From NCBI RefSeq assembly GCF_005405925.1, contig NZ_BJHV01000001.1, forward strand, positions 6,820,001 to 6,884,000: a stretch of 64,000 nucleotides of DNA, read 5' to 3'. The notes under the pieces are model-generated. The model was not told the origin of the DNA. It did no database searches and was given only the letters and a program-made list of their open reading frames with translations. Numbering within the stretch: position 1 is the stretch's first letter; each line of letters begins with the position of its first letter. Shown piece after piece: positions 1 to 64,000 of this stretch. The stretch is from Streptomyces antimycoticus (GTDB lineage Bacteria > Actinomycetota > Actinomycetes > Streptomycetales > Streptomycetaceae). The position numbers were made by a program, and so were the translations under genes.

Positions 1-1281
<1,281 letters not shown>

Positions 1282-1296
1282 GGAGTGGCGACCACC

Positions 1297-1695
1297 ATGG
1301 CATCAGCGAATATCGAGGCCATTCGCGCCTCCTACGCGGGTTTCCGCGACCGCGACATCGAGGGGATCCTGTCGGGCATGCACCCCGATGTGGAGTGGGT
1401 CCATCCGGAGGGAATGGCCAAGTACGGGCTGGGCGGCACCAAGCTGGGCCATGCGGGGATCAAGGACTTCCTCGCCCATGTGCCGACCGTGCTGGGCGGG
1501 ATGAAGCTCGCGCCGAAAGAGTTCATCGAACAGGGCGACCGGGTCGTGGTGTTCGGCACCCGTGAGGTGACCTCGCGCCGCGGTACGACCGTGACGCTGG
1601 ACTTCGTCCACTCGTGGACGATGCGGGACGGCAAGGCGGCGAGGATGGAGGACATCTTCGACACCGTGGCGTTCCATGAACTGATCGAGAGCTGA
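1297..1695 (+). CDS. SnoaL-like / NTF2-fold protein
   Basis: About 132 residues with the NTF2-like pattern: an N-terminal helix (YAGFRDRDIEGILSGMHPDVEW), a middle with conserved Gly and Phe, and a C-terminal sheet ending FVHSWTMRDGKAARMEDIFDT. SnoaL-like proteins act as small cyclases, hydroxylases or isomerases in polyketide pathways, but many family members have other roles. ATG 1297 has GAGGAG twelve bases upstream; GTG 1285 is in frame but directly abuts that site. The gene is co-oriented with the epimerase and starts 15 bp after its stop. Confidence 0.75.
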   Translation: MASANIEAIRASYAGFRDRDIEGILSGMHPDVEWVHPEGMAKYGLGGTKLGHAGIKDFLAHVPTVLGGMKLAPKEFIEQGDRVVVFGTREVTSRRGTTVTLDFVHSWTMRDGKAARMEDIFDTVAFHELIES

Positions 1696-1777
1696 CCGAA
1701 ACCGACAAGCTCCGCCGGCCGTCCGCTCCCGCGCCGAGGAGGCACGGGAGCGGACGGCCGCTCTTCCGGAAGAGGTC

Positions 1778-2398
1778 TCAGACGGTGCGGACGACCTCCT
1801 CGTACTCCAGCCGCGGCAGCCGGCCCATCCAGGCGTCCGGACCCGGCTTGCCGATGTTGACCACACACACCGCCGCGTGCCGTCCGTCCTCGAAGAACTC
1901 CTTGGAGACGGCCGCGTGGTCGAAGCCGATCATGGGCCCGGCGGCGAGCCCCGCCGCGCGCACGCCCAGGATGAAGTAGCCCACCTGCAGTGCGGTGTTG
2001 AAGCGCGCCGACGCCTCCCGCATACCGGGGTCGGCGAAGATCTGCTGCGGGTTCTCCATGAACGGCACCAGCCGCGGCAGCTCCTCGTGGAAGTCCAGGT
2101 CCGCGGCGAGCACCGCGACCAGCGGCGCCTTGGCCGTCTTCTCCTGGTTACGCCCCGTCATATGCGCCACCAGCCGACCGCGCGCCTCCTCCGAGCGCAC
2201 CAGGACCACCCGGAGCGGCTGCTGGTTCATCGAGGTGGGGGCGTACTTGACCAGCTCGTGGATCGCGCGGACCTGCTCGTCCGTCACCGGCTCGTCGGTG
2301 AAGGTGTTGGCCGTCCGGGCCTCCAGAAACAGCTGCCGCTGCGCCTCCGGTGCCAGGGTGAGGGGGCTCAGGGCCCCGCTGCTCTCCGGTGCGCTCAT
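1778..2398 (-). CDS. nitroreductase-family flavoprotein (RutE-like)
   Basis: A 206-residue nitroreductase-fold protein of the malonic-semialdehyde-reductase (RutE/HadB) type. The FMN-binding helix start (FLEARTANTFTDEPVT) and the APTSMNQQPLRVVLVRS motif, in which Asn-Gln-Gln-Pro contacts FMN, are both present. Such enzymes reduce small carbonyl, nitro or quinone compounds with NAD(P)H. The ATG at 2398 has AAGGAGA seven bases upstream. It is divergent from the TetR gene at 2547 with a palindromic operator between, so it is probably the target of that regulator. Confidence 0.82.
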   Translation of the reverse strand: MSAPESSGALSPLTLAPEAQRQLFLEARTANTFTDEPVTDEQVRAIHELVKYAPTSMNQQPLRVVLVRSEEARGRLVAHMTGRNQEKTAKAPLVAVLAADLDFHEELPRLVPFMENPQQIFADPGMREASARFNTALQVGYFILGVRAAGLAAGPMIGFDHAAVSKEFFEDGRHAAVCVVNIGKPGPDAWMGRLPRLEYEEVVRTV

Positions 2399-2453
2399 GG
2401 GAGCTCTCCTTGTGAAGCGGTGAGGAAACGACATGATCTGCCGATGAATTAAT

Positions 2454-2474
2454 TGGACTGGACGGGCTAGTCCA
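2454..2474. promoter_or_regulatory. palindromic operator between nitroreductase and TetR genes
   Basis: A perfect inverted repeat TGGACT-N9-AGTCCA, 21 bp in total, sits in the 148-bp divergent region. Position and symmetry fit a TetR-type operator controlling both the nitroreductase and the regulator itself. Binding is inferred. Confidence 0.6.
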
Positions 2475-2546
2475 TTGCAGTAAACGAAGGCTAGACTCAC
2501 ACGTCCATCGAGGGCAAGACCGGCTCGGAGCGAGGAGGTTGGGCCG

Positions 2547-3230
2547 TTGCGGACGGACAGCGGTCCCCGGCGCAGCGCCGCGGGACGGCCCGCGGGCCCC
2601 CAGCCCGCCAAGCGGCAGGCGATATTGGAGGCGGCCGTGGCCGTCTTTCTGCGCGAGGGATACAACCGGGCGAGCGTGGACGTCATCGCGGACGAGGCCC
2701 GCGTGTCCAAGCAGACCGTCTACAACCACTTCGGCGACAAGGAACGGCTGTTCATCGCCGCCGTCGAGGAGGAGCGCGAGCGGGTCGCGGCCGGTTTCGC
2801 CACCGGCTCCCCGTACGCCCTCGGACCGGACGGCACCGAGCCCGCCGAGGCGTACGACGGCGGCGACGCCCGCACCGCGCTGATCCACTTCGGCCACCGG
2901 GTGCTCGCCGTGCTCCTCGACGAACGGGCCTCCGCACTGCGCCGCCTGGTCATCGCCGAGGTCGCCCGCCACCCCTCGCTGCGCCCCGCATGCGCCGAGG
3001 GGGAGCCCCAGCAACTGGTGACGTACCTCGCCGAGATGCTCGGCCGGCGCACCGGCCGCGGCGAGCTGAACGTGCCGGAACCGGCCACCGCCGCCCGCCA
3101 GTTCGTGGCCCTGATCGTCCAGCAGGGGCTCTACCAGTCGATGTACGGCACCTGCCCGCTCGCCGACGCGGCGGCCACGGCCGTCTGCGAAGGCGCGGCC
3201 GACCTGCTCGTCCGTGCCTACCGCCCATGA
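2547..3230 (+). CDS. TetR-family repressor
   Basis: A 227-residue regulator with an N-terminal TetR helix-turn-helix: ILEAAVAVFLREGYNRASVD, then IADEARVSKQTVYNHFGDKE (about residues 25-70). The C-terminal half should be the ligand and dimer domain (TetR_C_33-like, inferred). The start is TTG 2547, eight bases after GAGGAGG. It diverges from the nitroreductase gene and is followed 22 bp later by the SARP gene. It probably represses the nitroreductase through the 2454-2474 palindrome; the ligand is unknown. Confidence 0.88.
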   Translation: MRTDSGPRRSAAGRPAGPQPAKRQAILEAAVAVFLREGYNRASVDVIADEARVSKQTVYNHFGDKERLFIAAVEEERERVAAGFATGSPYALGPDGTEPAEAYDGGDARTALIHFGHRVLAVLLDERASALRRLVIAEVARHPSLRPACAEGEPQQLVTYLAEMLGRRTGRGELNVPEPATAARQFVALIVQQGLYQSMYGTCPLADAAATAVCEGAADLLVRAYRP

Positions 3231-3252
3231 AGCCCGAAGAGAGGTGCCACCC

Positions 3253-4068
3253 ATGCGGGTGAGCGTGCTCGGACCGCTGACACTCGGCCTCGGCGCCCGG
3301 TCCGGGGTGCCCAGCGCGATGAAGCCGCGCAAGGTCCTGTCCCTGCTGCTGCTCCACGCCGGCCGGATGGTGCCGGTGCAGTCGCTGATGGCCGAGCTGT
3401 GGGGCGACCATCCGCCGCGTACCGGGCTGACCACGCTGCAGACGTACATCCTGCATCTGCGCAAGCTGCTCGCCGAGGTGCTGGGGATGCCGTCGGCCGC
3501 CGTCACCCGGGATGTGCTGCAGACCCGGCCCGGGGGTTACGCCATGGTGGTGGGGCCGGGCCAGCTCGACGTCCATGAGTACCGCGCCCTCGTCGCCGAG
3601 GGCGAAGGCGCGCTGGAGGCCGGCGACGAGCGGACGGCGGACCTCTCCTTCCGGCGGGCGCTGGCCCTCTGGCAGGGGCCCGCCCTGGTCGACGTCACCC
3701 CGCACGGCCGCCCGCTGCAGGCGGAGGTCGCCCGGCTGGAGCAGTCCCGGCTCACGGTCACCGAACGCGGGATCGAGACCCGGCTGCGGCTCGGCGGCCA
3801 TCTGGAGGTGCTGAGCGACCTCGCCTCGCTGGTCGTGGAGCACCGCTTCCACGAGGGCATGCACGGGCAGTACATGCTCGCCCTCCACCGCTCCGGCCAG
3901 CGCACCCGCGCCCTGACCGTCTATCAGCGGCTGCGGATGACGATGACGGAGGAGCTGGGGCTGGAACCCTCGGCGAAGCTGCAGCGGCTGCAGCAGGCGG
4001 TGCTGGTGTCCGACCCCCGGCTGGACCACGAGGCGGGGGCGCCGGGGCGCGGTCCGGTGGTGGCGTGA
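3253..4068 (+). CDS. SARP-family transcriptional activator (BTAD)
   Basis: A 271-residue AfsR/DnrI/RedD-type activator. The N-terminal OmpR-like winged helix (MRVSVLGPLTL to the LQTRPGGYAM wing, residues 1-100) is followed by a bacterial transcriptional activation domain (about 105-250; ALRRALALWQGPAL-type pattern, ending LGLEPSAKLQRLQ). It lacks the NB-ARC/TPR extension of AfsR, so it is a small pathway-specific type. ATG 3253 has GAGAGG upstream. Its location next to thioesterase, epimerase and SnoaL-like genes suggests it activates the cluster to the left. Confidence 0.9.
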   Translation: MRVSVLGPLTLGLGARSGVPSAMKPRKVLSLLLLHAGRMVPVQSLMAELWGDHPPRTGLTTLQTYILHLRKLLAEVLGMPSAAVTRDVLQTRPGGYAMVVGPGQLDVHEYRALVAEGEGALEAGDERTADLSFRRALALWQGPALVDVTPHGRPLQAEVARLEQSRLTVTERGIETRLRLGGHLEVLSDLASLVVEHRFHEGMHGQYMLALHRSGQRTRALTVYQRLRMTMTEELGLEPSAKLQRLQQAVLVSDPRLDHEAGAPGRGPVVA

Positions 4069-4161
4069 CGGGTGGGCGGTAGGGCCGCGCAGCGCTCAGG
4101 CGGCGGCGGGCTCAGATGTCGTTCGCCCTTGGACATCGTCGCCCTCGGACGCCGTTCGTCC

Positions 4162-4344
4162 TCAGACGTCGTCGTCTTCCTCGTCGAGCCGGGCCAGCCA
4201 GGTCGCCAGCCGCTCCACCGGAACCTCGAAGTCCGGGTTCAGGTCGACGAACGTCCGCAGCTGCTCGGCGAGCCACTCGAAGGTGACCTCCTCGGTGCCG
4301 CGTCGCTGCTCCAGCTCCTCGATACCGCGATCGGTGAAGTACAA
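4162..4344 (-). CDS. small acidic protein, DUF6104 family
   Basis: A 60-residue protein starting YFTDRGIEELEQRRG after the initiator and ending in an acidic DEEDDD tail, matching my memory of a very conserved actinobacterial family (DUF6104). I set the start at TTG 4344, which is where family members begin and which has CGGAG seven bases upstream; an upstream ATG would add twelve residues unlike the family. The function is unknown. It is convergent with the SARP gene. Confidence 0.75.
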   Translation of the reverse strand: MYFTDRGIEELEQRRGTEEVTFEWLAEQLRTFVDLNPDFEVPVERLATWLARLDEEDDDV

Positions 4345-4470
4345 GGGTCGCTCCGGTAGGGATGGTGTGGATCTACCCACTCAGGATATGCGGCGCCGCG
4401 GCCCGGTGGGCGACCCGAGGGCCGTCGGAGTTGACCTTGACGTGGGCGTCAATGTTTACGGTGCGTTGGC

Positions 4471-5241
4471 ATGACAGACATGACAGCCGCACCCTTCGAC
4501 GGCACAGCGGTGATCGTCACCGGTGGGGGCACGGGAATCGGGCGGGCCGCCGCGCGGACCTTCGCCGAGCAGGGCGCCCAGGTCCTGGTGGTCGGCCGGA
4601 CGGCGGCCCGGCTCGCCGAGGCGGCCGCCGACGCGCCGGGCATCCGGCCGCTGGTGGCCGACGTCGCGGCGCCCGGTGCCGCCGGACTGATCGTGAACAC
4701 CGCGCTGGAGGCGTTCGGCAGGATCGACGTGCTGGTCAACAACGCCGCCGTGGTCCGGCAGGCGCCGCTCGGCGACATCCGGCGGGAAGCCGTGGAGGAG
4801 ATGCTCGCCGTCAACCTGCTCGCGCCGATGTACCTCACCGAGGCCGCCGTTCCGCAGCTGAGCGAGAGCGCCGGTGTGGTGATCAACGTCAGTACGGCGA
4901 TCGGCCAGCGCGGCTGGCCGATGCCCGGCACGGAGCTGTACGCCGCGCTGAAGGCCGCCCTGGACACCCTGACACGGAGCTGGGCGGTGCAACTCGCGCC
5001 GCGCGGCGTGCGCGTGGCCGGTGTGGCCCCCGGCCCCATCGCCACCTCGATCGGGCGGCACCAGGGCCTCGACGCCGAGCAGATCGACGCCCTGCGGACG
5101 ACCCTGATCGAGCACGTCCCGCTGCGGCGGCTCGGCCAGGTGGACGAGGTCGCCTTCTGGATCACCCAGCTCGCCCGGCCCGAGGCGGGCTACACCACCG
5201 GCGTCGTCCTGCCCGTGGACGGCGGGGCCCTGGTGGGCTAG
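4471..5241 (+). CDS. short-chain dehydrogenase/reductase (classical SDR)
   Basis: A 256-residue classical SDR with TGGGTGIG near residue 16 for cofactor binding, the NNAA motif near residue 90, a catalytic Ser in INVSTAIG and the Tyr-x-x-x-Lys pair in YAALK, with the C-terminal PVDGG typical of FabG-like enzymes. It probably reduces a ketone or oxidises an alcohol with NAD(P)(H). There is no good ribosome-binding site before ATG 4471; ATG 4480 in frame is an alternative, and the transcript may be leaderless. It could belong to the left-hand cluster. Confidence 0.88.
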   Translation: MTDMTAAPFDGTAVIVTGGGTGIGRAAARTFAEQGAQVLVVGRTAARLAEAAADAPGIRPLVADVAAPGAAGLIVNTALEAFGRIDVLVNNAAVVRQAPLGDIRREAVEEMLAVNLLAPMYLTEAAVPQLSESAGVVINVSTAIGQRGWPMPGTELYAALKAALDTLTRSWAVQLAPRGVRVAGVAPGPIATSIGRHQGLDAEQIDALRTTLIEHVPLRRLGQVDEVAFWITQLARPEAGYTTGVVLPVDGGALVG

Positions 5242-5543
5242 GGGGCGCCCGGCGGATCGTGCCGCCTGCGGCGGGCTTCTCCCCTCCCCGCCCTTTCCCG
5301 CAACTGGCGGTCCGCCCCAGACCCCGGCCGGACGCCCTGGACGGCGCGGGCGTCCGCCCGGTCACCGGCCGGCGGCTCGACCACCGCGCCGCAGGTGGCG
5401 CGGTCGAGGCTCTGGCCGATGAGCTGATCGCGGCGGCGGTCGGCTCGTCGCCCCCGGGGTGTCCAGGAGCGGAGCCCCTGGTAGCGGGAAGGGGAGGGGA
5501 GGGGAAGGAACAGCCGGACCCCGGCCGCGGGTAGTGTCGCCGC
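5242..5543. other. gene-free stretch with a long imperfect inverted repeat
   Basis: No gene is seen in these 302 bases. A C-rich arm at 5281-5301 (CCCCTCCCCGCCCTTTCCCG) has a near-perfect complement at about 5487-5507, giving an inverted repeat with two mismatches around some 185 bp. Just inside the right arm is a 'tccagg-n-gcggagcccctgg' hairpin-like motif of a kind common between Streptomyces genes. It is probably a degraded interspersed repeat and may also terminate the SDR transcript. Confidence 0.5.
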
Positions 5544-5924
5544 ATGCGGATAGGGGAGTTGGCGAAGGCCACCGGTGCCACCACCCGGGCCCTGCGCTTC
5601 TACGAGGAGCGAGGGCTGCTGAGCTCCGCGCGCGCGGTCAACGGCTACCGGGCCTACGACGAGCGGGCGATCCAGCGGGTGGCCAACATCCGCTATCTGC
5701 TGGACGCCGGGCTCACGCTGGAGGACATCGAGCACTTCGGCGCCTGCCTGGACGGCGACCTGCCGAGCAGCCGCCCCTCCGAGGCCATGCTGAACGTCGG
5801 GCGCCGCCGCCTGAGCGTGCTGGACGACCGGATCGCCACCCTCGCGCGGGTGCGCGACGAACTCGCCGAGCGGCTGGCCATCGCCTCCGGCGACCGGGCC
5901 GCGGTCACTGCGTCGTCCGGCTGA
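5544..5924 (+). CDS. MerR-family regulator
   Basis: A 126-residue MerR protein. The winged helix at the N terminus is clear (MRIGELAKATGATTRALRFYEERGLL, then NGYRAYDE), followed by the dimerisation helix (LSVLDDRIATLARVRDELAERL). It lacks the cysteines expected in metal sensors, so a redox or organic ligand is more likely. The transcript may be leaderless or start very close: TAGTGT lies about ten bases before the ATG and no strong ribosome-binding site is present. Its target is not evident; the SDR upstream is a candidate. Confidence 0.88.
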   Translation: MRIGELAKATGATTRALRFYEERGLLSSARAVNGYRAYDERAIQRVANIRYLLDAGLTLEDIEHFGACLDGDLPSSRPSEAMLNVGRRRLSVLDDRIATLARVRDELAERLAIASGDRAAVTASSG

Positions 5925-6009
5925 GCAGCCAGGACACCAGCGCGCGGACGGCGCCGGAGAGCACGGCGGCGGTGAGGGTGAGGACGGCGGGACGGGGGCG
6001 GTTCGGCAT
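5905..6009 (-). CDS. possible membrane microprotein (34 aa)
   Basis: A short frame, convergent with and overlapping the last 20 bases of the MerR gene, encodes 34 residues: MPNRPRP, one hydrophobic helix (AVLTLTAAVLSGAVRALVSWLL) and a short basic tail. The ATG at 6009 has GCAGG seven bases upstream. This is the layout of a single-pass membrane microprotein. Very short and unsupported by a named family, so it remains tentative. Confidence 0.4.
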   Translation of the reverse strand: MPNRPRPAVLTLTAAVLSGAVRALVSWLLSRTTQ

Positions 6010-6131
6010 CGTTGACCTGCTTTCGTGAAACCGGCCAAGGCGCCGGGGGTACGTTTCACGATGTGCGGGCTCTGGGGCGTTGCGGCAGCCCGCACGCGTT
6101 GCAGAGCGCCGCAACGGGGGAGGGGCGACCC

Positions 6132-9100
6132 ATGCAGGACGGACCCGTCGGCGGGGAGCTGGTGCCGGAGCGGGGCGCGGAACGGCGGATCGGGGATCTC
6201 AAGCCGATCCCCGAGCAGGTGAGACCGGAGTGCCGGGCGCTGGCCGAGAGCCTCAGGGAGCTGTTCGGCGCGGTCGGGGTGTCGCTGCGGGTCTTCGCCG
6301 TACGGCTGCACTACGACGCCGGGACCGTCTCGCGCTATCTGAACGGCACCGTGGTGCCGCCCGCCGAATTCGTGGACCAGCTCCTCACCCATGCCGCCAA
6401 GGCCACCGGACGGCCCTCCTCGACCGAGGTGATGGCCCATGTGCACACCCTGCAACGCCGGGCGTTGCAGGCCACCAACAAGGTCGGCTGGGAGCTTCAG
6501 CGGCTGCGCGACCAGCTCGCCGACGCCGATCGGCAGCGCCAGCAGGCCGAGGTGCGGGCGGAGGCGCTGTCGGAGGCGTTGCTGGTGCGGAAACAGCGCA
6601 TCGCCGAGATGGAGGTCGAGCAGCGGCGGATCGCGGTCGCGGCGGCGGACCGCGAGGCCCGGAGCGCGGAGCTGGACCGTCTGCGGCAGGAGCGCGAGGA
6701 CCTGACGGCCGAACGGGACCGGCTGCGGGAAGAAGTCGCCCGCCTTCAGGACGCGTTGACCCAGGCCCGGCGGCAGGCGCTGGACGCCGAGCGGCGGTGC
6801 GAGGCGCTGGAACACCAACTGCAGACGGAGGAGGAGGCGGCCGGCGCGAAGGCCGCGGCCGAGGACCCGGTCTCGCACCGGCTGTGGCTCGCGGAGGAAC
6901 AGGCCACCGCCGCGGAGGAGCGGGCCCGGCGGCTCGAAGGGGAGCTGGCGGCGTTACGGGGCGGCGACGCCGACCCCGGCGGCCGCACACCGATGGACTC
7001 CGGGCAGGTCCCCGACGTCTGGGGTGGTGTGCCGCGCCGCAATCCGCGGTTCACCGGGCGGGACGCGCTGCTCACCGAGGTGTACGACCGGCTGGACGCC
7101 GCCCCCGCCGACACCGCCGTGGTCGCCCTCGTCGGCCCGCCCGGCATCGGCAAGTCTCAGCTCGCCGCCGAATACGCCCACCGCTTCGCCGCCCGGTACG
7201 ACGTCGTCTGGTGGAGCACCGTGGACGGGCGGCCCCCGCTGGAGGCGCGGCTCGCGGCGCTGGCCCCCGTGCTGGTGAGGGTTCTCGGGGAGGTCGGCGT
7301 CCGTCAGGACGCGACGGACCGGAAGGACGCAGGGCTGGCCCGCGCCGCGCTGGAGGCGCTGCGCCGGGGCGATCCGTACCGGCGCTGGCTGATCGTCCTG
7401 GACGACGCCGACGACCCGGAAGCCATCGCCGGCCTGCTGCCCGCCGGGGGCGGCCATGTGCTGATCACCTCGCGGAACCGGGCCTGGGCCGACCACTACG
7501 CCGAGCTGTTGGAGGTCCCGCCGCTGAACCGGGCGGAGAGCGTCGCCCTCGTACGCCGCCGGGCGCCGCGCATCGGTCCCGAGGACGCGGACCGGCTGGC
7601 GGCGGCCGTGGAGGACCTGCCGCTGGCGCTGGACCAGACGGCGGGCTGGCTGGACGGCGCGTCCACGCCCGTCGCCGAGTACGTGCGCACGGTGAGCGAC
7701 GGTGAGCCCAACCCGGTACGGCCCGCCGCCGATTACCCGATGCCGTACCACGCCGCCTTCAAGGACCTGATCACCCGGCTGCGGGAGACCACGAAGGCGG
7801 CGGCCGAACTGCTGCGCGTATGCGCCCTGTTCGGCCCCGGCCCGGTGCCGCTCGCCCTGCTGCGGGCCATCCCGGCGGGTCAGGTCTCCCCGGCCGTGGC
7901 GGCGCTCCTGGAGAACCCCAGCCAACTGGAGCTGGCCATCGGCAAGCTGGCCCAGTGGTCCGTGATGCGGCGGTCGACGCTGGAGGACGAGGCGGTGTGG
8001 ATGAGCCGCTTCGTACGGGACGCGGTGCGGCGCCGAACCCCGGAGGACAAGCGGGAGACGGACGCCCGGGTCGTCCGCGGCGCCCTCGTCGCGGCCGATC
8101 CGCGGCGCCCTGACGACCCGGCGGCCTGGCCGCGCTACGCCCGGCTCGTGCCGTACCTGGAGCAGTCGGGCGCGCTGGAGTCACCGGACGCCGCCTCGCG
8201 TCGGCTGGTCGTCGGCTTCCTCACCTATCTGACCCTGAGCGGCGACTACGAGACGGGCAGGCACCTCGCGGAACGCGCGGCGGGCGACCATCCGGAACTG
8301 GCCGCGCGCCGGGCCGCGCTGCTGCGCGAGACCGGTGACTACGCCGCCGCCGAGGCGCTGGACCGGTCGGTGCTGAAGGGCCTGGGCGGGTCCGACGGGC
8401 CGGGCAGACTCGTCGCGATGGCCCGGCTCGGCACGGATCTGCGGGGCCTGGCCCGCTATGACGAGGCGTACGAACTCGCCCGCCGGCAGCGCGACCTGTG
8501 TGCCGTCACGTGTCCGCAGGACGGTGCGGAGGCGCGGAACGCCCAGCGCGGCCTGTCCCGCTCGCTGCGGATGCTCGGCTCCTACGCCGAGGCCACGGAG
8601 CTGTCCGGGCACGCGCTGGACAGCGCGCGGGCGGAGCTGGGCCCGACGGCGCTGGTGACGCTGGCCTGCGAGACGGAGCACGCGTACGACCTGCGGCTCT
8701 CCGGCCGTCACCGGGACGCGCTGGAGCTTCAGGCGCCCAGCGTGGAGCGGCACTGCGCGGTGCTGGGCACCGAGCATCCGTTGACCCTGACCGCGCTGTA
8801 CCACCTGTGGAGGTGTGACTGGGAGGGCGACATCGACATCCACGCCCTGTGGGAACGGGCGAGGCGCCTGCTGGGCGAGGACGCTCCGCTGACGCTGATG
8901 ACCGCGACCGGGGTCACCCGTGCTCTGCGGCTCCTGGGCGACCCGGGCGAGGCCGGGAGAATCGCCCAGGAGACCGCGACCCGTTACCGGTCCGCTCTGG
9001 GGGAGCGGCATCCGTACACCATTGGGGCTCGCGCGAACCAGGGGCTGCTCCTGCTGGATCAGGGCGTGACCGATCTGCCACGGTCGGTGCTGGAGAAGGC

Positions 9101-9458
9101 CCTGACCGACATGACCGCAACGCTCGGTGAGAAGCACCCCTGGACTCTGGGTATCGCCGTCAACACCTCTGCGGCGTGCCACGCCATGGGTGATTGGACG
9201 GACGCCTGCGCACTGAGCCGGGAGGCCGCGCTGGGAGCCGAACAGGCACTGGGCCAGCGGCATCCACTGACTCTGGTGTCGCGGCTCGCACTCGCCGCGG
9301 ATCTACGCCAGATCAAAGGCGGGCGGGACGAGGCCCGGACGATCAAGCAGGCAGCCATCGGCGGGCTGGAGGCCCAGTTGGGGCCTCGCCATCCCCAAGT
9401 GATAGCGGCATGGCAGCGGTCCCGCCTCGTCTGGGACTTCGAGCCGCTGCCCATCTGA
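6132..9458 (+). CDS. HTH / coiled-coil / NB-ARC / TPR protein (STAND ATPase)
   Basis: An 1108-residue multidomain protein. Residues about 35-100 look like a Xre-type helix-turn-helix (SLRVFAVRLHYDAGTVSRYLNG); about 110-285 form a long Arg/Glu-rich coiled coil; NB-ARC follows with Walker A GPPGIGKS near 336, Walker B LIVLDDADD near 420 and a DLPLALDQ motif; the C-terminal 450 residues are tetratricopeptide repeats of the kinesin-light-chain type. It resembles FxsT-like proteins, but no FxSxx partner genes are present. ATG 6132 has GGGAGGGG at proper spacing. Codon 275 is TTA, so translation should need the bldA tRNA. It stands alone; a sensor or defence role is possible. Confidence 0.85.
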   Translation: MQDGPVGGELVPERGAERRIGDLKPIPEQVRPECRALAESLRELFGAVGVSLRVFAVRLHYDAGTVSRYLNGTVVPPAEFVDQLLTHAAKATGRPSSTEVMAHVHTLQRRALQATNKVGWELQRLRDQLADADRQRQQAEVRAEALSEALLVRKQRIAEMEVEQRRIAVAAADREARSAELDRLRQEREDLTAERDRLREEVARLQDALTQARRQALDAERRCEALEHQLQTEEEAAGAKAAAEDPVSHRLWLAEEQATAAEERARRLEGELAALRGGDADPGGRTPMDSGQVPDVWGGVPRRNPRFTGRDALLTEVYDRLDAAPADTAVVALVGPPGIGKSQLAAEYAHRFAARYDVVWWSTVDGRPPLEARLAALAPVLVRVLGEVGVRQDATDRKDAGLARAALEALRRGDPYRRWLIVLDDADDPEAIAGLLPAGGGHVLITSRNRAWADHYAELLEVPPLNRAESVALVRRRAPRIGPEDADRLAAAVEDLPLALDQTAGWLDGASTPVAEYVRTVSDGEPNPVRPAADYPMPYHAAFKDLITRLRETTKAAAELLRVCALFGPGPVPLALLRAIPAGQVSPAVAALLENPSQLELAIGKLAQWSVMRRSTLEDEAVWMSRFVRDAVRRRTPEDKRETDARVVRGALVAADPRRPDDPAAWPRYARLVPYLEQSGALESPDAASRRLVVGFLTYLTLSGDYETGRHLAERAAGDHPELAARRAALLRETGDYAAAEALDRSVLKGLGGSDGPGRLVAMARLGTDLRGLARYDEAYELARRQRDLCAVTCPQDGAEARNAQRGLSRSLRMLGSYAEATELSGHALDSARAELGPTALVTLACETEHAYDLRLSGRHRDALELQAPSVERHCAVLGTEHPLTLTALYHLWRCDWEGDIDIHALWERARRLLGEDAPLTLMTATGVTRALRLLGDPGEAGRIAQETATRYRSALGERHPYTIGARANQGLLLLDQGVTDLPRSVLEKALTDMTATLGEKHPWTLGIAVNTSAACHAMGDWTDACALSREAALGAEQALGQRHPLTLVSRLALAADLRQIKGGRDEARTIKQAAIGGLEAQLGPRHPQVIAAWQRSRLVWDFEPLPI

Positions 9459-9481
9459 CCGTAAGGCCGCTCCGAACGGCC

Positions 9482-9520
9482 GGAAGGCCCGGCCCCGCGT
9501 AGCGCGGGACCGGGCCTTCC
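9482..9520. terminator. bidirectional intrinsic terminator
   Basis: A GC-rich hairpin of about 18 bp per arm (GGAAGGCCCGG... pairing with ...CCGGGCCTTCC, one mismatch, small loop) lies between the convergent NB-ARC and kgd genes. It lacks a long U-tract, as is usual in Streptomyces. Confidence 0.85.
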
Positions 9521-9537
9521 GGGTCGAACGGGGTGGA

Positions 9538-13398
<3,861 letters not shown>

Positions 13399-13540
13399 GG
13401 CGGCAACCGCCCTCTTCCGCTTCCTAAGGTGGTGGACAGCGGGAATTAAGGCTACGCCCCTTGGACCCTTACGTGCAGGCCGCACTGGTCATCGTCGCGC
13501 AAGTCACATTGATTGGCGGGTTTCAGCGCATGACTCACCG

Positions 13541-13568
13541 GGAAACACCCGGAGTTTCGTGTGTTTCC
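13541..13568. promoter_or_regulatory. inverted repeat in kgd upstream region
   Basis: A perfect 8-bp inverted repeat (GGAAACAC-N12-GTGTTTCC) lies in the 246 bp between the sensor kinase stop and kgd, on the promoter side of kgd. It could be an operator or a weak terminator for the kinase transcript. Confidence 0.4.
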
Positions 13569-13644
13569 TCACGCGGGCAGCGCAAACGTGCACCCCTGCC
13601 GCTCGTATGTGCGCGACAGGGTCGACTTTACTTCAACTTTGATC

Positions 13645-14889
13645 TCAGGGGGTGGCCGGTTTGGATTCCGGGGCCGGTCCGGGGAGGCTGACCTTGATCC
13701 GGCAGCCGCGCGGGGACTCCGCCACGCCTATCCGCCCGCCGTGCAGGTCCACCGCCCAGCGCGCGATCGCCAGCCCCAGACCGGTGCCGCCGTCGCTGGC
13801 CGGGCCCGGGCGGCGACGGCCCCCGGCCGCCGTACTGTCGGGGGAGAGCCCGCCCCGGTTGAACCGCTCGAAGACCCGGTGCCGCTCCGCCTCCGGGATG
13901 CCGGGGCCCTCGTCCAGCACCTCCAGCTCCAGGCTCTCCGGGCCGCCGTCACCGCGCCGGGCCCGCACGGTCACCCGGCCGTGCGCCGGGCTGTGCTTGA
14001 CCGCGTTGTCGATGAGATTCGCCATCACCTGGTGCAGCCGCTCGGCGTCGGCGTGGGCGGTCAGCTCGGGCGGCGAGACGTCCAGGTTGAGGTGGACGTC
14101 GGTACGGGTGTGCGCACCCGATTGGGATTCCGCGCCCTTGGCCATGCTGGCCTCCTTGAGGATTCCGGCCAGATACGGCCAGACCTCGAACCGCCGCGCG
14201 TGCAGCGGCACCACTCCGTTGTCGAGGCGGGAGAGATCGAGCAGCTGATCCACCAGGCGGCCCAGGCGCTGGGTCTGCCGCAGCGCGACCCGCATGGTCT
14301 CCGGATCGGCCTCCGAGACCCCGTCCACCACGTTCTCCAGCACGGCGCGCAGGGCCGCGATGGGGGTGCGCAGCTCATGCGAGACGTTGGCGACCAGCTC
14401 CTTGCGGTGGGTGTCCACCGCCTCCAGGTCGGCCGCCATCCGGTTGAACGCGGTCGCCAGGTCGCCGAACTCGTCCCGGCGCTGCGCCGCCTGCACCCGC
14501 CGGGTGTAGTCGCCGTTCGCCATCGACCGGGTGACCTCGGTCATCTCGTCCAGCGGGGCGGTCAGCCCGTGGGCCACGAACTGGGTGATCAGCAGCGAGG
14601 CGATGATCGAGAAGATGGTGATCACGCGCAGCTCGGTATCGGAGTGCACCGCCGCGAAGACCAGCCAGGTGGTGATGATCACCGAGCCGATGACCAGCGC
14701 CCCCAGCGCCGCCTTGACCGAGCGGTACGGGTCGAAGGGCCGCAGTGCTTCCCAGATCCGGGCCCAGGTGGCGCGGGACCATGCCCGCCGGTCCTTGGGG
14801 CCGACGTACATCCGGCAGACCTTGGGAACCCGGGCCCCGGGGACCCGCCAGACCTCGGGAACCCTGCGCGCCCAGCGGCCCTTCCTCAT
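13645..14889 (-). CDS. two-component sensor histidine kinase
   Basis: A 414-residue membrane kinase. Two hydrophobic segments (about residues 45-70 and 80-105, short loop between) are followed by HAMP (LDEMTEVTRSMANGDYTRRV), the H-box SHELRTPIAALRA, N-box NLIDNAVKHS, G1 DEGPGIP and G2 GTGLGLAIA. The very short extracytoplasmic loop suggests that it senses something within or near the membrane. The start overlaps the regulator stop by four bases (ATGA), so the two genes are translationally coupled. It precedes kgd on the same strand. Confidence 0.93.
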   Translation of the reverse strand: MRKGRWARRVPEVWRVPGARVPKVCRMYVGPKDRRAWSRATWARIWEALRPFDPYRSVKAALGALVIGSVIITTWLVFAAVHSDTELRVITIFSIIASLLITQFVAHGLTAPLDEMTEVTRSMANGDYTRRVQAAQRRDEFGDLATAFNRMAADLEAVDTHRKELVANVSHELRTPIAALRAVLENVVDGVSEADPETMRVALRQTQRLGRLVDQLLDLSRLDNGVVPLHARRFEVWPYLAGILKEASMAKGAESQSGAHTRTDVHLNLDVSPPELTAHADAERLHQVMANLIDNAVKHSPAHGRVTVRARRGDGGPESLELEVLDEGPGIPEAERHRVFERFNRGGLSPDSTAAGGRRRPGPASDGGTGLGLAIARWAVDLHGGRIGVAESPRGCRIKVSLPGPAPESKPATP

Positions 14890-15626
14890 GCCGCCGGGGT
14901 CTCCAGGGCGTAGCCGACGCCGTGCACCGTACGGATCCGCTCCGCGCCGATCTTCCGGCGCAGCGCCTTGATGTGACTGTCCACGGTGCGGGTGCCCGAG
15001 GCGTCCGCCCAGTCCCACACCTCGGCCAGCAGCTGCTCACGCGAGAGCACCGCGCGCGGGGTGTTGGCCAGACAGACCAGCAGATCGAACTCGGTCGGGG
15101 TCAGATGCACATCCGAACCGCGCACCCGTACCCGGCGCTGGGCGTGGTCGATCTCCAGCTCGCCCAGGCGCAGGATCCCACTGCGCGGGGTGTGCGCGGC
15201 CAGCGCCGCCCGCTCCACCCGCCGCAGCAGCACATGCACCCGCGCGGCCAGTTCGCGCATGGAGAACGGCTTGGTCATGTAGTCGTCGGCACCGACCCCG
15301 AGCCCCACCAGCATGTCGGTCTCGTCGTCGCGCGCGGTCAGCATCAGCACGGGCACCGGACGGCGGGCCTGCACCCGGCGGCAGACCTCCAGACCGTCGA
15401 AGCCCGGCAGCATCACGTCGAGGACCAGCAGATCGGGCTGCCACGCCTCGGCCGTGTCGACCGCCGCCGGACCGTCTCCCGCCGTCTGGACCTGGAACCC
15501 CTCGGCACGCAGCCGGGCCGCGATGGCGTCCACTATGGTCGGATCGTCCTCGACGACGAGGACCCGGCGCTGTGCGCCAGGGGTGGTCGTGGCGGTCCCG
15601 TTGTGACCGTTGTGAATCTGCTCCAT
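14886..15626 (-). CDS. OmpR-family response regulator
   Basis: A 246-residue regulator. Receiver domain residues: acidic pair VEDDP near 24-27, phosphoacceptor Asp in LLVLDVMLPG, Thr in MLTARD and Lys in MTKPFS. A C-terminal winged helix of the OmpR type follows (LTPTEFDLLVCLANTPRAVLSREQLL ... TVDSHIKALRRKIG). It partners the kinase encoded directly downstream. The start ATG 15626 has a GGGGCGGG-like site upstream. Confidence 0.94.
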   Translation of the reverse strand: MEQIHNGHNGTATTTPGAQRRVLVVEDDPTIVDAIAARLRAEGFQVQTAGDGPAAVDTAEAWQPDLLVLDVMLPGFDGLEVCRRVQARRPVPVLMLTARDDETDMLVGLGVGADDYMTKPFSMRELAARVHVLLRRVERAALAAHTPRSGILRLGELEIDHAQRRVRVRGSDVHLTPTEFDLLVCLANTPRAVLSREQLLAEVWDWADASGTRTVDSHIKALRRKIGAERIRTVHGVGYALETPAA

Positions 15627-15730
15627 ACGCCCGCCCCTGCGTCTTCCGGTGAAACCCGCGGCTCGCGCCTGGTCATCGCTCAGCCGCGTTTGGTAGGCAA
15701 GCAAGCGTAAAGCCAGCGTACGCGGCTTTG

Positions 15731-16474
15731 CTACGCGCCCCGAACGGCAAGATGCACGACGTCGGGAACACCCCGGGCAACGGTGACCTCTTCCGTACGC
15801 ACCTGCGTGAACCCGGCATTCCGGAGAGATTCCTCGAACGCGGGTGACGGCTGCGCCGACCACACGGCCAGCACTCCGCCCGGTGCCAGGCGCGCCGCAC
15901 AGGCGGCGAGCCCGGCGGGGGAGTAGAGGCCGTCGTTGTCCTCGGTGACGGTCCAGTCGGGTCCGTTGTCGATGTCCAGGCACAGCGCGTCATAGCTCTG
16001 TGGGGCCTGCGGGCCGGTCCGCAGCCAGGCGACCAGATCGGCGTGGACGATCTCGGCGCGCGGATCGGCCAGCGCCCCGGCGGTCACGGCGGTCAGGGGT
16101 CCTTCGCGGTGCCAGTCGATCACCGCCGCCTCCCGCTCGACCACCGCGATCCGCCCCCACCGGGGCTCCGCCACCGCCTCGACCAGCGAAAACCCCACGC
16201 CGAGCCCGCCGATGAGCAGCGCGGGGGAGGGCCGGTCGGCGGGCAGCGCGCCGAGGGCGGCGCGGATGAGCAGCCGCTCGGAGCGGCCGTCGGAGGTGTC
16301 CATGAGGAAGCACCCATTGGCGATGATCTCGAAGACGGTGTCCTCCGACGGCTCCCCGCCGCCGCGCCGCCGCAGCACCACTTCGCCGTACGGACCCTCC
16401 CGGCGGTCGACGGTCACCGGCCGGTCGTCGTCGGCGGGGTGGAGGTCGTACGGCGGCTGCGGTTGCGGCTGCAT
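15731..16474 (-). CDS. spermidine-synthase-like methyltransferase-fold protein
   Basis: A 247-residue Rossmann protein with LLIGGLGVGFSLVEAV for the nucleoside cofactor, an acidic residue at the next strand (VVERE), and DALCLDIDNGPDWTV in place of the polyamine-synthase active-site region. It lacks several spermidine-binding residues, so polyamine synthesis is doubtful and 'spermidine-synthase-like' is safer. ATG 16474 has GGGAGGA nine bases upstream. It lies upstream of the response regulator on the same strand, 104 bp away. Confidence 0.75.
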   Translation of the reverse strand: MQPQPQPPYDLHPADDDRPVTVDRREGPYGEVVLRRRGGGEPSEDTVFEIIANGCFLMDTSDGRSERLLIRAALGALPADRPSPALLIGGLGVGFSLVEAVAEPRWGRIAVVEREAAVIDWHREGPLTAVTAGALADPRAEIVHADLVAWLRTGPQAPQSYDALCLDIDNGPDWTVTEDNDGLYSPAGLAACAARLAPGGVLAVWSAQPSPAFEESLRNAGFTQVRTEEVTVARGVPDVVHLAVRGA

Positions 16475-16683
16475 GGGGTGGGGTCCTCCCGGGGTGGTCC
16501 TGATGCCGCCATCCTCGCGCCGGCCCCGTGCGCCGGTCCAACCGATTCCACCGGCGGTCCGGCGGCGCGACGTCGCCCGCGTCACAGCCGGCGCCACGGT
16601 GACATGACTCACGGCCCCCGGGTTGTTGTTCCCGTCGTCGCGGATATGCGGAGAGCAGAGGGAGTGAGGAAGGGGCGCGGGCG

Positions 16684-17799
16684 TTGACGACATCGATACG
16701 TGGGACGACGGACGCGGAGCCCGGAGACGCGGATGCCGCTGGGGCGGCGGGGTCGGTGGGCGCGGACGCCTCCGGCGTGGCCCTTACGGCCTCGGCGGCC
16801 TCTACGGGGCCCGCTTCGTGGGCGGCCTCAATGGCGTCGGCGGGGCCTTCGCCGGCCGCTCCCGGGCGCCGTCCGGCAGTCCCGGGCGCGCGGGCGGCGG
16901 ACGGCGGTGACCCGGGTGGGCAAGGGGTGGCGGGGAGGGCTCGTCCGTGCGTCGGCACGGCCGGTCGGCGGCGGGCGGCAGGGCGTACCGGGCCGGTCGC
17001 CGTCGGGGCCGGCACGCCGCAGGGGTCGGCAGCCGGGGAGCCGCGCGAGCGCCTTACGGCCGCCGGGGCGGGTCATGGTCGCCTTACGGCTGCCACAGCG
17101 GTGGGTCTCAGCAAGCCGCCCCGCCTCAACCGGCTGCCGCGCACGCTCATCCGCGTGCCGTTCACCCTCGGCTACACGCTCGTCCTGCTCGGCACCGGGC
17201 TCTACGCCCGCCTCGGCGACCCCGGCACCGTGCACGATCTGCTCGCGGACTCCAGCACCGATGTGTCCCACCTCTCCCAGCGGCCGCTGCTGACGCTGCT
17301 GGTCAGCGCGTTGTGGGCGGTGGGTGGGGTCACCTCGCCCTATCTGGTCGCCTTCCCCCTGGTGCTCGGCGCGCTGGAGCGGCGCATCGGCGGGGTGCGG
17401 ACCGCCGGGGTGTTCCTGCTCGGCCATGTGCTGGCGACGCTGCTCACCGAGCTCCCGGTGGCCGCCTCCGTCGCCGTCGGGCATCTCCCGGACAGTTCGC
17501 TGCGCCGCCTCGACTACGGGGTCAGCTACGGGCTGATCGCCTGCGCCGCCGCGCTCGCCGGGTTGCTGGTGCCCCGGCTGCGCTGGGTGCTGCTCGGCGG
17601 GATCGGCCTCGCACTCGCCGCCGGGAGCGTCGTCGACTTCGATCCGCTCACCGAGTGGGGCCATGGGCTCGCCCTGCTGATCGGCGTCGTCTGCTGGCCG
17701 TATGTCCGGCGAAACGCCAGGTGGCGGCCCTCCTCGAAGGACAGCGACGCCGCCGAGGGCGGCTTCGCTCACAGCGAACGAGCGTCCGGGAACACCTGA
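16684..17799 (+). CDS. rhomboid-like membrane protein
   Basis: A protein of 371 residues if it starts at TTG 16684 (AAGGGG about eight bases upstream). The first 150 residues are Ala/Gly-rich and probably disordered; about six hydrophobic segments follow. In the membrane part, YGVSYGL resembles the GxSx motif holding the serine of rhomboid proteases, and EWGHGLALLIG places a His in a late helix, so the dyad may be retained. A shorter start near LSKPPRLNRLPRT is possible. A ClgR-type box lies inside its 3' end and serves lon. Confidence 0.7.
   Translation: MTTSIRGTTDAEPGDADAAGAAGSVGADASGVALTASAASTGPASWAASMASAGPSPAAPGRRPAVPGARAADGGDPGGQGVAGRARPCVGTAGRRRAAGRTGPVAVGAGTPQGSAAGEPRERLTAAGAGHGRLTAATAVGLSKPPRLNRLPRTLIRVPFTLGYTLVLLGTGLYARLGDPGTVHDLLADSSTDVSHLSQRPLLTLLVSALWAVGGVTSPYLVAFPLVLGALERRIGGVRTAGVFLLGHVLATLLTELPVAASVAVGHLPDSSLRRLDYGVSYGLIACAAALAGLLVPRLRWVLLGGIGLALAAGSVVDFDPLTEWGHGLALLIGVVCWPYVRRNARWRPSSKDSDAAEGGFAHSERASGNT
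17762..17779. promoter_or_regulatory. ClgR-type operator upstream of lon
   Basis: TTCGCT-CAC-AGCGAA is a perfect palindrome and fits the ClgR consensus known from actinobacteria (W-N-N-W-CGCYNANRGCG-W-W-S) at all but one outer position. ClgR activates lon and clp genes in Streptomyces and Corynebacterium. The site lies about 95 bp before the lon ATG, within the end of the rhomboid-like gene. Confidence 0.65.
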
Positions 17800-17831
17800 G
17801 GCCCCTCCGTGCATTGAGTGGGCATTGATTA

Positions 17832-17852
17832 TTTGAGTCCCACCGACTCAAG
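17832..17852. promoter_or_regulatory. HAIR element (HspR operator) at the lon promoter
   Basis: TTGAGT-N7-ACTCAAG matches the HspR-associated inverted repeat (CTTGAGT-N7-ACTCAAG) with one mismatch. HspR with DnaK represses dnaK, clpB and lon in Streptomyces. The element lies about 20 bp before the lon start codon. Confidence 0.85.
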
Positions 17853-17873
17853 TTGCCTGCCGAAGGGGAGATC

Positions 17874-20300
<2,427 letters not shown>

Positions 20301-20401
20301 CGGACGCTGCCGGTGGCGCCGTGGTCCGGGATTCCGTGTCGAACGGGATTCCGGGCCACGCGTGACCTGTCGGCCGTGCGGAGGCCGGATCCCGTTGGCA
20401 G

Positions 20402-20419
20402 CCAGACAGGTCTGTCTGG
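20402..20419. promoter_or_regulatory. TetR operator site 1 (oxidoreductase promoter)
   Basis: A perfect palindrome, CCAGACAG-GT-CTGTCTGG, upstream of the oxidoreductase gene. It shares its core with the sites at 20435 and 21825; the centres of sites 1 and 2 are 34 bp apart, about three helical turns, so two dimers could sit on one face. Confidence 0.75.
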
Positions 20420-20434
20420 TAGCTTCGGCAATGA

Positions 20435-20454
20435 AACAGACAGACCTGTCTGTT
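20435..20454. promoter_or_regulatory. TetR operator site 2 (oxidoreductase promoter)
   Basis: A perfect palindrome with 9-bp arms around AC (AACAGACAG / CTGTCTGTT), ending 25 bp before the oxidoreductase GTG start, where repressor binding would block transcription or initiation. Confidence 0.78.
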
Positions 20455-20479
20455 CATGCCTGTCATTCCGGAGGGATCC

Positions 20480-21034
20480 GTGCCGCGCACCCTGCTCGTC
20501 CTCGCCCACCCCAACCTCGCCACGTCCCGCGTCAACGCCGCGCTCGCCGAGGCGGCCCGGCCGGTGGACGGGGTCACCTTCCATGACCTCTACGCCGAAT
20601 ATCCCGATCTGCGGATCGATGTCGAGCGCGAGCAGCGGCTGCTCCTGGAGCACGACCGGATCGTGCTGCAGTTCCCCTTCTACTGGTATTCGGCGCCGCC
20701 GCTGCTGAAGAAGTGGCTGGACGAGGTGTTCCTGCGCGGCTTCGCCTACGGCACCGGCGGTACCTCGCTGCACGGCAAGTCGCTGCTCATCGCCACCTCG
20801 ACGGGCTCCGCCGAGGAGCAGTACCGGCCGGACGGGTTCCACCGCTTCCCGGTCGTCGAGCTGCTCAAGCCCTTCGACGCCACCGCGCACATCACCGGGA
20901 TGCGCTACGAGGAGCCGCTCATCGCGCACGGCACCCATACGCTCGACGACGCCGAGCTCGCCGCCTACCAAAACCGCTATCGCGACCTGCTGGCCTCCGG
21001 CGTGATACGGGAGCGCGAGCTGACCGCCGTCTGA
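20480..21034 (+). CDS. NAD(P)H oxidoreductase, quinone-reductase / KefF-like flavodoxin fold
   Basis: A 184-residue flavodoxin-fold enzyme of the NQO1/KefF group. LVLAHPNLATSRVNAAL binds the flavin phosphate, and FPFYWYSAPPLLKKWLDEVFLRGFAYG carries the conserved family motif. Such enzymes reduce quinones and electrophiles by two electrons. GTG 20480 directly follows GGAGGG; ATG 20456 overlaps the second operator and is less likely. Two palindromes identical in core to one before the TetR gene at 21779 indicate repression by that regulator. Confidence 0.87.
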   Translation: MPRTLLVLAHPNLATSRVNAALAEAARPVDGVTFHDLYAEYPDLRIDVEREQRLLLEHDRIVLQFPFYWYSAPPLLKKWLDEVFLRGFAYGTGGTSLHGKSLLIATSTGSAEEQYRPDGFHRFPVVELLKPFDATAHITGMRYEEPLIAHGTHTLDDAELAAYQNRYRDLLASGVIRERELTAV

Positions 21035-21063
21035 ACCGCGTCACGCCCGAGCCGCGCGACACG

Positions 21064-21106
21064 GCGAAGGGCCCGGCCGCACCCCATGGGCGGCCGGGCC
21101 CTTCGC
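21064..21106 (+). terminator. strong hairpin terminator
   Basis: A perfect 17-bp stem (GCGAAGGGCCCGGCCGC and its complement) with a nine-base loop begins 30 bases after the oxidoreductase stop. It can serve the convergent TetR gene as well. Confidence 0.88.
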
Positions 21107-21184
21107 GTACGTACGGGAGCCAGGCGAGCCGCGCCCCGGTCAACACCCTGCCGACCTGGCCCTTCGCGTACGTACGGGAGCCAG
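21097..21184. repeat. 27-bp direct repeat pair
   Basis: An identical 27-bp unit containing CGCGTACGTACGGGAGCC occurs at 21097-21123 and 21158-21184, with 34 bp between. The first copy forms the right arm of the terminator hairpin, so the second looks like a duplicated piece of it. Confidence 0.8.
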
Positions 21185-21200
21185 ACGCCGGGTACGAGGG

Positions 21201-21779
21201 CTACACCCGCGCCGGGCACGCCTCCGCGACCAGCGCCCGCGCCGCGTCCTGAGCCGCCTCCGCGCACTCCGGCCGCGGCTCCAGCGCGGCCGCCGCCATC
21301 GTCCCGTCCACGAGCACGGAGATCTGCAGGCCGAGCCGCTCGGGGTCGGCGGCCCCGGCCTCCCGGGCCAGCTCGGTCAGCCAGGCCCGTATGGCGCGCT
21401 TGTGCTCGGCCGTCGTGGCGTGCGGGGCGGTGCCCGGCTCGGTCTCGCCCGCGGTCCTGGTGAACGCGCAGCCGCGGAAACCGTCCCGCTTGGTCGTCGC
21501 GATCAGCGCGTCGAAGACTCCGACGAGACGGTCCCGGGGATCGGCGCCGGCCGCCTCGGCGGCCTGCCGCAGCGCCCCCCGCCAGTGCTGGTCCGACCTG
21601 TGGAGATAGGCCAGGACCAGATCGTCCTTGGTGCGGAAGTGGGAGTAGAGCGTCGCCTTCGCCACGCCCGACTCGGCGATGATCCGGTCCACCCCGACGC
21701 CGCGCACCCCATGGGCGTTGAACAGCGCGGTGGCGGTGGACAGGATCCGCTCATGGGCGGAGGGGCGGGCGGTGCTCAT
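21201..21779 (-). CDS. TetR-family repressor of the oxidoreductase and itself
   Basis: A 192-residue repressor with an N-terminal HTH (ERILSTATALFNAHGVRGVGVD, then IIAESGVAKATLYSHFRTKDDLV). The C-terminal ligand domain has a Cys in GFRGCAFTRTAGE, a position conserved in several TetR proteins that sense electrophiles or quinones, so covalent sensing is possible. I chose ATG 21779, seven bases after AAGGAG; ATG 21785 is too close to it. Its own promoter carries the same palindrome as the convergent oxidoreductase gene, which suggests autoregulation plus control of that enzyme. Confidence 0.9.
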   Translation of the reverse strand: MSTARPSAHERILSTATALFNAHGVRGVGVDRIIAESGVAKATLYSHFRTKDDLVLAYLHRSDQHWRGALRQAAEAAGADPRDRLVGVFDALIATTKRDGFRGCAFTRTAGETEPGTAPHATTAEHKRAIRAWLTELAREAGAADPERLGLQISVLVDGTMAAAALEPRPECAEAAQDAARALVAEACPARV

Positions 21780-21824
21780 GATCATGCTCCTTGACTTGGC
21801 CGTAGGACGACCGACGCCCCCAGC

Positions 21825-21846
21825 GTACAGACAGACCTGTCCGTAC
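21825..21846. promoter_or_regulatory. TetR operator site 3 (autoregulatory)
   Basis: GTACAGACAG-AC-CTGTCCGTAC, ten-base arms with one mismatch, upstream of the TetR start. It is the third copy of the CAGACAG/CTGTCTG core seen at the oxidoreductase promoter. Confidence 0.75.
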
Positions 21847-21892
21847 ACCGGAGGGCGGACGCGCCGGATGTGGGGGGTGAGGAGGCGCGGGC

Positions 21893-22741
21893 TCAGCCGT
21901 TGGCGAGCGCCTGCAGCCGGTCCATGGCGCCGTTGAACTTGTTGTGGTCGCCGACCGTCGGGCCGGACGAGGTGTACTGCCAGATGGTGTGGAAGCCCCA
22001 GCCCGCCGGAAGCTCGCCGACGGACGAGCCGTAGCGCGGAATCCACAGGGGGTTGACGCCACCGAAGGCGGCGGAGTTGCCCGTGCAGCTCTTCCACCAG
22101 CTCGTGGAGGTGTAGATCACCGGGTCGCGGCCGGTACGCGCCTTGTAGGTGCTGTTGAAGGACTTGATCCAGTTGACCATCGCGCTGGCGCTCAGCCCGT
22201 AGCAGGTCGCGCCGTAGGGGTTGTACTCCATGTCGAGCGCGCCCGGCAGCGTCTTGCCGTCCTTGGACCAGCCGCCGCCGTGGTCCACGAAGTAGTTGGC
22301 CTGGGCGGAGCCGCTCGAATTGTTCGGCAGGGCGAAGTGGTACGCGCCGCGGATCATGCCGACGTTGAACGAGCCGTTGTACTGCTGGGCGAAGTACGGG
22401 TTGGTGTAGCTCGTGCCCTCGGTCGCCTTGACGTAGGCGAACCGGACCCCGCTGCTCCACAGCGTCGACCAGCTGACATTGCCCTGGTGGCTGCTGACGT
22501 CCACGCCCTCGACGGTGGCGAGCAGCCCCGTGGGCGCCTCGCCGGCCGTGGATCCGCCCTCGTGCTTGAGTATCTGTGAACCCGCCCAGTCGTCCTCGGG
22601 GTGGGGGATGGCCTTGTCGTCCTGGCCCTGGGCGGCGAATGCCGCACCGGGCAGTGCGATGGTCATGGCGAGGAGAGCGGCGAGGATTCCGATCAGCGCG
22701 CTGAGGGCGCGTCGGACCGAACCAGGTCTGTGCACGAGCAT
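21893..22741 (-). CDS. secreted GH25 lysozyme (N,O-diacetylmuramidase)
   Basis: A 282-residue secreted muramidase. A signal peptide with Arg-Arg and a hydrophobic core (ALSALIGILAALLAMTIALPGAAFA, cleavage after AFA) is followed by a short linker and a GH25 domain beginning VEGVDVSSHQG and containing the catalytic DMEY; FAYVKATEG and WQYTSSG are also typical. It cleaves the glycan backbone of peptidoglycan outside the cell. ATG 22741 follows GGAGGC. It belongs to the same strand as the TetR gene but is probably transcribed from its own promoter in the 209-bp gap upstream. Confidence 0.92.
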   Translation of the reverse strand: MLVHRPGSVRRALSALIGILAALLAMTIALPGAAFAAQGQDDKAIPHPEDDWAGSQILKHEGGSTAGEAPTGLLATVEGVDVSSHQGNVSWSTLWSSGVRFAYVKATEGTSYTNPYFAQQYNGSFNVGMIRGAYHFALPNNSSGSAQANYFVDHGGGWSKDGKTLPGALDMEYNPYGATCYGLSASAMVNWIKSFNSTYKARTGRDPVIYTSTSWWKSCTGNSAAFGGVNPLWIPRYGSSVGELPAGWGFHTIWQYTSSGPTVGDHNKFNGAMDRLQALANG

Positions 22742-22950
22742 GGCGTTGCCTCCGAAGCCTCGGTGGGGGGAGAGAGGGACGTCAGATTGGTATGACCATG
22801 TCAGGACTGACGCTACGGGCGTAGATAGGCCGACGGAAGAGGGAGGGTGTGATGCCGTTGGTCTAATCCTGCGAAATACTGGTGGAGCTGCGGTAACCAC
22901 CGCGCGTGGTAGAAACTTTCACGAAGTGAAAACCCGGAGAGGGCTCTGAC

Positions 22951-23520
22951 GTGCACGACAACGGGGCATTGCCACCCGAGCAGGGTGCGGGTGGCAGCGT
23001 GGGCGGCATTGGTGTGGACCATGCATTCCTGGCTCTGGAGCGCGAATTGGCGGTTTTCCTCCGCAGAGCCCGCGCCGCCTCGGGGGAATTGGCCCGGGAG
23101 GTCCACCCGGAGCTCGAATCCGCCGCCTATGGGCTGCTGATGCGGCTGGAGGACGCGGGTCCGCAGCGCGCCACCGACCTCGCGGGCTTCGTGGGCGTCG
23201 GAAAGGCCACCATGAGCCGTCAGCTCCGCGCGCTGGAGGGGCTTGGCCTGGTGACGCGGACGCCCGATCCGGCGGACGGCCGGGCCTTCCTGATGGAGTT
23301 GACCGAGGAGGGCCGCAGCCGCTTCCGCGCCGTACGGGTCGCCCGGCGGGCGCGGTACGCCCGCCGCCTCGCCGCGTGGGAGCGCAACGAGGTCGCCGAA
23401 CTCGCCAGACTTCTGCACCGGTTGAACGCGGAGCAGGAGGCCGAGGACCCCGGTCAGGCGGCGCGGGCGGCGCAGGAGGCCGGGGATTCCGGTCCAGCGG
23501 CGCGGGCGGCGCAGGAGTAA
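22951..23520 (+). CDS. MarR-family regulator with a duplicated Ala-rich tail
   Basis: A 189-residue MarR regulator. The winged helix is clear: YGLLMRLEDAGPQRATDLAGFVGVGKATMSRQLRALEGLGLVTRTPDPADGRAFLMELTEEG (about residues 65-125). The C terminus carries two tandem copies of a 13-residue unit ending ARAAQE, produced by a DNA duplication just before the stop. GTG 22951 is preceded by GGAGAGGG. The gene is divergent from the lysozyme gene and could regulate it. Confidence 0.88.
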   Translation: MHDNGALPPEQGAGGSVGGIGVDHAFLALERELAVFLRRARAASGELAREVHPELESAAYGLLMRLEDAGPQRATDLAGFVGVGKATMSRQLRALEGLGLVTRTPDPADGRAFLMELTEEGRSRFRAVRVARRARYARRLAAWERNEVAELARLLHRLNAEQEAEDPGQAARAAQEAGDSGPAARAAQE

Positions 23521-23647
23521 GGCGCTCATACACGCCAGGATCGGCGACCCCCGCACATCCGGCGACGCGGATGTGGCAACCGCGCTACTCCGCCCCGGAG
23601 ACAGGGTGGCCGTGTTGTCCCGCCCCGGAAGGGGGCGCCCCCGCCGG

Positions 23648-24418
23648 TCAGGGCTCCACGAAGACCACGGCCGCGTCGTCGTGGGTCTTGCCCCGCGGAA
23701 ACGCCGTACGGTCCGGATCGGCGTGCTCGGCCGCCCGTACGCGGTCGATCAACGCCTGCGGGCCCTCCTTGCGCAGCAGCGCGAAGCACTCGGCCCAGTC
23801 GCCCTCGCCGAACCGCTCCACCCAGCGCGTCGCCCCGTCGGTGAGCGCCGCCAGCGCCCGTACCTCGCCGCGCGGGAACTCCCCGGTGACCGCCTTGTCG
23901 GAGACCGTGGGGTCGGCGGCGGCGGTGAAGAAGCCGCCCTCCGTGTTGCGCAGCGGGGCGAGCCGCCGGCCCTCGGCCCGCAGCCGGTCGATGCGGTCGT
24001 CCAGCACCGGAGTCACACCGCCGTGGGCCCGTTCGATGAGCAACACCGAGTCGGAGAGCACCAGATACTCGATCCGCTCGGCGTCCCAGCGCGCCGCGAC
24101 GACGGTTGCCTGCGGGGTGAGAAGGTGAGAAAGGTCACACATTGAACTATGTGACGCGGCGGTTCGGGTGATCGCCTCCGAGAGGCACTGTGTCAGGGGC
24201 ATATCCCGTCGCGAACCGGACAGTTCGAGCAGCGATCCGCCGAGCCGCGCGGTGAACCAGCTCACGCTGTGTACGCATCCGTCGTCGCCGGCCGGCGGAG
24301 TCACCCCGTCCAGAACCACCAGCGCGCCACCGCTCCCCGAGGCCGGAAGGGCTACCGATGCGTAGTCCTCGTTGGGATATTGCTGATCGCCGGGGGCGGT
24401 CGCGAGTTCGATGCGCAT
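23648..24418 (-). CDS. PP2C-like protein phosphatase domain protein
   Basis: A 256-residue protein with the PP2C_2 pattern: NEDYASVALP near the N terminus, VVLDGVTP containing the metal-binding Asp-Gly, a middle ALTDGATRWVE, and a C-terminal KTHDDAAVVFVEP with the second metal Asp pair. Metal-dependent Ser/Thr phosphatase activity is likely; a sensory role in which activity is lost is also possible. ATG 24418 has GAGGGA upstream. It diverges from the conservon operon. Confidence 0.78.
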   Translation of the reverse strand: MRIELATAPGDQQYPNEDYASVALPASGSGGALVVLDGVTPPAGDDGCVHSVSWFTARLGGSLLELSGSRRDMPLTQCLSEAITRTAASHSSMCDLSHLLTPQATVVAARWDAERIEYLVLSDSVLLIERAHGGVTPVLDDRIDRLRAEGRRLAPLRNTEGGFFTAAADPTVSDKAVTGEFPRGEVRALAALTDGATRWVERFGEGDWAECFALLRKEGPQALIDRVRAAEHADPDRTAFPRGKTHDDAAVVFVEP

Positions 24419-24807
24419 TCCCTCAGTCTGCCGGACCGCCGTTGACCACCGCCGCCGTGGTGAGCTGGGCGGGCATTGGTCCGTACCAAATCCCTCGCCG
24501 GTTTCCGGGCTGCCTGATTGGGGAGGGATTGACACTTCTGGGAAGCTGCGGGTGGGCATCTTGTCAGGGCGGTGAGGTCTTTACCAATCCGCGTAAGGTG
24601 GCGGGAGGGTATGGCCGCGAGTCAAAGTTGGTGGTCAACTACCCAATGCGGTTCACTCGTTCGGGTGGCCGGGCGGGTGATGCATGCCCGCCCCAGACCC
24701 GTCCTGAAAGGGTCGGAATCCCTACCAGAGGTGGGGAAACACAATTGTTGATCCGTCGTCACCTCTGGTCCACAGAGCGGTCGGGCGAGAATGGATTGTG
24801 AGCACCG
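24419..24807. other. divergent control region before the conservon
   Basis: No gene is seen in these 389 bases. They separate the PP2C-like gene from cvnA. A TTGACA hexamer lies at about 24528, and a long dyad at 24724-24769 sits close to the cvnA start. Confidence 0.5.
24724..24769. promoter_or_regulatory. long-spaced perfect dyad upstream of cvnA
   Basis: ACCAGAGGTG at 24724-24733 and its exact complement CACCTCTGGT at 24760-24769 flank 26 bases, 38 bp before the cvnA start. The arms could bind two repressor subunits with looping or form an RNA hairpin that affects initiation. Confidence 0.5.
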
Positions 24808-27800
24808 GTGCGGAAGAAGCGGCTTCGGGGCACCACACGCGATGCGGTAAGCGAGCCACGCCAGGACGAGGCGACGCCGCGACGGCACACCGCACGCGTC
24901 CGTCGTCGGCTGACCACGTCGGTCGCCCTCGTCTCCGTCGCCGTCCTCGGGGCCGGGACTCCCGCAGTCCTGCTCGCCCTCGATGACACCACCGACGCCC
25001 AGCGGCTCGTCGACCTCGCCGAGACCAACCGCGGCGCGGTGACCCTCGCCCACGCCCTCGCCGACGAGCGCGACGCCATGACGCGGTACGTCGCCGACGG
25101 GCGCACCACCGCCTCCGGCCGCGGGGTCTCCGAGGAGATGCGGGCCCGGGTCGACCGCCGCGTCCGCGAGGTGCGGGGGCAGGTCCCGGCGTCGGTCCGG
25201 CGGCTCCTGGACGCCCTTCCCGAAGTGCGGCAGCAGGCGCTGACCGGCAAGGGCTCGGCCCTCGACGTCTTCACCTCGTACACCCGGACCGTCCAGGCGC
25301 TGAACGGGATCACCGACACCCTCGCCCGCCGCCTCCCGGCCGACGCCGAGTCCGGCGCCACCGCCGCGCTGGCCCCGCTCGGCCGTGCGGTGGAGGAGGC
25401 GTCCGCCACCCGCGGGCTGCTGCTGGCCGCGCTCGACGCGGGCGGCGGCCAGCCCACGCTGGTCTCCGCCGCCCAGCGGACCAACCTCCGCGAGCAGTCC
25501 GCACTGGCCGACTTCGAACAGCTCGCCCCGGCCACCATGCGCGACGCTTACGACCGCACCGTCAACGGCACCGAGGTCACCGACGCCGAGCGCTATCTCG
25601 CCCGGCTCACCGACCAGAACCGCTTCACGGGCAATGACTTCTTCCTCGACGAGGACCGCGTCGAGGCCGGCCTGGACACCCGGATCGACCGGATGCGCGG
25701 CGCACAGTCCTCGCTGGCCTCCTCCGAGGCCGCCCAGCTCGCCCGGTTGCGGGACGACGAGGTCACCGACCTCGAGCTGCGCATCGGCATCGTCGGCGCC
25801 GCCCTGCTGGTCGCCCTCGGCGCCGGGGTGCACAGCGCCCGCTCGATGACCCGGCCGCTGGCCGCGCTGCGGCTCGGCGCCCGGCGGGTCGCGGCCGATC
25901 CGGCGGCCGAGGAGCCGGTCGCCTTCAAGGGCCGCGACGACGAGTACGCGGACGCCGTACGGGCCGTCAACGAACTCCACGCCAAGGCCGCGCGGGCGTA
26001 CGAGCGCGTCGCCGAGCTGGAGACCGAGCGCACCCGGCTCGTCGGCGAGCGGCAGCGGATGGCCGATGAGCGGGACGGGCTGCGCGCCGAGCGGGACGCG
26101 GTCGCCACCCGGCTGGAGGGGCTGCGGGCCCGGGTCCACGGCAGCTTCGTGGGCCTCGCGCTGCGCTCGCTGGGCCTGATCGAGCGCCAGCTCGCCATCA
26201 TCGAGTCCCTGGAGGAGCGGGAGCAGGACCCCGACCGCCTCGAGACGCTCTTCCAGCTCGACCACCTGGCCACCGGGATACGTCGCTACGGCGAGAACCT
26301 CCTGGTCATCGCGGGCTCCGAGCAGAAGGCCACCCATCCGGGGCCGGTGCCGCTGCTGGATGTGCTGCGCGCCTCGATCAGCGAGGTCGAGCGGTACGAC
26401 CGGGTGCAGATCCAGGCGCTGCCGCCGCATGCCCAGGTCGCCGGGTTCGCCGCGGACAGCGTCAGCCACCTGATCGCCGAGCTCCTGGAGAACGCGACAT
26501 CGTTTTCTCCGCCGGACGCGGCGGTCCAGATCTCCGGCTGGCTCCTGGAATCCGGCGAGGTCATGCTCTCCGTCCAGGACGAGGGCATCGGCATGACGCC
26601 CGAGCGCTTCCTGGAGCTGAACACCCGGCTCGCCGACCCGGTGCCGGAGTACTGCCAGGGCCCCCAGCCGGAGGACCCGCTGGGCCTCGGTCTGTATGTG
26701 GTGACCCGGCTCGCCGCGCGCCACGGCATCCGGGTGCAGCTGCGCGAGCAGCAGCCGGGCGGGGTGGCCGCCGTGGTCGTCCTCCCGACGAAGATCCTCC
26801 CGGCCGGTCCGCCCGGCGCCGGGCTGCCGCCCGCCCCGCCGGTGAGCGTGGGCGCGACGTTCGGCGGCACCGGACCGTCGTCCTTCCTGGGCTTCCCGGG
26901 CTCCGAGGCCGAGGCGAACTCCAACACGCTTCCCGGGCAGACCCGTTCGGTCGCCCGGGACCAGGAGGGTATGCCGAGCGCGAGTGCCGCGGCGGCCGTC
27001 GGTGCCGAGCTGTCGGCCGAGCCGGTCGCGCCGCCCGCGGAGCCGGATCCGGCGCCCCAGGCCGTCGAGCCGGAGCCCGAGCCCGCGCTGGACGCGGAGC
27101 CGACGCCCGTCGAGGCGGCCTCGGACTCGGAGCCGGCCGCCTCCTGGACGGTCCCCGCCGAGCAGTGGGGGCAGACCGCGGACGCGGGCCGTGACTACCC
27201 CATGGAGCCCACGCCGCCGCGCGGCCACCCGAGCCCGGGGAACGGCGGTGCGCTGCCCACCCTGCCCAAGCGCGTCCCCAAGTCGGCCCGGTCCGACGGA
27301 CAGGACGGCGCACGGCAGGGCGCGGACGCCCCGGTCCCGGCACCTCAGGCGGCCACGGCACCTCAGGCGGCCACGGCACCTCAGGCGGCCACGGCACCCC
27401 AGACGGCCCCGGCCGCCCCGGCCGAGGAGCCGGAGGTGCCGGCCGTGGAGCGGACGATGGAGCTGACCCTCCATCGCATGAGCCGCGAGAGCCATCGAGA
27501 CCACGACGACCGCGAGGGTCGTGATGGCCGCGAGGGTCGTGCGGACGGTGCGGACCGCGCCGACGGCGACGGCGACGACTACGAGGACTTCGACCGGCGG
27601 TTCGGCCGCCACGGCATCCGCCCGGTGGGCGCGGACGCCTGGGGCCCGGCGGTCGGCGGCCCGGCGGCGGGCGGTGAGTCGGCCCCCGTCGATCCGTACG
27701 CCATCGGCCCCGACCAGCACGGCCGCCCGGAGGACCAAGCGGCGCGCACCGACAAGGGGCTTCCCAAACGCACACCGCGGAACGTGGCGCTCCGGGAGCC

Positions 27801-28005
27801 CGATCCACGGGAGCGGACCGGCTCGGTGAACGCGGAGGAGTTGCGGCGCCGCCTCGGTGGCTTCCAGCGCGGCGCCCGCGACGGACGCCGGGACGCCGCC
27901 GCCGAGGTCGCCGCCCGTGGCGAGCCCGCGCGGCGGCAACGGGGAACAGCAGGACAAACGGGGGCGCAGAACGAGGGTGGCACGGTTGAGGAGGCACGCG
28001 GGTGA
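24808..28005 (+). CDS. cvnA: conservon sensor kinase CvnA (membrane histidine-kinase-like)
   Basis: A 1065-residue membrane protein. A basic N terminus and first membrane helix (LTTSVALVSVAVLGAGTPAVLL, about 35-58) are followed by an extracytoplasmic nitrate/sensor-type helical domain, a second helix (IGIVGAALLVALGAGV, about 330), HAMP and coiled coil, then an HATPase domain with N-box LIAELLENATSFSPP and G1 DEGIGM. The last 370 residues are Pro/Ala/Glu-rich with an 18-bp tandem repeat. In conservons this protein senses a signal and works through B-D; phosphotransfer is uncertain. The GTG start at 24808 has no clear ribosome-binding site. It overlaps cvnB by four bases. Confidence 0.88.
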   Translation: MRKKRLRGTTRDAVSEPRQDEATPRRHTARVRRRLTTSVALVSVAVLGAGTPAVLLALDDTTDAQRLVDLAETNRGAVTLAHALADERDAMTRYVADGRTTASGRGVSEEMRARVDRRVREVRGQVPASVRRLLDALPEVRQQALTGKGSALDVFTSYTRTVQALNGITDTLARRLPADAESGATAALAPLGRAVEEASATRGLLLAALDAGGGQPTLVSAAQRTNLREQSALADFEQLAPATMRDAYDRTVNGTEVTDAERYLARLTDQNRFTGNDFFLDEDRVEAGLDTRIDRMRGAQSSLASSEAAQLARLRDDEVTDLELRIGIVGAALLVALGAGVHSARSMTRPLAALRLGARRVAADPAAEEPVAFKGRDDEYADAVRAVNELHAKAARAYERVAELETERTRLVGERQRMADERDGLRAERDAVATRLEGLRARVHGSFVGLALRSLGLIERQLAIIESLEEREQDPDRLETLFQLDHLATGIRRYGENLLVIAGSEQKATHPGPVPLLDVLRASISEVERYDRVQIQALPPHAQVAGFAADSVSHLIAELLENATSFSPPDAAVQISGWLLESGEVMLSVQDEGIGMTPERFLELNTRLADPVPEYCQGPQPEDPLGLGLYVVTRLAARHGIRVQLREQQPGGVAAVVVLPTKILPAGPPGAGLPPAPPVSVGATFGGTGPSSFLGFPGSEAEANSNTLPGQTRSVARDQEGMPSASAAAAVGAELSAEPVAPPAEPDPAPQAVEPEPEPALDAEPTPVEAASDSEPAASWTVPAEQWGQTADAGRDYPMEPTPPRGHPSPGNGGALPTLPKRVPKSARSDGQDGARQGADAPVPAPQAATAPQAATAPQAATAPQTAPAAPAEEPEVPAVERTMELTLHRMSRESHRDHDDREGRDGREGRADGADRADGDGDDYEDFDRRFGRHGIRPVGADAWGPAVGGPAAGGESAPVDPYAIGPDQHGRPEDQAARTDKGLPKRTPRNVALREPDPRERTGSVNAEELRRRLGGFQRGARDGRRDAAAEVAARGEPARRQRGTAGQTGAQNEGGTVEEARG
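27340..27393 (+). repeat. 18-bp tandem repeat within cvnA
   Basis: Three exact copies of an 18-bp unit (GCACCTCAGGCGGCCACG) and a decayed fourth encode Ala-Pro-Gln-Ala-Ala-Thr repeats in the disordered tail of CvnA. Copy number could vary between strains without a frameshift. Confidence 0.85.
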
Positions 28006-28487
28006 ATGCGCCCAGTAGTACGTACGGGTTGAGTCGCGAGGCCCGTAATCTGCACTGGTTGCTGTCGAACCTGGTGGAGGAGGTGCCGGGCGTCCGCTCG
28101 GTTGTGGTCGTCTCGACCGACGGGCTGATGCTGCTCTCCTCCGACACACGGCACCATGCCGCGTCGTCCGATCCGGCAGCACAGGACGGCCCCAAGGGTT
28201 CCAGTGCGGATCTCGCGACGATCGTCTCGGGAGTCGGCAGCCTCACGCTCGGCGCGGCGAAGCTGATGGACGGCGGCAGCGTCAAGCAGACGATGGTGGC
28301 GATGGACGAGGGCAGTCTGTTCGTCATGTCGATCAGTGACGGTTCGCTGCTCGGGGTGCATGCCACGCCCGACTGCGATATGACGGTCGTCGCCTATCAC
28401 ATGGCACTGTTCGTGGGCCGGGCCGGACATGTGCTCACCCCCGAACTCCGCAATGAACTACGCAGGTCGCTGGAGCACGTACAGTGA
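28002..28487 (+). CDS. cvnB: conservon Roadblock/LC7 protein CvnB
   Basis: A 161-residue Roadblock/LC7-fold protein (LHWLLSNLVEEVPGVRSVVVVSTDGLMLLSSD, then GSLFVMSISDGSLLGVHA). Proteins of this fold bind small GTPases of the MglA/Ras type and modulate nucleotide exchange. It overlaps cvnA (GTGA) and cvnC (ATGA-type) by four bases each, so expression is tightly coupled within the operon. Confidence 0.92.
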   Translation: MNAPSSTYGLSREARNLHWLLSNLVEEVPGVRSVVVVSTDGLMLLSSDTRHHAASSDPAAQDGPKGSSADLATIVSGVGSLTLGAAKLMDGGSVKQTMVAMDEGSLFVMSISDGSLLGVHATPDCDMTVVAYHMALFVGRAGHVLTPELRNELRRSLEHVQ

Positions 28488-28876
28488 CGGCCGCCGGGTC
28501 CAGCCGGCCCGCCCGTAAACCCGCTCGCGTACGTCCGTACTCGCTCACCGGCGGTCGCACCCGCTCCGGCCATGTGCTGCTGGTGGAGACCTTCGTGGCG
28601 TCGCTGGAGTCTCCGGACGGACAGCTCGACCTGGCCCCCAGTGGGTTGAACGCCCGGATGATGCCGGAGATCCGGGCGATCATCGAACTGTGCGACAGGA
28701 TGCGCTCCGTCGCGGAGGTCTCCGCGATGCTCAAGATCCCACTCGGGGTGGTGCGCGTCCTGCTCAGCGACCTGGCCGACCAGGGAAAGATCCGCGTCTA
28801 CGGCACCGGGCGGGGTCCCGGCCAGCCGGACCGCGCGTTGCTCGAAAGGGTGCTCAGTGGACTTCGCAGGCTCTGA
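28484..28876 (+). CDS. cvnC: conservon DUF742 protein CvnC
   Basis: A 130-residue DUF742 protein: VRPYSLTGGRTRSG near the start and a winged-helix-like C-terminal half (EVSAMLKIPLGVVRVLLSDLADQGKIRV). The family occurs almost only in conservons and may be an adaptor or DNA-binding element. It shares four bases with cvnB and about 20 with cvnD. Confidence 0.92.
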   Translation: MTAAGSSRPARKPARVRPYSLTGGRTRSGHVLLVETFVASLESPDGQLDLAPSGLNARMMPEIRAIIELCDRMRSVAEVSAMLKIPLGVVRVLLSDLADQGKIRVYGTGRGPGQPDRALLERVLSGLRRL

Positions 28877-29522
28877 GACGATCACGGCGACCCCGCCGGC
28901 GACGTCGGAGATACCCGGGGCCGGGATACCCGGGGCCGAGGAGGTGCTCCAGAGGTGGCAGACGGACCGCTCCCGCGCGCCGATCGCCACCAAGATCGTG
29001 ATAGCGGGAGGGTTCGGGGTCGGCAAGACGACCTTCGTCGGCGCGGTTTCGGAGATCACTCCGCTGCAGACCGAAGCGCTGATGACGCAGGCCAGCGAGA
29101 GCGTGGACGACCTCGAGGCGACGCCCGAGAAGCTGACCACCACCGTCGCCATGGACTTCGGCCGGATCACGCTGGAGAACGATCTGGTCCTGTATCTCTT
29201 CGGCACCCCCGGCCAGCAGCGCTTCTGGTTCATGTGGGACGACCTGATGCGCGGGGCCATCGGCGCGGTGGTGATGGTCGACACCCGGCGCCTGGACGAG
29301 AGCTTCCCGGCGCTGGACTACTTCGAGAGCCTCGGTCTGCCGTATGTGGTGGCGGTCAACCACTTCGAGGGGACCCCGCTCTACGAGCCCGAGGACGTGC
29401 GCGACGCGCTCTCCGTGGCGTCCACGGTGCCGGTGGTGATGATGGACGCCCGGCGCCGGATCGCGGTCGTGGACGCGCTGCTGGCGCTGGTGAGACACGC
29501 CGTTGACGCCTCACCCGAGTGA
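28857..29522 (+). CDS. cvnD: conservon GTPase CvnD
   Basis: A 221-residue Ras-like GTPase: P-loop GGFGVGKTT near residue 50, a TTVAMDFG switch I segment, FGTPGQQRFW switch II near 125 and a VAVNHFEG base motif in place of canonical NKxD. GTG 28857 overlaps cvnC. The N-terminal extension has a short duplication (IPGA-G-IPGA). With A-C it should form a heterotrimeric G-protein-like signalling complex at the membrane, as proposed for conservons. Confidence 0.93.
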   Translation: MDFAGSETITATPPATSEIPGAGIPGAEEVLQRWQTDRSRAPIATKIVIAGGFGVGKTTFVGAVSEITPLQTEALMTQASESVDDLEATPEKLTTTVAMDFGRITLENDLVLYLFGTPGQQRFWFMWDDLMRGAIGAVVMVDTRRLDESFPALDYFESLGLPYVVAVNHFEGTPLYEPEDVRDALSVASTVPVVMMDARRRIAVVDALLALVRHAVDASPE

Positions 29523-29599
29523 CGTAACCTCAGCTCCGCCCGCGGGATGGAATGCTCCATTCCCTTTATCGGTCCGAGCTTGAGGGAGAGTCGACAGCC

Positions 29600-30994
29600 A
29601 TGCGGAAGATACTCATCGTGGGTGCCGGTCAGTCCGGCCTCCAACTCGCTCTCGGCCTGCAGTCCAAGGGTTACGAGATCACGTTGATGTCCAACCGGAC
29701 GTCCGATGAGATCCGCGGCGGACGGGTGATGTCCACCCAGTGCATGTTCCACACCGCGCTGGACCATGAGCGCGATCTGGAGCTCAACTTCTGGGAGGAG
29801 CGGGCGCCGCGGGTCGAGGGCCTCGGGGTCTCCGTCGCCGGGCCGCCGGCTTCCGAGGGCCGGGCCCACCCGCGGGTCATCGACTGGGTCGGCCGGCTGG
29901 ACGGCCACGCCCAGTCCGTCGACCAGCGGATCAAGATGGCCGGCTGGATGGAGACGTTCGAGCAGCGCGGCGGCCAGGTGGTCATCCACGGCGCCGCCGT
30001 CTCCGACCTGGACGTTCTCGACAGGAAGTACGACCTGGCGCTGGTGGCCGCGGGCAAGGGCGAACTGGTCTCGCTCTTCGGCCGGGACGCCGCCCGCTCC
30101 CCGTACGACAACCCGCGGCGCGCCCTCGCGGTCGCCTATGTGCATGGCCTTGGCCCGCGCCCCGAGCACCCCGGCCTCGAGGCGGTGCGCTGCAATCTCG
30201 TCCCCGGTGTCGGCGAGCTCTTCGTGATGCCCGCGCTCACCACCACCGGCCGCGCCGACATCCTCTTCTGGGAGGGCGTCCCGGGCGGTCCGGCCGACGT
30301 CTTCCAGGGCATCACCGACCCCTCGGAGCATCTGGCGCGCGTCCTGGAGCTGATGGAGCGGTTCACGCCCTGGGAGTACGCGCGTGCCACCAAGGTCGAG
30401 CTGACGGACGCGGGCGGCACGCTGTCCGGCGGGTACGCCCCGACCGTGCGCAACCCGATCGGGCGGCTGCCGGGCGGCGGGCTGGTCCTGGGCGTCGCCG
30501 ATGTCGTGGTGGCCAACGACCCGATCACCGGGCAGGGCTCCAACTCCGCGGCCAAATGCGCGGCGGCCTATCTGGAGAGCATCGTCGAGCACGGCGACCG
30601 GCCGTTCGACGAGGAGTGGATGCGGACGACCTTCGACCGCTACTGGGAGACCGCGCGGCATGTCACCAAGTGGACCAACGCCATGCTGGGCCCGCCGCCG
30701 GAGCACCTCGTGAACCTCCTCGGGGCGGGGGCCACCTTCCCCGCCGTCGCCCACCGCATCGCCAACGGCTTCGACGACCCCTCCGACTTCGAGAACTTCT
30801 TCTACGAGCCGGAGAAGACGGCCGCCTACCTGGACGCGGTCAGGAAAGAGGCCGAGGCCGAGTCCGCGGAGGCCGAAGCCGCGGCTGAGGTCTGTGAGGA
30901 GGCCGAGGTCTGTGAGGAGGCTGGGGTCTGCGAGGAGGCTGGGGCCGACGACCGGGCGGGGGCCGAGGCCAGGGCCATTCGGTACGTCGGCTGA
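29600..30994 (+). CDS. styrene/indole-monooxygenase-type FAD monooxygenase
   Basis: A 464-residue flavoprotein with a Rossmann FAD site (ILIVGAGQSGLQLALGL) at the start and the large substrate domain of StyA-type two-component monooxygenases (PTVRNPIGRLPGGGLVLGVADVVVANDPITGQGSNSA). No small flavin reductase is adjacent, so reduced FAD must come from elsewhere. ATG 29600 follows GAGGGAGAG. The acidic C-terminal tail has three copies of an 18-bp repeat (30887-30940; EVCEEA units) with a cysteine in each. It follows cvnD by 77 bp and may be under the same control. Confidence 0.85.
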   Translation: MRKILIVGAGQSGLQLALGLQSKGYEITLMSNRTSDEIRGGRVMSTQCMFHTALDHERDLELNFWEERAPRVEGLGVSVAGPPASEGRAHPRVIDWVGRLDGHAQSVDQRIKMAGWMETFEQRGGQVVIHGAAVSDLDVLDRKYDLALVAAGKGELVSLFGRDAARSPYDNPRRALAVAYVHGLGPRPEHPGLEAVRCNLVPGVGELFVMPALTTTGRADILFWEGVPGGPADVFQGITDPSEHLARVLELMERFTPWEYARATKVELTDAGGTLSGGYAPTVRNPIGRLPGGGLVLGVADVVVANDPITGQGSNSAAKCAAAYLESIVEHGDRPFDEEWMRTTFDRYWETARHVTKWTNAMLGPPPEHLVNLLGAGATFPAVAHRIANGFDDPSDFENFFYEPEKTAAYLDAVRKEAEAESAEAEAAAEVCEEAEVCEEAGVCEEAGADDRAGAEARAIRYVG

Positions 30995-31014
30995 CACCGG
31001 CGTCGCCGGGGCGC

Positions 31015-32235
31015 TCAGCGCTTGGCCATGGCGGCCGGACCCGGGCGCACCGCGCCGCGCAGCGGATTGGAGGCGAGCGGGGAGAGCTTCACCCGCTGGC
31101 CGGGGCGCGGCGCCTGGACCACCTGGCCGTTGCCCGCGTACATCGCCACATGGCTCGCGCCCTTGTAGTAGATCACCAGATCGCCGGGACGCAGCTTGTT
31201 GAGCGGCACCCGCGGCAGCCGGCGCCACTGCTCCTGGCTGGTGCGCGGAATGAGCCGCCCGGCATACGCCCAGGCGGAGGAGGTCAGCCCCGAGCAGTCG
31301 AAGGAGTTCGGCCCCTCGGCGCCCCAGACGTACGGCTTGCCGATCTGGTTCAGCGCGTAGGCGAGCGCCCGCTTCCCGGCCTCCGCGGTCGCCATTCCGG
31401 GGCGGCCGGGGGCCGGGCGGGGGCGGGGCGCGGTGACGGTGGCGACCGGGGAGGGGGTGCCCGCGGGGGTGGCCCGGCCGGGCCCGGGGGCCGGGGTGGT
31501 GCGGGTGCCACCGCCCGGGGTGGGGGCGGGCGGCGAGGCGCTTTTCGCGGGGTCGAGCGCCCCGGAGTCGAGCAGTTTGCGCTGTGCCTTCGCGGTCTCC
31601 TCGCGTTCGCGCTGGGCCACCTGGGCGATCTGGCGGGCGCTCAGCGCGGCGAGCAGCTTCTCGATGGAGCGCAGCTGTTTCTCCACCTTGTCCCGCTGTT
31701 TCTTCCGCTTCGCCGTCAGGGAGAGCTGTTTGTCCAGCGCGGTCCGTGCCCGGGTGGCGATGGTGTCGGCGCGCCGCTCGCCCCTGGTCAGCCGCTGCAT
31801 CAGGACGGCCTCGCGGCCGGCCGCCCGCTCCAGCTCACGCGCCTCGTCGGCGGCGCTCTCCGGATGAGGGGTGAGCAGGGTCAGCAGAAAGGCGTAGGAG
31901 GAGAGCGTGCTGTGGCCCTGGTACTGCTGACGGGCCAGCCGTCCCGCGTCGTCGTGGCTGTCGGCGAGCTCCGTACGGGCGTGCACGAGCTCGGCCGTGA
32001 GCTCCCTGGTTCTGGTGCGCTGCTTGCGCAGCTTCTCCTCGGTCGCGTTGTACGTCTCCGTCGCCTCCTCGGCCTTCCGGTACAGCGTCTTGAGCTGCGT
32101 CAGCAGCTCGGACACGGACCGGTCGGCGGGGCGGGAGGGGGCGGCCGACGCCGTGGCCGCCGGAACGGCGGGCACCAGCGCGGCGGTCGCCGTGATCGCC
32201 GCCGCGCAGACCGAGCCCACGATCCGTCCTGACAC
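31015..32235 (-). CDS. secreted NlpC/P60 peptidoglycan endopeptidase
   Basis: A 406-residue secreted hydrolase. The signal peptide is AAAITATAALVPAVPAATASA; residues about 40-215 form a long coiled coil, then a Pro/Thr/Ala linker, then NlpC/P60 with YVWGAEGPNSFDCSGL (catalytic Cys) and ASHVAMYAGNG (His). It cleaves stem peptides of peptidoglycan and resembles RipA-type proteins. GTG 32235 has GGAGGTGATC, a near-perfect ribosome-binding site. It is convergent with the monooxygenase gene. Confidence 0.92.
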   Translation of the reverse strand: MSGRIVGSVCAAAITATAALVPAVPAATASAAPSRPADRSVSELLTQLKTLYRKAEEATETYNATEEKLRKQRTRTRELTAELVHARTELADSHDDAGRLARQQYQGHSTLSSYAFLLTLLTPHPESAADEARELERAAGREAVLMQRLTRGERRADTIATRARTALDKQLSLTAKRKKQRDKVEKQLRSIEKLLAALSARQIAQVAQREREETAKAQRKLLDSGALDPAKSASPPAPTPGGGTRTTPAPGPGRATPAGTPSPVATVTAPRPRPAPGRPGMATAEAGKRALAYALNQIGKPYVWGAEGPNSFDCSGLTSSAWAYAGRLIPRTSQEQWRRLPRVPLNKLRPGDLVIYYKGASHVAMYAGNGQVVQAPRPGQRVKLSPLASNPLRGAVRPGPAAMAKR

Positions 32236-32362
32236 GTGATCACCTCCGGCTCACTGACGCCTCTGTTCGGCGTCCAGCTCAGCAGGATCGTGGCATGACG
32301 TTCGTATCTTCAGGAGAATTGTGGGCGAGTCGGGCGAATATGGTCACCCGTCCGGCGGGCCG

Positions 32363-32629
32363 TCAGCTCGGCTTGGACCATGGCCACTTCAGCCCGCCAC
32401 CCGGTTTTCCCTCCGGGTCGTACTCATAGGCCCAGCCCCGGACCAGGCCCAGCCGCTTGGACGTGGCGGCCGGAACCCTGCGGTAGACATGCACCGTCGG
32501 TGGTTCGCCCGCCTCGTTCTCCACCGGCACCTCGTAGGTCTTCGGCGGCTGGCCGGTGAGGCCGACCAGCACCGGCAGCACCCGGCCGTCCAGCGGCCCG
32601 CCCACAAAGGGCGTCTCCTCGCTTCTCAC
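32363..32629 (-). CDS. conserved hypothetical protein (88 aa)
   Basis: Begins [21 protein letters not shown] and contains [20 protein letters not shown] and a [15 protein letters not shown]-terminal part, a small beta-rich protein. Similar proteins with a GGPLDG start occur widely in actinobacteria and phages, but I know no function. The GTG start at 32629 lacks a strong ribosome-binding site and may be leaderless. Confidence 0.7.
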
Positions 32630-32722
32630 CGCACCAGTCTCACGGCATCGCCCGCGCCCCGGCGGTCATCGACCGCGCCCACCACGGCAGTCACCGCTCG
32701 CACCCGTCACTGACCGCACCCG

Positions 32723-33550
32723 TCACAGCAGATGCGACGCCTCGCCCAGCGCGGGTACAACACGGCGGGCCAGCCGCCCGACCGGGCCCTCGGCGGGCTC
32801 CATGATGAGCGCGGCCCGCATCACCCGGGCCGCCTGCGGATCGGTGGTCGCGGTGGCGGTCAGCATGGCCACGAACTGGTCCACCAGCCAGTCGCGCAGC
32901 TCCTCCACCGGTGGCTGCTTCTCCTCGTCCAGCCAGATCAACGAGGCCGCCTCGACGGCCGTGATCCAGGTGCGCACCATCATCCGCAGCCGCGCACCGG
33001 GCCCCTTGACCGCCAGATGGAGCAGAATCTCCTCGGCCGCCGCCCGCCGCACCTCGTCCACGATCGCGTTCGTCCGCGAGGTCTCGACCACGCTGCCGCT
33101 CTGCAACAGCGCGCTGAACCCCGCGTCGTGCTCGTCCACGAAGGCCAGATAGCGGTCCAGCACCCGGCTCAGCCGGCCGCTGAGCGGACCGCTCCTGGGC
33201 TCCTCGAAGCACCGCTCCAGCTCATCGGCGGCGCTGCGCAGCGCCGCCTCGTACAACTGCTGCTTGCCGCCCGGGAAGTAGCGGTAGACCAGCGGACGGG
33301 AGGCACCGGCGGCCAAGGCCACATCGTCCAGCGACACATCCTCGGGCGCGCGATGGGCGAAGAGGCCGAGCGCGGCGGTGAGGAGTTCGGCCCGCCGGGC
33401 CTCGACGCTCAGCCTGCGGTAGCTCCCCCGCCGGGCGGCCGGCGGGCGGGCGGTGGCCGGGGATTCCGCCGCCGGGCGCGCGGCGGCGCTCGCCTCCGCC
33501 GGGGGTGTCGCCTCCGGGGGCGCCGAAGCGGTGCCGCTGCCTGTCGTCAT
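32723..33550 (-). CDS. TetR-family regulator
   Basis: A 275-residue regulator. After about 45 Ala/Pro-rich residues there is a TetR helix-turn-helix (ELLTAALGLFAHRAPEDVSLDDVALAAGASRPLVYRYFPGGKQQLYE), then a helical ligand domain. The start is uncertain: ATG 33550 lacks a good ribosome-binding site, and the Ala/Pro leader may not be translated. A 23-bp tandem repeat array lies directly upstream. It may control the AurF-like gene further upstream. Confidence 0.85.
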   Translation of the reverse strand: MTTGSGTASAPPEATPPAEASAAARPAAESPATARPPAARRGSYRRLSVEARRAELLTAALGLFAHRAPEDVSLDDVALAAGASRPLVYRYFPGGKQQLYEAALRSAADELERCFEEPRSGPLSGRLSRVLDRYLAFVDEHDAGFSALLQSGSVVETSRTNAIVDEVRRAAAEEILLHLAVKGPGARLRMMVRTWITAVEAASLIWLDEEKQPPVEELRDWLVDQFVAMLTATATTDPQAARVMRAALIMEPAEGPVGRLARRVVPALGEASHLL

Positions 33551-33593
33551 GCCTGGCAGCGTAACCGGCCAGGGTGACGAAGCGGACGCCGCC

Positions 33594-33760
33594 TTCGGTC
33601 CCGGGCCGATGCCGCCTTCGGTCCCGGGCCGATGCTCCCTTCGGTCCCGGGCCGATGCCGCCTTCGGTCCCGGCCCGATGCCCCCTCCGGTCCCGGGTCG
33701 ATGCCCTCGTCGGTTCCGGCCCGATGTCCTCGTGGGCCCCGGGCCGGTATCCCCTCGGGT
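33594..33760. repeat. 23-bp tandem repeat array (about seven units)
   Basis: Units of TTCGGTCCCGGGCCGATGC plus four bases repeat with a strict 23-bp period; the first four are nearly identical and the last three are decayed. The array fills the space between the TetR gene and the AurF-like gene. The period is not a multiple of three, so it is not coding. Each unit holds a CCCGGG palindrome. Confidence 0.85.
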
Positions 33761-33789
33761 CCAGGGCAAGCGGTCGCTTGGGCCCGCCC

Positions 33790-34719
33790 CTAGGCCAGCA
33801 GCCCCGAGCTCTTCCACAGTCGGCGGCCCACACCCCGCATCACCCCGACGTCGTCGAGGAATTCGGTCAGCTTGGCGGCGCCGCTGCGCATCACCTCACG
33901 GCGATGGGCGCTGGCCTGCACTTGAGCGACGGCCGCGCGCCGGTCGAGCCCCACATCCGAATAGACCTTGGGGTTGATGAACGCCTGCGAGAAGATCCGG
34001 GAGAACTCGCCCGAACCGATCCGGGTCAGCTCCGCCTCCCAGCGCGGCGCCCGCAGCATCTGGCGGCGCAGCTCCTCGCGTGCGTACCGCACATGGCGCG
34101 CCTCCTCGACCACATGGATCCGGGTCACCCCGCGCACCAGCGGCTGCACGCGCTCGTCGGGGAAGGTCAGCCGCTGCATCCAGTCCAGGATCTCCTCGCC
34201 GAGGAGGGTCGCGGTGAAGGAACCGGGCGTGGTGGAGATCGCCTTGAAGATCCGGCCGAGGTTGTGGTGGAGCCGGGTGACCGGATAGGCCGGGGTGCCG
34301 CTCTTGGTGATCAGCCGCGCGAACATCTTGGAGTGGCGGCACTCGTCGGCGATCTCGGTGAGCGCGTACCGCACATGGGCGCTGGTCGCGGGCTTGTCGT
34401 AGATGTGCCGGGTCATGAGCTGGATGAGGATGATCTCGAACCATATGCCCAGGGAGGCGAGCGTCGCCGCCTCGTGCCGGGCCAGCAGTTGCCGCTGGTC
34501 CTCGGGCATCCGCCGCCACATGGGTGTGTCGTAGAGCGAGACCAGCTCCGGTGGCCAGAACCACTTGCCGGGCTCGAACGGCGCGTCCCAGTCGAGTTCG
34601 GTGTCGGGGTCGAAGGAGTGCTTGGCGGAGGATTCGAGCAGTCGCTCCGCGACCCGTTCGCGGTCCTTGATCAGCCCGAGCGCGTCCCGGAGCGCGGGCG
34701 GTTCGGTCGTGGTGGTCAT
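33790..34719 (-). CDS. AurF-like diiron oxygenase
   Basis: A 309-residue all-helical protein like AurF, the p-aminobenzoate N-oxygenase, and related membrane-desaturase-like diiron proteins. Likely iron ligands: Glu in ARHEAATLASLGIWFE, the ExxH of EIADECRHSKMF, a Glu in LLGEEILDWMQR, and VVEEARHVRYAREE with Glu and His. It probably activates oxygen for an N-oxygenation or hydroxylation. ATG 34719 follows GAGGTG; an upstream GTG adds four residues. It is divergent from a second diiron gene, sharing a 191-bp control region. Confidence 0.83.
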   Translation of the reverse strand: MTTTTEPPALRDALGLIKDRERVAERLLESSAKHSFDPDTELDWDAPFEPGKWFWPPELVSLYDTPMWRRMPEDQRQLLARHEAATLASLGIWFEIILIQLMTRHIYDKPATSAHVRYALTEIADECRHSKMFARLITKSGTPAYPVTRLHHNLGRIFKAISTTPGSFTATLLGEEILDWMQRLTFPDERVQPLVRGVTRIHVVEEARHVRYAREELRRQMLRAPRWEAELTRIGSGEFSRIFSQAFINPKVYSDVGLDRRAAVAQVQASAHRREVMRSGAAKLTEFLDDVGVMRGVGRRLWKSSGLLA

Positions 34720-34803
34720 CGCTGAGGGCACCTCACTGGTGGCTCGGACAAACGCCGGTGGGATGGGTTACCGGTGGATACCTCTTATGAGACTCTGCGT
34801 CAG

Positions 34804-34854
34804 CAAGGGCGTCAATCCCTTGGGGAGGTCTTATTGACCGGCGAGTAACGGTCA
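34804..34854. promoter_or_regulatory. two inverted repeats in the diiron divergent region
   Basis: CAAGGG-N7-CCCTTG at 34804-34822 and TGACCG-N8-CGGTCA at 34835-34854 lie between the AurF-like and ferritin-like genes. Either could be an operator for coordinate control of the pair. Confidence 0.5.
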
Positions 34855-34910
34855 TGTGAGCCTGCCGAGTACGCATCCGTTCACGGGGGAGCGAGGCGAA
34901 GGAGGCGTCG

Positions 34911-36026
34911 GTGTCGACGCAAGAGCTCTACGCGATGGATCCCGGGGACCCCCTGTGGCAGGTGCCCGCCGGTGGCGCCGCCCGATTCAACTGGGAGTAC
35001 GACGACCACCGGGCCCGGCTGCTCGCCCTGTACCAGAAGGGCAAGGACAAGCAGTGGGACGCGGTCAAGCGGATCGACTGGGGCCTGGAGGTGGATCCGT
35101 ACGATCCCCTGGGCACCCCCGATGAGTCGCTCGCCCTCTACGGCACCCGCCACTGGGACCGGATGACCGAGCGGGACAAGGGCGAGCTGCGGCATCACGT
35201 CGCCGCCTGGCAGTTCAGCCAGTTCCTCCACGGCGAACAGGGCGCGATGGTGTGCGCGGCCCGGATCGTCGAGGCCGCGCCCGACCTCGACGCGAAGTTC
35301 TACTCCGCCACCCAGACCATGGACGAGGCGCGCCACGCCGAGCTCTACAGCCGCTTCCTGCACGACAAGCTCGGCACGTTCTACCCCATCAACACCGATC
35401 TACGCACCCTCCTCGGTGACACCCTCCGCGACTCCCGCTGGGACATGGCCTATCTGGGCATGCAGGTGCTCATCGAGGGCCTGGCGCTCGCCGCGTTCGG
35501 CCTCATCCGCGACACCACCGACAAGCCGCTGCCCCAGCAGATCCTCGCCTACGTCATGCAGGACGAGGCCCGCCATGTCGCCTTCGGCCGGATGGCCCTG
35601 CGCGACTACTACCGGCAGCTCAGCGACGCGGAGCTGCGGGAGCGCGAGGAGTTCGTCATCGAGGGCTGCTACCTGATGCGCGACCGGCTGCGCGGGGTGG
35701 AGGTCCTGGAGAACTTCGGCATCCCCAAGGCCGAGGCGGAGGAGTACTGCGAACAGTCGCCGTTCCTGCATATGTTCCGCAAGCTGCTGTTCAGCCGGAT
35801 CGTCCCCTGTGTGAAGGACATCGGGCTGTGGGGCGAGCGGCTCCAGCGGGCGTATGTCGACATGGGCGTGCTGGAGCTGGGCGACAGCAACCTCGACCTG
35901 CTTATGAGCCAGGACGAGGAACTCGCCGAGCGGCTGGACCAACGGCGCTTCGCGGCGGAGGAGGCGGCGCGCACGGGCGAGGTCGAGGAGGCGATCGCCG
36001 AGGGCGCGGCCGAGGCCGAGGCATGA
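34911..36026 (+). CDS. ferritin-like (R2-type) diiron protein
   Basis: A 371-residue helical protein with two Glu-x-x-His style clusters: FLHGEQGAM with QTMDEARHAELY, and LIEGLAL with MQDEARHVAFG. This is the carboxylate-bridged diiron site of ribonucleotide-reductase-R2/ferritin-like oxidases. It is longer than ferritin and lacks an R1 partner nearby. GTG 34911 has AAGGAGG five bases upstream. It is divergent from the AurF-like oxygenase, so the two may act in one oxidation pathway; the substrate is unknown. Confidence 0.83.
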   Translation: MSTQELYAMDPGDPLWQVPAGGAARFNWEYDDHRARLLALYQKGKDKQWDAVKRIDWGLEVDPYDPLGTPDESLALYGTRHWDRMTERDKGELRHHVAAWQFSQFLHGEQGAMVCAARIVEAAPDLDAKFYSATQTMDEARHAELYSRFLHDKLGTFYPINTDLRTLLGDTLRDSRWDMAYLGMQVLIEGLALAAFGLIRDTTDKPLPQQILAYVMQDEARHVAFGRMALRDYYRQLSDAELREREEFVIEGCYLMRDRLRGVEVLENFGIPKAEAEEYCEQSPFLHMFRKLLFSRIVPCVKDIGLWGERLQRAYVDMGVLELGDSNLDLLMSQDEELAERLDQRRFAAEEAARTGEVEEAIAEGAAEAEA

Positions 36027-36259
36027 GACCACATGGGGCCGCGTGAGGCCACGTGAAACCTCGTGACCCCCTCAACCTCCCCTTGAACCAGTGTCCTTGG
36101 TAGGTTCTTGATCACCGCCAGCGGAGAAGGCCGAGTTCATTGGGGTGGCCTCGGTCCGGTGGCGTTCATATGCCTTCATATGAAGGAACGGCCGAAGGGT
36201 GCTCTCCACGGCGGTGGGGGGCACACCTTTGTTCCGGCGTTCCGGAGGATGATGGTGGG

Positions 36260-36772
36260 GTGCGGATTCGAACGAGCACCAGTGAAGAACTCCAGGTCCT
36301 CCAGGACATAGAGCGCGCCGCCGGACTCTGCTTCCGGGACATCGGGATGGACGAAGTCGCCGATGACGAGCCCCTGAGCCTGGAGGAGCTGAGCCGCTAC
36401 CAGCGGGCCGGACGGGCCTGGGTCGCGGTGGACGACGCCGACCGGGCGATGGCGTATCTGATCACCGACCCCGTCGACGGAAACGTCCATATCGAGCAGA
36501 TCTCGGTCCACCCCGACAGCGCCCGCCGTGGTGTGGGACGGGCCCTGATCGACCACATCGCGGTGCGGGCCGCCGGCGACGGCGTCCCCGCGCTCACCCT
36601 GACCACCTTCGTCGACGTGGCGTGGAACGCCCCGTACTACGCCGCACGGTGCGGCTTCCGGACCCTGGCCGAGGCCGAGCTGACCCCTGGCCTCCGGGAC
36701 ATCCGGCGCTGCGAGGCGGGTCATGGGCTGGACCGCTGGCCACGGGTGTGCATGCGCCGGGATGTGGGGTAA
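36260..36772 (+). CDS. GNAT-family N-acetyltransferase
   Basis: A 170-residue GNAT protein with the acetyl-CoA motif in VHPDSARRGVGRALIDHIAVRA (R/Q-x-x-G-x-G/A form) preceded by IEQISV, and the C-terminal YYARCGF-like turn (APYYAARCGFRTL). GTG 36260 is the only suitable start in frame, with GGAGG eleven bases upstream. The substrate is unknown. The 233 bp before it contain TTCATATG motifs but no other gene. Confidence 0.85.
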   Translation: MRIRTSTSEELQVLQDIERAAGLCFRDIGMDEVADDEPLSLEELSRYQRAGRAWVAVDDADRAMAYLITDPVDGNVHIEQISVHPDSARRGVGRALIDHIAVRAAGDGVPALTLTTFVDVAWNAPYYAARCGFRTLAEAELTPGLRDIRRCEAGHGLDRWPRVCMRRDVG

Positions 36773-37026
36773 GCGGCCTCGCTGACGTCCGGTGCGGTTC
36801 GGGTGCGTCCCGAAGGGGCGCGGGGCGGTGTCGATGTGCGGCTCCGCCGCGCGGGCGCGACCGGCCACGACGCAGCCGCGGATGAACGACCGCACCTCGC
36901 GGCACTTCCCGCGGAGCGCTCAGCCGATACGCGAACATGCCGCGTGCCGGGGCCCGGCACGGGGAGGACCCCAGAGGACCACGGCGCCCGGCAGGGGGAC
37001 GGCCCCGAGGTGGCTGAGGCCGCCGC
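36773..37026. other. gene-free convergent region
   Basis: These 254 bases lie between the convergent GNAT and LysR genes. I see no coding signal and no clear hairpin terminator in them. Confidence 0.5.
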
Positions 37027-37917
37027 CTAAGCGCACAGGTCCTCCACCGCCCGCCCGAACGCCCGTATCCGCGCCGTCTCGTCCGCCCGCCGCCACACCA
37101 CGCCGAGCATCGAGTCCGGCACCCCCTCGACCGGTACGAAGGTGATGTCCCGGCGGCGGTGATACTCCGCCGTCGGGGCGCACAGCAGCATCCCGCCCCG
37201 TCCCGCCGCGACCGCCGCCAGCCCCTCCTGGAGCGTGTGCACCCGCGGCCCGCGGGGGATGGGCCGCGCGCCGGGGGTGGCCACGGGCGCCATCGCGTCG
37301 TGCCAGTAGCCCGGCGCGGGGGCGGACGGGCCGATCAGCGGGCACTCGGCCAGCGCCTCGGCGTCCACGCGGGCTCGGCCCGCGAACGGATGGCGGGCGG
37401 AGACCACCACCGTCTGGGGCTGCTTGGAGAAGACCGGGCCCAGGGCCAGATCTGGCTCGGCGACCGGCAGACACACGATCGCGGCGTCCACCTCACCGGC
37501 CCGCACCGCGCCGAACGGATCGGCCAGCGGGACCTCCACGGTCGTCGTCTCACAGCCGGGGTGGCGTTCCCGGAAGGCCGCGATGGCCGCCGTCACCCCT
37601 TCATCCGCGGCCCCCTGGAACCCGATCCGCAGCACGCCCTCCACCCCGCGCGCCGCCCCGCGGGCGCTCTCGACGGCCCCGTACAGCGCCTCGTAGGCGG
37701 GCCGGAGGTCGGCCAGGAACCGCTCGCCGAGCGGGGTCAGCCGCGCCCGGCGGCTGGTGCGCTCCAGCAGCCGGGCGCCGATCCGGCGCTCCAGGGACCG
37801 CAGCAGCTGGCTCACCCTGCTCTGCGAGATGTACAACCGCTCCGCCGCGCGCCCGAAGTGCAGCTCCTCGCTCAGCGCGAGAAAGCACTCCAGCTCGCGG
37901 ATCTCCAACCCGGCCAT
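37027..37917 (-). CDS. LysR-family regulator
   Basis: A 296-residue LysR regulator. The N-terminal HTH (LEIRELECFLALSEELHFGRAAERLYISQSRVSQLLRSLERRIGARLLERTSR) is canonical and the C-terminal half is the substrate-binding domain. ATG 37917 gives the usual family N terminus, though GGGGAGG is very close to it; an upstream ATG would add 12 residues. It diverges from an MFS exporter gene and probably controls it through the half-sites at 37948-37984. Confidence 0.92.
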   Translation of the reverse strand: MAGLEIRELECFLALSEELHFGRAAERLYISQSRVSQLLRSLERRIGARLLERTSRRARLTPLGERFLADLRPAYEALYGAVESARGAARGVEGVLRIGFQGAADEGVTAAIAAFRERHPGCETTTVEVPLADPFGAVRAGEVDAAIVCLPVAEPDLALGPVFSKQPQTVVVSARHPFAGRARVDAEALAECPLIGPSAPAPGYWHDAMAPVATPGARPIPRGPRVHTLQEGLAAVAAGRGGMLLCAPTAEYHRRRDITFVPVEGVPDSMLGVVWRRADETARIRAFGRAVEDLCA

Positions 37918-37947
37918 GGCCTCCCCGTGGATCGCGTTCGCGCTGAC

Positions 37948-37984
37948 GCGCATCGCATTGAATGCGCATCGCCTTGACGCGCAT
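37948..37984. promoter_or_regulatory. repeated GCGCAT half-sites between LysR and MFS genes
   Basis: GCGCAT-N8-ATGCGC forms a dyad at 37948-37967, and a further GCGCAT at 37979-37984 sits in a repeated TGACGCGCAT context. Multiple half-sites in a divergent promoter are typical of LysR regulators. Confidence 0.55.
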
Positions 37985-38057
37985 TGATGAGCCTTGCTCA
38001 TAGAAGTCTGAGAACTTCGGCGTTGTTCCCGCAGGGGCACGGCTGTTCGCTAAAGAC

Positions 38058-39344
38058 ATGTCCAGTAGCACGGAACTCACCGCTCCGGCAGGCACATCCG
38101 GGTCACCTCCGGTGGTGCGCTCGCCGCTCAGGGCCTGGCTCGCCGTCGTCGCCGTCGCGGTCGGCACCTTCTCGGTGGTCACCACCGAGATGCTGCCGGT
38201 CGGCCTGCTGACATCGATCGGCTCCGCGCTCGGCGTCTCGGACGGTACGGCGGGCCTGGCCATGACCGTGCCCGGTCTGGTCGCCGCGTTCGCCGCCCCC
38301 CTGCTCACCGTCACCGTCGGCCGCTTCGACCGGCGGCTGGTGCTCTGCGGTCTGATGGGGCTGCTGGCCGCCGCCAATCTGCTGTCCGCGCTCGCGCCCG
38401 GCTTCGCCGTCCTGCTGTTCGCCCGGGTGCTGGTCGGGGTGAGCATCGGCGGGGTGTGGTCGATCGCCGGCGGGCTCGCGGTGCGGCTGGTGCCCGAGCG
38501 GTCCGTGGGCCACGCCACCACGCTGATCTTCAGCGGTATCGCGGTGGCCTCGGTGCTCGGAGTGCCGATCGGGACGCTCATCGGCGATCTGGTCCACTGG
38601 CGGATCGCGTTCGCCGCCATCGCCGCCCTGTCGCTCGCCGTGGCCGCCGCCATGGCGGTCACCCTGCCGCCGCTGCCCACGGCCGGGACGATCCGGCTGC
38701 GCGAGGTGCCGGGGCTGTTCCGCAACGTCCGGCTGCGGACCGGCCTCATCACCACTTCGCTGCTGGTCACCGGCCACTTCGGGGCGTACACCTACCTCCG
38801 CCCGGTGCTCGAGGACGTCGCCGGGGTCGGAACGGGCCTGATCAGCACCCTGCTGCTGGCGTACGGCGTGGCGGGCATCGCCGGGAACTTCCTGGCCGGC
38901 ACCACCGCCCACCGCGATCCGCGCCGCACCCTCATGGTCATCTTCACTCTGCTCGCGGCGGCCGAGCTGCTCATCCCGGTCGCCGGTTCCACGACGGCCG
39001 GGGCGGCCGTACTGCTGCTGGTGTGGGGCCTGGCGTACGGCGGGGTGTCGGTGACCTGCCAGACCTGGGTGCTGCACGCGGCGCCGGACGCGCGGGAGGC
39101 GGCGTCGGCGCTGTTCGTCGGGGTCTTCAACGTGGCGATAGCGCTGGGCGCGCTGCTCGGCGGCCGGGCGGCGGACGGGATCGCGGTCCCCAGTGTGATG
39201 TGGTTCGGGGGTGCGCTGGTGGTCCTCGCCCTGGCGACCATGGCGCTCTCCGGCAGCCGGGGGACCGTCGCCGCTTCCGGCCGGACGGGGGCCTCGTCAG
39301 GCCATGGGGCCACGTCAAGCCATGTGGACCAGGCGCTCAGGTGA
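38058..39344 (+). CDS. MFS exporter, DHA1 (AraJ-like) family
   Basis: A 428-residue, about 12-helix transporter. The first helix follows RSPLRAWLAVVAVAVGTFSVVTTEMLPVGLL, typical of AraJ/PbuE-type DHA1 members; the loop 2-3 motif is TVGRFDRRLVL and the antiporter-like segment is VLGVPIGTLIGDLVHWRIAF. It probably exports sugars, purine analogues or drugs by proton antiport. The gene diverges from the LysR regulator. Confidence 0.9.
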   Translation: MSSSTELTAPAGTSGSPPVVRSPLRAWLAVVAVAVGTFSVVTTEMLPVGLLTSIGSALGVSDGTAGLAMTVPGLVAAFAAPLLTVTVGRFDRRLVLCGLMGLLAAANLLSALAPGFAVLLFARVLVGVSIGGVWSIAGGLAVRLVPERSVGHATTLIFSGIAVASVLGVPIGTLIGDLVHWRIAFAAIAALSLAVAAAMAVTLPPLPTAGTIRLREVPGLFRNVRLRTGLITTSLLVTGHFGAYTYLRPVLEDVAGVGTGLISTLLLAYGVAGIAGNFLAGTTAHRDPRRTLMVIFTLLAAAELLIPVAGSTTAGAAVLLLVWGLAYGGVSVTCQTWVLHAAPDAREAASALFVGVFNVAIALGALLGGRAADGIAVPSVMWFGGALVVLALATMALSGSRGTVAASGRTGASSGHGATSSHVDQALR

Positions 39345-39386
39345 GACCCTGAAACCAGGGGACTCGTCTGCGCGGGAGTGGGTCCG

Positions 39387-39623
39387 ATGGCAGTGAGCAT
39401 GCATGTGGTCTGGAGCAAATGCGAGCCGGGACGCGTCATCTACGAGACGCATGCGATCGAGACGGTCACCGACGGCTCAGGCGTCCACGCGACCGTCGAC
39501 AGCCACACGTATGAGATCTCCGTGCGCAGCCGTGCCCAGGCGGAGTCCATCGCGGACGAGGAGGGCTACGAGCTGTACCGGAAGGGCGAGGCGTGGGAGA
39601 GCCTCCCCGAGGAGGAGGAATGA
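39387..39623 (+). CDS. small hypothetical protein (78 aa)
   Basis: A 78-residue acidic protein, MAVSMHVVWSKCEPGRVIYE to EEEE, mixed alpha/beta by eye. ATG 39387 lies eight bases after GGAG; GTG 39378 in frame overlaps that site. Followed directly by a strong terminator, which supports a real gene. No family recognised. Confidence 0.65.
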   Translation: MAVSMHVVWSKCEPGRVIYETHAIETVTDGSGVHATVDSHTYEISVRSRAQAESIADEEGYELYRKGEAWESLPEEEE

Positions 39624-39624
39624 G

Positions 39625-39654
39625 AAGGAGCAGCGCCCGGGGGCGCTGCTCCTT
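39625..39654 (+). terminator. hairpin terminator
   Basis: A perfect 14-bp inverted repeat (AAGGAGCAGCGCCC and complement) begins two bases after the stop of the 78-residue gene. Confidence 0.87.
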
Positions 39655-39809
39655 ACCGCTGACCCGACGGGCCTGCCCTCGTCTGACGGGCCTGCCCTCG
39701 TCGTAGAAGCCTTCAGCGGCGGCCCCGGAGCGTGAGACGACGGGGCCGCCTCAAGCTCCGGGTTCGGGGACGGGGCCGCCCCAGGCTCCGGGCTCGGGAG
39801 CGGCCCGTC

Positions 39810-42248
39810 TCACTCCTCGCCGTGACCCAGCAGGAAGTCCACATCCCGCCGCTCGGTGCCCGCCGCGCCGCCGACCGTGATCTGACGGGTGGCCGGGGCG
39901 TATCCGCTGGCCACCACCGTGTAGTGATCGCCGGTGAGCGCCTCGAACCCGAAGGACCCGTCGTCACCGGTGATGACCTGGCCGACCACATCACCGGACG
40001 CGTCCAGCAGCGAGACCCGGGTGTCCCCGAGCGGCCGGCCGCCCCGGTCCCGTACGGTGCCCCGGACCCGGGCCGCCGGCGGCAGCTCCGCGTCCACCCG
40101 CACCGGCTCACCGAGGGTGAGCTCCACCTGGGTGGCGTACGGCCGGTGGCCGGCGGCGGCCACGGTCAGCGTGTACGTCCCCGGGGTCAGCTCCGGCAGC
40201 GCGAACTCGCCCTTCTCGTCGGCGGTCGCCGTCGCCGCCACCTCGCCCTCGGGCCCGGTGGCCGTGGCGGTCGCATCGGTCAGCGGCTCCCCGCCGACGG
40301 CCCGTACGGACCCGGTCAGTCCGCCCCCGCCGGACAGCCGCAGATCGCAGACCACCGGCAGGTCCGTGACCAGCAGCGTGGCGGCCTGCGGCTGGTACCC
40401 GGTGGCCGAGCCGATGAGGACGACGCTCGCGGTGTCCGGGGCGGGCACGCGGTACCGGCCGTCGCGGCCGGTGACCGTACGGCCGAGCTGACGGCCGCCG
40501 GTGTCGATGAGGGTGATGGCGGCGTCGGCGAGCGGGCCGCCGCCGGGGCCGAGGACCCGGCCGTGGATGACGCCGCCGGTGAGGGCGGACACGTCCTCCG
40601 CCGCGTACTCGGCGTAGGCGAGATCCACGGCGTCTGCCGCAGTCTCTGTCGCGCTCTCCGTCGCGGCCGAGGCCGCCGAGGTGGCTGCGGCAGCCGGGGC
40701 GCCCACGAGCGCGGGGGCGGCCACGGGTGCGGAGTCGATCACCGGGGCGGAGTCCGTCGTGGTCGCGGGCGTCGAGGCGGCCACGGGAGCCGAGCCCGCC
40801 AGCCCGGCGCGCTGCCGCGCGGGCAGGAACAGGGCGATCAGCAGACCGCCGACCGAGGCCGCACACGCCACCAGGAACGACGTCTGGAACCCGTCCTTGC
40901 TCGGCAGCGGCACCCCGCCGAAGTCGGTCGTCTGATGCGCCAGGATCACACCCACCACCGCGCTGGAGGTGGACATGCCGATGGACCGCATCAGGGTGTT
41001 GAGCCCGTTCGCCGCCCCCGTCTCGGCGGCCGGAACGGCGCTGACGATGAGCGTGGGCATCGCCGAGTACGCGATGCCGATGCCGATGCCGAGCGCGGTG
41101 GACAGCACCACGATCTGCCAGATGTAGTCCATCATCACCAGGCCCGCGCCATACGTCGCGCCGATCACGATCAGCCCGAGGACCAGCGAGACCTTCGGCC
41201 CCTTCGCGGCGTTGATCCGCGCGGACAGCGGCGAGACCAGCATCATCGCCACACCCATCGGGGCGAAGTAGAGCCCCGCCATGACCATCGACTGGCCCAG
41301 GCCGTAACCGGTGGCCTTCGGGAGCTGCAGCAGCTGCGGAAGGATCAGCGACATCGCGTAGAACGAGAAGCCGACCATGATCGAGGTGAGGTTGGTCAGC
41401 AGCACCTGGCGCCGCGCCGTGGTCCGCAGATCGACCAGCGGCTCGGCGGTGCGCAGCTCGAAGACGCCCCACAGCAGCAGGATCACGACGGCCGCGCCGA
41501 ACAGCCCGAGCGTGGTGCTGCTCGTCCAACCCCAGTCACCGCCCTTGGTGATGGGCAGCAGCAGACAGACGAGTCCGGCCGTCAGCCCGAGCGCGCCGAT
41601 GACGTCGAAGCGGCTGGGGGTGCGGACGGAGGACTCCGGGATGACGGAGAGCACCAGGGCGATCGATATCAGGCCCAGCCCCGCGGCCCCGTAGAACAGC
41701 ACATGCCAGCTGGTGTGCTGGGCCACGAACGCGGCGGCGGGCAGCCCCAGCGCACCGCCGATGCCCAGCGACGAGCTCATCAGAGCCATCGCCGAACCCA
41801 GCTTCTGCGGCGGCAGCTCGTCCCGCATGATGCTGATGCCGAGCGGAATGGCCCCCATGGCCCCGCCCTGGATGGCCCGGCCGATCACCATCACCACCAG
41901 GTCGGAGGTGACGGCGCAGGTCAGCGAGCCGATGACCATCAGCGCCAATGCGACCATCAGCATCCGGCGCTTGCCGAACATGTCCCCGAGCCGGCCCATG
42001 ACCGGCGTGGAGACGGCGCCGGCGAGCAGGGTGGCGGTGACCACCCAGGACGCGTTGGAGCTGGTGGTGTGCAGCAGCTGGGGCAGCTCGGTGACGAGCG
42101 GAACGACCAGCGTCTGCATGACGGACACGGCGATACCGCAGAACGCGAGCACCGCCACGAAGCCACCGCCGACCTCCCGCGGGAGCGGCGTGCCGGACGG
42201 CGCGGCGCTCAGACGTTCCGCGACGCGAGGTGGGGCTGACTGGGGCAT
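39810..42248 (-). CDS. DHA2-type MFS exporter fused to three carboxypeptidase-regulatory-like domains
   Basis: An 812-residue protein. Residues about 25-480 form a 14-helix DHA2 drug exporter (GRLGDMFGKRRMLM loop; GAMGAIPLGISIMRDELPPQKLGSAMAL). After an Ala/Thr-rich linker come three beta-sandwich repeats of the CarboxypepD_reg type, starting GVIHGRVLGPGGGPLADAAI, GGLTGSVRAVGGEPLTDATA and ARVRGTVRDRGGRPLGDTRV. Their side depends on an even or odd helix count; with 14 helices they would be cytoplasmic. ATG 42248 has GGAGGCGG upstream. It diverges from a MarR gene with an operator between. Confidence 0.9.
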   Translation of the reverse strand: MPQSAPPRVAERLSAAPSGTPLPREVGGGFVAVLAFCGIAVSVMQTLVVPLVTELPQLLHTTSSNASWVVTATLLAGAVSTPVMGRLGDMFGKRRMLMVALALMVIGSLTCAVTSDLVVMVIGRAIQGGAMGAIPLGISIMRDELPPQKLGSAMALMSSSLGIGGALGLPAAAFVAQHTSWHVLFYGAAGLGLISIALVLSVIPESSVRTPSRFDVIGALGLTAGLVCLLLPITKGGDWGWTSSTTLGLFGAAVVILLLWGVFELRTAEPLVDLRTTARRQVLLTNLTSIMVGFSFYAMSLILPQLLQLPKATGYGLGQSMVMAGLYFAPMGVAMMLVSPLSARINAAKGPKVSLVLGLIVIGATYGAGLVMMDYIWQIVVLSTALGIGIGIAYSAMPTLIVSAVPAAETGAANGLNTLMRSIGMSTSSAVVGVILAHQTTDFGGVPLPSKDGFQTSFLVACAASVGGLLIALFLPARQRAGLAGSAPVAASTPATTTDSAPVIDSAPVAAPALVGAPAAAATSAASAATESATETAADAVDLAYAEYAAEDVSALTGGVIHGRVLGPGGGPLADAAITLIDTGGRQLGRTVTGRDGRYRVPAPDTASVVLIGSATGYQPQAATLLVTDLPVVCDLRLSGGGGLTGSVRAVGGEPLTDATATATGPEGEVAATATADEKGEFALPELTPGTYTLTVAAAGHRPYATQVELTLGEPVRVDAELPPAARVRGTVRDRGGRPLGDTRVSLLDASGDVVGQVITGDDGSFGFEALTGDHYTVVASGYAPATRQITVGGAAGTERRDVDFLLGHGEE

Positions 42249-42307
42249 GCGAATGCCGCCTCCAAAGAGATTTCGAGAGATGTGCGATAAGTGGAACGAT
42301 GAGAGAT

Positions 42308-42338
42308 GTGCATCCTACACATGGCGTGTATCGTGCAC
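42308..42338. promoter_or_regulatory. MarR-type operator between exporter and regulator genes
   Basis: A nested dyad, GTGCA-N3-TACAC-N5-GTGTA-N3-TGCAC, spans 31 bp in the 128-bp divergent region. Its symmetry and place fit MarR control of both genes. Confidence 0.65.
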
Positions 42339-42376
42339 ACTTCCAATGAGGGGCGCGGGGGAGGCGAGGAGGAATC

Positions 42377-42946
42377 GTGCCGGATCGGCGGCTGGAGCGG
42401 CTGGAGCGCGAGCTCATGCTGGTGGCCAGGTGTTCAGTCCTGACACCTCGCGAACGAAAGGGCCAGGCGACGGAGGCCCAGGACTCCCCGGCGCAGCCGA
42501 ACACCGGCCCGGCGGCCCTCAAGGAGCCCCACCCGGATCGCTGCACCGACGAGCCCTGTGCCGTCCCCACCCGCCTGGACCGCTCCGGCTATCTGCTCCT
42601 CTCCCGCCTCGATGCCGAGGGCGCGATGTCCATCGGCCAGCTGGCCGACGCGTTCCAGCTCGACGTCTCGACCGTCAACCGCCAGACCGGCGCCCTGCTC
42701 CGGGCCGGCCTCGTCGAACGCATCCCGGACCCCGCCGGCGGCCTGGCCCGCAAGCTCCGCATCACCCCGCAGGGCGCCGACCGCATGACGGCGGAACGGA
42801 CGTGCCGGCAGACCGACCTGTCCCGGCTGCTGGAGTCGTGGCCCTCCGATGAGGTGGCCCGCCTCGAGGACGTCCTCACCCGCTTCAACCGCGAGGTGGA
42901 GCGCCAGGAGGGCCGGGCCTGGCCCCGCGAGTCGGGCGAGGCGTAA
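42377..42946 (+). CDS. MarR-family regulator with an unusual N-terminal insertion
   Basis: A 189-residue regulator. The winged helix is normal (LDRSGYLLLSRLDAEGAMSIGQLADAFQLDVSTVNRQTGALLRAGLVERIPDP). Between helix 1 (ERLERELMLVARC) and the usual PTRLDRSG there is about 38 extra residues, Pro/Glu-rich, with three cysteines nearby (ARCSV, DRCTDEPC), where relatives have a short loop. GTG 42377 follows GAGGAGG. It should repress the divergent exporter. Confidence 0.87.
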   Translation: MPDRRLERLERELMLVARCSVLTPRERKGQATEAQDSPAQPNTGPAALKEPHPDRCTDEPCAVPTRLDRSGYLLLSRLDAEGAMSIGQLADAFQLDVSTVNRQTGALLRAGLVERIPDPAGGLARKLRITPQGADRMTAERTCRQTDLSRLLESWPSDEVARLEDVLTRFNREVERQEGRAWPRESGEA

Positions 42947-42957
42947 CGCCCTCCGGA

Positions 42958-43212
42958 ATGACGCGCAACGCCTCCGGAATGACGGCGGCGCCGAGGACGT
43001 TGCCCCAGACAGGGGACATGACGCCTGTCACACCGGGCAGCAGCCGGGAGACACCGGAAGGCGCCACCCGGAAAACACCGGAAGGCGCCACCCGGAAAAC
43101 ACCGGAAGGCGTCACCCGGACACGGAAGGCGCCACCCCACCCGGGAGACACCCGAAAGGTGTCCCACCCACCCGGAACCGAACCGCATACCGAGGAGGCC
43201 AGGAAGAGATGA
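42958..43212 (+). CDS. doubtful repeat-containing ORF (84 aa)
   Basis: An open frame of 84 codons runs through a 24-bp tandem repeat and encodes TPEGATRK units. Its stop overlaps the start of the DUF427 gene (ATGA), which would fit coupling, but codon positions look non-selected, the ATG has no clear ribosome-binding site, and the reverse strand is also open. I consider it more likely intergenic. Confidence 0.22.
   Translation: MTRNASGMTAAPRTLPQTGDMTPVTPGSSRETPEGATRKTPEGATRKTPEGVTRTRKAPPHPGDTRKVSHPPGTEPHTEEARKR
43051..43119. repeat. 24-bp tandem repeat
   Basis: Two exact copies of ACACCGGAAGGCGCCACC plus six bases (43051-43074, 43075-43098), a third with one change (43099-43119), and decayed pieces on each side, between the MarR gene and the DUF427 gene. 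The unit contains GGCGCC. Confidence 0.85.
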
Positions 43213-43603
43213 CCACCCCCGCTTCCCACCCACAGACCACCGGCACCGGCGGACACCGCGTAGATGTGGAGCGCGGCTCCCAGCACGTCACGGTCACGAT
43301 CGACGGCCGCGTCGTCGCGGAGTCGACCCGCCCCCTGCTCGTCCACGAGACCGGTCTCCCCGTCCGCTACTACCTCCCCCGGAGGACGTGGACCTGACCC
43401 TCTTCCAGCCGACCGACTCCCACACCACCTGCCCCTTCAAGGGCGAGGCCGCGTACTGGACCTACCGCGGAGCGGCAGGCGACGAGGTGGAGCCCCGGCC
43501 GGACGTGGTGTGGGCGTACCCGCAGCCGATCGAGAAGGTGGCGGAGATCAAGGACCATCTGTCGTTCTACGACGCGGTCGCGAAGATCGAGATATCGGAG
43601 TAG
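43209..43603 (+). pseudogene. DUF427 protein, frameshifted
   Basis: The first frame reads a DUF427 N-terminal half (GSQHVTVTIDGRVVAESTRPLLVHETGLPVRYYLP) and then stops at 43406; the family sequence resumes one frame over as EDVDLTLFQPTDSHTTCPFKGEAAYWTYR and continues to the end at 43603. The junction is a run of five C at 43376-43380; six would restore LPPEDV and one open frame of about 131 codons. It is either a recent mutation or a sequencing error. DUF427 proteins are small beta proteins of unknown activity. Confidence 0.85.
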
Positions 43604-43693
43604 AGAACCGAAGCCAAAGACGGCACAACCGCCGCGGCAGGGATCACCCCATCAGGGGCCTTCCGGGAACCCCCCGGAGGGAACCCCTGACGC

Positions 43694-44176
43694 GTGCACA
43701 TCCACGCGTACTCGTGGCTGGGTGAGAAGGAGCTGTTCGACCGGGAGGCCCTCCGCCGCCCACCCGACCGCCCCCACCCGCCGGTCACGGGGGAGGACGA
43801 GGCGTACTACCGCGAGGACCAGGAGCGCTACCGCACCCTCCTGGAAACCTTCCGCCACTCGGAACTCCCCCCACTGGAAACGTCCCTCTGGCTCCTGAAG
43901 TCCCCCACCCTCATCCGGGCCACCTTCGAAGAACCCAAGGACGCGGCCGCCTGGCTGGGCCGCGACCTGACCGAACACGCCCCCGGCTTCCTCTCCCACC
44001 AGGAAGCCGACACCGCCCGCCTGGCCCGCCTGGTCACCACGGCCGCCGACCGCCTGACCCACGGCACAGACGTCTCCTTCGGCTTCTACCTGGGCCGCAC
44101 CTCATTCCTCTCCCTGGCCCTGGTGACGTGCTCTCCGAACCACTGGGCCCCGGACCTCCCCTGCCCCATGGCCTGA
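43694..44176 (+). CDS. hypothetical protein (160 aa)
   Basis: A mainly helical protein, MHIHAYSWLGEKELFDRE to CPMA, with an acidic EDEAYYREDQERYRTLLETFRH segment and a C-terminal DVSFGFYLGRTSFLSLALVTC. GTG 43694 is the only reasonable start; GGAGGG lies some 13 bases upstream. No family recognised. It is convergent with the STAND gene at 44240. Confidence 0.6.
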   Translation: MHIHAYSWLGEKELFDREALRRPPDRPHPPVTGEDEAYYREDQERYRTLLETFRHSELPPLETSLWLLKSPTLIRATFEEPKDAAAWLGRDLTEHAPGFLSHQEADTARLARLVTTAADRLTHGTDVSFGFYLGRTSFLSLALVTCSPNHWAPDLPCPMA

Positions 44177-44191
44177 CGCGCACCCGACCAA

Positions 44192-44229
44192 GGGCCCGGG
44201 CCCGGGGGCCCGGGGGCCCGGGCCCGGGG
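44192..44229. terminator. GC palindrome between convergent genes
   Basis: Overlapping GGGCCC/CCCGGG units form a 38-bp self-complementary tract right after the 160-residue gene and 10 bp before the convergent STAND stop. It probably terminates both transcripts. Confidence 0.65.
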
Positions 44230-44239
44230 CTCGGCGGCC

Positions 44240-46594
44240 TCAGGGCTGAGACGCCCCCAAGGCATCATCGATCCGGCTCCGCAGTTCGACCGCCCGCGCA
44301 TCGTCGTACGCCGCCAGCGTGCACGACGCCTCCTCCCAATGCCGCCGTGCTTCCTCCTCCGCGCCACTACCCCCGGATCCGCGCAGCGCACTGGCCAGGC
44401 CGTCGAGTGCGAGTGCCAACTGCCAGTGGTCGTCGAGCTCGCGATGGGCCGCGGCCGCCCGCCGGTGGAACGCGGCCGCCTCCTCGAATCGGCCCAGTCG
44501 GCCGTACGCCTCACCGGCGGCGTTCCAGGCACGCGCCTCCCGCGATCGGTCCCCGAGCTGCCGATGCAGCACTGTGGCCCGCTGATATGAGACCAAGGCG
44601 TCCTCGGGACGGCCGTCGGCCACCTCGGCCTGTCCGAGGTCCAGCAGCCAATACCCCTCCCAGACATGATTGCGATGCCGACGGGCGATCTCGACGGCGC
44701 TCCCGGCAGACTCCAGGGCGTCCCGTATGGCGCCCTGCTCCCGCTGTACGGCGCTCAGAATCCGCAGGGCGTTGCCCTCACCGCCCTTGTCGCCCCGCTC
44801 CCGCAGCATGGCCAACGCCTCGTGAACGACCCGAGAGGCTTCCTCGAGCCGACCCGCCTCGTAGCCCACCGTGGCGATATTGGCGAGCAGTGTGGGCTCC
44901 CACTCGGACGCTCCGAGCTCCCGGAAGAGGGCCAGCGCCTCGGTGAAACGCTGCTTCGCCGCCTCCAACTGCCGTGTCCGCACATGGACCAGCCCGAGCG
45001 CGTTCAGCGACAGTGCTTCCCCCAGCCGGTCACCCAGCTCACGACGCACCGCCAGGGCACCCTCGTGGTACCGCGCCGCCTCCGCCGGACGGTGCGACTG
45101 CCGGCAGGCCATGCCCAGGCTCTCCAGAAGCCTCGCCTCCCCGGCCCGGTCACCCGCCCGCCGGGCGGCACTCAGCCCGATGTGCCCCATGGCGAACCAC
45201 TCCTCGAACGCGTTGTGGCGCGCGTGCAGAGGACGCAGCAGAGCGGGCAGTTGCCAGGCGATCACGTCGAGCCCGGCATCGGCGGCGGTGCGCGCGGCGG
45301 CCAAGAGATTGCCGTGCTCCAGCTCGTACCACCGCATCGCCTCGTTGTAGTCCGCGAAGGCCGGCGGTGTCACACCGTCGGGCAGCGCGTCGAGCGGAAC
45401 GGGCGGCTCGGCCGGGCTGACGCGCGTGCGTGCCGCATCGGCGGCGTGCAGATACCAGGTCAGTGCCCGGAGGCGGGCCGCCTCGCGGGTCTCGACGGGC
45501 TCCTCGTGCTGTGCCTGGTCGATGGCGTAGGCGCGCAGCAGATCGTGGAACTCGAAGCGGTCGGGGGCGGTCTGCGTCAGCAGATGCGCTCCGACCAGGA
45601 CGTCGAGCAGGTGCTGTGCCCGGCTGTGCCCGACTCCGGCGAGGGCGGCGGCCGCCGAGACCTCGAACTCGGGCCCCGGATGCAGCCCGAGCAGCCTGAA
45701 GAAACGCGCGGCTTCGGCGGGCAGCGCCCGATAGGACCAGGCGAACACCGTGCGCACCGCGTCTGCTTCCTCGTCGTCTCCCACGGTCAGAGCCTCCCAA
45801 AGGGCGGATTCGTCACGGAGGTCTCTGATCAACTCGTCAAGGCTCATCAGGGGCCGGCTGGCGGCCCGTTCGGCGGCGATGCGCAACGCCAGCGGCAGCC
45901 GGGCACACAAGCGCGCCAACTCGGCCAGCTTCTCCGCATCGTCCTCGGGCCGGTACCCGGCGGTGACGGTACGCAGCAGGGCCACGGCTTCCGGCTCGGC
46001 CAGCGTGCCCAGCGTCAACCGATGCGCCCCGTCCCGGACGGCCAGCCCCGACAGCCGGCTACGACTGGTGACGAGCACCAGACACCCCGCAGTGCCCGGC
46101 AGCAGCGGACGTACCTGGCTCACGGAGGCGGCGTTGTCGAGCACGATCAGCATCCGCCGCCCGGCCAGCAGCGAACGGTACAGCGCCGCACTGGCCTCCG
46201 GATCGGCCGGAACCGCCGCCCCCGACACCCCGAGCGCCAGCAGAAAGCGGTGCAGCACCTCGGGAGCGGTGACGGGCGCCCCCGGGTCATAGCCGCGCAG
46301 GTTCACATACAACTGCCCATCAGGGAAATGCGATTGGGCCTGGTGCGCCCAGCGCAGCGCCAGCGAGGTCTTACCCGCCCCCGCCATTCCCGCGATCACA
46401 CAAATGGAGACGACGAGCGGCTCCCCGCCATCTCCGGTCAGAATCGCATTGAGCCGCTCCAACTCACTGGTCCGGTTGACGAATCCGCGTATGTCCCCCG
46501 GAAGCTGCCGTGGCCGCGGGGTATCACCGTGAGCACCGTGCCGACCCATCCCATGGAAATGCACTCCGCCGCGCACATCACGGGCCTGCACCAC
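44240..46594 (-). CDS. STAND NTPase (NB-ARC plus TPR), module copy A
   Basis: A 784-residue protein from GTG 46594: NB-ARC with Walker A GMAGAGKTS near residue 70, Walker B MLIVLDNA, GLPL-like LCARLPLALRIAAERA, a winged helix ending FRLLGLHPGPEF, then TPRs to the end. It resembles the ATPase half of AfsR but has no DNA-binding or activation domain. It is the third gene of a module repeated at 59105-62427. The start is doubtful: similarity to copy B extends upstream (SQLSGSAGDVVQAR), the frame is open back to the DUF6879 TAG at 46724, and no ATG/GTG/TTG lies between. Confidence 0.88.
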   Translation of the reverse strand: MVQARDVRGGVHFHGMGRHGAHGDTPRPRQLPGDIRGFVNRTSELERLNAILTGDGGEPLVVSICVIAGMAGAGKTSLALRWAHQAQSHFPDGQLYVNLRGYDPGAPVTAPEVLHRFLLALGVSGAAVPADPEASAALYRSLLAGRRMLIVLDNAASVSQVRPLLPGTAGCLVLVTSRSRLSGLAVRDGAHRLTLGTLAEPEAVALLRTVTAGYRPEDDAEKLAELARLCARLPLALRIAAERAASRPLMSLDELIRDLRDESALWEALTVGDDEEADAVRTVFAWSYRALPAEAARFFRLLGLHPGPEFEVSAAAALAGVGHSRAQHLLDVLVGAHLLTQTAPDRFEFHDLLRAYAIDQAQHEEPVETREAARLRALTWYLHAADAARTRVSPAEPPVPLDALPDGVTPPAFADYNEAMRWYELEHGNLLAAARTAADAGLDVIAWQLPALLRPLHARHNAFEEWFAMGHIGLSAARRAGDRAGEARLLESLGMACRQSHRPAEAARYHEGALAVRRELGDRLGEALSLNALGLVHVRTRQLEAAKQRFTEALALFRELGASEWEPTLLANIATVGYEAGRLEEASRVVHEALAMLRERGDKGGEGNALRILSAVQREQGAIRDALESAGSAVEIARRHRNHVWEGYWLLDLGQAEVADGRPEDALVSYQRATVLHRQLGDRSREARAWNAAGEAYGRLGRFEEAAAFHRRAAAAHRELDDHWQLALALDGLASALRGSGGSGAEEEARRHWEEASCTLAAYDDARAVELRSRIDDALGASQP

Positions 46595-46723
46595 ATCACC
46601 CGCGGACCCCGACAGCTGCGACTGCGTCCCATGCGGCCCCTGGGACTGCGGCGCTTGCGGGGATTCCGGCGCTTGCGGGGATTCTTCCTGGGCGCCTTCC
46701 CGCTCTCTGTCCTCGTTGATCGT

Positions 46724-47350
46724 CTACTCCGCAGCTGTCGGGGGCGGCAAAGGGGCCACCTTGCGCTCAAAGTAAGAACTCATCTCTTCACCGGCTTCAT
46801 AAAGCCCCTCGATGAACTCCTCCCACCGTGTCAGCACGTCCGGATCAACGAATCGCACCGCACCATCGCTGATTCCCCGACTGTCATAAACGACCTTGTA
46901 CAGCGTCCGGCCGCCCAGCGAAACCAGCTCCGGCAGTGGCCCGCTCTCCTCGAACCCCCTGATGTGCTCAGGCCCGACCACCCTGATCCGCTCACCGCAC
47001 TCGGCCCGCAGCCGCAAGAGGTGCAGTTCCCACTGGAGGTAGGGAACGATCGGCTCCTCCACGACCCGCACCCGATAGAGACTGAAGTTCCGCTTGGCCG
47101 CCTCACCCATGTATTGCAGCAGGCCGTCACGTCGTTGCTCGATGAGCCGCAGAGCGCCTTCCCAATCGCCTTGCGAAAAGGCTTTCCAGCTGTCGCTGCC
47201 GGGCTCCTGGAAATGCTGTTGCCGCTCCAGCTTCCACGAGTCATGGCCCTCGTCATCCCATACGCGCTCCCGGAAGTCGGCCCGGTAGGTGTCCCGTGAC
47301 AGCCGATCACCCTGCGAGATATCGAGAACAGGAAGCTCAAGGCTAAGCAT
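46724..47350 (-). CDS. DUF6879 family protein, module copy A
   Basis: A 208-residue protein with the family pattern SSWKLER-like (DSWKLERQQHF), a central YRVRVVEEPIVPYLQWELHLLRLRAECGERIRVV and GPLPELVSLGGRTLYKVVYD. It is soluble, with no signal or membrane helix. The start overlaps the stop of the 90-residue gene by eight bases, and the same overlap occurs in copy B. Function unknown; constant linkage to a STAND ATPase suggests a partner or effector. Confidence 0.85.
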   Translation of the reverse strand: MLSLELPVLDISQGDRLSRDTYRADFRERVWDDEGHDSWKLERQQHFQEPGSDSWKAFSQGDWEGALRLIEQRRDGLLQYMGEAAKRNFSLYRVRVVEEPIVPYLQWELHLLRLRAECGERIRVVGPEHIRGFEESGPLPELVSLGGRTLYKVVYDSRGISDGAVRFVDPDVLTRWEEFIEGLYEAGEEMSSYFERKVAPLPPPTAAE

Positions 47351-47615
47351 CAGGAATCTCCGCCTTCGCGGCGCTCAATGTATTTCCCGGAATCACGACG
47401 AGCCGCTCATCCATGGCGATGCGGACATCCACGGGTAGACGAGACCGATATGCATCGGTGAGGTCTCGTCCGATGACCGCGATATCTCCGTTGTCGAGCT
47501 GCCAGATATCGGGGCAGTCGTCGTGGTCACCGGTGGTGCCCAGTTCGCTCGGTGACTTCCCTAACCGACGCACGAATGACGCGGACGGATCCGCATCCCA
47601 TGAACGACGAGTCAT
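47343..47615 (-). CDS. conserved small protein, first gene of module copy A
   Basis: A 90-residue protein, TRRSWDADPSASFVRRLGKS... with a strongly conserved CPDIWQLDNGDIAVIGRD core and DERLVVIPGNTLSAAK end. It is nearly colinear with the 89-residue protein of copy B. ATG 47615 lies six bases after GGGAGG; the adjacent ATG 47618 is three bases from it. No function known; a role as sensor or inhibitor of the module is only a guess. Confidence 0.82.
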   Translation of the reverse strand: MTRRSWDADPSASFVRRLGKSPSELGTTGDHDDCPDIWQLDNGDIAVIGRDLTDAYRSRLPVDVRIAMDERLVVIPGNTLSAAKAEIPDA

Positions 47616-47949
47616 CATCCGCCTCCCGTAGACCTTTCTGCCCTGACTCCCGCTGGCGCCGCGACGGCCCCAGCCATGCATGGCAACGGATTGTAGGGGT
47701 CCTGGTTACGGAGAGCAATGATTTGAGTGTTTGACTACTTGTTTTCCTGTGCCATTTCGGCCATTTGTGATCGGGACCGTCACAGGACTCATACGGCTCA
47801 CAAGAACCTCCAGTGCCGTCCGCTCCGTGCGACGGAGCCGATCACCGGCCGGAATTGCGCTCTGCCGCAATTGCGCCCTTTCGATACCGGGCCCTCCCTC
47901 TTCACCCTTCAACCAGGAGCGATGCAGCGGGGTCAAGGGGGAATCCGCG
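47616..47949. other. divergent promoter region between module A and the beta-family gene
   Basis: These 334 bases are richer in A+T than their surroundings (for example ATTTGAGTGTTTGACTACTT) and hold the promoter of module A. I see no gene in them. Confidence 0.6.
47690..47718 (-). promoter_or_regulatory. predicted promoter of module A
   Basis: On the minus strand, TTGCTC (47718-47713) and TACAAT (47695-47690) are separated by exactly 17 bases, a good housekeeping-sigma promoter, 75 bp before the ATG. The equivalent place in copy B has TACAGT. Confidence 0.6.
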
Positions 47950-49043
47950 ATGGTCGAGCCGATCTATGTACCCGTACTGCCGACGCGCCGGAGCTCATGG
48001 GACGCCTACGCGGGCCTGGCGACAGAAGTACGACGACGTGTCGCACCGCTGTGGACGGTCGTTCCACGCGTCGGGCCGGAGCGCACCAGAGGGGCGAGCC
48101 CCGCAACGGACCCGGACACCGACTCGCCGGAGCTGGGCCGTTGGTTCACCGCACGCATGGACAACCTCATCAAGGCGATGGGCGGGCTCGCCGGTTGGGT
48201 GGACCCCGTCCACATCGAGCGGCACGTCGAGGCGTCGGCCATCGGCTTGTGGCGCGTGGCGACCAGAAGCGAGCTACGCCTGGTCACCGGCCCGGAGCGA
48301 GCCCCGGGCCGCCAGCGCTATGCCGCCGACCTCGCCTCCCTCAGCGGACGAGGCATCGGCATACGCGTATTGCTCGACGCCGCGCGGGACGCATCGCGCT
48401 CCGAGGACCTCCTGGCCCTGGTCGGCCAACTCCGTCTGCCCCCGTCGCAGCTCGACCTCCTTCTGGACATCGGCATGGTCGCGGACGCCGCCGAAGCGGC
48501 CAAACTCGCCCTCGTCGGCGTAGACGCCCTTGCCACCCTGGTCCCCTGGCGCACGGTCGTCCTCACCGGAGGAGCCTTCCCCCGCGACCGGGACCACCCG
48601 GATGGGCGACCGACACGCATCTCCCGGCGCCACGACTGGCAGGTCCACCAGTCGGTCCGCGCCTCCCGCCCGGAATTCCCGGGCCCACTGATCTACGGCG
48701 ACTACTCCGTGGAACACGCGCACAGCGCGAACATCTCCGCCCGGCCCTACGGCCCCCCGTACGGTCTGCTCCGCTACACCGCCGCACACCACTTCCTCAT
48801 CGCCCGGGCGCCCCTCAGGGGTCCCGACCGTGCCCCCGGGCCCGGGCGATGGCCCGTCGGATGGTGACGTCCGACTCCTTCCGTGGCATCGAGGACACCA
48901 CGTCGAGCGACGGTGAGCGCTGGCTCCACACCTGCGCCTACGGCGACGGCTCGGCCGGCTCGGGCAACGCCGAGAAATGGATTCAGGTCGGCCATCTCCA
49001 GCACATGAACTACGTCGCACGGCAGTTGATCCGGCCGTGCTGA
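47950..49043 (+). pseudogene. beta-family protein (PF14350), frameshifted
   Basis: The reading frame from ATG 47950 (AAGGGGGA seven bases upstream) matches the phage-type beta protein family: VEPIYVPVLPTRRSSWDAYAGL at the start, GPLIYGDYSVEH late. It stops at 48867, but the conserved C terminus (ARAMARRMVTSDSFRGIEDTT ... NAEKWIQVGHLQHMNYVARQL) continues in the next frame to 49043. A run of five C at 48833-48837 lies at the junction; six would join both parts into about 364 codons. Family members are found in phages and defence-rich regions; activity unknown. Confidence 0.82.
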
Positions 49044-49107
49044 CCCCGCCGGACGGGCGCATCCGGCGGGGTCTGGGTGCTGGCGCCTGAGCGGTAAGGC
49101 GTGCCGC

Positions 49108-49776
49108 TCAGCCGAAGTTCACGTCACTGCACAGGAAGTACGTCTGGTCCATGTGCGACGCCTGCCAGATCGTGTAGACGACGTGGCGACCGGTGTAGCC
49201 GGAGGTGCTGACGTCGATCGCGTAGTTCTGGCTGGGGGCGTACTTGCCGGTCGTGGTGACCAGTTGCAGGTCACTCCACTTGAGCGGCTGGGTGGTGGGG
49301 TCGTACCCCTGGCGGGACACATACACCTTGAAGTAGTCCGCACCGTGGCTGGCCTGGTCGTACAGCTTGACGGTGAACTTGCCGCCGATGTTCGTCGTCT
49401 GCCAGACACCCGGCGTGTCGAGCGAGTTGTAGCGGCCGCCCTCGGTGTGGCCACCGCTGCACAGCTGCCCGTCCGGGATCGCCGCCGGGAAGTTACCGGC
49501 GGAGCCGTTGCGGTACAGCCCGTTCCAGTTCCACATGGCGTTCGGGTTGTCCTGCCAGGCCTGCCAGCACATGGGGTCCAACTGCGCCATCTCAGGGTTC
49601 TGGAAGTCGTCGCCCCAGCGCAGCCAGCACCCGTAGTTGCGGGAGGCTGGGTCGACGACCGATCCATGGGCGCTCGCGGTGGTGGACCACGGGATCAGGC
49701 ACAGCAGCGCCGCGGCCAGCAGACCAAGGGCGCGAGACGCCCAACGTAAGGAATTGCCGCGTTCATGACAAATCAT
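49108..49776 (-). CDS. secreted lytic polysaccharide monooxygenase (AA10)
   Basis: A 222-residue secreted copper enzyme. The signal peptide ends STTASA, leaving His as residue 1 of the mature protein (HGSVVDPASRNYGCWLRWGDDF), which forms the copper histidine brace with the later His in HTEGG or ASHGAD. It oxidatively cleaves cellulose or chitin. ATG 49776 has GGAGGA upstream. Codon 10, in the signal peptide, is TTA, implying bldA dependence. A perfect CebR site 47 bp upstream argues for cello-oligosaccharide control and so for cellulose as substrate. Confidence 0.93.
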   Translation of the reverse strand: MICHERGNSLRWASRALGLLAAALLCLIPWSTTASAHGSVVDPASRNYGCWLRWGDDFQNPEMAQLDPMCWQAWQDNPNAMWNWNGLYRNGSAGNFPAAIPDGQLCSGGHTEGGRYNSLDTPGVWQTTNIGGKFTVKLYDQASHGADYFKVYVSRQGYDPTTQPLKWSDLQLVTTTGKYAPSQNYAIDVSTSGYTGRHVVYTIWQASHMDQTYFLCSDVNFG

Positions 49777-49822
49777 TTCGCGATCTTCCTCCATCGTCCT
49801 CGGGGGAGTGGTGGCAATGGGG

Positions 49823-49836
49823 TGGGAGCGCTCCCA
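49823..49836. promoter_or_regulatory. CebR operator upstream of the LPMO gene
   Basis: TGGGAGCGCTCCCA is the exact 14-bp palindrome bound by CebR, the cellobiose/cellotriose-responsive repressor of Streptomyces cellulase genes. Confidence 0.9.
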
Positions 49837-49995
49837 AGGTGGCTGCTTCCCGAACGATGAGACCTCGAAACCTGGAGCCGAGGCGGCAACAACCCACCCG
49901 AAGCACCGACCTGCCCCGAACTGCCCAGAACCCCAGGCCGGTTGACCTCCTCCCTGGCAGTGCCGCCCGCCCCGGCCCGGGGTAGTCGGCAGAGC

Positions 49996-50895
49996 ATGGG
50001 CGAGATTCTGGTCGGCACCTGTTCATGGACGGACCGCGCGCTGGTGTCCAGCGGCTGGTACCCGCCGGGGTTGCGCGACGCGGAGGGGAGACTGCGCCAC
50101 TACGCCGCCCAGTTCCCGGTGGTGGAGGTCGACGCCACGTACTACTCCCTGCCCAGCGCCCGTAACAGCACCCTATGGACCGAGCGCACCCCGGACGGAT
50201 TCCGCTTCGACGTCAAGGCGTTCTCCCTGTTCACCGGGCACCCGACGACCCCGAACGCCCTGCCCGCCGACCTGCGCCCCGCACTGACCGGACGAAGGGG
50301 CCACCGGCCGCGACCCGCAGACATCGCTCCCGGGCTGCTCGACGAGGTATGGCAGCGCTTCAGTGGAGCGCTCGAACCACTGAAGACGGCAGGGCGCCTA
50401 GGCACCCTGCTCTTCCCATTCCCACCCTGGTTCGCCCCGGACGACGCACAGGCAAAGCCGTTCCTCGCCCAATGCGCACAGCGCGCGGCGGACTGGCCCG
50501 TCGCCGTGGAGTTCCGTCACCCCGGCTGGTGGCAGGCGGACGAGCGGGCCGAGACCGAGGCGCTGCTCAAGGACTGGGACATGTCCGCCGTGGCCGTGGA
50601 CATGACCCAGAAACTGCCCGCCTCCATGCCCCCGGTCACCCCGATCACCTCACCCCGCCTCGCGGTGGCCCGCTTCCACGGCCGCAACGACGCATGGGGC
50701 TCCGGCACCAAGGAAGAGCGGTTTCGCCACACCTACACCACGGACGAACTGACGGAGTGGATCCCGCGCCTCCACGCAATGGCCGAACGGGCCGACGAGG
50801 TCCACGTCCTGTTCAACAACTGCTGCGCCGACGCGGCCGTCCGTGCGGCGGAGTCGATGCGGCGGCTGCTCGGGGCACCCGCGGGCCCGGGGTGA
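49996..50895 (+). CDS. DUF72 family protein
   Basis: A 299-residue TIM-barrel protein of the DUF72 (YecE) family: ILVGTCSWTDRALVSSGWYPPG at the start, VVEVDATYYSLPSARNSTLWTERTPDGFRFDVKAF next, then FRHPGWW and ARFHGRN. The family is widespread and its reaction is unknown. ATG 49996 fits the family start; upstream residues in frame are unlike it. It diverges from the LPMO gene by 219 bp. Confidence 0.9.
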   Translation: MGEILVGTCSWTDRALVSSGWYPPGLRDAEGRLRHYAAQFPVVEVDATYYSLPSARNSTLWTERTPDGFRFDVKAFSLFTGHPTTPNALPADLRPALTGRRGHRPRPADIAPGLLDEVWQRFSGALEPLKTAGRLGTLLFPFPPWFAPDDAQAKPFLAQCAQRAADWPVAVEFRHPGWWQADERAETEALLKDWDMSAVAVDMTQKLPASMPPVTPITSPRLAVARFHGRNDAWGSGTKEERFRHTYTTDELTEWIPRLHAMAERADEVHVLFNNCCADAAVRAAESMRRLLGAPAGPG

Positions 50896-50899
50896 CGGC

Positions 50900-52248
50900 G
50901 TGGCCGACGCCAGGGAGGGATGGGCCTGCGCTACCCAAGGTCGCCTGGTCCAGGAGTTCTGCGACCGCTCCGGCGTTCCGTACGTGGTCTTCCAGGCGAC
51001 CCGGGGTCGTAACGCCGTCGCCGAGCGGGCGGACTTCTCCGCCGCCCTCGCGCAGTCCCCGCTGCCCGGGGCGGAGCTGGTGGCCGGACTGCAGGCCGCG
51101 GACTGGAACCAGGCGCTGCGATCCCTGGCCGTCGCGGTGCCCGACGATCGCCCGAGCATCGCGGTGATCGACGAAGTGCCGTGGCTGGTGGAACGGGACC
51201 GGGAGTTCGAAGGGGCGCTGCAGACGGTCTGGGACCGCCATCTGTCCGTCAAGCCGGTTCTGCTGATCCTGGTGGGCAGCGACATGTCGGTGATGGAGGC
51301 GCTGCGGTCCTATGGCCGTCCGTTCTTCGGCCGGGCCACGAAGATGACCGTACGGCCGCTGCACCTGGCCGATGTGCGGGCGATGACCCGTCTGGACGCG
51401 GCGGACGCGGTGGACGCACTCCTGATCACCGGGGGTTTCCCCGAGATCGTCCAGTCGTGGCGGCCGGGGATGGGGCGCACCGATTTCCTGCGCGAGGCCG
51501 TGGCCAACCCCCTCTCACCGCTGCTGGTGGCGGGTGAATTGTCGCTACTGGGGGAGTTCCCCGAGGCTTCGCATGCGCGGGCGGTGCTGGAGGCGGTCGG
51601 CAGAGGCGAGCGGACCTTCTCCGCCATCGCCGCCCAAGCCGGCGGCGCCGGCGCCCTGCCCTCCGGAACCCTCTCCCCGCTGCTGCACACCCTGCAGACC
51701 AAACGCATACTGGCCACCGACCTTCCGCTCTCCACCAAGGCGGACACCAAAAACAAGCGCTACCGGATCGCCGACCCCTACCTTCGTTTCTGGCTGGCCT
51801 TCCTGCGGCGGGCCATCCCGCTCATCGAACGCGGGCGCGGGGACCTCGCCCTCGAGCGCATCGAACGGTCCTGGACCACCTGGCGAGGACGGGCGGTCGA
51901 GCCGATCATCCGCGAGTCGCTGCTGCCGCCTGCTCCCCGATGACCGGTGGCCCCATACGGAGGCGGTCGGCGCCTGGTGGAACCGCCAGAACAACCCCGA
52001 GATCGACCTGATCGGCGCCGACCGCGAACCGGTAGCCGGCAGGGTGCACTTCATCGGCTCGGTCAAGTGGCTGGAGTCCCAGCCGTTCGGCCGCCGCGAA
52101 TACGACGCCCTGGCCAGGGACATGCTCGCGGTCCCCGGCGCCGAACCGGACACCCCCCCTGGTCGCCGTCTCCCGCTGCGGCACCGAAAACGACCTCCCG
52201 CTCGCGGCGCACTGGGGCCCGGAAGATCTGGTGCGCGCTTGGCAGTAG
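50900..52248 (+). pseudogene. remnant of an AAA ATPase with DUF234-type nuclease-like end
   Basis: The region reads as an archaeal-type ATPase: RLVQEFCDRSGVPYVVFQATRG, PSIAVIDEVPWL (Walker B), then the wHTH-like RIADPYLRFWLAFL and a C-terminal WWNRQNNPEIDLIGAD...FIGSVKW that resembles a PD-(D/E)xK core. The N-terminal Walker A that precedes LVQEF in the family is absent. The frame shifts near 51925 and again at a seven-C run at about 52153, before ending at 52248. Loss of the P-loop plus two frameshifts makes it non-functional. Confidence 0.78.
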
Positions 52249-52347
52249 CCGACGGAGTAGCGGGCAGGCGCAGTTCTCGTCTGCCCTGACAGGGGACTGG
52301 CGGCTGGCCCTGCTTACACCTCGTGCAAGGTACTCCCGGCGGGGGCC

Positions 52348-52690
52348 GCGGCACATGGGGACGGACCGAGCCATTGATGGGCGGTGAGCTGGTGATCCAG
52401 ACGGCCTTCCCGGTGCCGGTGACTCGGGCGCGCACGTAGCCGAACGGCGCTCCGACCGCACCGCGTGGGAGCCACCTCAGGCGGCTCCCACGCCACCGCC
52501 AGGCGGCTTGGCCGTGAGGCAACCCTCTCACCGTCGGGTACGGCCGTGGCTGCACTGTGTCGCAATGGCGCGCTCGACCACCTCAACCGGTGGCAGACAT
52601 GGTCCGTGCCAGGGAGGCTGGCCCGTCCGCGTTATTCGAGCGTCGGCTGGGGAGACAGCGCGCCTGCTGTTTCGGGCAAACCCGCTGATC
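52348..52690 (+). repeat. direct repeat left copy: truncated third copy of the module start
   Basis: This stretch aligns with 58858-59165 over the small minus-strand ORF, the intergenic promoter region and the first 20 codons of the 89-residue gene. From ATG 52599 it reads VRAREAGPSALFERRLG, close to copy B, and then diverges and stops at 52688. The conserved TTA codon is kept. It is a same-orientation duplicate, so the two copies flank the RHS locus as direct repeats. Confidence 0.85.
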
Positions 52691-52765
52691 ACACCTCGGG
52701 ACGACAGGAATTGAACCTACCCCTGACCCCATGGCAGCAGACAGCGAGTGCTCGACCTGGCTGAC
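52688..52765 (-). other. tRNA-like relic, possible attachment site
   Basis: On the minus strand a D-arm-like segment (TCAGCCAGGTCGAGC, 52764-52750) is followed at tRNA-like spacing by a T-arm (GTAGGTTCAATTCCTGT, 52720-52704) with two wobble pairs. It resembles initiator tRNA in places, but no acceptor stem pairs and the anticodon arm is poor, so it is not a functional tRNA. Its place at the edge of the RHS island fits an integration scar. Confidence 0.3.
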
Positions 52766-52877
52766 ACATATGACCACGGCTTTGCACAGGCCATACCCCA
52801 GATTGGCCGAGCCTCGTTCGCACCTTCATATGATGAACCTTTTGCCATACGTTCGTTCGGTCGAGGGGGGGCGTTGC

Positions 52878-53252
52878 ATGGGCACCGGGGGCGGCCGCAA
52901 GGTTCTGGACATCAAGGTGGCGGACATCAAGTCGGTCGCGCCGACGTTCCACCACCAGGCGGTGAAGCTGAGTGAGGCGCTGACCACGCTGATCTCGACG
53001 CTGGACGGCTATGGGGAGCCGTGGGGGGATGACAAGCCCGGTAACGACTTCGGCAAGCAGTACAAGCCGAACCAGAAGCACATCGAGTCGGCGGCCGGCA
53101 TTCTCGTCCTCGGGCTGACCAGCATCTATGAGGCGATGAACGACATGGCTGATGGCCATGTCGACAACGACAAGCTCATCGAGGGCATGTTCACCAAGGC
53201 CAAGCACGACTCGGGTCATGACCAGGGTCCGGGCGCGGGCGGTCATCGGTGA
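52878..53252 (+). CDS. WXG100-like small helical protein (RHS partner)
   Basis: A 124-residue helical protein with the ESX-type turn GEPWGDDKPGNDFGKQY between two helices, as in WXG100-related proteins encoded before large secreted toxins. ATG 52878 is six bases after GAGGGGGG. Its stop overlaps the RHS start by four bases, so the two are co-translated. It probably helps export or fold the RHS protein through a type VII-like route; that route is inferred. Confidence 0.75.
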   Translation: MGTGGGRKVLDIKVADIKSVAPTFHHQAVKLSEALTTLISTLDGYGEPWGDDKPGNDFGKQYKPNQKHIESAAGILVLGLTSIYEAMNDMADGHVDNDKLIEGMFTKAKHDSGHDQGPGAGGHR

Positions 53253-56200
53253 GTTTCGGGAGCGATATCGAGGACAAGGCGAAGGCCCTCCTCATGAAGC
53301 TGGGCATGTGGTGGCCGGACGCCAATTCCGGCACGCTGCGCCACGCGGCCGACGCCTGGCGGACGTTCGCCGACAGTGTGGACGATGTGCGGGTCGCGAC
53401 CGACAAGGCGGCCACGACGCTCATCCACCACAACAAGGGTGAGGCGATCGACGCCTTCGAGACCTTCTGGGGGCGTTACGCCAAGGGCAAGGACGAGGGC
53501 TGGCTGAGCAATCTCGCCAAGTCCGCGCGGAACATGGCCAAAGCGCTGGACAAGTTCGCCGACACGGTCGATGACGCGATCGAGAAGCTGTGGACGCAGA
53601 TCAGCATCGATGCCGTCGCGCTTGTCGGCGGTGGGCTGCTGACCATCGTCACCGGAGGTGCCTCGGACGGGGTGGCGGCGGAGATCATCGCCATGGCCGC
53701 CGGTCTGGGCGTCGCCGTGGAGGAGGCGGTCGCCGTCATCGCGGCGGAGATGCTGACGGGCGCGGTCTTCACGAGCGTGCTGTCGGTGACGATCGACGCG
53801 GCGGTGGCCCAGCCGGTGAAGATCGCTCTGGGGCAGCAGAAGGGTTTCAGCCTGGACGAGGTCAATCAGGCGGCCAGGGACGGCATGATCGACGGCGGTA
53901 TCTTCGGCGCCGGGCTGGGGGTGCTCAAGCCCGGTGTGATGCCCAAGTTCACCGGCGTGCCGGATCTGCTCAAGCCGCCGAAGGTGCCCTCGCTGCGCCC
54001 GAACCTGGTCGAGGAGGGCCCGGCCGCCCGCCCGGCCAGGAAGTGCCCGTGTACGGGTGAGCCGATCGACATCGCGACGGGTGCGATGTTGATGGAGCAC
54101 ACCGATCTGACGCTTCCCGGTTCGCTGCCGCTGGTGTTCGAGCGTACTCATGTGTCCTCGTACCGGGGCGGGGTGTGGTTCGGCCCGACCTGGAGCAGCC
54201 TGCTGGACGAGCGGGTCCAGCTGGACGCGGAGGGTGTGGTGTTCGCCGCCGCGGACGGGATGCGGTTGGTGTATCCGGTGCCGGAGGCGGGGGTGCCGAC
54301 GCTGCCCGCGAAGGGTGCGCGGTGGCCGCTGGAGTGGGACGGCAAGCCGGACGGTGTCATGACGGTCACCGATCCGGAGACGGGTGTGGTGCGGACGTTC
54401 GTCCGTCCCGCCGCCACGGAGGAGCCGGGCGCGGTCTACCTGGTCCTGGAGAGCCTCCAGGACCGCAACGGCGCCCGCATCGACATCGAACGCGCCCTGA
54501 GCGGCGCCCCGCTGGCCGTCCGCCACTCCGGGGGCTACTACCTGGTCGTCGACACCGAGGGCCAGCGCGTCACCGCGCTCCGGCTCCTGGACGAACCGCC
54601 GTCGATCTACACCCCCGAGCGGAACCGCGAGGGCGGCACGGTGGTGATGCGCTACGGCTACGACGAAGCGGGCAACCTCACCGAGGTCATCAACTCCAGC
54701 GGCGAGCCGCTGCGGTTCACCTACGACGACCAGGGACGGGTGACGTCCTGGACCGACCGCAACGGCACCTCGTTCCGGTACGTGTACGGGCCGGACGGGA
54801 AGGTGGTGCGCACCGAGGGCAGCGACGGTGTCTTCAACGGCGGCCTGGAGTATGACGACGCGGCGCGGACGACGGTCTATACGGACTCGCTGGGCCACCG
54901 CACGGCGTATCGGTACAACGCCGACGGGCAGCTGGTCGAGGAGACCGGTCCGCTGGGGCACACGACGCTGACGGAGTGGGACGCGCGCGGCGACCGTAAG
55001 GTGTCGACGACGGATCCCCTGGGCCGTACCACCCGCTACGCGTACGACGAGGACGGCAATCTGACCGGCGTCACCCTGCCGGACGGCAGCGAGGCCCGGG
55101 CCACGTACAACGCGCTGTGCCTGCCGGTGGAGGTGACCGAGCCGGGCGGCGGGACATGGCGCCACACGTATGACGACACGGGGAACCTCCTCTCGACGAC
55201 CGACCCCGTGGGGGCGACCACGGCCTACGGCTACACCGAGCGGGGCCACCTGGCCGAGGTGATGGACGCGCTGGGTAACACCGCGCGCCTGACCCCGGAC
55301 CCGGCCGGGCTCCCCATCGCCGTAACGGACCCGTTGGGCCACACCACGAGCGTCCGCCGGGACCCCTTCGGCCGGGTGGTGGCGGCGACGGATCCGCTGG
55401 GCCATACGACCCGTATGGGCTGGACGACCGAGGGCAAACCGGTGTGGCGGGAGGAGCCGGACGGCGCCCGGGAGAGCTGGACCTGGGACGGCGAGGGGAA
55501 CCTCCTCACCCACACGGACCCCGCGGGCCACACCACCCACCAGACGTCCACCCACTTCGACGTACCCGTGACCCGTACGGAGCCGGACGGCGCGACGTAC
55601 GCCTTCGCCTACGACACCGAGCTGCGCCTGACCGAGGTCACCAACCCCCAGGGCCTGACCTGGACCTACACCTACGACCCGGCGGGTCGGCTCACCACCG
55701 AGACCGACTTCAACGGCCGCACCGTGGCCTACGCCCACGACCCGGCGGGCGACCTGCTGACCCGCACAGGCGGCGCGGGCGAGACGCTGCACTTCACCCG
55801 GGACGCGCTGGGCCGCACAACGGAACAGCGCGACGAGGCGGGCGCACGGACGACGTATGCCTACGACGCGCAGGGCGCCCTGACGCGAGCGGCCAATCCG
55901 GACGTCGAGCTGACCCTCGAACGGGACGCGTTGGGCCGGGTCCTGTCGGAGACGGTCAACGGCCGGACGACGACGTACGCGTATGACGCCGTGGGCCGCC
56001 GCACCGAACGCATGACGCCCTCGGGCCTGATGAGCGTCTGGACCTACGACGAGGCGGGCCGCCCCGCCGCGTTGCGCACCGGGACGGCGGGGACCCTGAC
56101 CCTCACGTACGACGCGGCGGGCCGGGAGACGGAACGCCGCATCGGCGAGGCGGTGCGACTGACCCAGACCTGGGACAGGTCAGACCGCCTGACGACCCAG

Positions 56201-57556
56201 ACAATCGCCGAGGGCCGTGGCAACGAGGCGAACCGGATCCTCCAACACCGCTCCTACGCCTACCGCCCGGACGGCTACCTCACCGAGATCCGCGAACTCA
56301 CCTCGGGCACGCGCCGCTTCGACCTCGACCCGGTCGGCCGCGTGACGGCGGTCCACGCCCACGGCTGGACCGAGACGTACGCCTACGACACGGCGGGCAA
56401 CCTGACGCAGGCCACGGCCCCTGACCACGCGTCCCCCGGCGACCGCGAGTTCACCGGCACGGTGATCCACCGAGCGGGCCGCACGACGTACGAACACGAC
56501 GCCCAGGGCCGCCTCACCCGCCGCACCCGCAAACTCCTCAACGGCCGGACCCGCACCTGGACCTACACCTGGAACGCGGAAGACCGCCTGACGGACGCGA
56601 CAACCCCGGACGGCGACCATTGGCACTACACATACGACCCCCTCGGCCGCCGCATATCCAAACAACGCCTGGCCGAGGACGGCACGGTGAGGGAGTCGCT
56701 GACCTTCGCGTGGGAAGACACTCGCCTTGCCGAGCAATCCACACCAGAGGGCAACCACACCACCTGGGACTACGCCCCGGACACCCACCGCCCCCTGACC
56801 CAAACCGACCACACGTCACTGGTGCGCGAGCCCGGCGAATCCCTCATAGAGAAATTCACCGGCGCCGACGACGACACCACACCGCGCTTCCACGCCATCA
56901 TCACGGACCTGGTCGGCACCCCAACGGAGTTGGTCACCGCGGCCGGTGACCTGGCCTGGCAACGCCGCACCACCCTCTGGGGCACAGATTTCCCCACCGG
57001 GGCAAGCCCTTCAACGGTCGACTGCCCCCTCCGCTTCCCCGGCCAATACGCCGACCCCGAAACGGGCCTGCACTACAACTACTTCCGCCACTACGACCCG
57101 GAAACGGCCCGCTACGTCACCCCAGACCCGCTGGGCCTCGAGCCTGCCCCCAACCACCACGGGTATCTTCCTGATCCTCGGACTGGGGTCGATCCCCTGG
57201 GGCTGGCAGGTTGTAAGGATGCCCATGTAGCACTCCGAGGTTGGCGAAACAAGGATTACCAGCTCGGAAGCCAGCAGATAAAGCTGGACAAGAAGGGTAT
57301 GAAGCACTTCCTTGAGCGACATCACCCGGAGTACTGGGATGGCTCAACGAAGGGTCAACAATCCTTCTTCGATCCGAAAATGAGCGTTACGGACGTCAGG
57401 TCGGCTGTCGAAGATGTACTCAAGCAGAACCGTGACACGATAGACCGGCGTGGCGTTGATAAAATGTACCAAGTGACCGGTGAGGTTGACGGGACAACCT
57501 ACGTCCTGGGTATCAATCGGGGACGAGTTGGCCAGTTCTACCCGCTCAACGAATAA
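53249..57556 (+). CDS. RHS/YD-repeat polymorphic toxin with probable EndoU nuclease end
   Basis: A 1435-residue toxin. Residues 1-90 are WXG/LXG-like helical, about 115-200 contain hydrophobic helices, CPCTGEPIDIATGAM begins the RHS part (about 268), and YD repeats run to the core end RFPGQYADPETGLHYNYFRHYDPETARYVTPDPLGL. The variable tip (about 1320-1435) reads KGMKHFLERHHPEYWDG...QSFF...VLGINRGRVGQFYPL, which fits bacterial EndoU RNases. Base composition drops sharply in the tip, a sign of module exchange. The stop and the immunity start overlap (TAATG). Confidence 0.88.
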   Translation: MSFGSDIEDKAKALLMKLGMWWPDANSGTLRHAADAWRTFADSVDDVRVATDKAATTLIHHNKGEAIDAFETFWGRYAKGKDEGWLSNLAKSARNMAKALDKFADTVDDAIEKLWTQISIDAVALVGGGLLTIVTGGASDGVAAEIIAMAAGLGVAVEEAVAVIAAEMLTGAVFTSVLSVTIDAAVAQPVKIALGQQKGFSLDEVNQAARDGMIDGGIFGAGLGVLKPGVMPKFTGVPDLLKPPKVPSLRPNLVEEGPAARPARKCPCTGEPIDIATGAMLMEHTDLTLPGSLPLVFERTHVSSYRGGVWFGPTWSSLLDERVQLDAEGVVFAAADGMRLVYPVPEAGVPTLPAKGARWPLEWDGKPDGVMTVTDPETGVVRTFVRPAATEEPGAVYLVLESLQDRNGARIDIERALSGAPLAVRHSGGYYLVVDTEGQRVTALRLLDEPPSIYTPERNREGGTVVMRYGYDEAGNLTEVINSSGEPLRFTYDDQGRVTSWTDRNGTSFRYVYGPDGKVVRTEGSDGVFNGGLEYDDAARTTVYTDSLGHRTAYRYNADGQLVEETGPLGHTTLTEWDARGDRKVSTTDPLGRTTRYAYDEDGNLTGVTLPDGSEARATYNALCLPVEVTEPGGGTWRHTYDDTGNLLSTTDPVGATTAYGYTERGHLAEVMDALGNTARLTPDPAGLPIAVTDPLGHTTSVRRDPFGRVVAATDPLGHTTRMGWTTEGKPVWREEPDGARESWTWDGEGNLLTHTDPAGHTTHQTSTHFDVPVTRTEPDGATYAFAYDTELRLTEVTNPQGLTWTYTYDPAGRLTTETDFNGRTVAYAHDPAGDLLTRTGGAGETLHFTRDALGRTTEQRDEAGARTTYAYDAQGALTRAANPDVELTLERDALGRVLSETVNGRTTTYAYDAVGRRTERMTPSGLMSVWTYDEAGRPAALRTGTAGTLTLTYDAAGRETERRIGEAVRLTQTWDRSDRLTTQTIAEGRGNEANRILQHRSYAYRPDGYLTEIRELTSGTRRFDLDPVGRVTAVHAHGWTETYAYDTAGNLTQATAPDHASPGDREFTGTVIHRAGRTTYEHDAQGRLTRRTRKLLNGRTRTWTYTWNAEDRLTDATTPDGDHWHYTYDPLGRRISKQRLAEDGTVRESLTFAWEDTRLAEQSTPEGNHTTWDYAPDTHRPLTQTDHTSLVREPGESLIEKFTGADDDTTPRFHAIITDLVGTPTELVTAAGDLAWQRRTTLWGTDFPTGASPSTVDCPLRFPGQYADPETGLHYNYFRHYDPETARYVTPDPLGLEPAPNHHGYLPDPRTGVDPLGLAGCKDAHVALRGWRNKDYQLGSQQIKLDKKGMKHFLERHHPEYWDGSTKGQQSFFDPKMSVTDVRSAVEDVLKQNRDTIDRRGVDKMYQVTGEVDGTTYVLGINRGRVGQFYPLNE

Positions 57557-58038
57557 TGAGGGCCATGCTGTCCGTACATTCTTTTCTGAAGGAGCCAGGC
57601 GGTTCTTTCGTGCCTGTAGGGCAGGCGCAATTTCGGATTCCGGACCCGGACTATATCGAGGGTGCCCTGGAGTTGGAGGTGAATGGCGTCCCCATTCTCT
57701 CCCTGAATGATTGGGACTACATTGATCAACTCTGGTCATATCTCATCAACGCCATGGAGGAGTATTCGGAATCGGGCGTCGCATCAACCAGACTCCCTGA
57801 TCAGCCGACCAAGCTGACTCTGTCAAGGCAAGGAAAGAGTTACGTTCTTGTTCGGGTGGATAGAGGTAAACAGTCGCGGAGCTCGGCAGTCGAGGAGAGT
57901 GAGTTCTTCCGTGTGCTATTGGAGTCCGGAGATCTGTTCTTCGCCTGTATGGCCGGAATCCTTCCTGAGGTCGCAGACTATTACAACTCTGAGCGGGAAA
58001 GGCTGCTCAGGCTTCGTGGTTGTCAGGGGTTTCAGTGA
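57556..58038 (+). CDS. predicted immunity protein for the RHS toxin
   Basis: A 160-residue soluble protein of low G+C with no family that I recognise: VHSFLKEPGGSFVPVGQAQF at the start, NGVPILSLNDWDYIDQLWSYLINAMEEY in the middle. The ATG overlaps the toxin stop by one base, the typical toxin-immunity arrangement, and it shares the low G+C of the toxin tip. It should bind and block the EndoU-like domain in the producing cell. Confidence 0.72.
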   Translation: MRAMLSVHSFLKEPGGSFVPVGQAQFRIPDPDYIEGALELEVNGVPILSLNDWDYIDQLWSYLINAMEEYSESGVASTRLPDQPTKLTLSRQGKSYVLVRVDRGKQSRSSAVEESEFFRVLLESGDLFFACMAGILPEVADYYNSERERLLRLRGCQGFQ

Positions 58039-58141
58039 TGGTGGTGTCTGTCGGCTCTGGAGCACTCCTGGTGCACCGACGAGGTTCCGGTGGCGCTGCC
58101 TGACTCACACAATCTGACGCGGCGGGTACGGCAGCAGGACC
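58039..58141. other. low-G+C spacer after the immunity gene
   Basis: About 100 bases without a gene, of mixed composition, between the immunity gene and a broken small gene. Confidence 0.5.
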
Positions 58142-58388
58142 ATGAATGCCATCATTGCTCGCACGCTGATGGAGCTGTGTATCCCTTGAGTTGCCCGACG
58201 AAGAGTCTGTCTCTGTGGAGGCGTCGGCAGTTCTGGCTGAGGATGCCGCCACGTCGCTAGGGGCTCTATCAGATACCGAACGAGCGGAACTGATCTCGAT
58301 CATTACCCAGATGGGTGAAGAAGCCGGGGATAAGGATCGTCGGCAAGCCCTCCAGGATCTCCCTGAAGGACTTGGGCTTACCGAGTGA
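58142..58388 (+). pseudogene. broken small gene, possibly a second immunity-type protein
   Basis: The frame from ATG 58142 reads MNAIIARTLMELCI and then stops; one base further, LELPDEESVSVEASAVLAED...LSDTERAELISIITQM...LPEGLGLTE continues to 58388. The two halves join into an acidic helical protein of about 80 residues like those that often follow toxin genes in Streptomyces. One extra base near 58184 breaks it. A TTG at 58191 could start the second part alone. Confidence 0.5.
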
Positions 58389-58437
58389 CCAGCGCTTTGC
58401 CAATGTGCTCGACCTTTGTGAACGCATCCCGGCATCG

Positions 58438-58848
58438 TCAGTTCGGCGCGCCCCAGTCCCTCCGGTACGCGGCCCAGTCACCCGGCGTCGCCGCGAAGTC
58501 CACATACAGCGCGACGCCGAACCGCTCGCGCCGCGCGTCCTCGCCGTTCAGCCCGAGGCGGGCGCCCCGGACGGCCGCGGCCACCGTCTCGGCCGACTCG
58601 TGGTGGCCGATGTCGTCGGTGTGGAAGGCCGGAAGGCTCATCAGCAGGTCGGTGCCGCGCGGGGTCGCCTCCAGGGCCAGCCGCGTCTGCTGCGCCACAT
58701 AGCCTCCGTACAGGCTCTCCATGGGCATCGCCGTGTCGTAGGACATCACCGCGATCTGATCGACCCGGCAGGCGACCGCGCCGAAGTACGACTGCGACCA
58801 CCACTTGGGGTGACCGGCGACGAACCCCGCGACGGAGTGGAAGGAGGG
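58438..58848 (-). pseudogene. 3' remnant of a GH18-like protein gene
   Basis: About 135 codons from RPSFHSVAGFVAGHPKWWSQ through VDQIAVMSYDTAMPMESLYGGYVAQQTRLALEATPRGTDLLMSLPAFH look like the second half of a GH18-type TIM barrel. The catalytic DxxDxDxE part is missing. The homology breaks at about 58850, exactly where the direct repeat begins, so the module insertion removed its 5' end. The frame stays open upstream but has no family match. Confidence 0.6.
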
Positions 58849-58857
58849 GCGGGGGAC

Positions 58858-59165
58858 GTGGCAAATGAGGACGAACCTAGCGGTTGTTGGGCGGTGAGCT
58901 GGTGATCCAGACGGCCATGCCGGTGCCGGTGACTCGAGCTCGCACGTAGCTGACCGGCGCTCCGACGGCACGGGGAGCCGCCCCTGACGGCTTCCGTGCC
59001 ACCAGCCCGGCGGCTCGGCCGTGGGGCGACCCCCTCACCTATGGGTGTGGTCCTGGATACAGTGGGTAGCCACAGCGGCTCGACCACCTCGACCGGAGGC
59101 AGACATGGCCCGTGCCTGGGAGGCTGACCCGTCCGCGTTATTCGACCGTCGGCTGGGGAAGTCGG
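58858..59165. repeat. direct repeat right copy (module B start)
   Basis: The partner of 52348-52690, in the same orientation. It holds the minus-strand 53-codon ORF, the promoter region and the first codons of the 89-residue gene of module B. Confidence 0.85.
58877..59038 (-). CDS. conserved small ORF divergent from module B (53 aa)
   Basis: A GTG-started frame encodes RGSPHGRAAGLVARKPS...GAPVSYVRARVTGTGMAVW and ends ITSSPPNNR. In the direct-repeat copy near 52531 the same frame is kept with mainly third-position changes over YVRARVTGTG-AVWITSSPP, which suggests that it was coding, although that copy has lost its stop. No ribosome-binding site is clear and no family is known. Confidence 0.42.
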   Translation of the reverse strand: MRGSPHGRAAGLVARKPSGAAPRAVGAPVSYVRARVTGTGMAVWITSSPPNNR

Positions 59166-59374
59166 CCGAAGCGCTCGGGAACTCCGACGGCAATGACGAG
59201 TGTCCGGACATCTGGCAGCTCGACAACGGTGATGTGGCCGTGATCGGCAGGGATCCGACAGCCGTCTACGGCCCCCGCCTGCCGCAGGGCGTGCACCTCG
59301 CTCCGGACGAGCGGCTGGTCGTCATCCCGGGGAACATGCTCAGCGCGGCGAAGAAGGACATCCCCGATGCTTGA
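59105..59374 (+). CDS. conserved small protein, first gene of module copy B
   Basis: An 89-residue protein, ARAWEADPSALFDRRLGKS, then the CPDIWQLDNGDVAVIGRD core and DERLVVIPGNMLSAAK. It is colinear with the 90-residue protein of copy A. ATG 59105 follows GGAGG by six bases. Codon 12 is TTA. The stop overlaps the DUF6879 start by eight bases, as in copy A. Confidence 0.85.
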   Translation: MARAWEADPSALFDRRLGKSAEALGNSDGNDECPDIWQLDNGDVAVIGRDPTAVYGPRLPQGVHLAPDERLVVIPGNMLSAAKKDIPDA

Positions 59375-60005
59375 CCTCCTCGCCCCCGTCCTCGTTCCCG
59401 ACCAGGGCGATCGGCTCACCCGCACCGCCTACAAGCAGGACTTCCGAGAACGGGAGGACGCGGTCCGTGACGGGAGTTCCTGGAAGCTGGAGCGCCGACA
59501 GCACTTCGAGGAGCAGGGCAGTCCGAGCCGGGACGCCCTGCGCCGGGGTGACTGGGAGGAGGCGCTTCGGCTCCTCGCCGACCGGCGCGACACCTTGGCG
59601 GCGACCGCCCAGGAGGACGAGCGCCGAGGGTATGCCTTTCACCGTGTGCGGGTGGTCGAGAGGCCACTGACGCCGTACGTGCAGTGGGAACTCCACTCCC
59701 AGCGGCAGCGTGCGGAGTACGGGCAGCGGATCAGGGTCGTCCCCGCCGAACAGGTAGCCGCCTCGGAGGACACCGGCCCGCTTCCGGAAGTGGTTGTCCT
59801 GGGTGGCCACACCCTCTTCCAAGTCCTCTACACCGAAGCAGGAGTTGCGAACGGCGCGATCCGCTACACCGACCGTGATCTCGTCGAGCGCTGGGAGAAC
59901 TACATCAAGGCACTCTACGCGGTGGGTGAAGAGGTGATCTCCTACTTCGACCGCGAGGTGGCGCACCTTGATCCGCCGACGCCTAGCGACGAGGGAAGGG
60001 AGTAG
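59367..60005 (+). CDS. DUF6879 family protein, module copy B
   Basis: A 212-residue protein colinear with copy A: SSWKLERRQHFEE, FHRVRVVERPLTPYVQWELHSQRQRAEYGQRIRVV and GPLPEVVVLGGHTLFQVLY. It is soluble. The end overlaps the STAND gene by 38 bases in another frame, so translation is coupled. Function unknown. Confidence 0.87.
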   Translation: MLDLLAPVLVPDQGDRLTRTAYKQDFREREDAVRDGSSWKLERRQHFEEQGSPSRDALRRGDWEEALRLLADRRDTLAATAQEDERRGYAFHRVRVVERPLTPYVQWELHSQRQRAEYGQRIRVVPAEQVAASEDTGPLPEVVVLGGHTLFQVLYTEAGVANGAIRYTDRDLVERWENYIKALYAVGEEVISYFDREVAHLDPPTPSDEGRE

Positions 60006-62427
60006 GCCGATCACATCGCCAGGCGGACAGGACGAGCACTTCGGCAGCACCCACTCCGAGCTGTCGGGATCCTCACGTGACGTCGTCCAGGCGAGAAGCG
60101 TCCACGGAGGCATCCACTTCCACGCGCAGCGCACACCGGACGCGGGGAGCTCCTCCAGCCCTGTCCCACGCCAGTTACCGGCCGACGTGGGCGGATTCGT
60201 CAACCGAACCGATGAGCTTGGCCAGTTGAATGCCATCCTCACCAGCGACGACGGCAGTCCGCTAGTCGTCTCGGTATACGTCATCGCCGGCACCGCCGGC
60301 GCCGGTAAGACATCGCTGGCACTGCGCTGGGCACACCAGGTCCGGGAGCGTTTCCCGGATGGCCAGCTGTACGCCAATCTGCGCGGCTACGACCCCGGAG
60401 AGCCGGTCGCGGCACGTGAGGCCCTGCACCGCTTGCTGATCTCGCTCGGTGTCCAGACCGAAGCCGTACCGCAGGATCTCGACGCGGCCGCCGCGCTGTA
60501 CCGCTCGTTACTGGCCGACCGCCGGGTACTGGTCGTCCTGGACAACGCGGCCACCGTCGGCCAGGTCAGGCCGTTGCTGCCCGGGAGCGCACACAGCCTG
60601 GTGCTGGTCACCGGCCGCAGCCGCCTGTCCGGCCTCGCCGTCCGGGACGGGGCCCGCAGGCTCACGCTTGGCGTGCTGCCGGAGCCGGAGGCGGTTGCCC
60701 TGCTGCGCGTCGTCACCGCGGGATACCGGCCGGTCGATGACGAACGGCAGCTCGCCGAATTGGCCCGGCTGTGCGCACGACTTCCGCTCGCTCTGCGGAT
60801 AGCCGCCGAACGCGCCGCCAGCCACCCCCACCTACGACTGGACGACCTGATCGCCGACCTACGGGACGAATCGGCCCTCTGGGACGCCCTGAGCACGGGC
60901 GACGACGAGGAAGCCGAAGCCGTCCGCACCGTCTTCGCGTGGTCCTATCGAGCCCTGTCCGAGCAAGCCGCTCGTTTGTTCCGCCTGCTGGGCCTACACC
61001 CCGGACCCGAGTTCGGGCTGCGGGCCGCCGCGGCCCTGGCAGGGGCGACCAGCATCAGTCGGTCCCGGCAACTGCTGGACTCTCTGGTCGGCGCACATCT
61101 CCTGGAACAGACCGCCCCGGACCGCTACCAGTTCCATGACCTGCTGCGTGCCTACGCCATCGACCAGGCCCAGCACGAGGAGCCGCCGGTCGAGCGGGAG
61201 GCAGCGCTGCGACGCGTGCTGGAGTGGTACCTGCACACCGCCGATGCAGCGCAGGGCTGGATCAACCCCGCTGAGGACCGTGTGACCCTCACGCCCGCCT
61301 CGGATGACATCAGCCCGCTGACGTTCTCCGATTACGACGCTGCCGTGGACTGGGCCGAGCGGGAGCACGCCAACCTCCTCCAGGCCGTGCGCACGGCGGC
61401 CGACGCCGGCCATGACCGACTGGCGTGGCAGCTGTCCACGGTCCTGTGGAACGCGCAGTTCCCTTCCGCCTCGGGCACAAGCTGGCCGGCCGTGGGCCGC
61501 ATCGGCCTGGAGGCAGCCGAACGGCTGGGGGAACGCGCCGCACAAGGCGCACTCCACACCTACCTCGGCATGGCCTACACCCGCATCAACCGCTTGGCCC
61601 AGAGCCTCGAATCCCACGAGAACGCGCTGACGATCCGGCGGGACCTGGGTGACCGCCTTGGCGAAGCACGTTCACTCAACCTGATCGGGCTGAACCACCT
61701 CCGCGCCAGACGACTCGGCCCCGCAGCCCGCCACTTCGAGCAGGCCATCTCCGCCTTCCAGGAGCAGGACGCCGCCCACTGGGCCGCCACGGCGATGTCC
61801 AACCTCGCGACCACCCACTACCGCGCCGGTCGGCTTCCGGAGGCGGCGACCGTCATCGACCAGGCCCTGGCAGCGCACCGCGCTCTCGATGATCAGCGCG
61901 GCGAGGGCAACATCCTGCGGGTGCTGAGTGACGTCCAACGCGAACGGGGCGATGTCGAGGCATCCCTGGCCTCGGCCCAGGCCGCCCTCGACATCGCCCT
62001 CACCCTCCGCAACCTCCGCCTGGAGGGCTTCTGGCTGCTGACCCTCGGCGATGCCCAGCAGGCGAAGGGGCAGTATGCGGAGGCCCTGACCTCCTACCAG
62101 CGGTCCGGCACGCTGCACCGACGCCTCGCTGACCGCAGCCGAGAGGCGCTGGCCTGGCAGGGAGTTGGTGAGGTGTACCGCCGGCTCGGACGTCATGCCG
62201 AGGCGGCCGACTTCTACCGTCAGGCCGCCTCGACGCACCGCGATCTCGGGGATGAGTGGCACCAGGCCCTGGCCCTCGACGGCCTGGGCTCGGCCGTACT
62301 CGGCGAAAGCCCGGAGGAAGCCCGTCGGCACTGGGCACAGGCGCTGAGGCTCCTCGCTGACTTCGACGATCCTCGCGCAGCGGCGGCGCGTGAGGGCATC
62401 GAACATCGGCTGACAGAAACAAGCTGA
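59968..62427 (+). CDS. STAND NTPase (NB-ARC plus TPR), module copy B
   Basis: An 819-residue protein with an unstructured first 70 residues, the shared DVVQARSVHGGIHF segment, Walker A GTAGAGKTS near 107, Walker B VLVVLDNA near 187, LCARLPLALRIAAERA and FRLLGLHPGPEF, then TPRs. TTG 59968 has GAGGTGG six bases upstream, inside the DUF6879 gene. Codons 70 and 181 are TTA, implying bldA-dependent translation; copy A has none that I can see. STAND proteins oligomerise on sensing a signal, often to trigger defence or regulation. Confidence 0.9.
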   Translation: MIRRRLATREGSRPITSPGGQDEHFGSTHSELSGSSRDVVQARSVHGGIHFHAQRTPDAGSSSSPVPRQLPADVGGFVNRTDELGQLNAILTSDDGSPLVVSVYVIAGTAGAGKTSLALRWAHQVRERFPDGQLYANLRGYDPGEPVAAREALHRLLISLGVQTEAVPQDLDAAAALYRSLLADRRVLVVLDNAATVGQVRPLLPGSAHSLVLVTGRSRLSGLAVRDGARRLTLGVLPEPEAVALLRVVTAGYRPVDDERQLAELARLCARLPLALRIAAERAASHPHLRLDDLIADLRDESALWDALSTGDDEEAEAVRTVFAWSYRALSEQAARLFRLLGLHPGPEFGLRAAAALAGATSISRSRQLLDSLVGAHLLEQTAPDRYQFHDLLRAYAIDQAQHEEPPVEREAALRRVLEWYLHTADAAQGWINPAEDRVTLTPASDDISPLTFSDYDAAVDWAEREHANLLQAVRTAADAGHDRLAWQLSTVLWNAQFPSASGTSWPAVGRIGLEAAERLGERAAQGALHTYLGMAYTRINRLAQSLESHENALTIRRDLGDRLGEARSLNLIGLNHLRARRLGPAARHFEQAISAFQEQDAAHWAATAMSNLATTHYRAGRLPEAATVIDQALAAHRALDDQRGEGNILRVLSDVQRERGDVEASLASAQAALDIALTLRNLRLEGFWLLTLGDAQQAKGQYAEALTSYQRSGTLHRRLADRSREALAWQGVGEVYRRLGRHAEAADFYRQAASTHRDLGDEWHQALALDGLGSAVLGESPEEARRHWAQALRLLADFDDPRAAAAREGIEHRLTETS

Positions 62428-62552
62428 AGCAGCGGTCGAGGCGCAGTCAGGCGTGGGCGCGGCAGGGTCGCCCCTCCGGTGACCTCTTTGGTGGCAGTCC
62501 ACCGAGACCGACAGGCGGAGGCTGACTGACGGCCCCATGAGGGCTCGCTCCA

Positions 62553-62795
62553 TCAGCCTCCCAGCTGCTGCTCGCGGGCGTGCATCAGCTGCTTTCGCTT
62601 GGCCTGAGTCTCTTTCTCATTGATCAGCCCGTGCTCGGCCTCGGCGATCGAGATCAGCTCATTGAGATTGTCCCGCTCGATCTGGCGGGTGACGTACGCG
62701 GAGAGGCCGGAAGGGGCGCTGCGCGCGTAGGCGGTTTCTGCGATGTCCTGCGGCATCGTGATTGAGCACTTCTCGGCAGGCCCAGACGTGCTCAT
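62553..62795 (-). CDS. RHH antitoxin-like protein, orphan
   Basis: An 80-residue protein with an N-terminal ribbon-helix-helix-like part (KCSITMPQDIAETAYARSAPSGLSAYVTRQIERDNL) and a charged helical tail, as in antitoxins that pair with PIN or similar toxins. GAGGAGG directly abuts ATG 62795, which is unusually close; ATG 62756 is less likely because it would cut the ribbon. There is no toxin gene on either side: only 125 bp separate it from the STAND gene. Confidence 0.7.
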   Translation of the reverse strand: MSTSGPAEKCSITMPQDIAETAYARSAPSGLSAYVTRQIERDNLNELISIAEAEHGLINEKETQAKRKQLMHAREQQLGG

Positions 62796-62879
62796 CCTCC
62801 TCGGGCGTCTCCACCTCCGCCCCCACCGAACAACCGAAAAGCCGCAATTTAAACCCGCGACTTATCCCGAAAGATCAGG

Positions 62880-63104
62880 CTAAAGATTGTCGAAGTCTCC
62901 GGCGGTCATCCCTGCCTTGAAGGCTCGCCACTCGCCAGAGGTGAAGCACAGATGCGAACCGGATGGGTTCTTCGAATCACGAACAGCCACCCCTCCGCCG
63001 GGGAGTGGCGCCAGCTCGAAGCACTCACCATTGTTCGCGGTGAAGCTGCTCTTCTGCCAGGCGAGGGATGCAGGGTCGATCGAGTAGAGGTCTATCTTCT
63101 CCAT
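62880..63104 (-). CDS. DUF397 protein
   Basis: A 74-residue DUF397 protein: LAWQKSSFTANNGECFELAPLPGGGVAVRDSKNP ... FTSGEWRAFKAGMTAGDFD. Such proteins pair with Scr1-type HTH regulators. ATG 63104 follows GGGGAAG; it starts three bases after the regulator stop. Confidence 0.93.
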   Translation of the reverse strand: MEKIDLYSIDPASLAWQKSSFTANNGECFELAPLPGGGVAVRDSKNPSGSHLCFTSGEWRAFKAGMTAGDFDNL

Positions 63105-63107
63105 CAG

Positions 63108-63983
63108 TTAGCTTCCCCTGTTTCTCGTACGAGCGATGACGTCGCGGCTCTCCTCCGGGGAGAGGGCCGCATCGGTGAGACTGCGGAACAGTCGGTGCAG
63201 GCGTCGCAGGTCCCGTGGGTCGTCCATCGTCAAGCTACCAGCGACCGACTCACCGAAGGCCACGTCGGGCACGTCTTCGTCCGAGAACTGGAGAATCCTG
63301 AAGGCTGAGATCTGAGCTGCCTGTTCGCCCTTCTCGTAGGGGATGACGCGTAGGTCGACGCTGGGATGCGTTGAGATCTCCACCAGATGCCCCAACTGTT
63401 CCTGGTGCGTCCGTGCACCGCCGACCTGGAAGTCCAGGGCCGCCTGCGCGATGACGTAGTGGCACTCCAGTGGAGCTGTCGTTTCGTGGAGACAATGCCG
63501 CTGACGCAGGCTGCGTACCTCGACAAGCGCCTCGATCTGGTCTGGCCCCAGCGAGGCGAAGCCCACGCCGGTCACCGCCGTCGCGTAAGCCTCTGTCTGC
63601 AAGAGCCCTGGCAGGATGCCGACTTGATACTCGTGCACAGTCGAGGCCGCCGCCTCGAACCCGAGGAAGCGTTCGTACTGCGCGCTGATCACTTCGCTGT
63701 ACGGCGCCCACCACGGCTGGCGTCGCTCCCGGGCGGATGCGTGCAGCTCGGCAAGTTCGTCACGCTGGTCAGCGGAGACCTCGTAGAGGTCCATGAGCTG
63801 GGCGAAGTGCCGCTGGGAGCAGACCCGCTTTCCGTTCTCGATCCGGCTGATCAAGGAGACGTCGCAACCGAGCGCCGCCGCAACTTCCGCGATGGTGAAG
63901 CGATTGGCTTCATGTCGCAGACGCCGCAGAGCCCGGCCGAACGTGACGCGAGACATCAGCAAGGTGCTGTTGCTGTTGGTCAT
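63108..63983 (-). CDS. Scr1-family HTH regulator (DUF5753)
   Basis: A 291-residue regulator with an N-terminal Xre HTH (FTIAEVAAALGCDVSLISRIENGKRVC, about residues 25-55) and the DUF5753 domain (YSEVISAQYERFLGFEAAASTVHEYQVGILPGLLQTEAYA ... HLVEISTHPSVDLRVIPYEKG). ATG 63983 has GGGAGAAG upstream. In Streptomyces these regulators act with DUF397 partners in development and antibiotic control; a toxin-antitoxin-like relation has been proposed. Confidence 0.94.
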   Translation of the reverse strand: MTNSNSTLLMSRVTFGRALRRLRHEANRFTIAEVAAALGCDVSLISRIENGKRVCSQRHFAQLMDLYEVSADQRDELAELHASARERRQPWWAPYSEVISAQYERFLGFEAAASTVHEYQVGILPGLLQTEAYATAVTGVGFASLGPDQIEALVEVRSLRQRHCLHETTAPLECHYVIAQAALDFQVGGARTHQEQLGHLVEISTHPSVDLRVIPYEKGEQAAQISAFRILQFSDEDVPDVAFGESVAGSLTMDDPRDLRRLHRLFRSLTDAALSPEESRDVIARTRNRGS

Positions 63984-64000
63984 TGCTTCTCCCTGTGCCC

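Follow-up and report, generated by a model that had tools for sequence, protein, structure and literature searches.

A three-gene module that encodes a small protein, a protein of the DUF6879 family and a STAND ATPase with NB-ARC and TPR domains is widespread among actinobacteria and is present twice in the analysed DNA of Streptomyces antimycoticus. With somewhat less than even confidence, we read it as an operon in which the small protein (gene 1) and DUF6879 (gene 2) would act as a sensor for an AfsR-like STAND (gene 3), whose start codon is probably AUC and whose predicted signalling route is an amyloid-type N-terminal motif. The window, meaning here the whole analysed stretch of 64,000 nucleotides, corresponds to positions 6,820,001-6,884,000 of contig NZ_BJHV01000001.1 in a genome of 11.17 Mb.

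ORF inspection and Pfam searches confirmed both module copies, A and B, at the sites given in the initial annotation, each encoding a small protein (90 and 89 aa, respectively), a member of the DUF6879 family and a STAND ATPase of the NB-ARC/TPR kind. Their features, in window positions, are as follows.

47343..47615, minus strand: copy A gene 1, 90-aa small protein (ORF; no Pfam or NCBIfam match; 69% identity to copy B)
46724..47350, minus strand: copy A gene 2, DUF6879 protein (PF21806, E 6e-36), overlapping gene 1 at 47343-47350
46727..46730, minus strand: copy A GGAG, Shine-Dalgarno-like and putative for the STAND gene, within the end of gene 2
46718..46720, minus strand: copy A AUC, 6 nt 3' of the GGAG, proposed as start codon for the STAND
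44240..46720, minus strand: copy A gene 3, NB-ARC and TPR STAND ATPase, 826 aa from the AUC (Pfam on the ORF from 46594)
46553..46594, minus strand: copy A N-terminal amyloid-signalling-like motif VVQARDVRGGVHFH (motif search of the STANDs)
59105..59374, plus strand: copy B gene 1, 89-aa small protein (ORF)
59367..60005, plus strand: copy B gene 2, DUF6879 protein with a predicted PLD-like fold (PF21806, E 7.8e-32; pLDDT 91.6; HxKx4D absent)
59999..60002, plus strand: copy B GGAG, Shine-Dalgarno-like and putative for the STAND gene
60010..60012, plus strand: copy B AUC, 7 nt 3' of the GGAG, proposed as start codon for the STAND
60010..62427, plus strand: copy B gene 3, NB-ARC and TPR STAND ATPase with an AfsR-like core, 805 aa from the AUC
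60082..60123, plus strand: copy B N-terminal amyloid-signalling-like motif VVQARSVHGGIHFH (motif search of the STANDs)

Between the copies, genes 1 are 69% and genes 2 are 53% identical. The copy B STAND shares 93% identity with one from another species, the copy A STAND 72% with its nearest relative; on the STAND tree, a recent inverted duplication as the origin of A and B was rejected, and A and B are old paralogues. Their inverted placement looks incidental, given these identities and a further genome (G165) that carries a B-type and an A-type copy 2.3 Mb apart. Near relatives of the window genes 1 and 2 were found in Streptomyces antimycoticus, violaceusniger and malaysiensis.

The generality of the triplet was assessed in two sets. 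A search with gene 1 across 199 genomes of the genus gave a match at E <= 0.01 in 89 of them, and each of the 47 non-window matches below E 1e-30 was taken with up to 5 kb of flank on each side, while weaker matches were represented by 13 sampled loci (L090-L102). Gene 2 followed gene 1 in 43 of the 47 loci, a STAND of the window type lay downstream on the same strand in 28, and an NB-ARC/TPR gene of either the window type or a second type, described below, was present within about 5 kb in 42; three of the remaining five contained a DUF6082 gene, with PF19560 verified for one member of that family. The 8-base overlap of genes 1 and 2, which had been noted as identical in design in copies A and B and is real in both, was seen in 42 of 46 gene-1/gene-2 rows of this set, window rows counted. 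The second set comprised the 80 best gene-2 relatives in named genomes; it describes that subfamily and shares part of its strains with the genus set. Here, the full triplet in this order was present at 74 of 80 loci, gene 1 at 78, the overlap of 8 bases at 75 and a STAND match of more than 900 bits at 66. It follows from the counts of both sets that gene order and overlap are general in the window subfamily. DUF6879 and STAND were fused in a single frame at three of the 80 named loci, and a Kitasatospora plasmid carries a fourth such fusion, annotated as a single protein. The earlier proposal that the three genes form one module is thus borne out by the triplet frequency in the named set and by fusions of a gene-1-like domain with DUF6879 and of DUF6879 with the STAND.

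No fourth conserved gene was seen, the commonest neighbour families occurring at 17 and 15 of 105 loci in the two sets, whose strains overlap; by eye, these families resemble a HATPase-type protein and a response regulator. Gene 2 was present in four plasmid records and in none of the phage records, which disfavours a phage origin of the module. Among the weaker gene-1 matches, L090-L101 have the gene-1 relative at a conserved chromosomal place, mostly beside a DUF6082-type gene and without DUF6879. From such neighbourhoods, the small gene-1 family is seen to have a further, DUF6082-type partner.

Outside the window subfamily, DUF6879 stands in a different context. A Pfam model search revealed the domain in 87 of 101 genomes, and 40 stretches were drawn from the best-scoring DUF6879 rows listed (every fourth, plus two). 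In this sample, in which weaker subfamilies are under-sampled, an XRE/DUF5753 gene lay directly 3' of DUF6879 for 41 of 42 genes, a small gene-1-like gene lay 5' for 34, and the same small domain was fused to DUF6879 for 6; the 79-residue N-terminal extension of one fused protein (L141) was verified. Profile comparison between STAND and XRE loci showed the two gene-1 types to be homologous (hhalign 96.8%, E 2.7e-10), as are the two DUF6879 types (99.2%). The window genome itself has a third DUF6879 locus of this common form, with a gene-1-like gene, DUF6879 and XRE/DUF5753 in sequence (L001; G000:C1:7035920-7036649; DUF5753 verified). Given the XRE/DUF5753 gene in 41 of 42 sampled sister genes and the homology of both upstream genes, the window module is, on these comparisons, a swap, with the STAND ATPase in place of the regulator of a common three-gene locus. 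The module shares with the XRE/DUF5753 loci the succession of a homologous small-protein gene and DUF6879, whereas its third gene encodes a STAND instead of an XRE regulator. The initial annotation had made the idea of one system depend on DUF6879 keeping a STAND partner; the outcome was split, as the sampled family has XRE instead (41/42) and the window subfamily has the STAND (74/80), and this split is accounted for by the regulator being swapped for the STAND in the latter. A relationship of window-type DUF6879 to DUF5753 was rejected (hhalign 0.8%); the corresponding value for XRE-type DUF6879 was 76.7%, which is no more than suggestive.

Both window genes 2 pass the PF21806 gathering cut-off of 23.9 bits, with scores of 123.9 and 110.5 bits. 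For copy B gene 2, AlphaFold gave a model with a mean pLDDT of 91.6, whose best Foldseek matches were PLD3, human BJ-TSA-9 and Zucchini; VIA-align scores were 11.2 for vaccinia F13, 11.1 for Nuc, 11.0 for SauUSI, 10.7 for NucT, 10.6 for TrmBL2, 9.9 for FAM83B and 8.7 for TrmB. A PLD-like fold of DUF6879 is, therefore, confidently predicted. The catalytic motif HxKx4D was present in none of 48 window-type and none of 43 XRE-type sequences; a bare HxK was found in 13/48 and 7/43, respectively, at scattered or C-terminal positions. In TrmB and FAM83, a PLD fold without the catalytic motif serves sensing or docking. Since the predicted fold lacks HxKx4D, DUF6879 is probably a pseudo-PLD sensor or adaptor rather than an effector; of the two roles initially considered, effector or adaptor, the former is thereby made less likely and the latter, extended to a sensor, more so. 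DUF6879 resembles the PLD-fold domains of TrmB/TrmBL2 and FAM83 in its predicted fold; unlike them, it is encoded by a separate gene, unfused to a DNA-binding domain, and its profile gave nothing significant against PDB sequences. No paper on DUF6879 or DUF6082 was found in the literature searched.

Gene 1 gave no Pfam or NCBIfam match in either copy. With copy B gene 1, 1142 database proteins were retrieved at E <= 0.001, and none of the 120 matches listed carried a Pfam domain; structure prediction was poor (pLDDT 56). An impression by eye that gene 1 is related to DUF397 was rejected, with hhalign values of 1.0%, 0.3% and 4.5% for three gene-1 groups and no Pfam hit. The XRE-DUF397 (WhiJ/BldB-type) pairs, described in a part of PMC10294661 as a small protein beside an XRE regulator with many Streptomyces paralogues, are similar in that a small protein belongs to a gene pair; they differ in that gene 1 is without DUF397 profile similarity and the module is without an XRE gene.

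For the STAND ATPases, Pfam revealed NB-ARC and TPR in both copies, the copy B NB-ARC scoring 22.8 bits, just below the cut-off of 23.5. Their core matched AfsR structures over residues 64-640 of the 819-aa ORF (8k60, E 1e-76), with the SARP part unmatched. NCBIfam AfsR matches of 369 and 363 bits, starting at profile positions 285 and 277, were below the equivalog cut-off of 1430, and an NCBIfam HaaT match was also below its cut-off. A Pfam search at E <= 0.1 detected no DNA-binding domain in the products of genes 1-3, whether of copy A or of copy B. The STANDs thus share a related NB-ARC/TPR core with AfsR and differ from it in having, instead of a recognisable SARP part, a short N-terminal motif and partner genes. 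This conserved motif, VVQAxxVxGGVHFH, lies in a wider stretch reading roughly LSGxSRDVVQAGxVxGGIHFH, which takes the place of the SARP part.

Bacterial amyloid NLR signalosomes are defined, in passages of PMC7889193 and PMC8086366, by an N-terminal receptor motif shared with the C-terminus of an adjacent Bell effector. A survey for such effectors covered 27 loci with a same-strand STAND, out of 28 in all; L060, which lies on a contig of 4.9 kb, was omitted. An adjacent Bell-like protein ending in the STAND motif was found at two of the 27 (L085 and L087), its C-terminus being SGTVTNLIQARDVHGNISF or a near copy. A matching effector was absent from the other 25 loci, searched over some 10 kb of flank wherever the contig was long enough (5 kb for L085/L087), and from the window; L183 has a Bell-like protein with another motif than that of the STAND. 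Searching the window genome with the L085 Bell-like protein gave eight weak matches at E <= 10, and among the best three of the eight were two Bell-like proteins, both ending in another motif. A regular-expression search over the loci revealed the motif in the STANDs and the two Bell-like proteins only, save for one unrelated-looking frame in L112, and in no gene 1 or gene 2; these genes were, hence, rejected as carriers of an amyloid-type motif. One published BASS3 peptide, compared by eye, resembles the STAND motif no more than loosely. As no such effector was found at 25 loci or in the window, amyloid signalling is what we infer from the motif and its relatives. The module is like the amyloid NLR signalosomes in its NB-ARC/TPR receptor, which carries a short, conserved motif at the N-terminus, and in the matching Bell-like protein adjacent at 2/27 loci; it is unlike them in the fixed upstream position of gene 1 and DUF6879, the usually non-adjacent effector and the proposed AUC start.

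The second STAND type, for one member of which NB-ARC and TPR were verified, usually lies on the opposite strand and is preceded by a protein of about 130 aa, whose tail VYQAGRDQHI matches the STAND N-terminus VYQSSGDQHI. Elsewhere in the window genome, outside the window, two pairs (L173 and L175) consist of a Bell-like frame of about 140-180 aa and an NB-ARC-type frame that share a VYQAGRDQHI / VFQxxGDQ-type motif.

The STAND start taken from a standard ORF list did not hold, both copies having instead an in-frame ATC after GGAG. In copy A, no ATG, GTG or TTG of the frame comes earlier than the one with which the motif opens (46594); in copy B, the single standard codon before the motif is a TTG at 59968, inside gene 2, and this TTG is missing in the near relatives L207-L213. 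Both window STANDs are thus without ATG or GTG ahead of the motif, and the residues before the motif are conserved though many such genes are without an upstream ATG, GTG or TTG. In a survey of 65 motif-bearing loci (63 named plus both window copies), a standard start was counted as usable if it preceded the motif by five codons or more and lay no deeper than 60 nt inside gene 2. Such a start was missing at 38 of the 65 loci, copy B being included with its upstream TTG 35 nt inside gene 2; the automatic tally without copy B was 37. An in-frame ATC near the gene-2 stop was present at 36 of the 38, with GGAG or GAGG 5-8 nt ahead in 28, and GTC stood at the expected place of ATC in the other two. 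In the set of 37, ATC occurred in frame at this spacing 27 times and the next in-frame codon 5 times; out-of-frame controls gave TCA 20, GAT 18 and CGA 16, and because these triplets overlap the same GATCA block, the ATC count reflects a conserved block with an in-frame ATC and is not an independent codon test. Relative to gene 2, the frame of gene 3 was 0, +1 and +2 in 17, 19 and 2 of the 38 loci, three relations that read-through or a single frameshift cannot all explain. Standard starts are present at the remaining 27 loci and in several cases adjoin the gene-2 stop. Between ATC and motif, differences by codon position 1/2/3 numbered 256, 253 and 430, a third-position excess as expected for translated sequence. 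GTG at the first two motif codons, present in 17/38, would be a possible start, with loss of the upstream residues. We conclude that the STAND gene is probably translated from a conserved non-canonical AUC start. As a start codon, ATC is rare though listed in translation table 11, and codons of its kind are selected against by initiation factor 3; an AUC start codon conserved across genera would be unusual. Judged by titles and the beginnings of abstracts, no treatment of AUC starts in actinobacteria was found among the papers listed, which include a ribosome-profiling study on M. tuberculosis (PMC9094748); PMC11445065 likewise gave no match on the subject.

As to a function in defence, genes 1 and 2 matched no model of PADLOC-DB 2.0.0, and for the STANDs the matches were a generic TPR model and weak Cas3fv fragments, for copy B also a weak C3a156 fragment; no system-specific PADLOC model fits the module. 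The flanking genes differ between species and elsewhere include, by eye, housekeeping-looking genes. A defence or self-recognition role of the module is, at most, weakly suggested.

Within the window, the frame at 47731-48867 encodes a Beta_protein (PF14350; PADLOC candidate PD-Lambda-2_C), which is divergent from copy A; Beta_protein relatives occur near copy-B-type modules at six loci, two of them from the same strain, the one in L184 with 32% identity. An ATPase frame at 50843-51943 matches the candidate defence model PDC-S27 and has a longer relative in L183. Between the modules, at 53249-57556, lies an RHS-repeat polymorphic toxin-like protein with a WXG100-like N-terminus, a weak C-terminal EndoU match below the Pfam cut-off and a small gene on its downstream side; upstream of the copy-B relative L210 is an RHS stretch with 87% identity. 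Next to copy B, at 62880-63983, is a DUF397 and XRE/DUF5753 pair, in a genome with 33 DUF397 matches.

According to the tentatively favoured model, the gene 1 product and DUF6879 would form a complex reading a ligand, possibly a foreign or damage signal, comparable to the PLD-fold domain of the sugar sensor TrmB. This sensor pair would act on the XRE/DUF5753 transcription factor in most sampled loci, and here would hold or release the STAND, which the weak AUC start beside the gene-2 stop may keep scarce and matched to its partner. Upon activation, the STAND would oligomerise via NB-ARC/TPR, and the clustered motifs would serve as template for the same motif in an effector, Bell-like or otherwise, reached in cis at few loci and in trans at most, with a membrane or cell-death type response protecting the colony as the presumed outcome. 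A bolder version, which we consider distinctly unlikely, would see in the STAND an immune switch of the NLR type in filamentous bacteria, its dose governed by the conserved AUC start in coupling with termination of the pseudo-PLD gene, so that disturbed start-codon selection, such as in phage takeover or IF3 shortage, would raise the switch; the sensor pair would be interchangeable between a transcription factor and an amyloid-signalling STAND.

The main rival, unlikely on balance, is a regulator of development or antibiotic production, in which the AfsR-related STAND together with gene 1 and DUF6879 would sense a metabolite and act on transcription or on another regulator without cell death. 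The AfsR match of the STAND core, with the NCBIfam AfsR and HaaT matches below their cut-offs, and the XRE/DUF5753 regulator of the sister DUF6879 loci are consistent with it, as is the regulation of antibiotic production by Streptomyces XRE-DUF397 pairs reported in parts of PMC10364602 and PMC6262351; however, the SARP region of AfsR is replaced by the short motif, and the three proteins are without a DNA-binding domain at the Pfam threshold given above. An improbable alternative concerns the start codon, as read-through of the stop codon or frameshifting could yield DUF6879 and STAND as a single fusion protein, without an AUC start. True fusions do occur, gene 3 is in the gene-2 frame at 17 of the 38 loci without a standard start, and the GTC at two loci would be a conservative change from ATC if this were an internal codon. 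Against this speak the varying frame (17, 19 and 2 of 38) at near-constant GGAG-ATC spacing and the several relatives with ATG or GTG adjoining the gene-2 stop. A toxin-antitoxin-like unit, with either the gene 1 product or DUF6879 toxic and its neighbour the antidote, appears very improbable: the small overlapping gene pair at variable locations would suit it, and a DUF397-HTH proposal in a part of PMC7159879 offers an analogy, but DUF6879 is without HxKx4D, the hhalign value of gene 1 against DUF397 is 1.0% and a large STAND belongs to the unit.

Relative to the initial annotation, the module is confirmed and found to be general, DUF6879 moves from effector to probable pseudo-PLD sensor, and the STAND start is revised. 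If the AUC start is true, it would explain why start-codon rules place the ATPase start too far in and hide the N-terminal motif. If the favoured sensor-STAND reading is true, an upstream input would be named for bacterial amyloid-type NLRs, the outcome of whose signalling is described in a passage of PMC7889193 as still to be explored. For the protein families concerned, the module provides a function-bearing context for DUF6879, a domain of unknown function, and for a small-protein family without a Pfam entry, and it points to one likely sensor pair being used with two different output devices.
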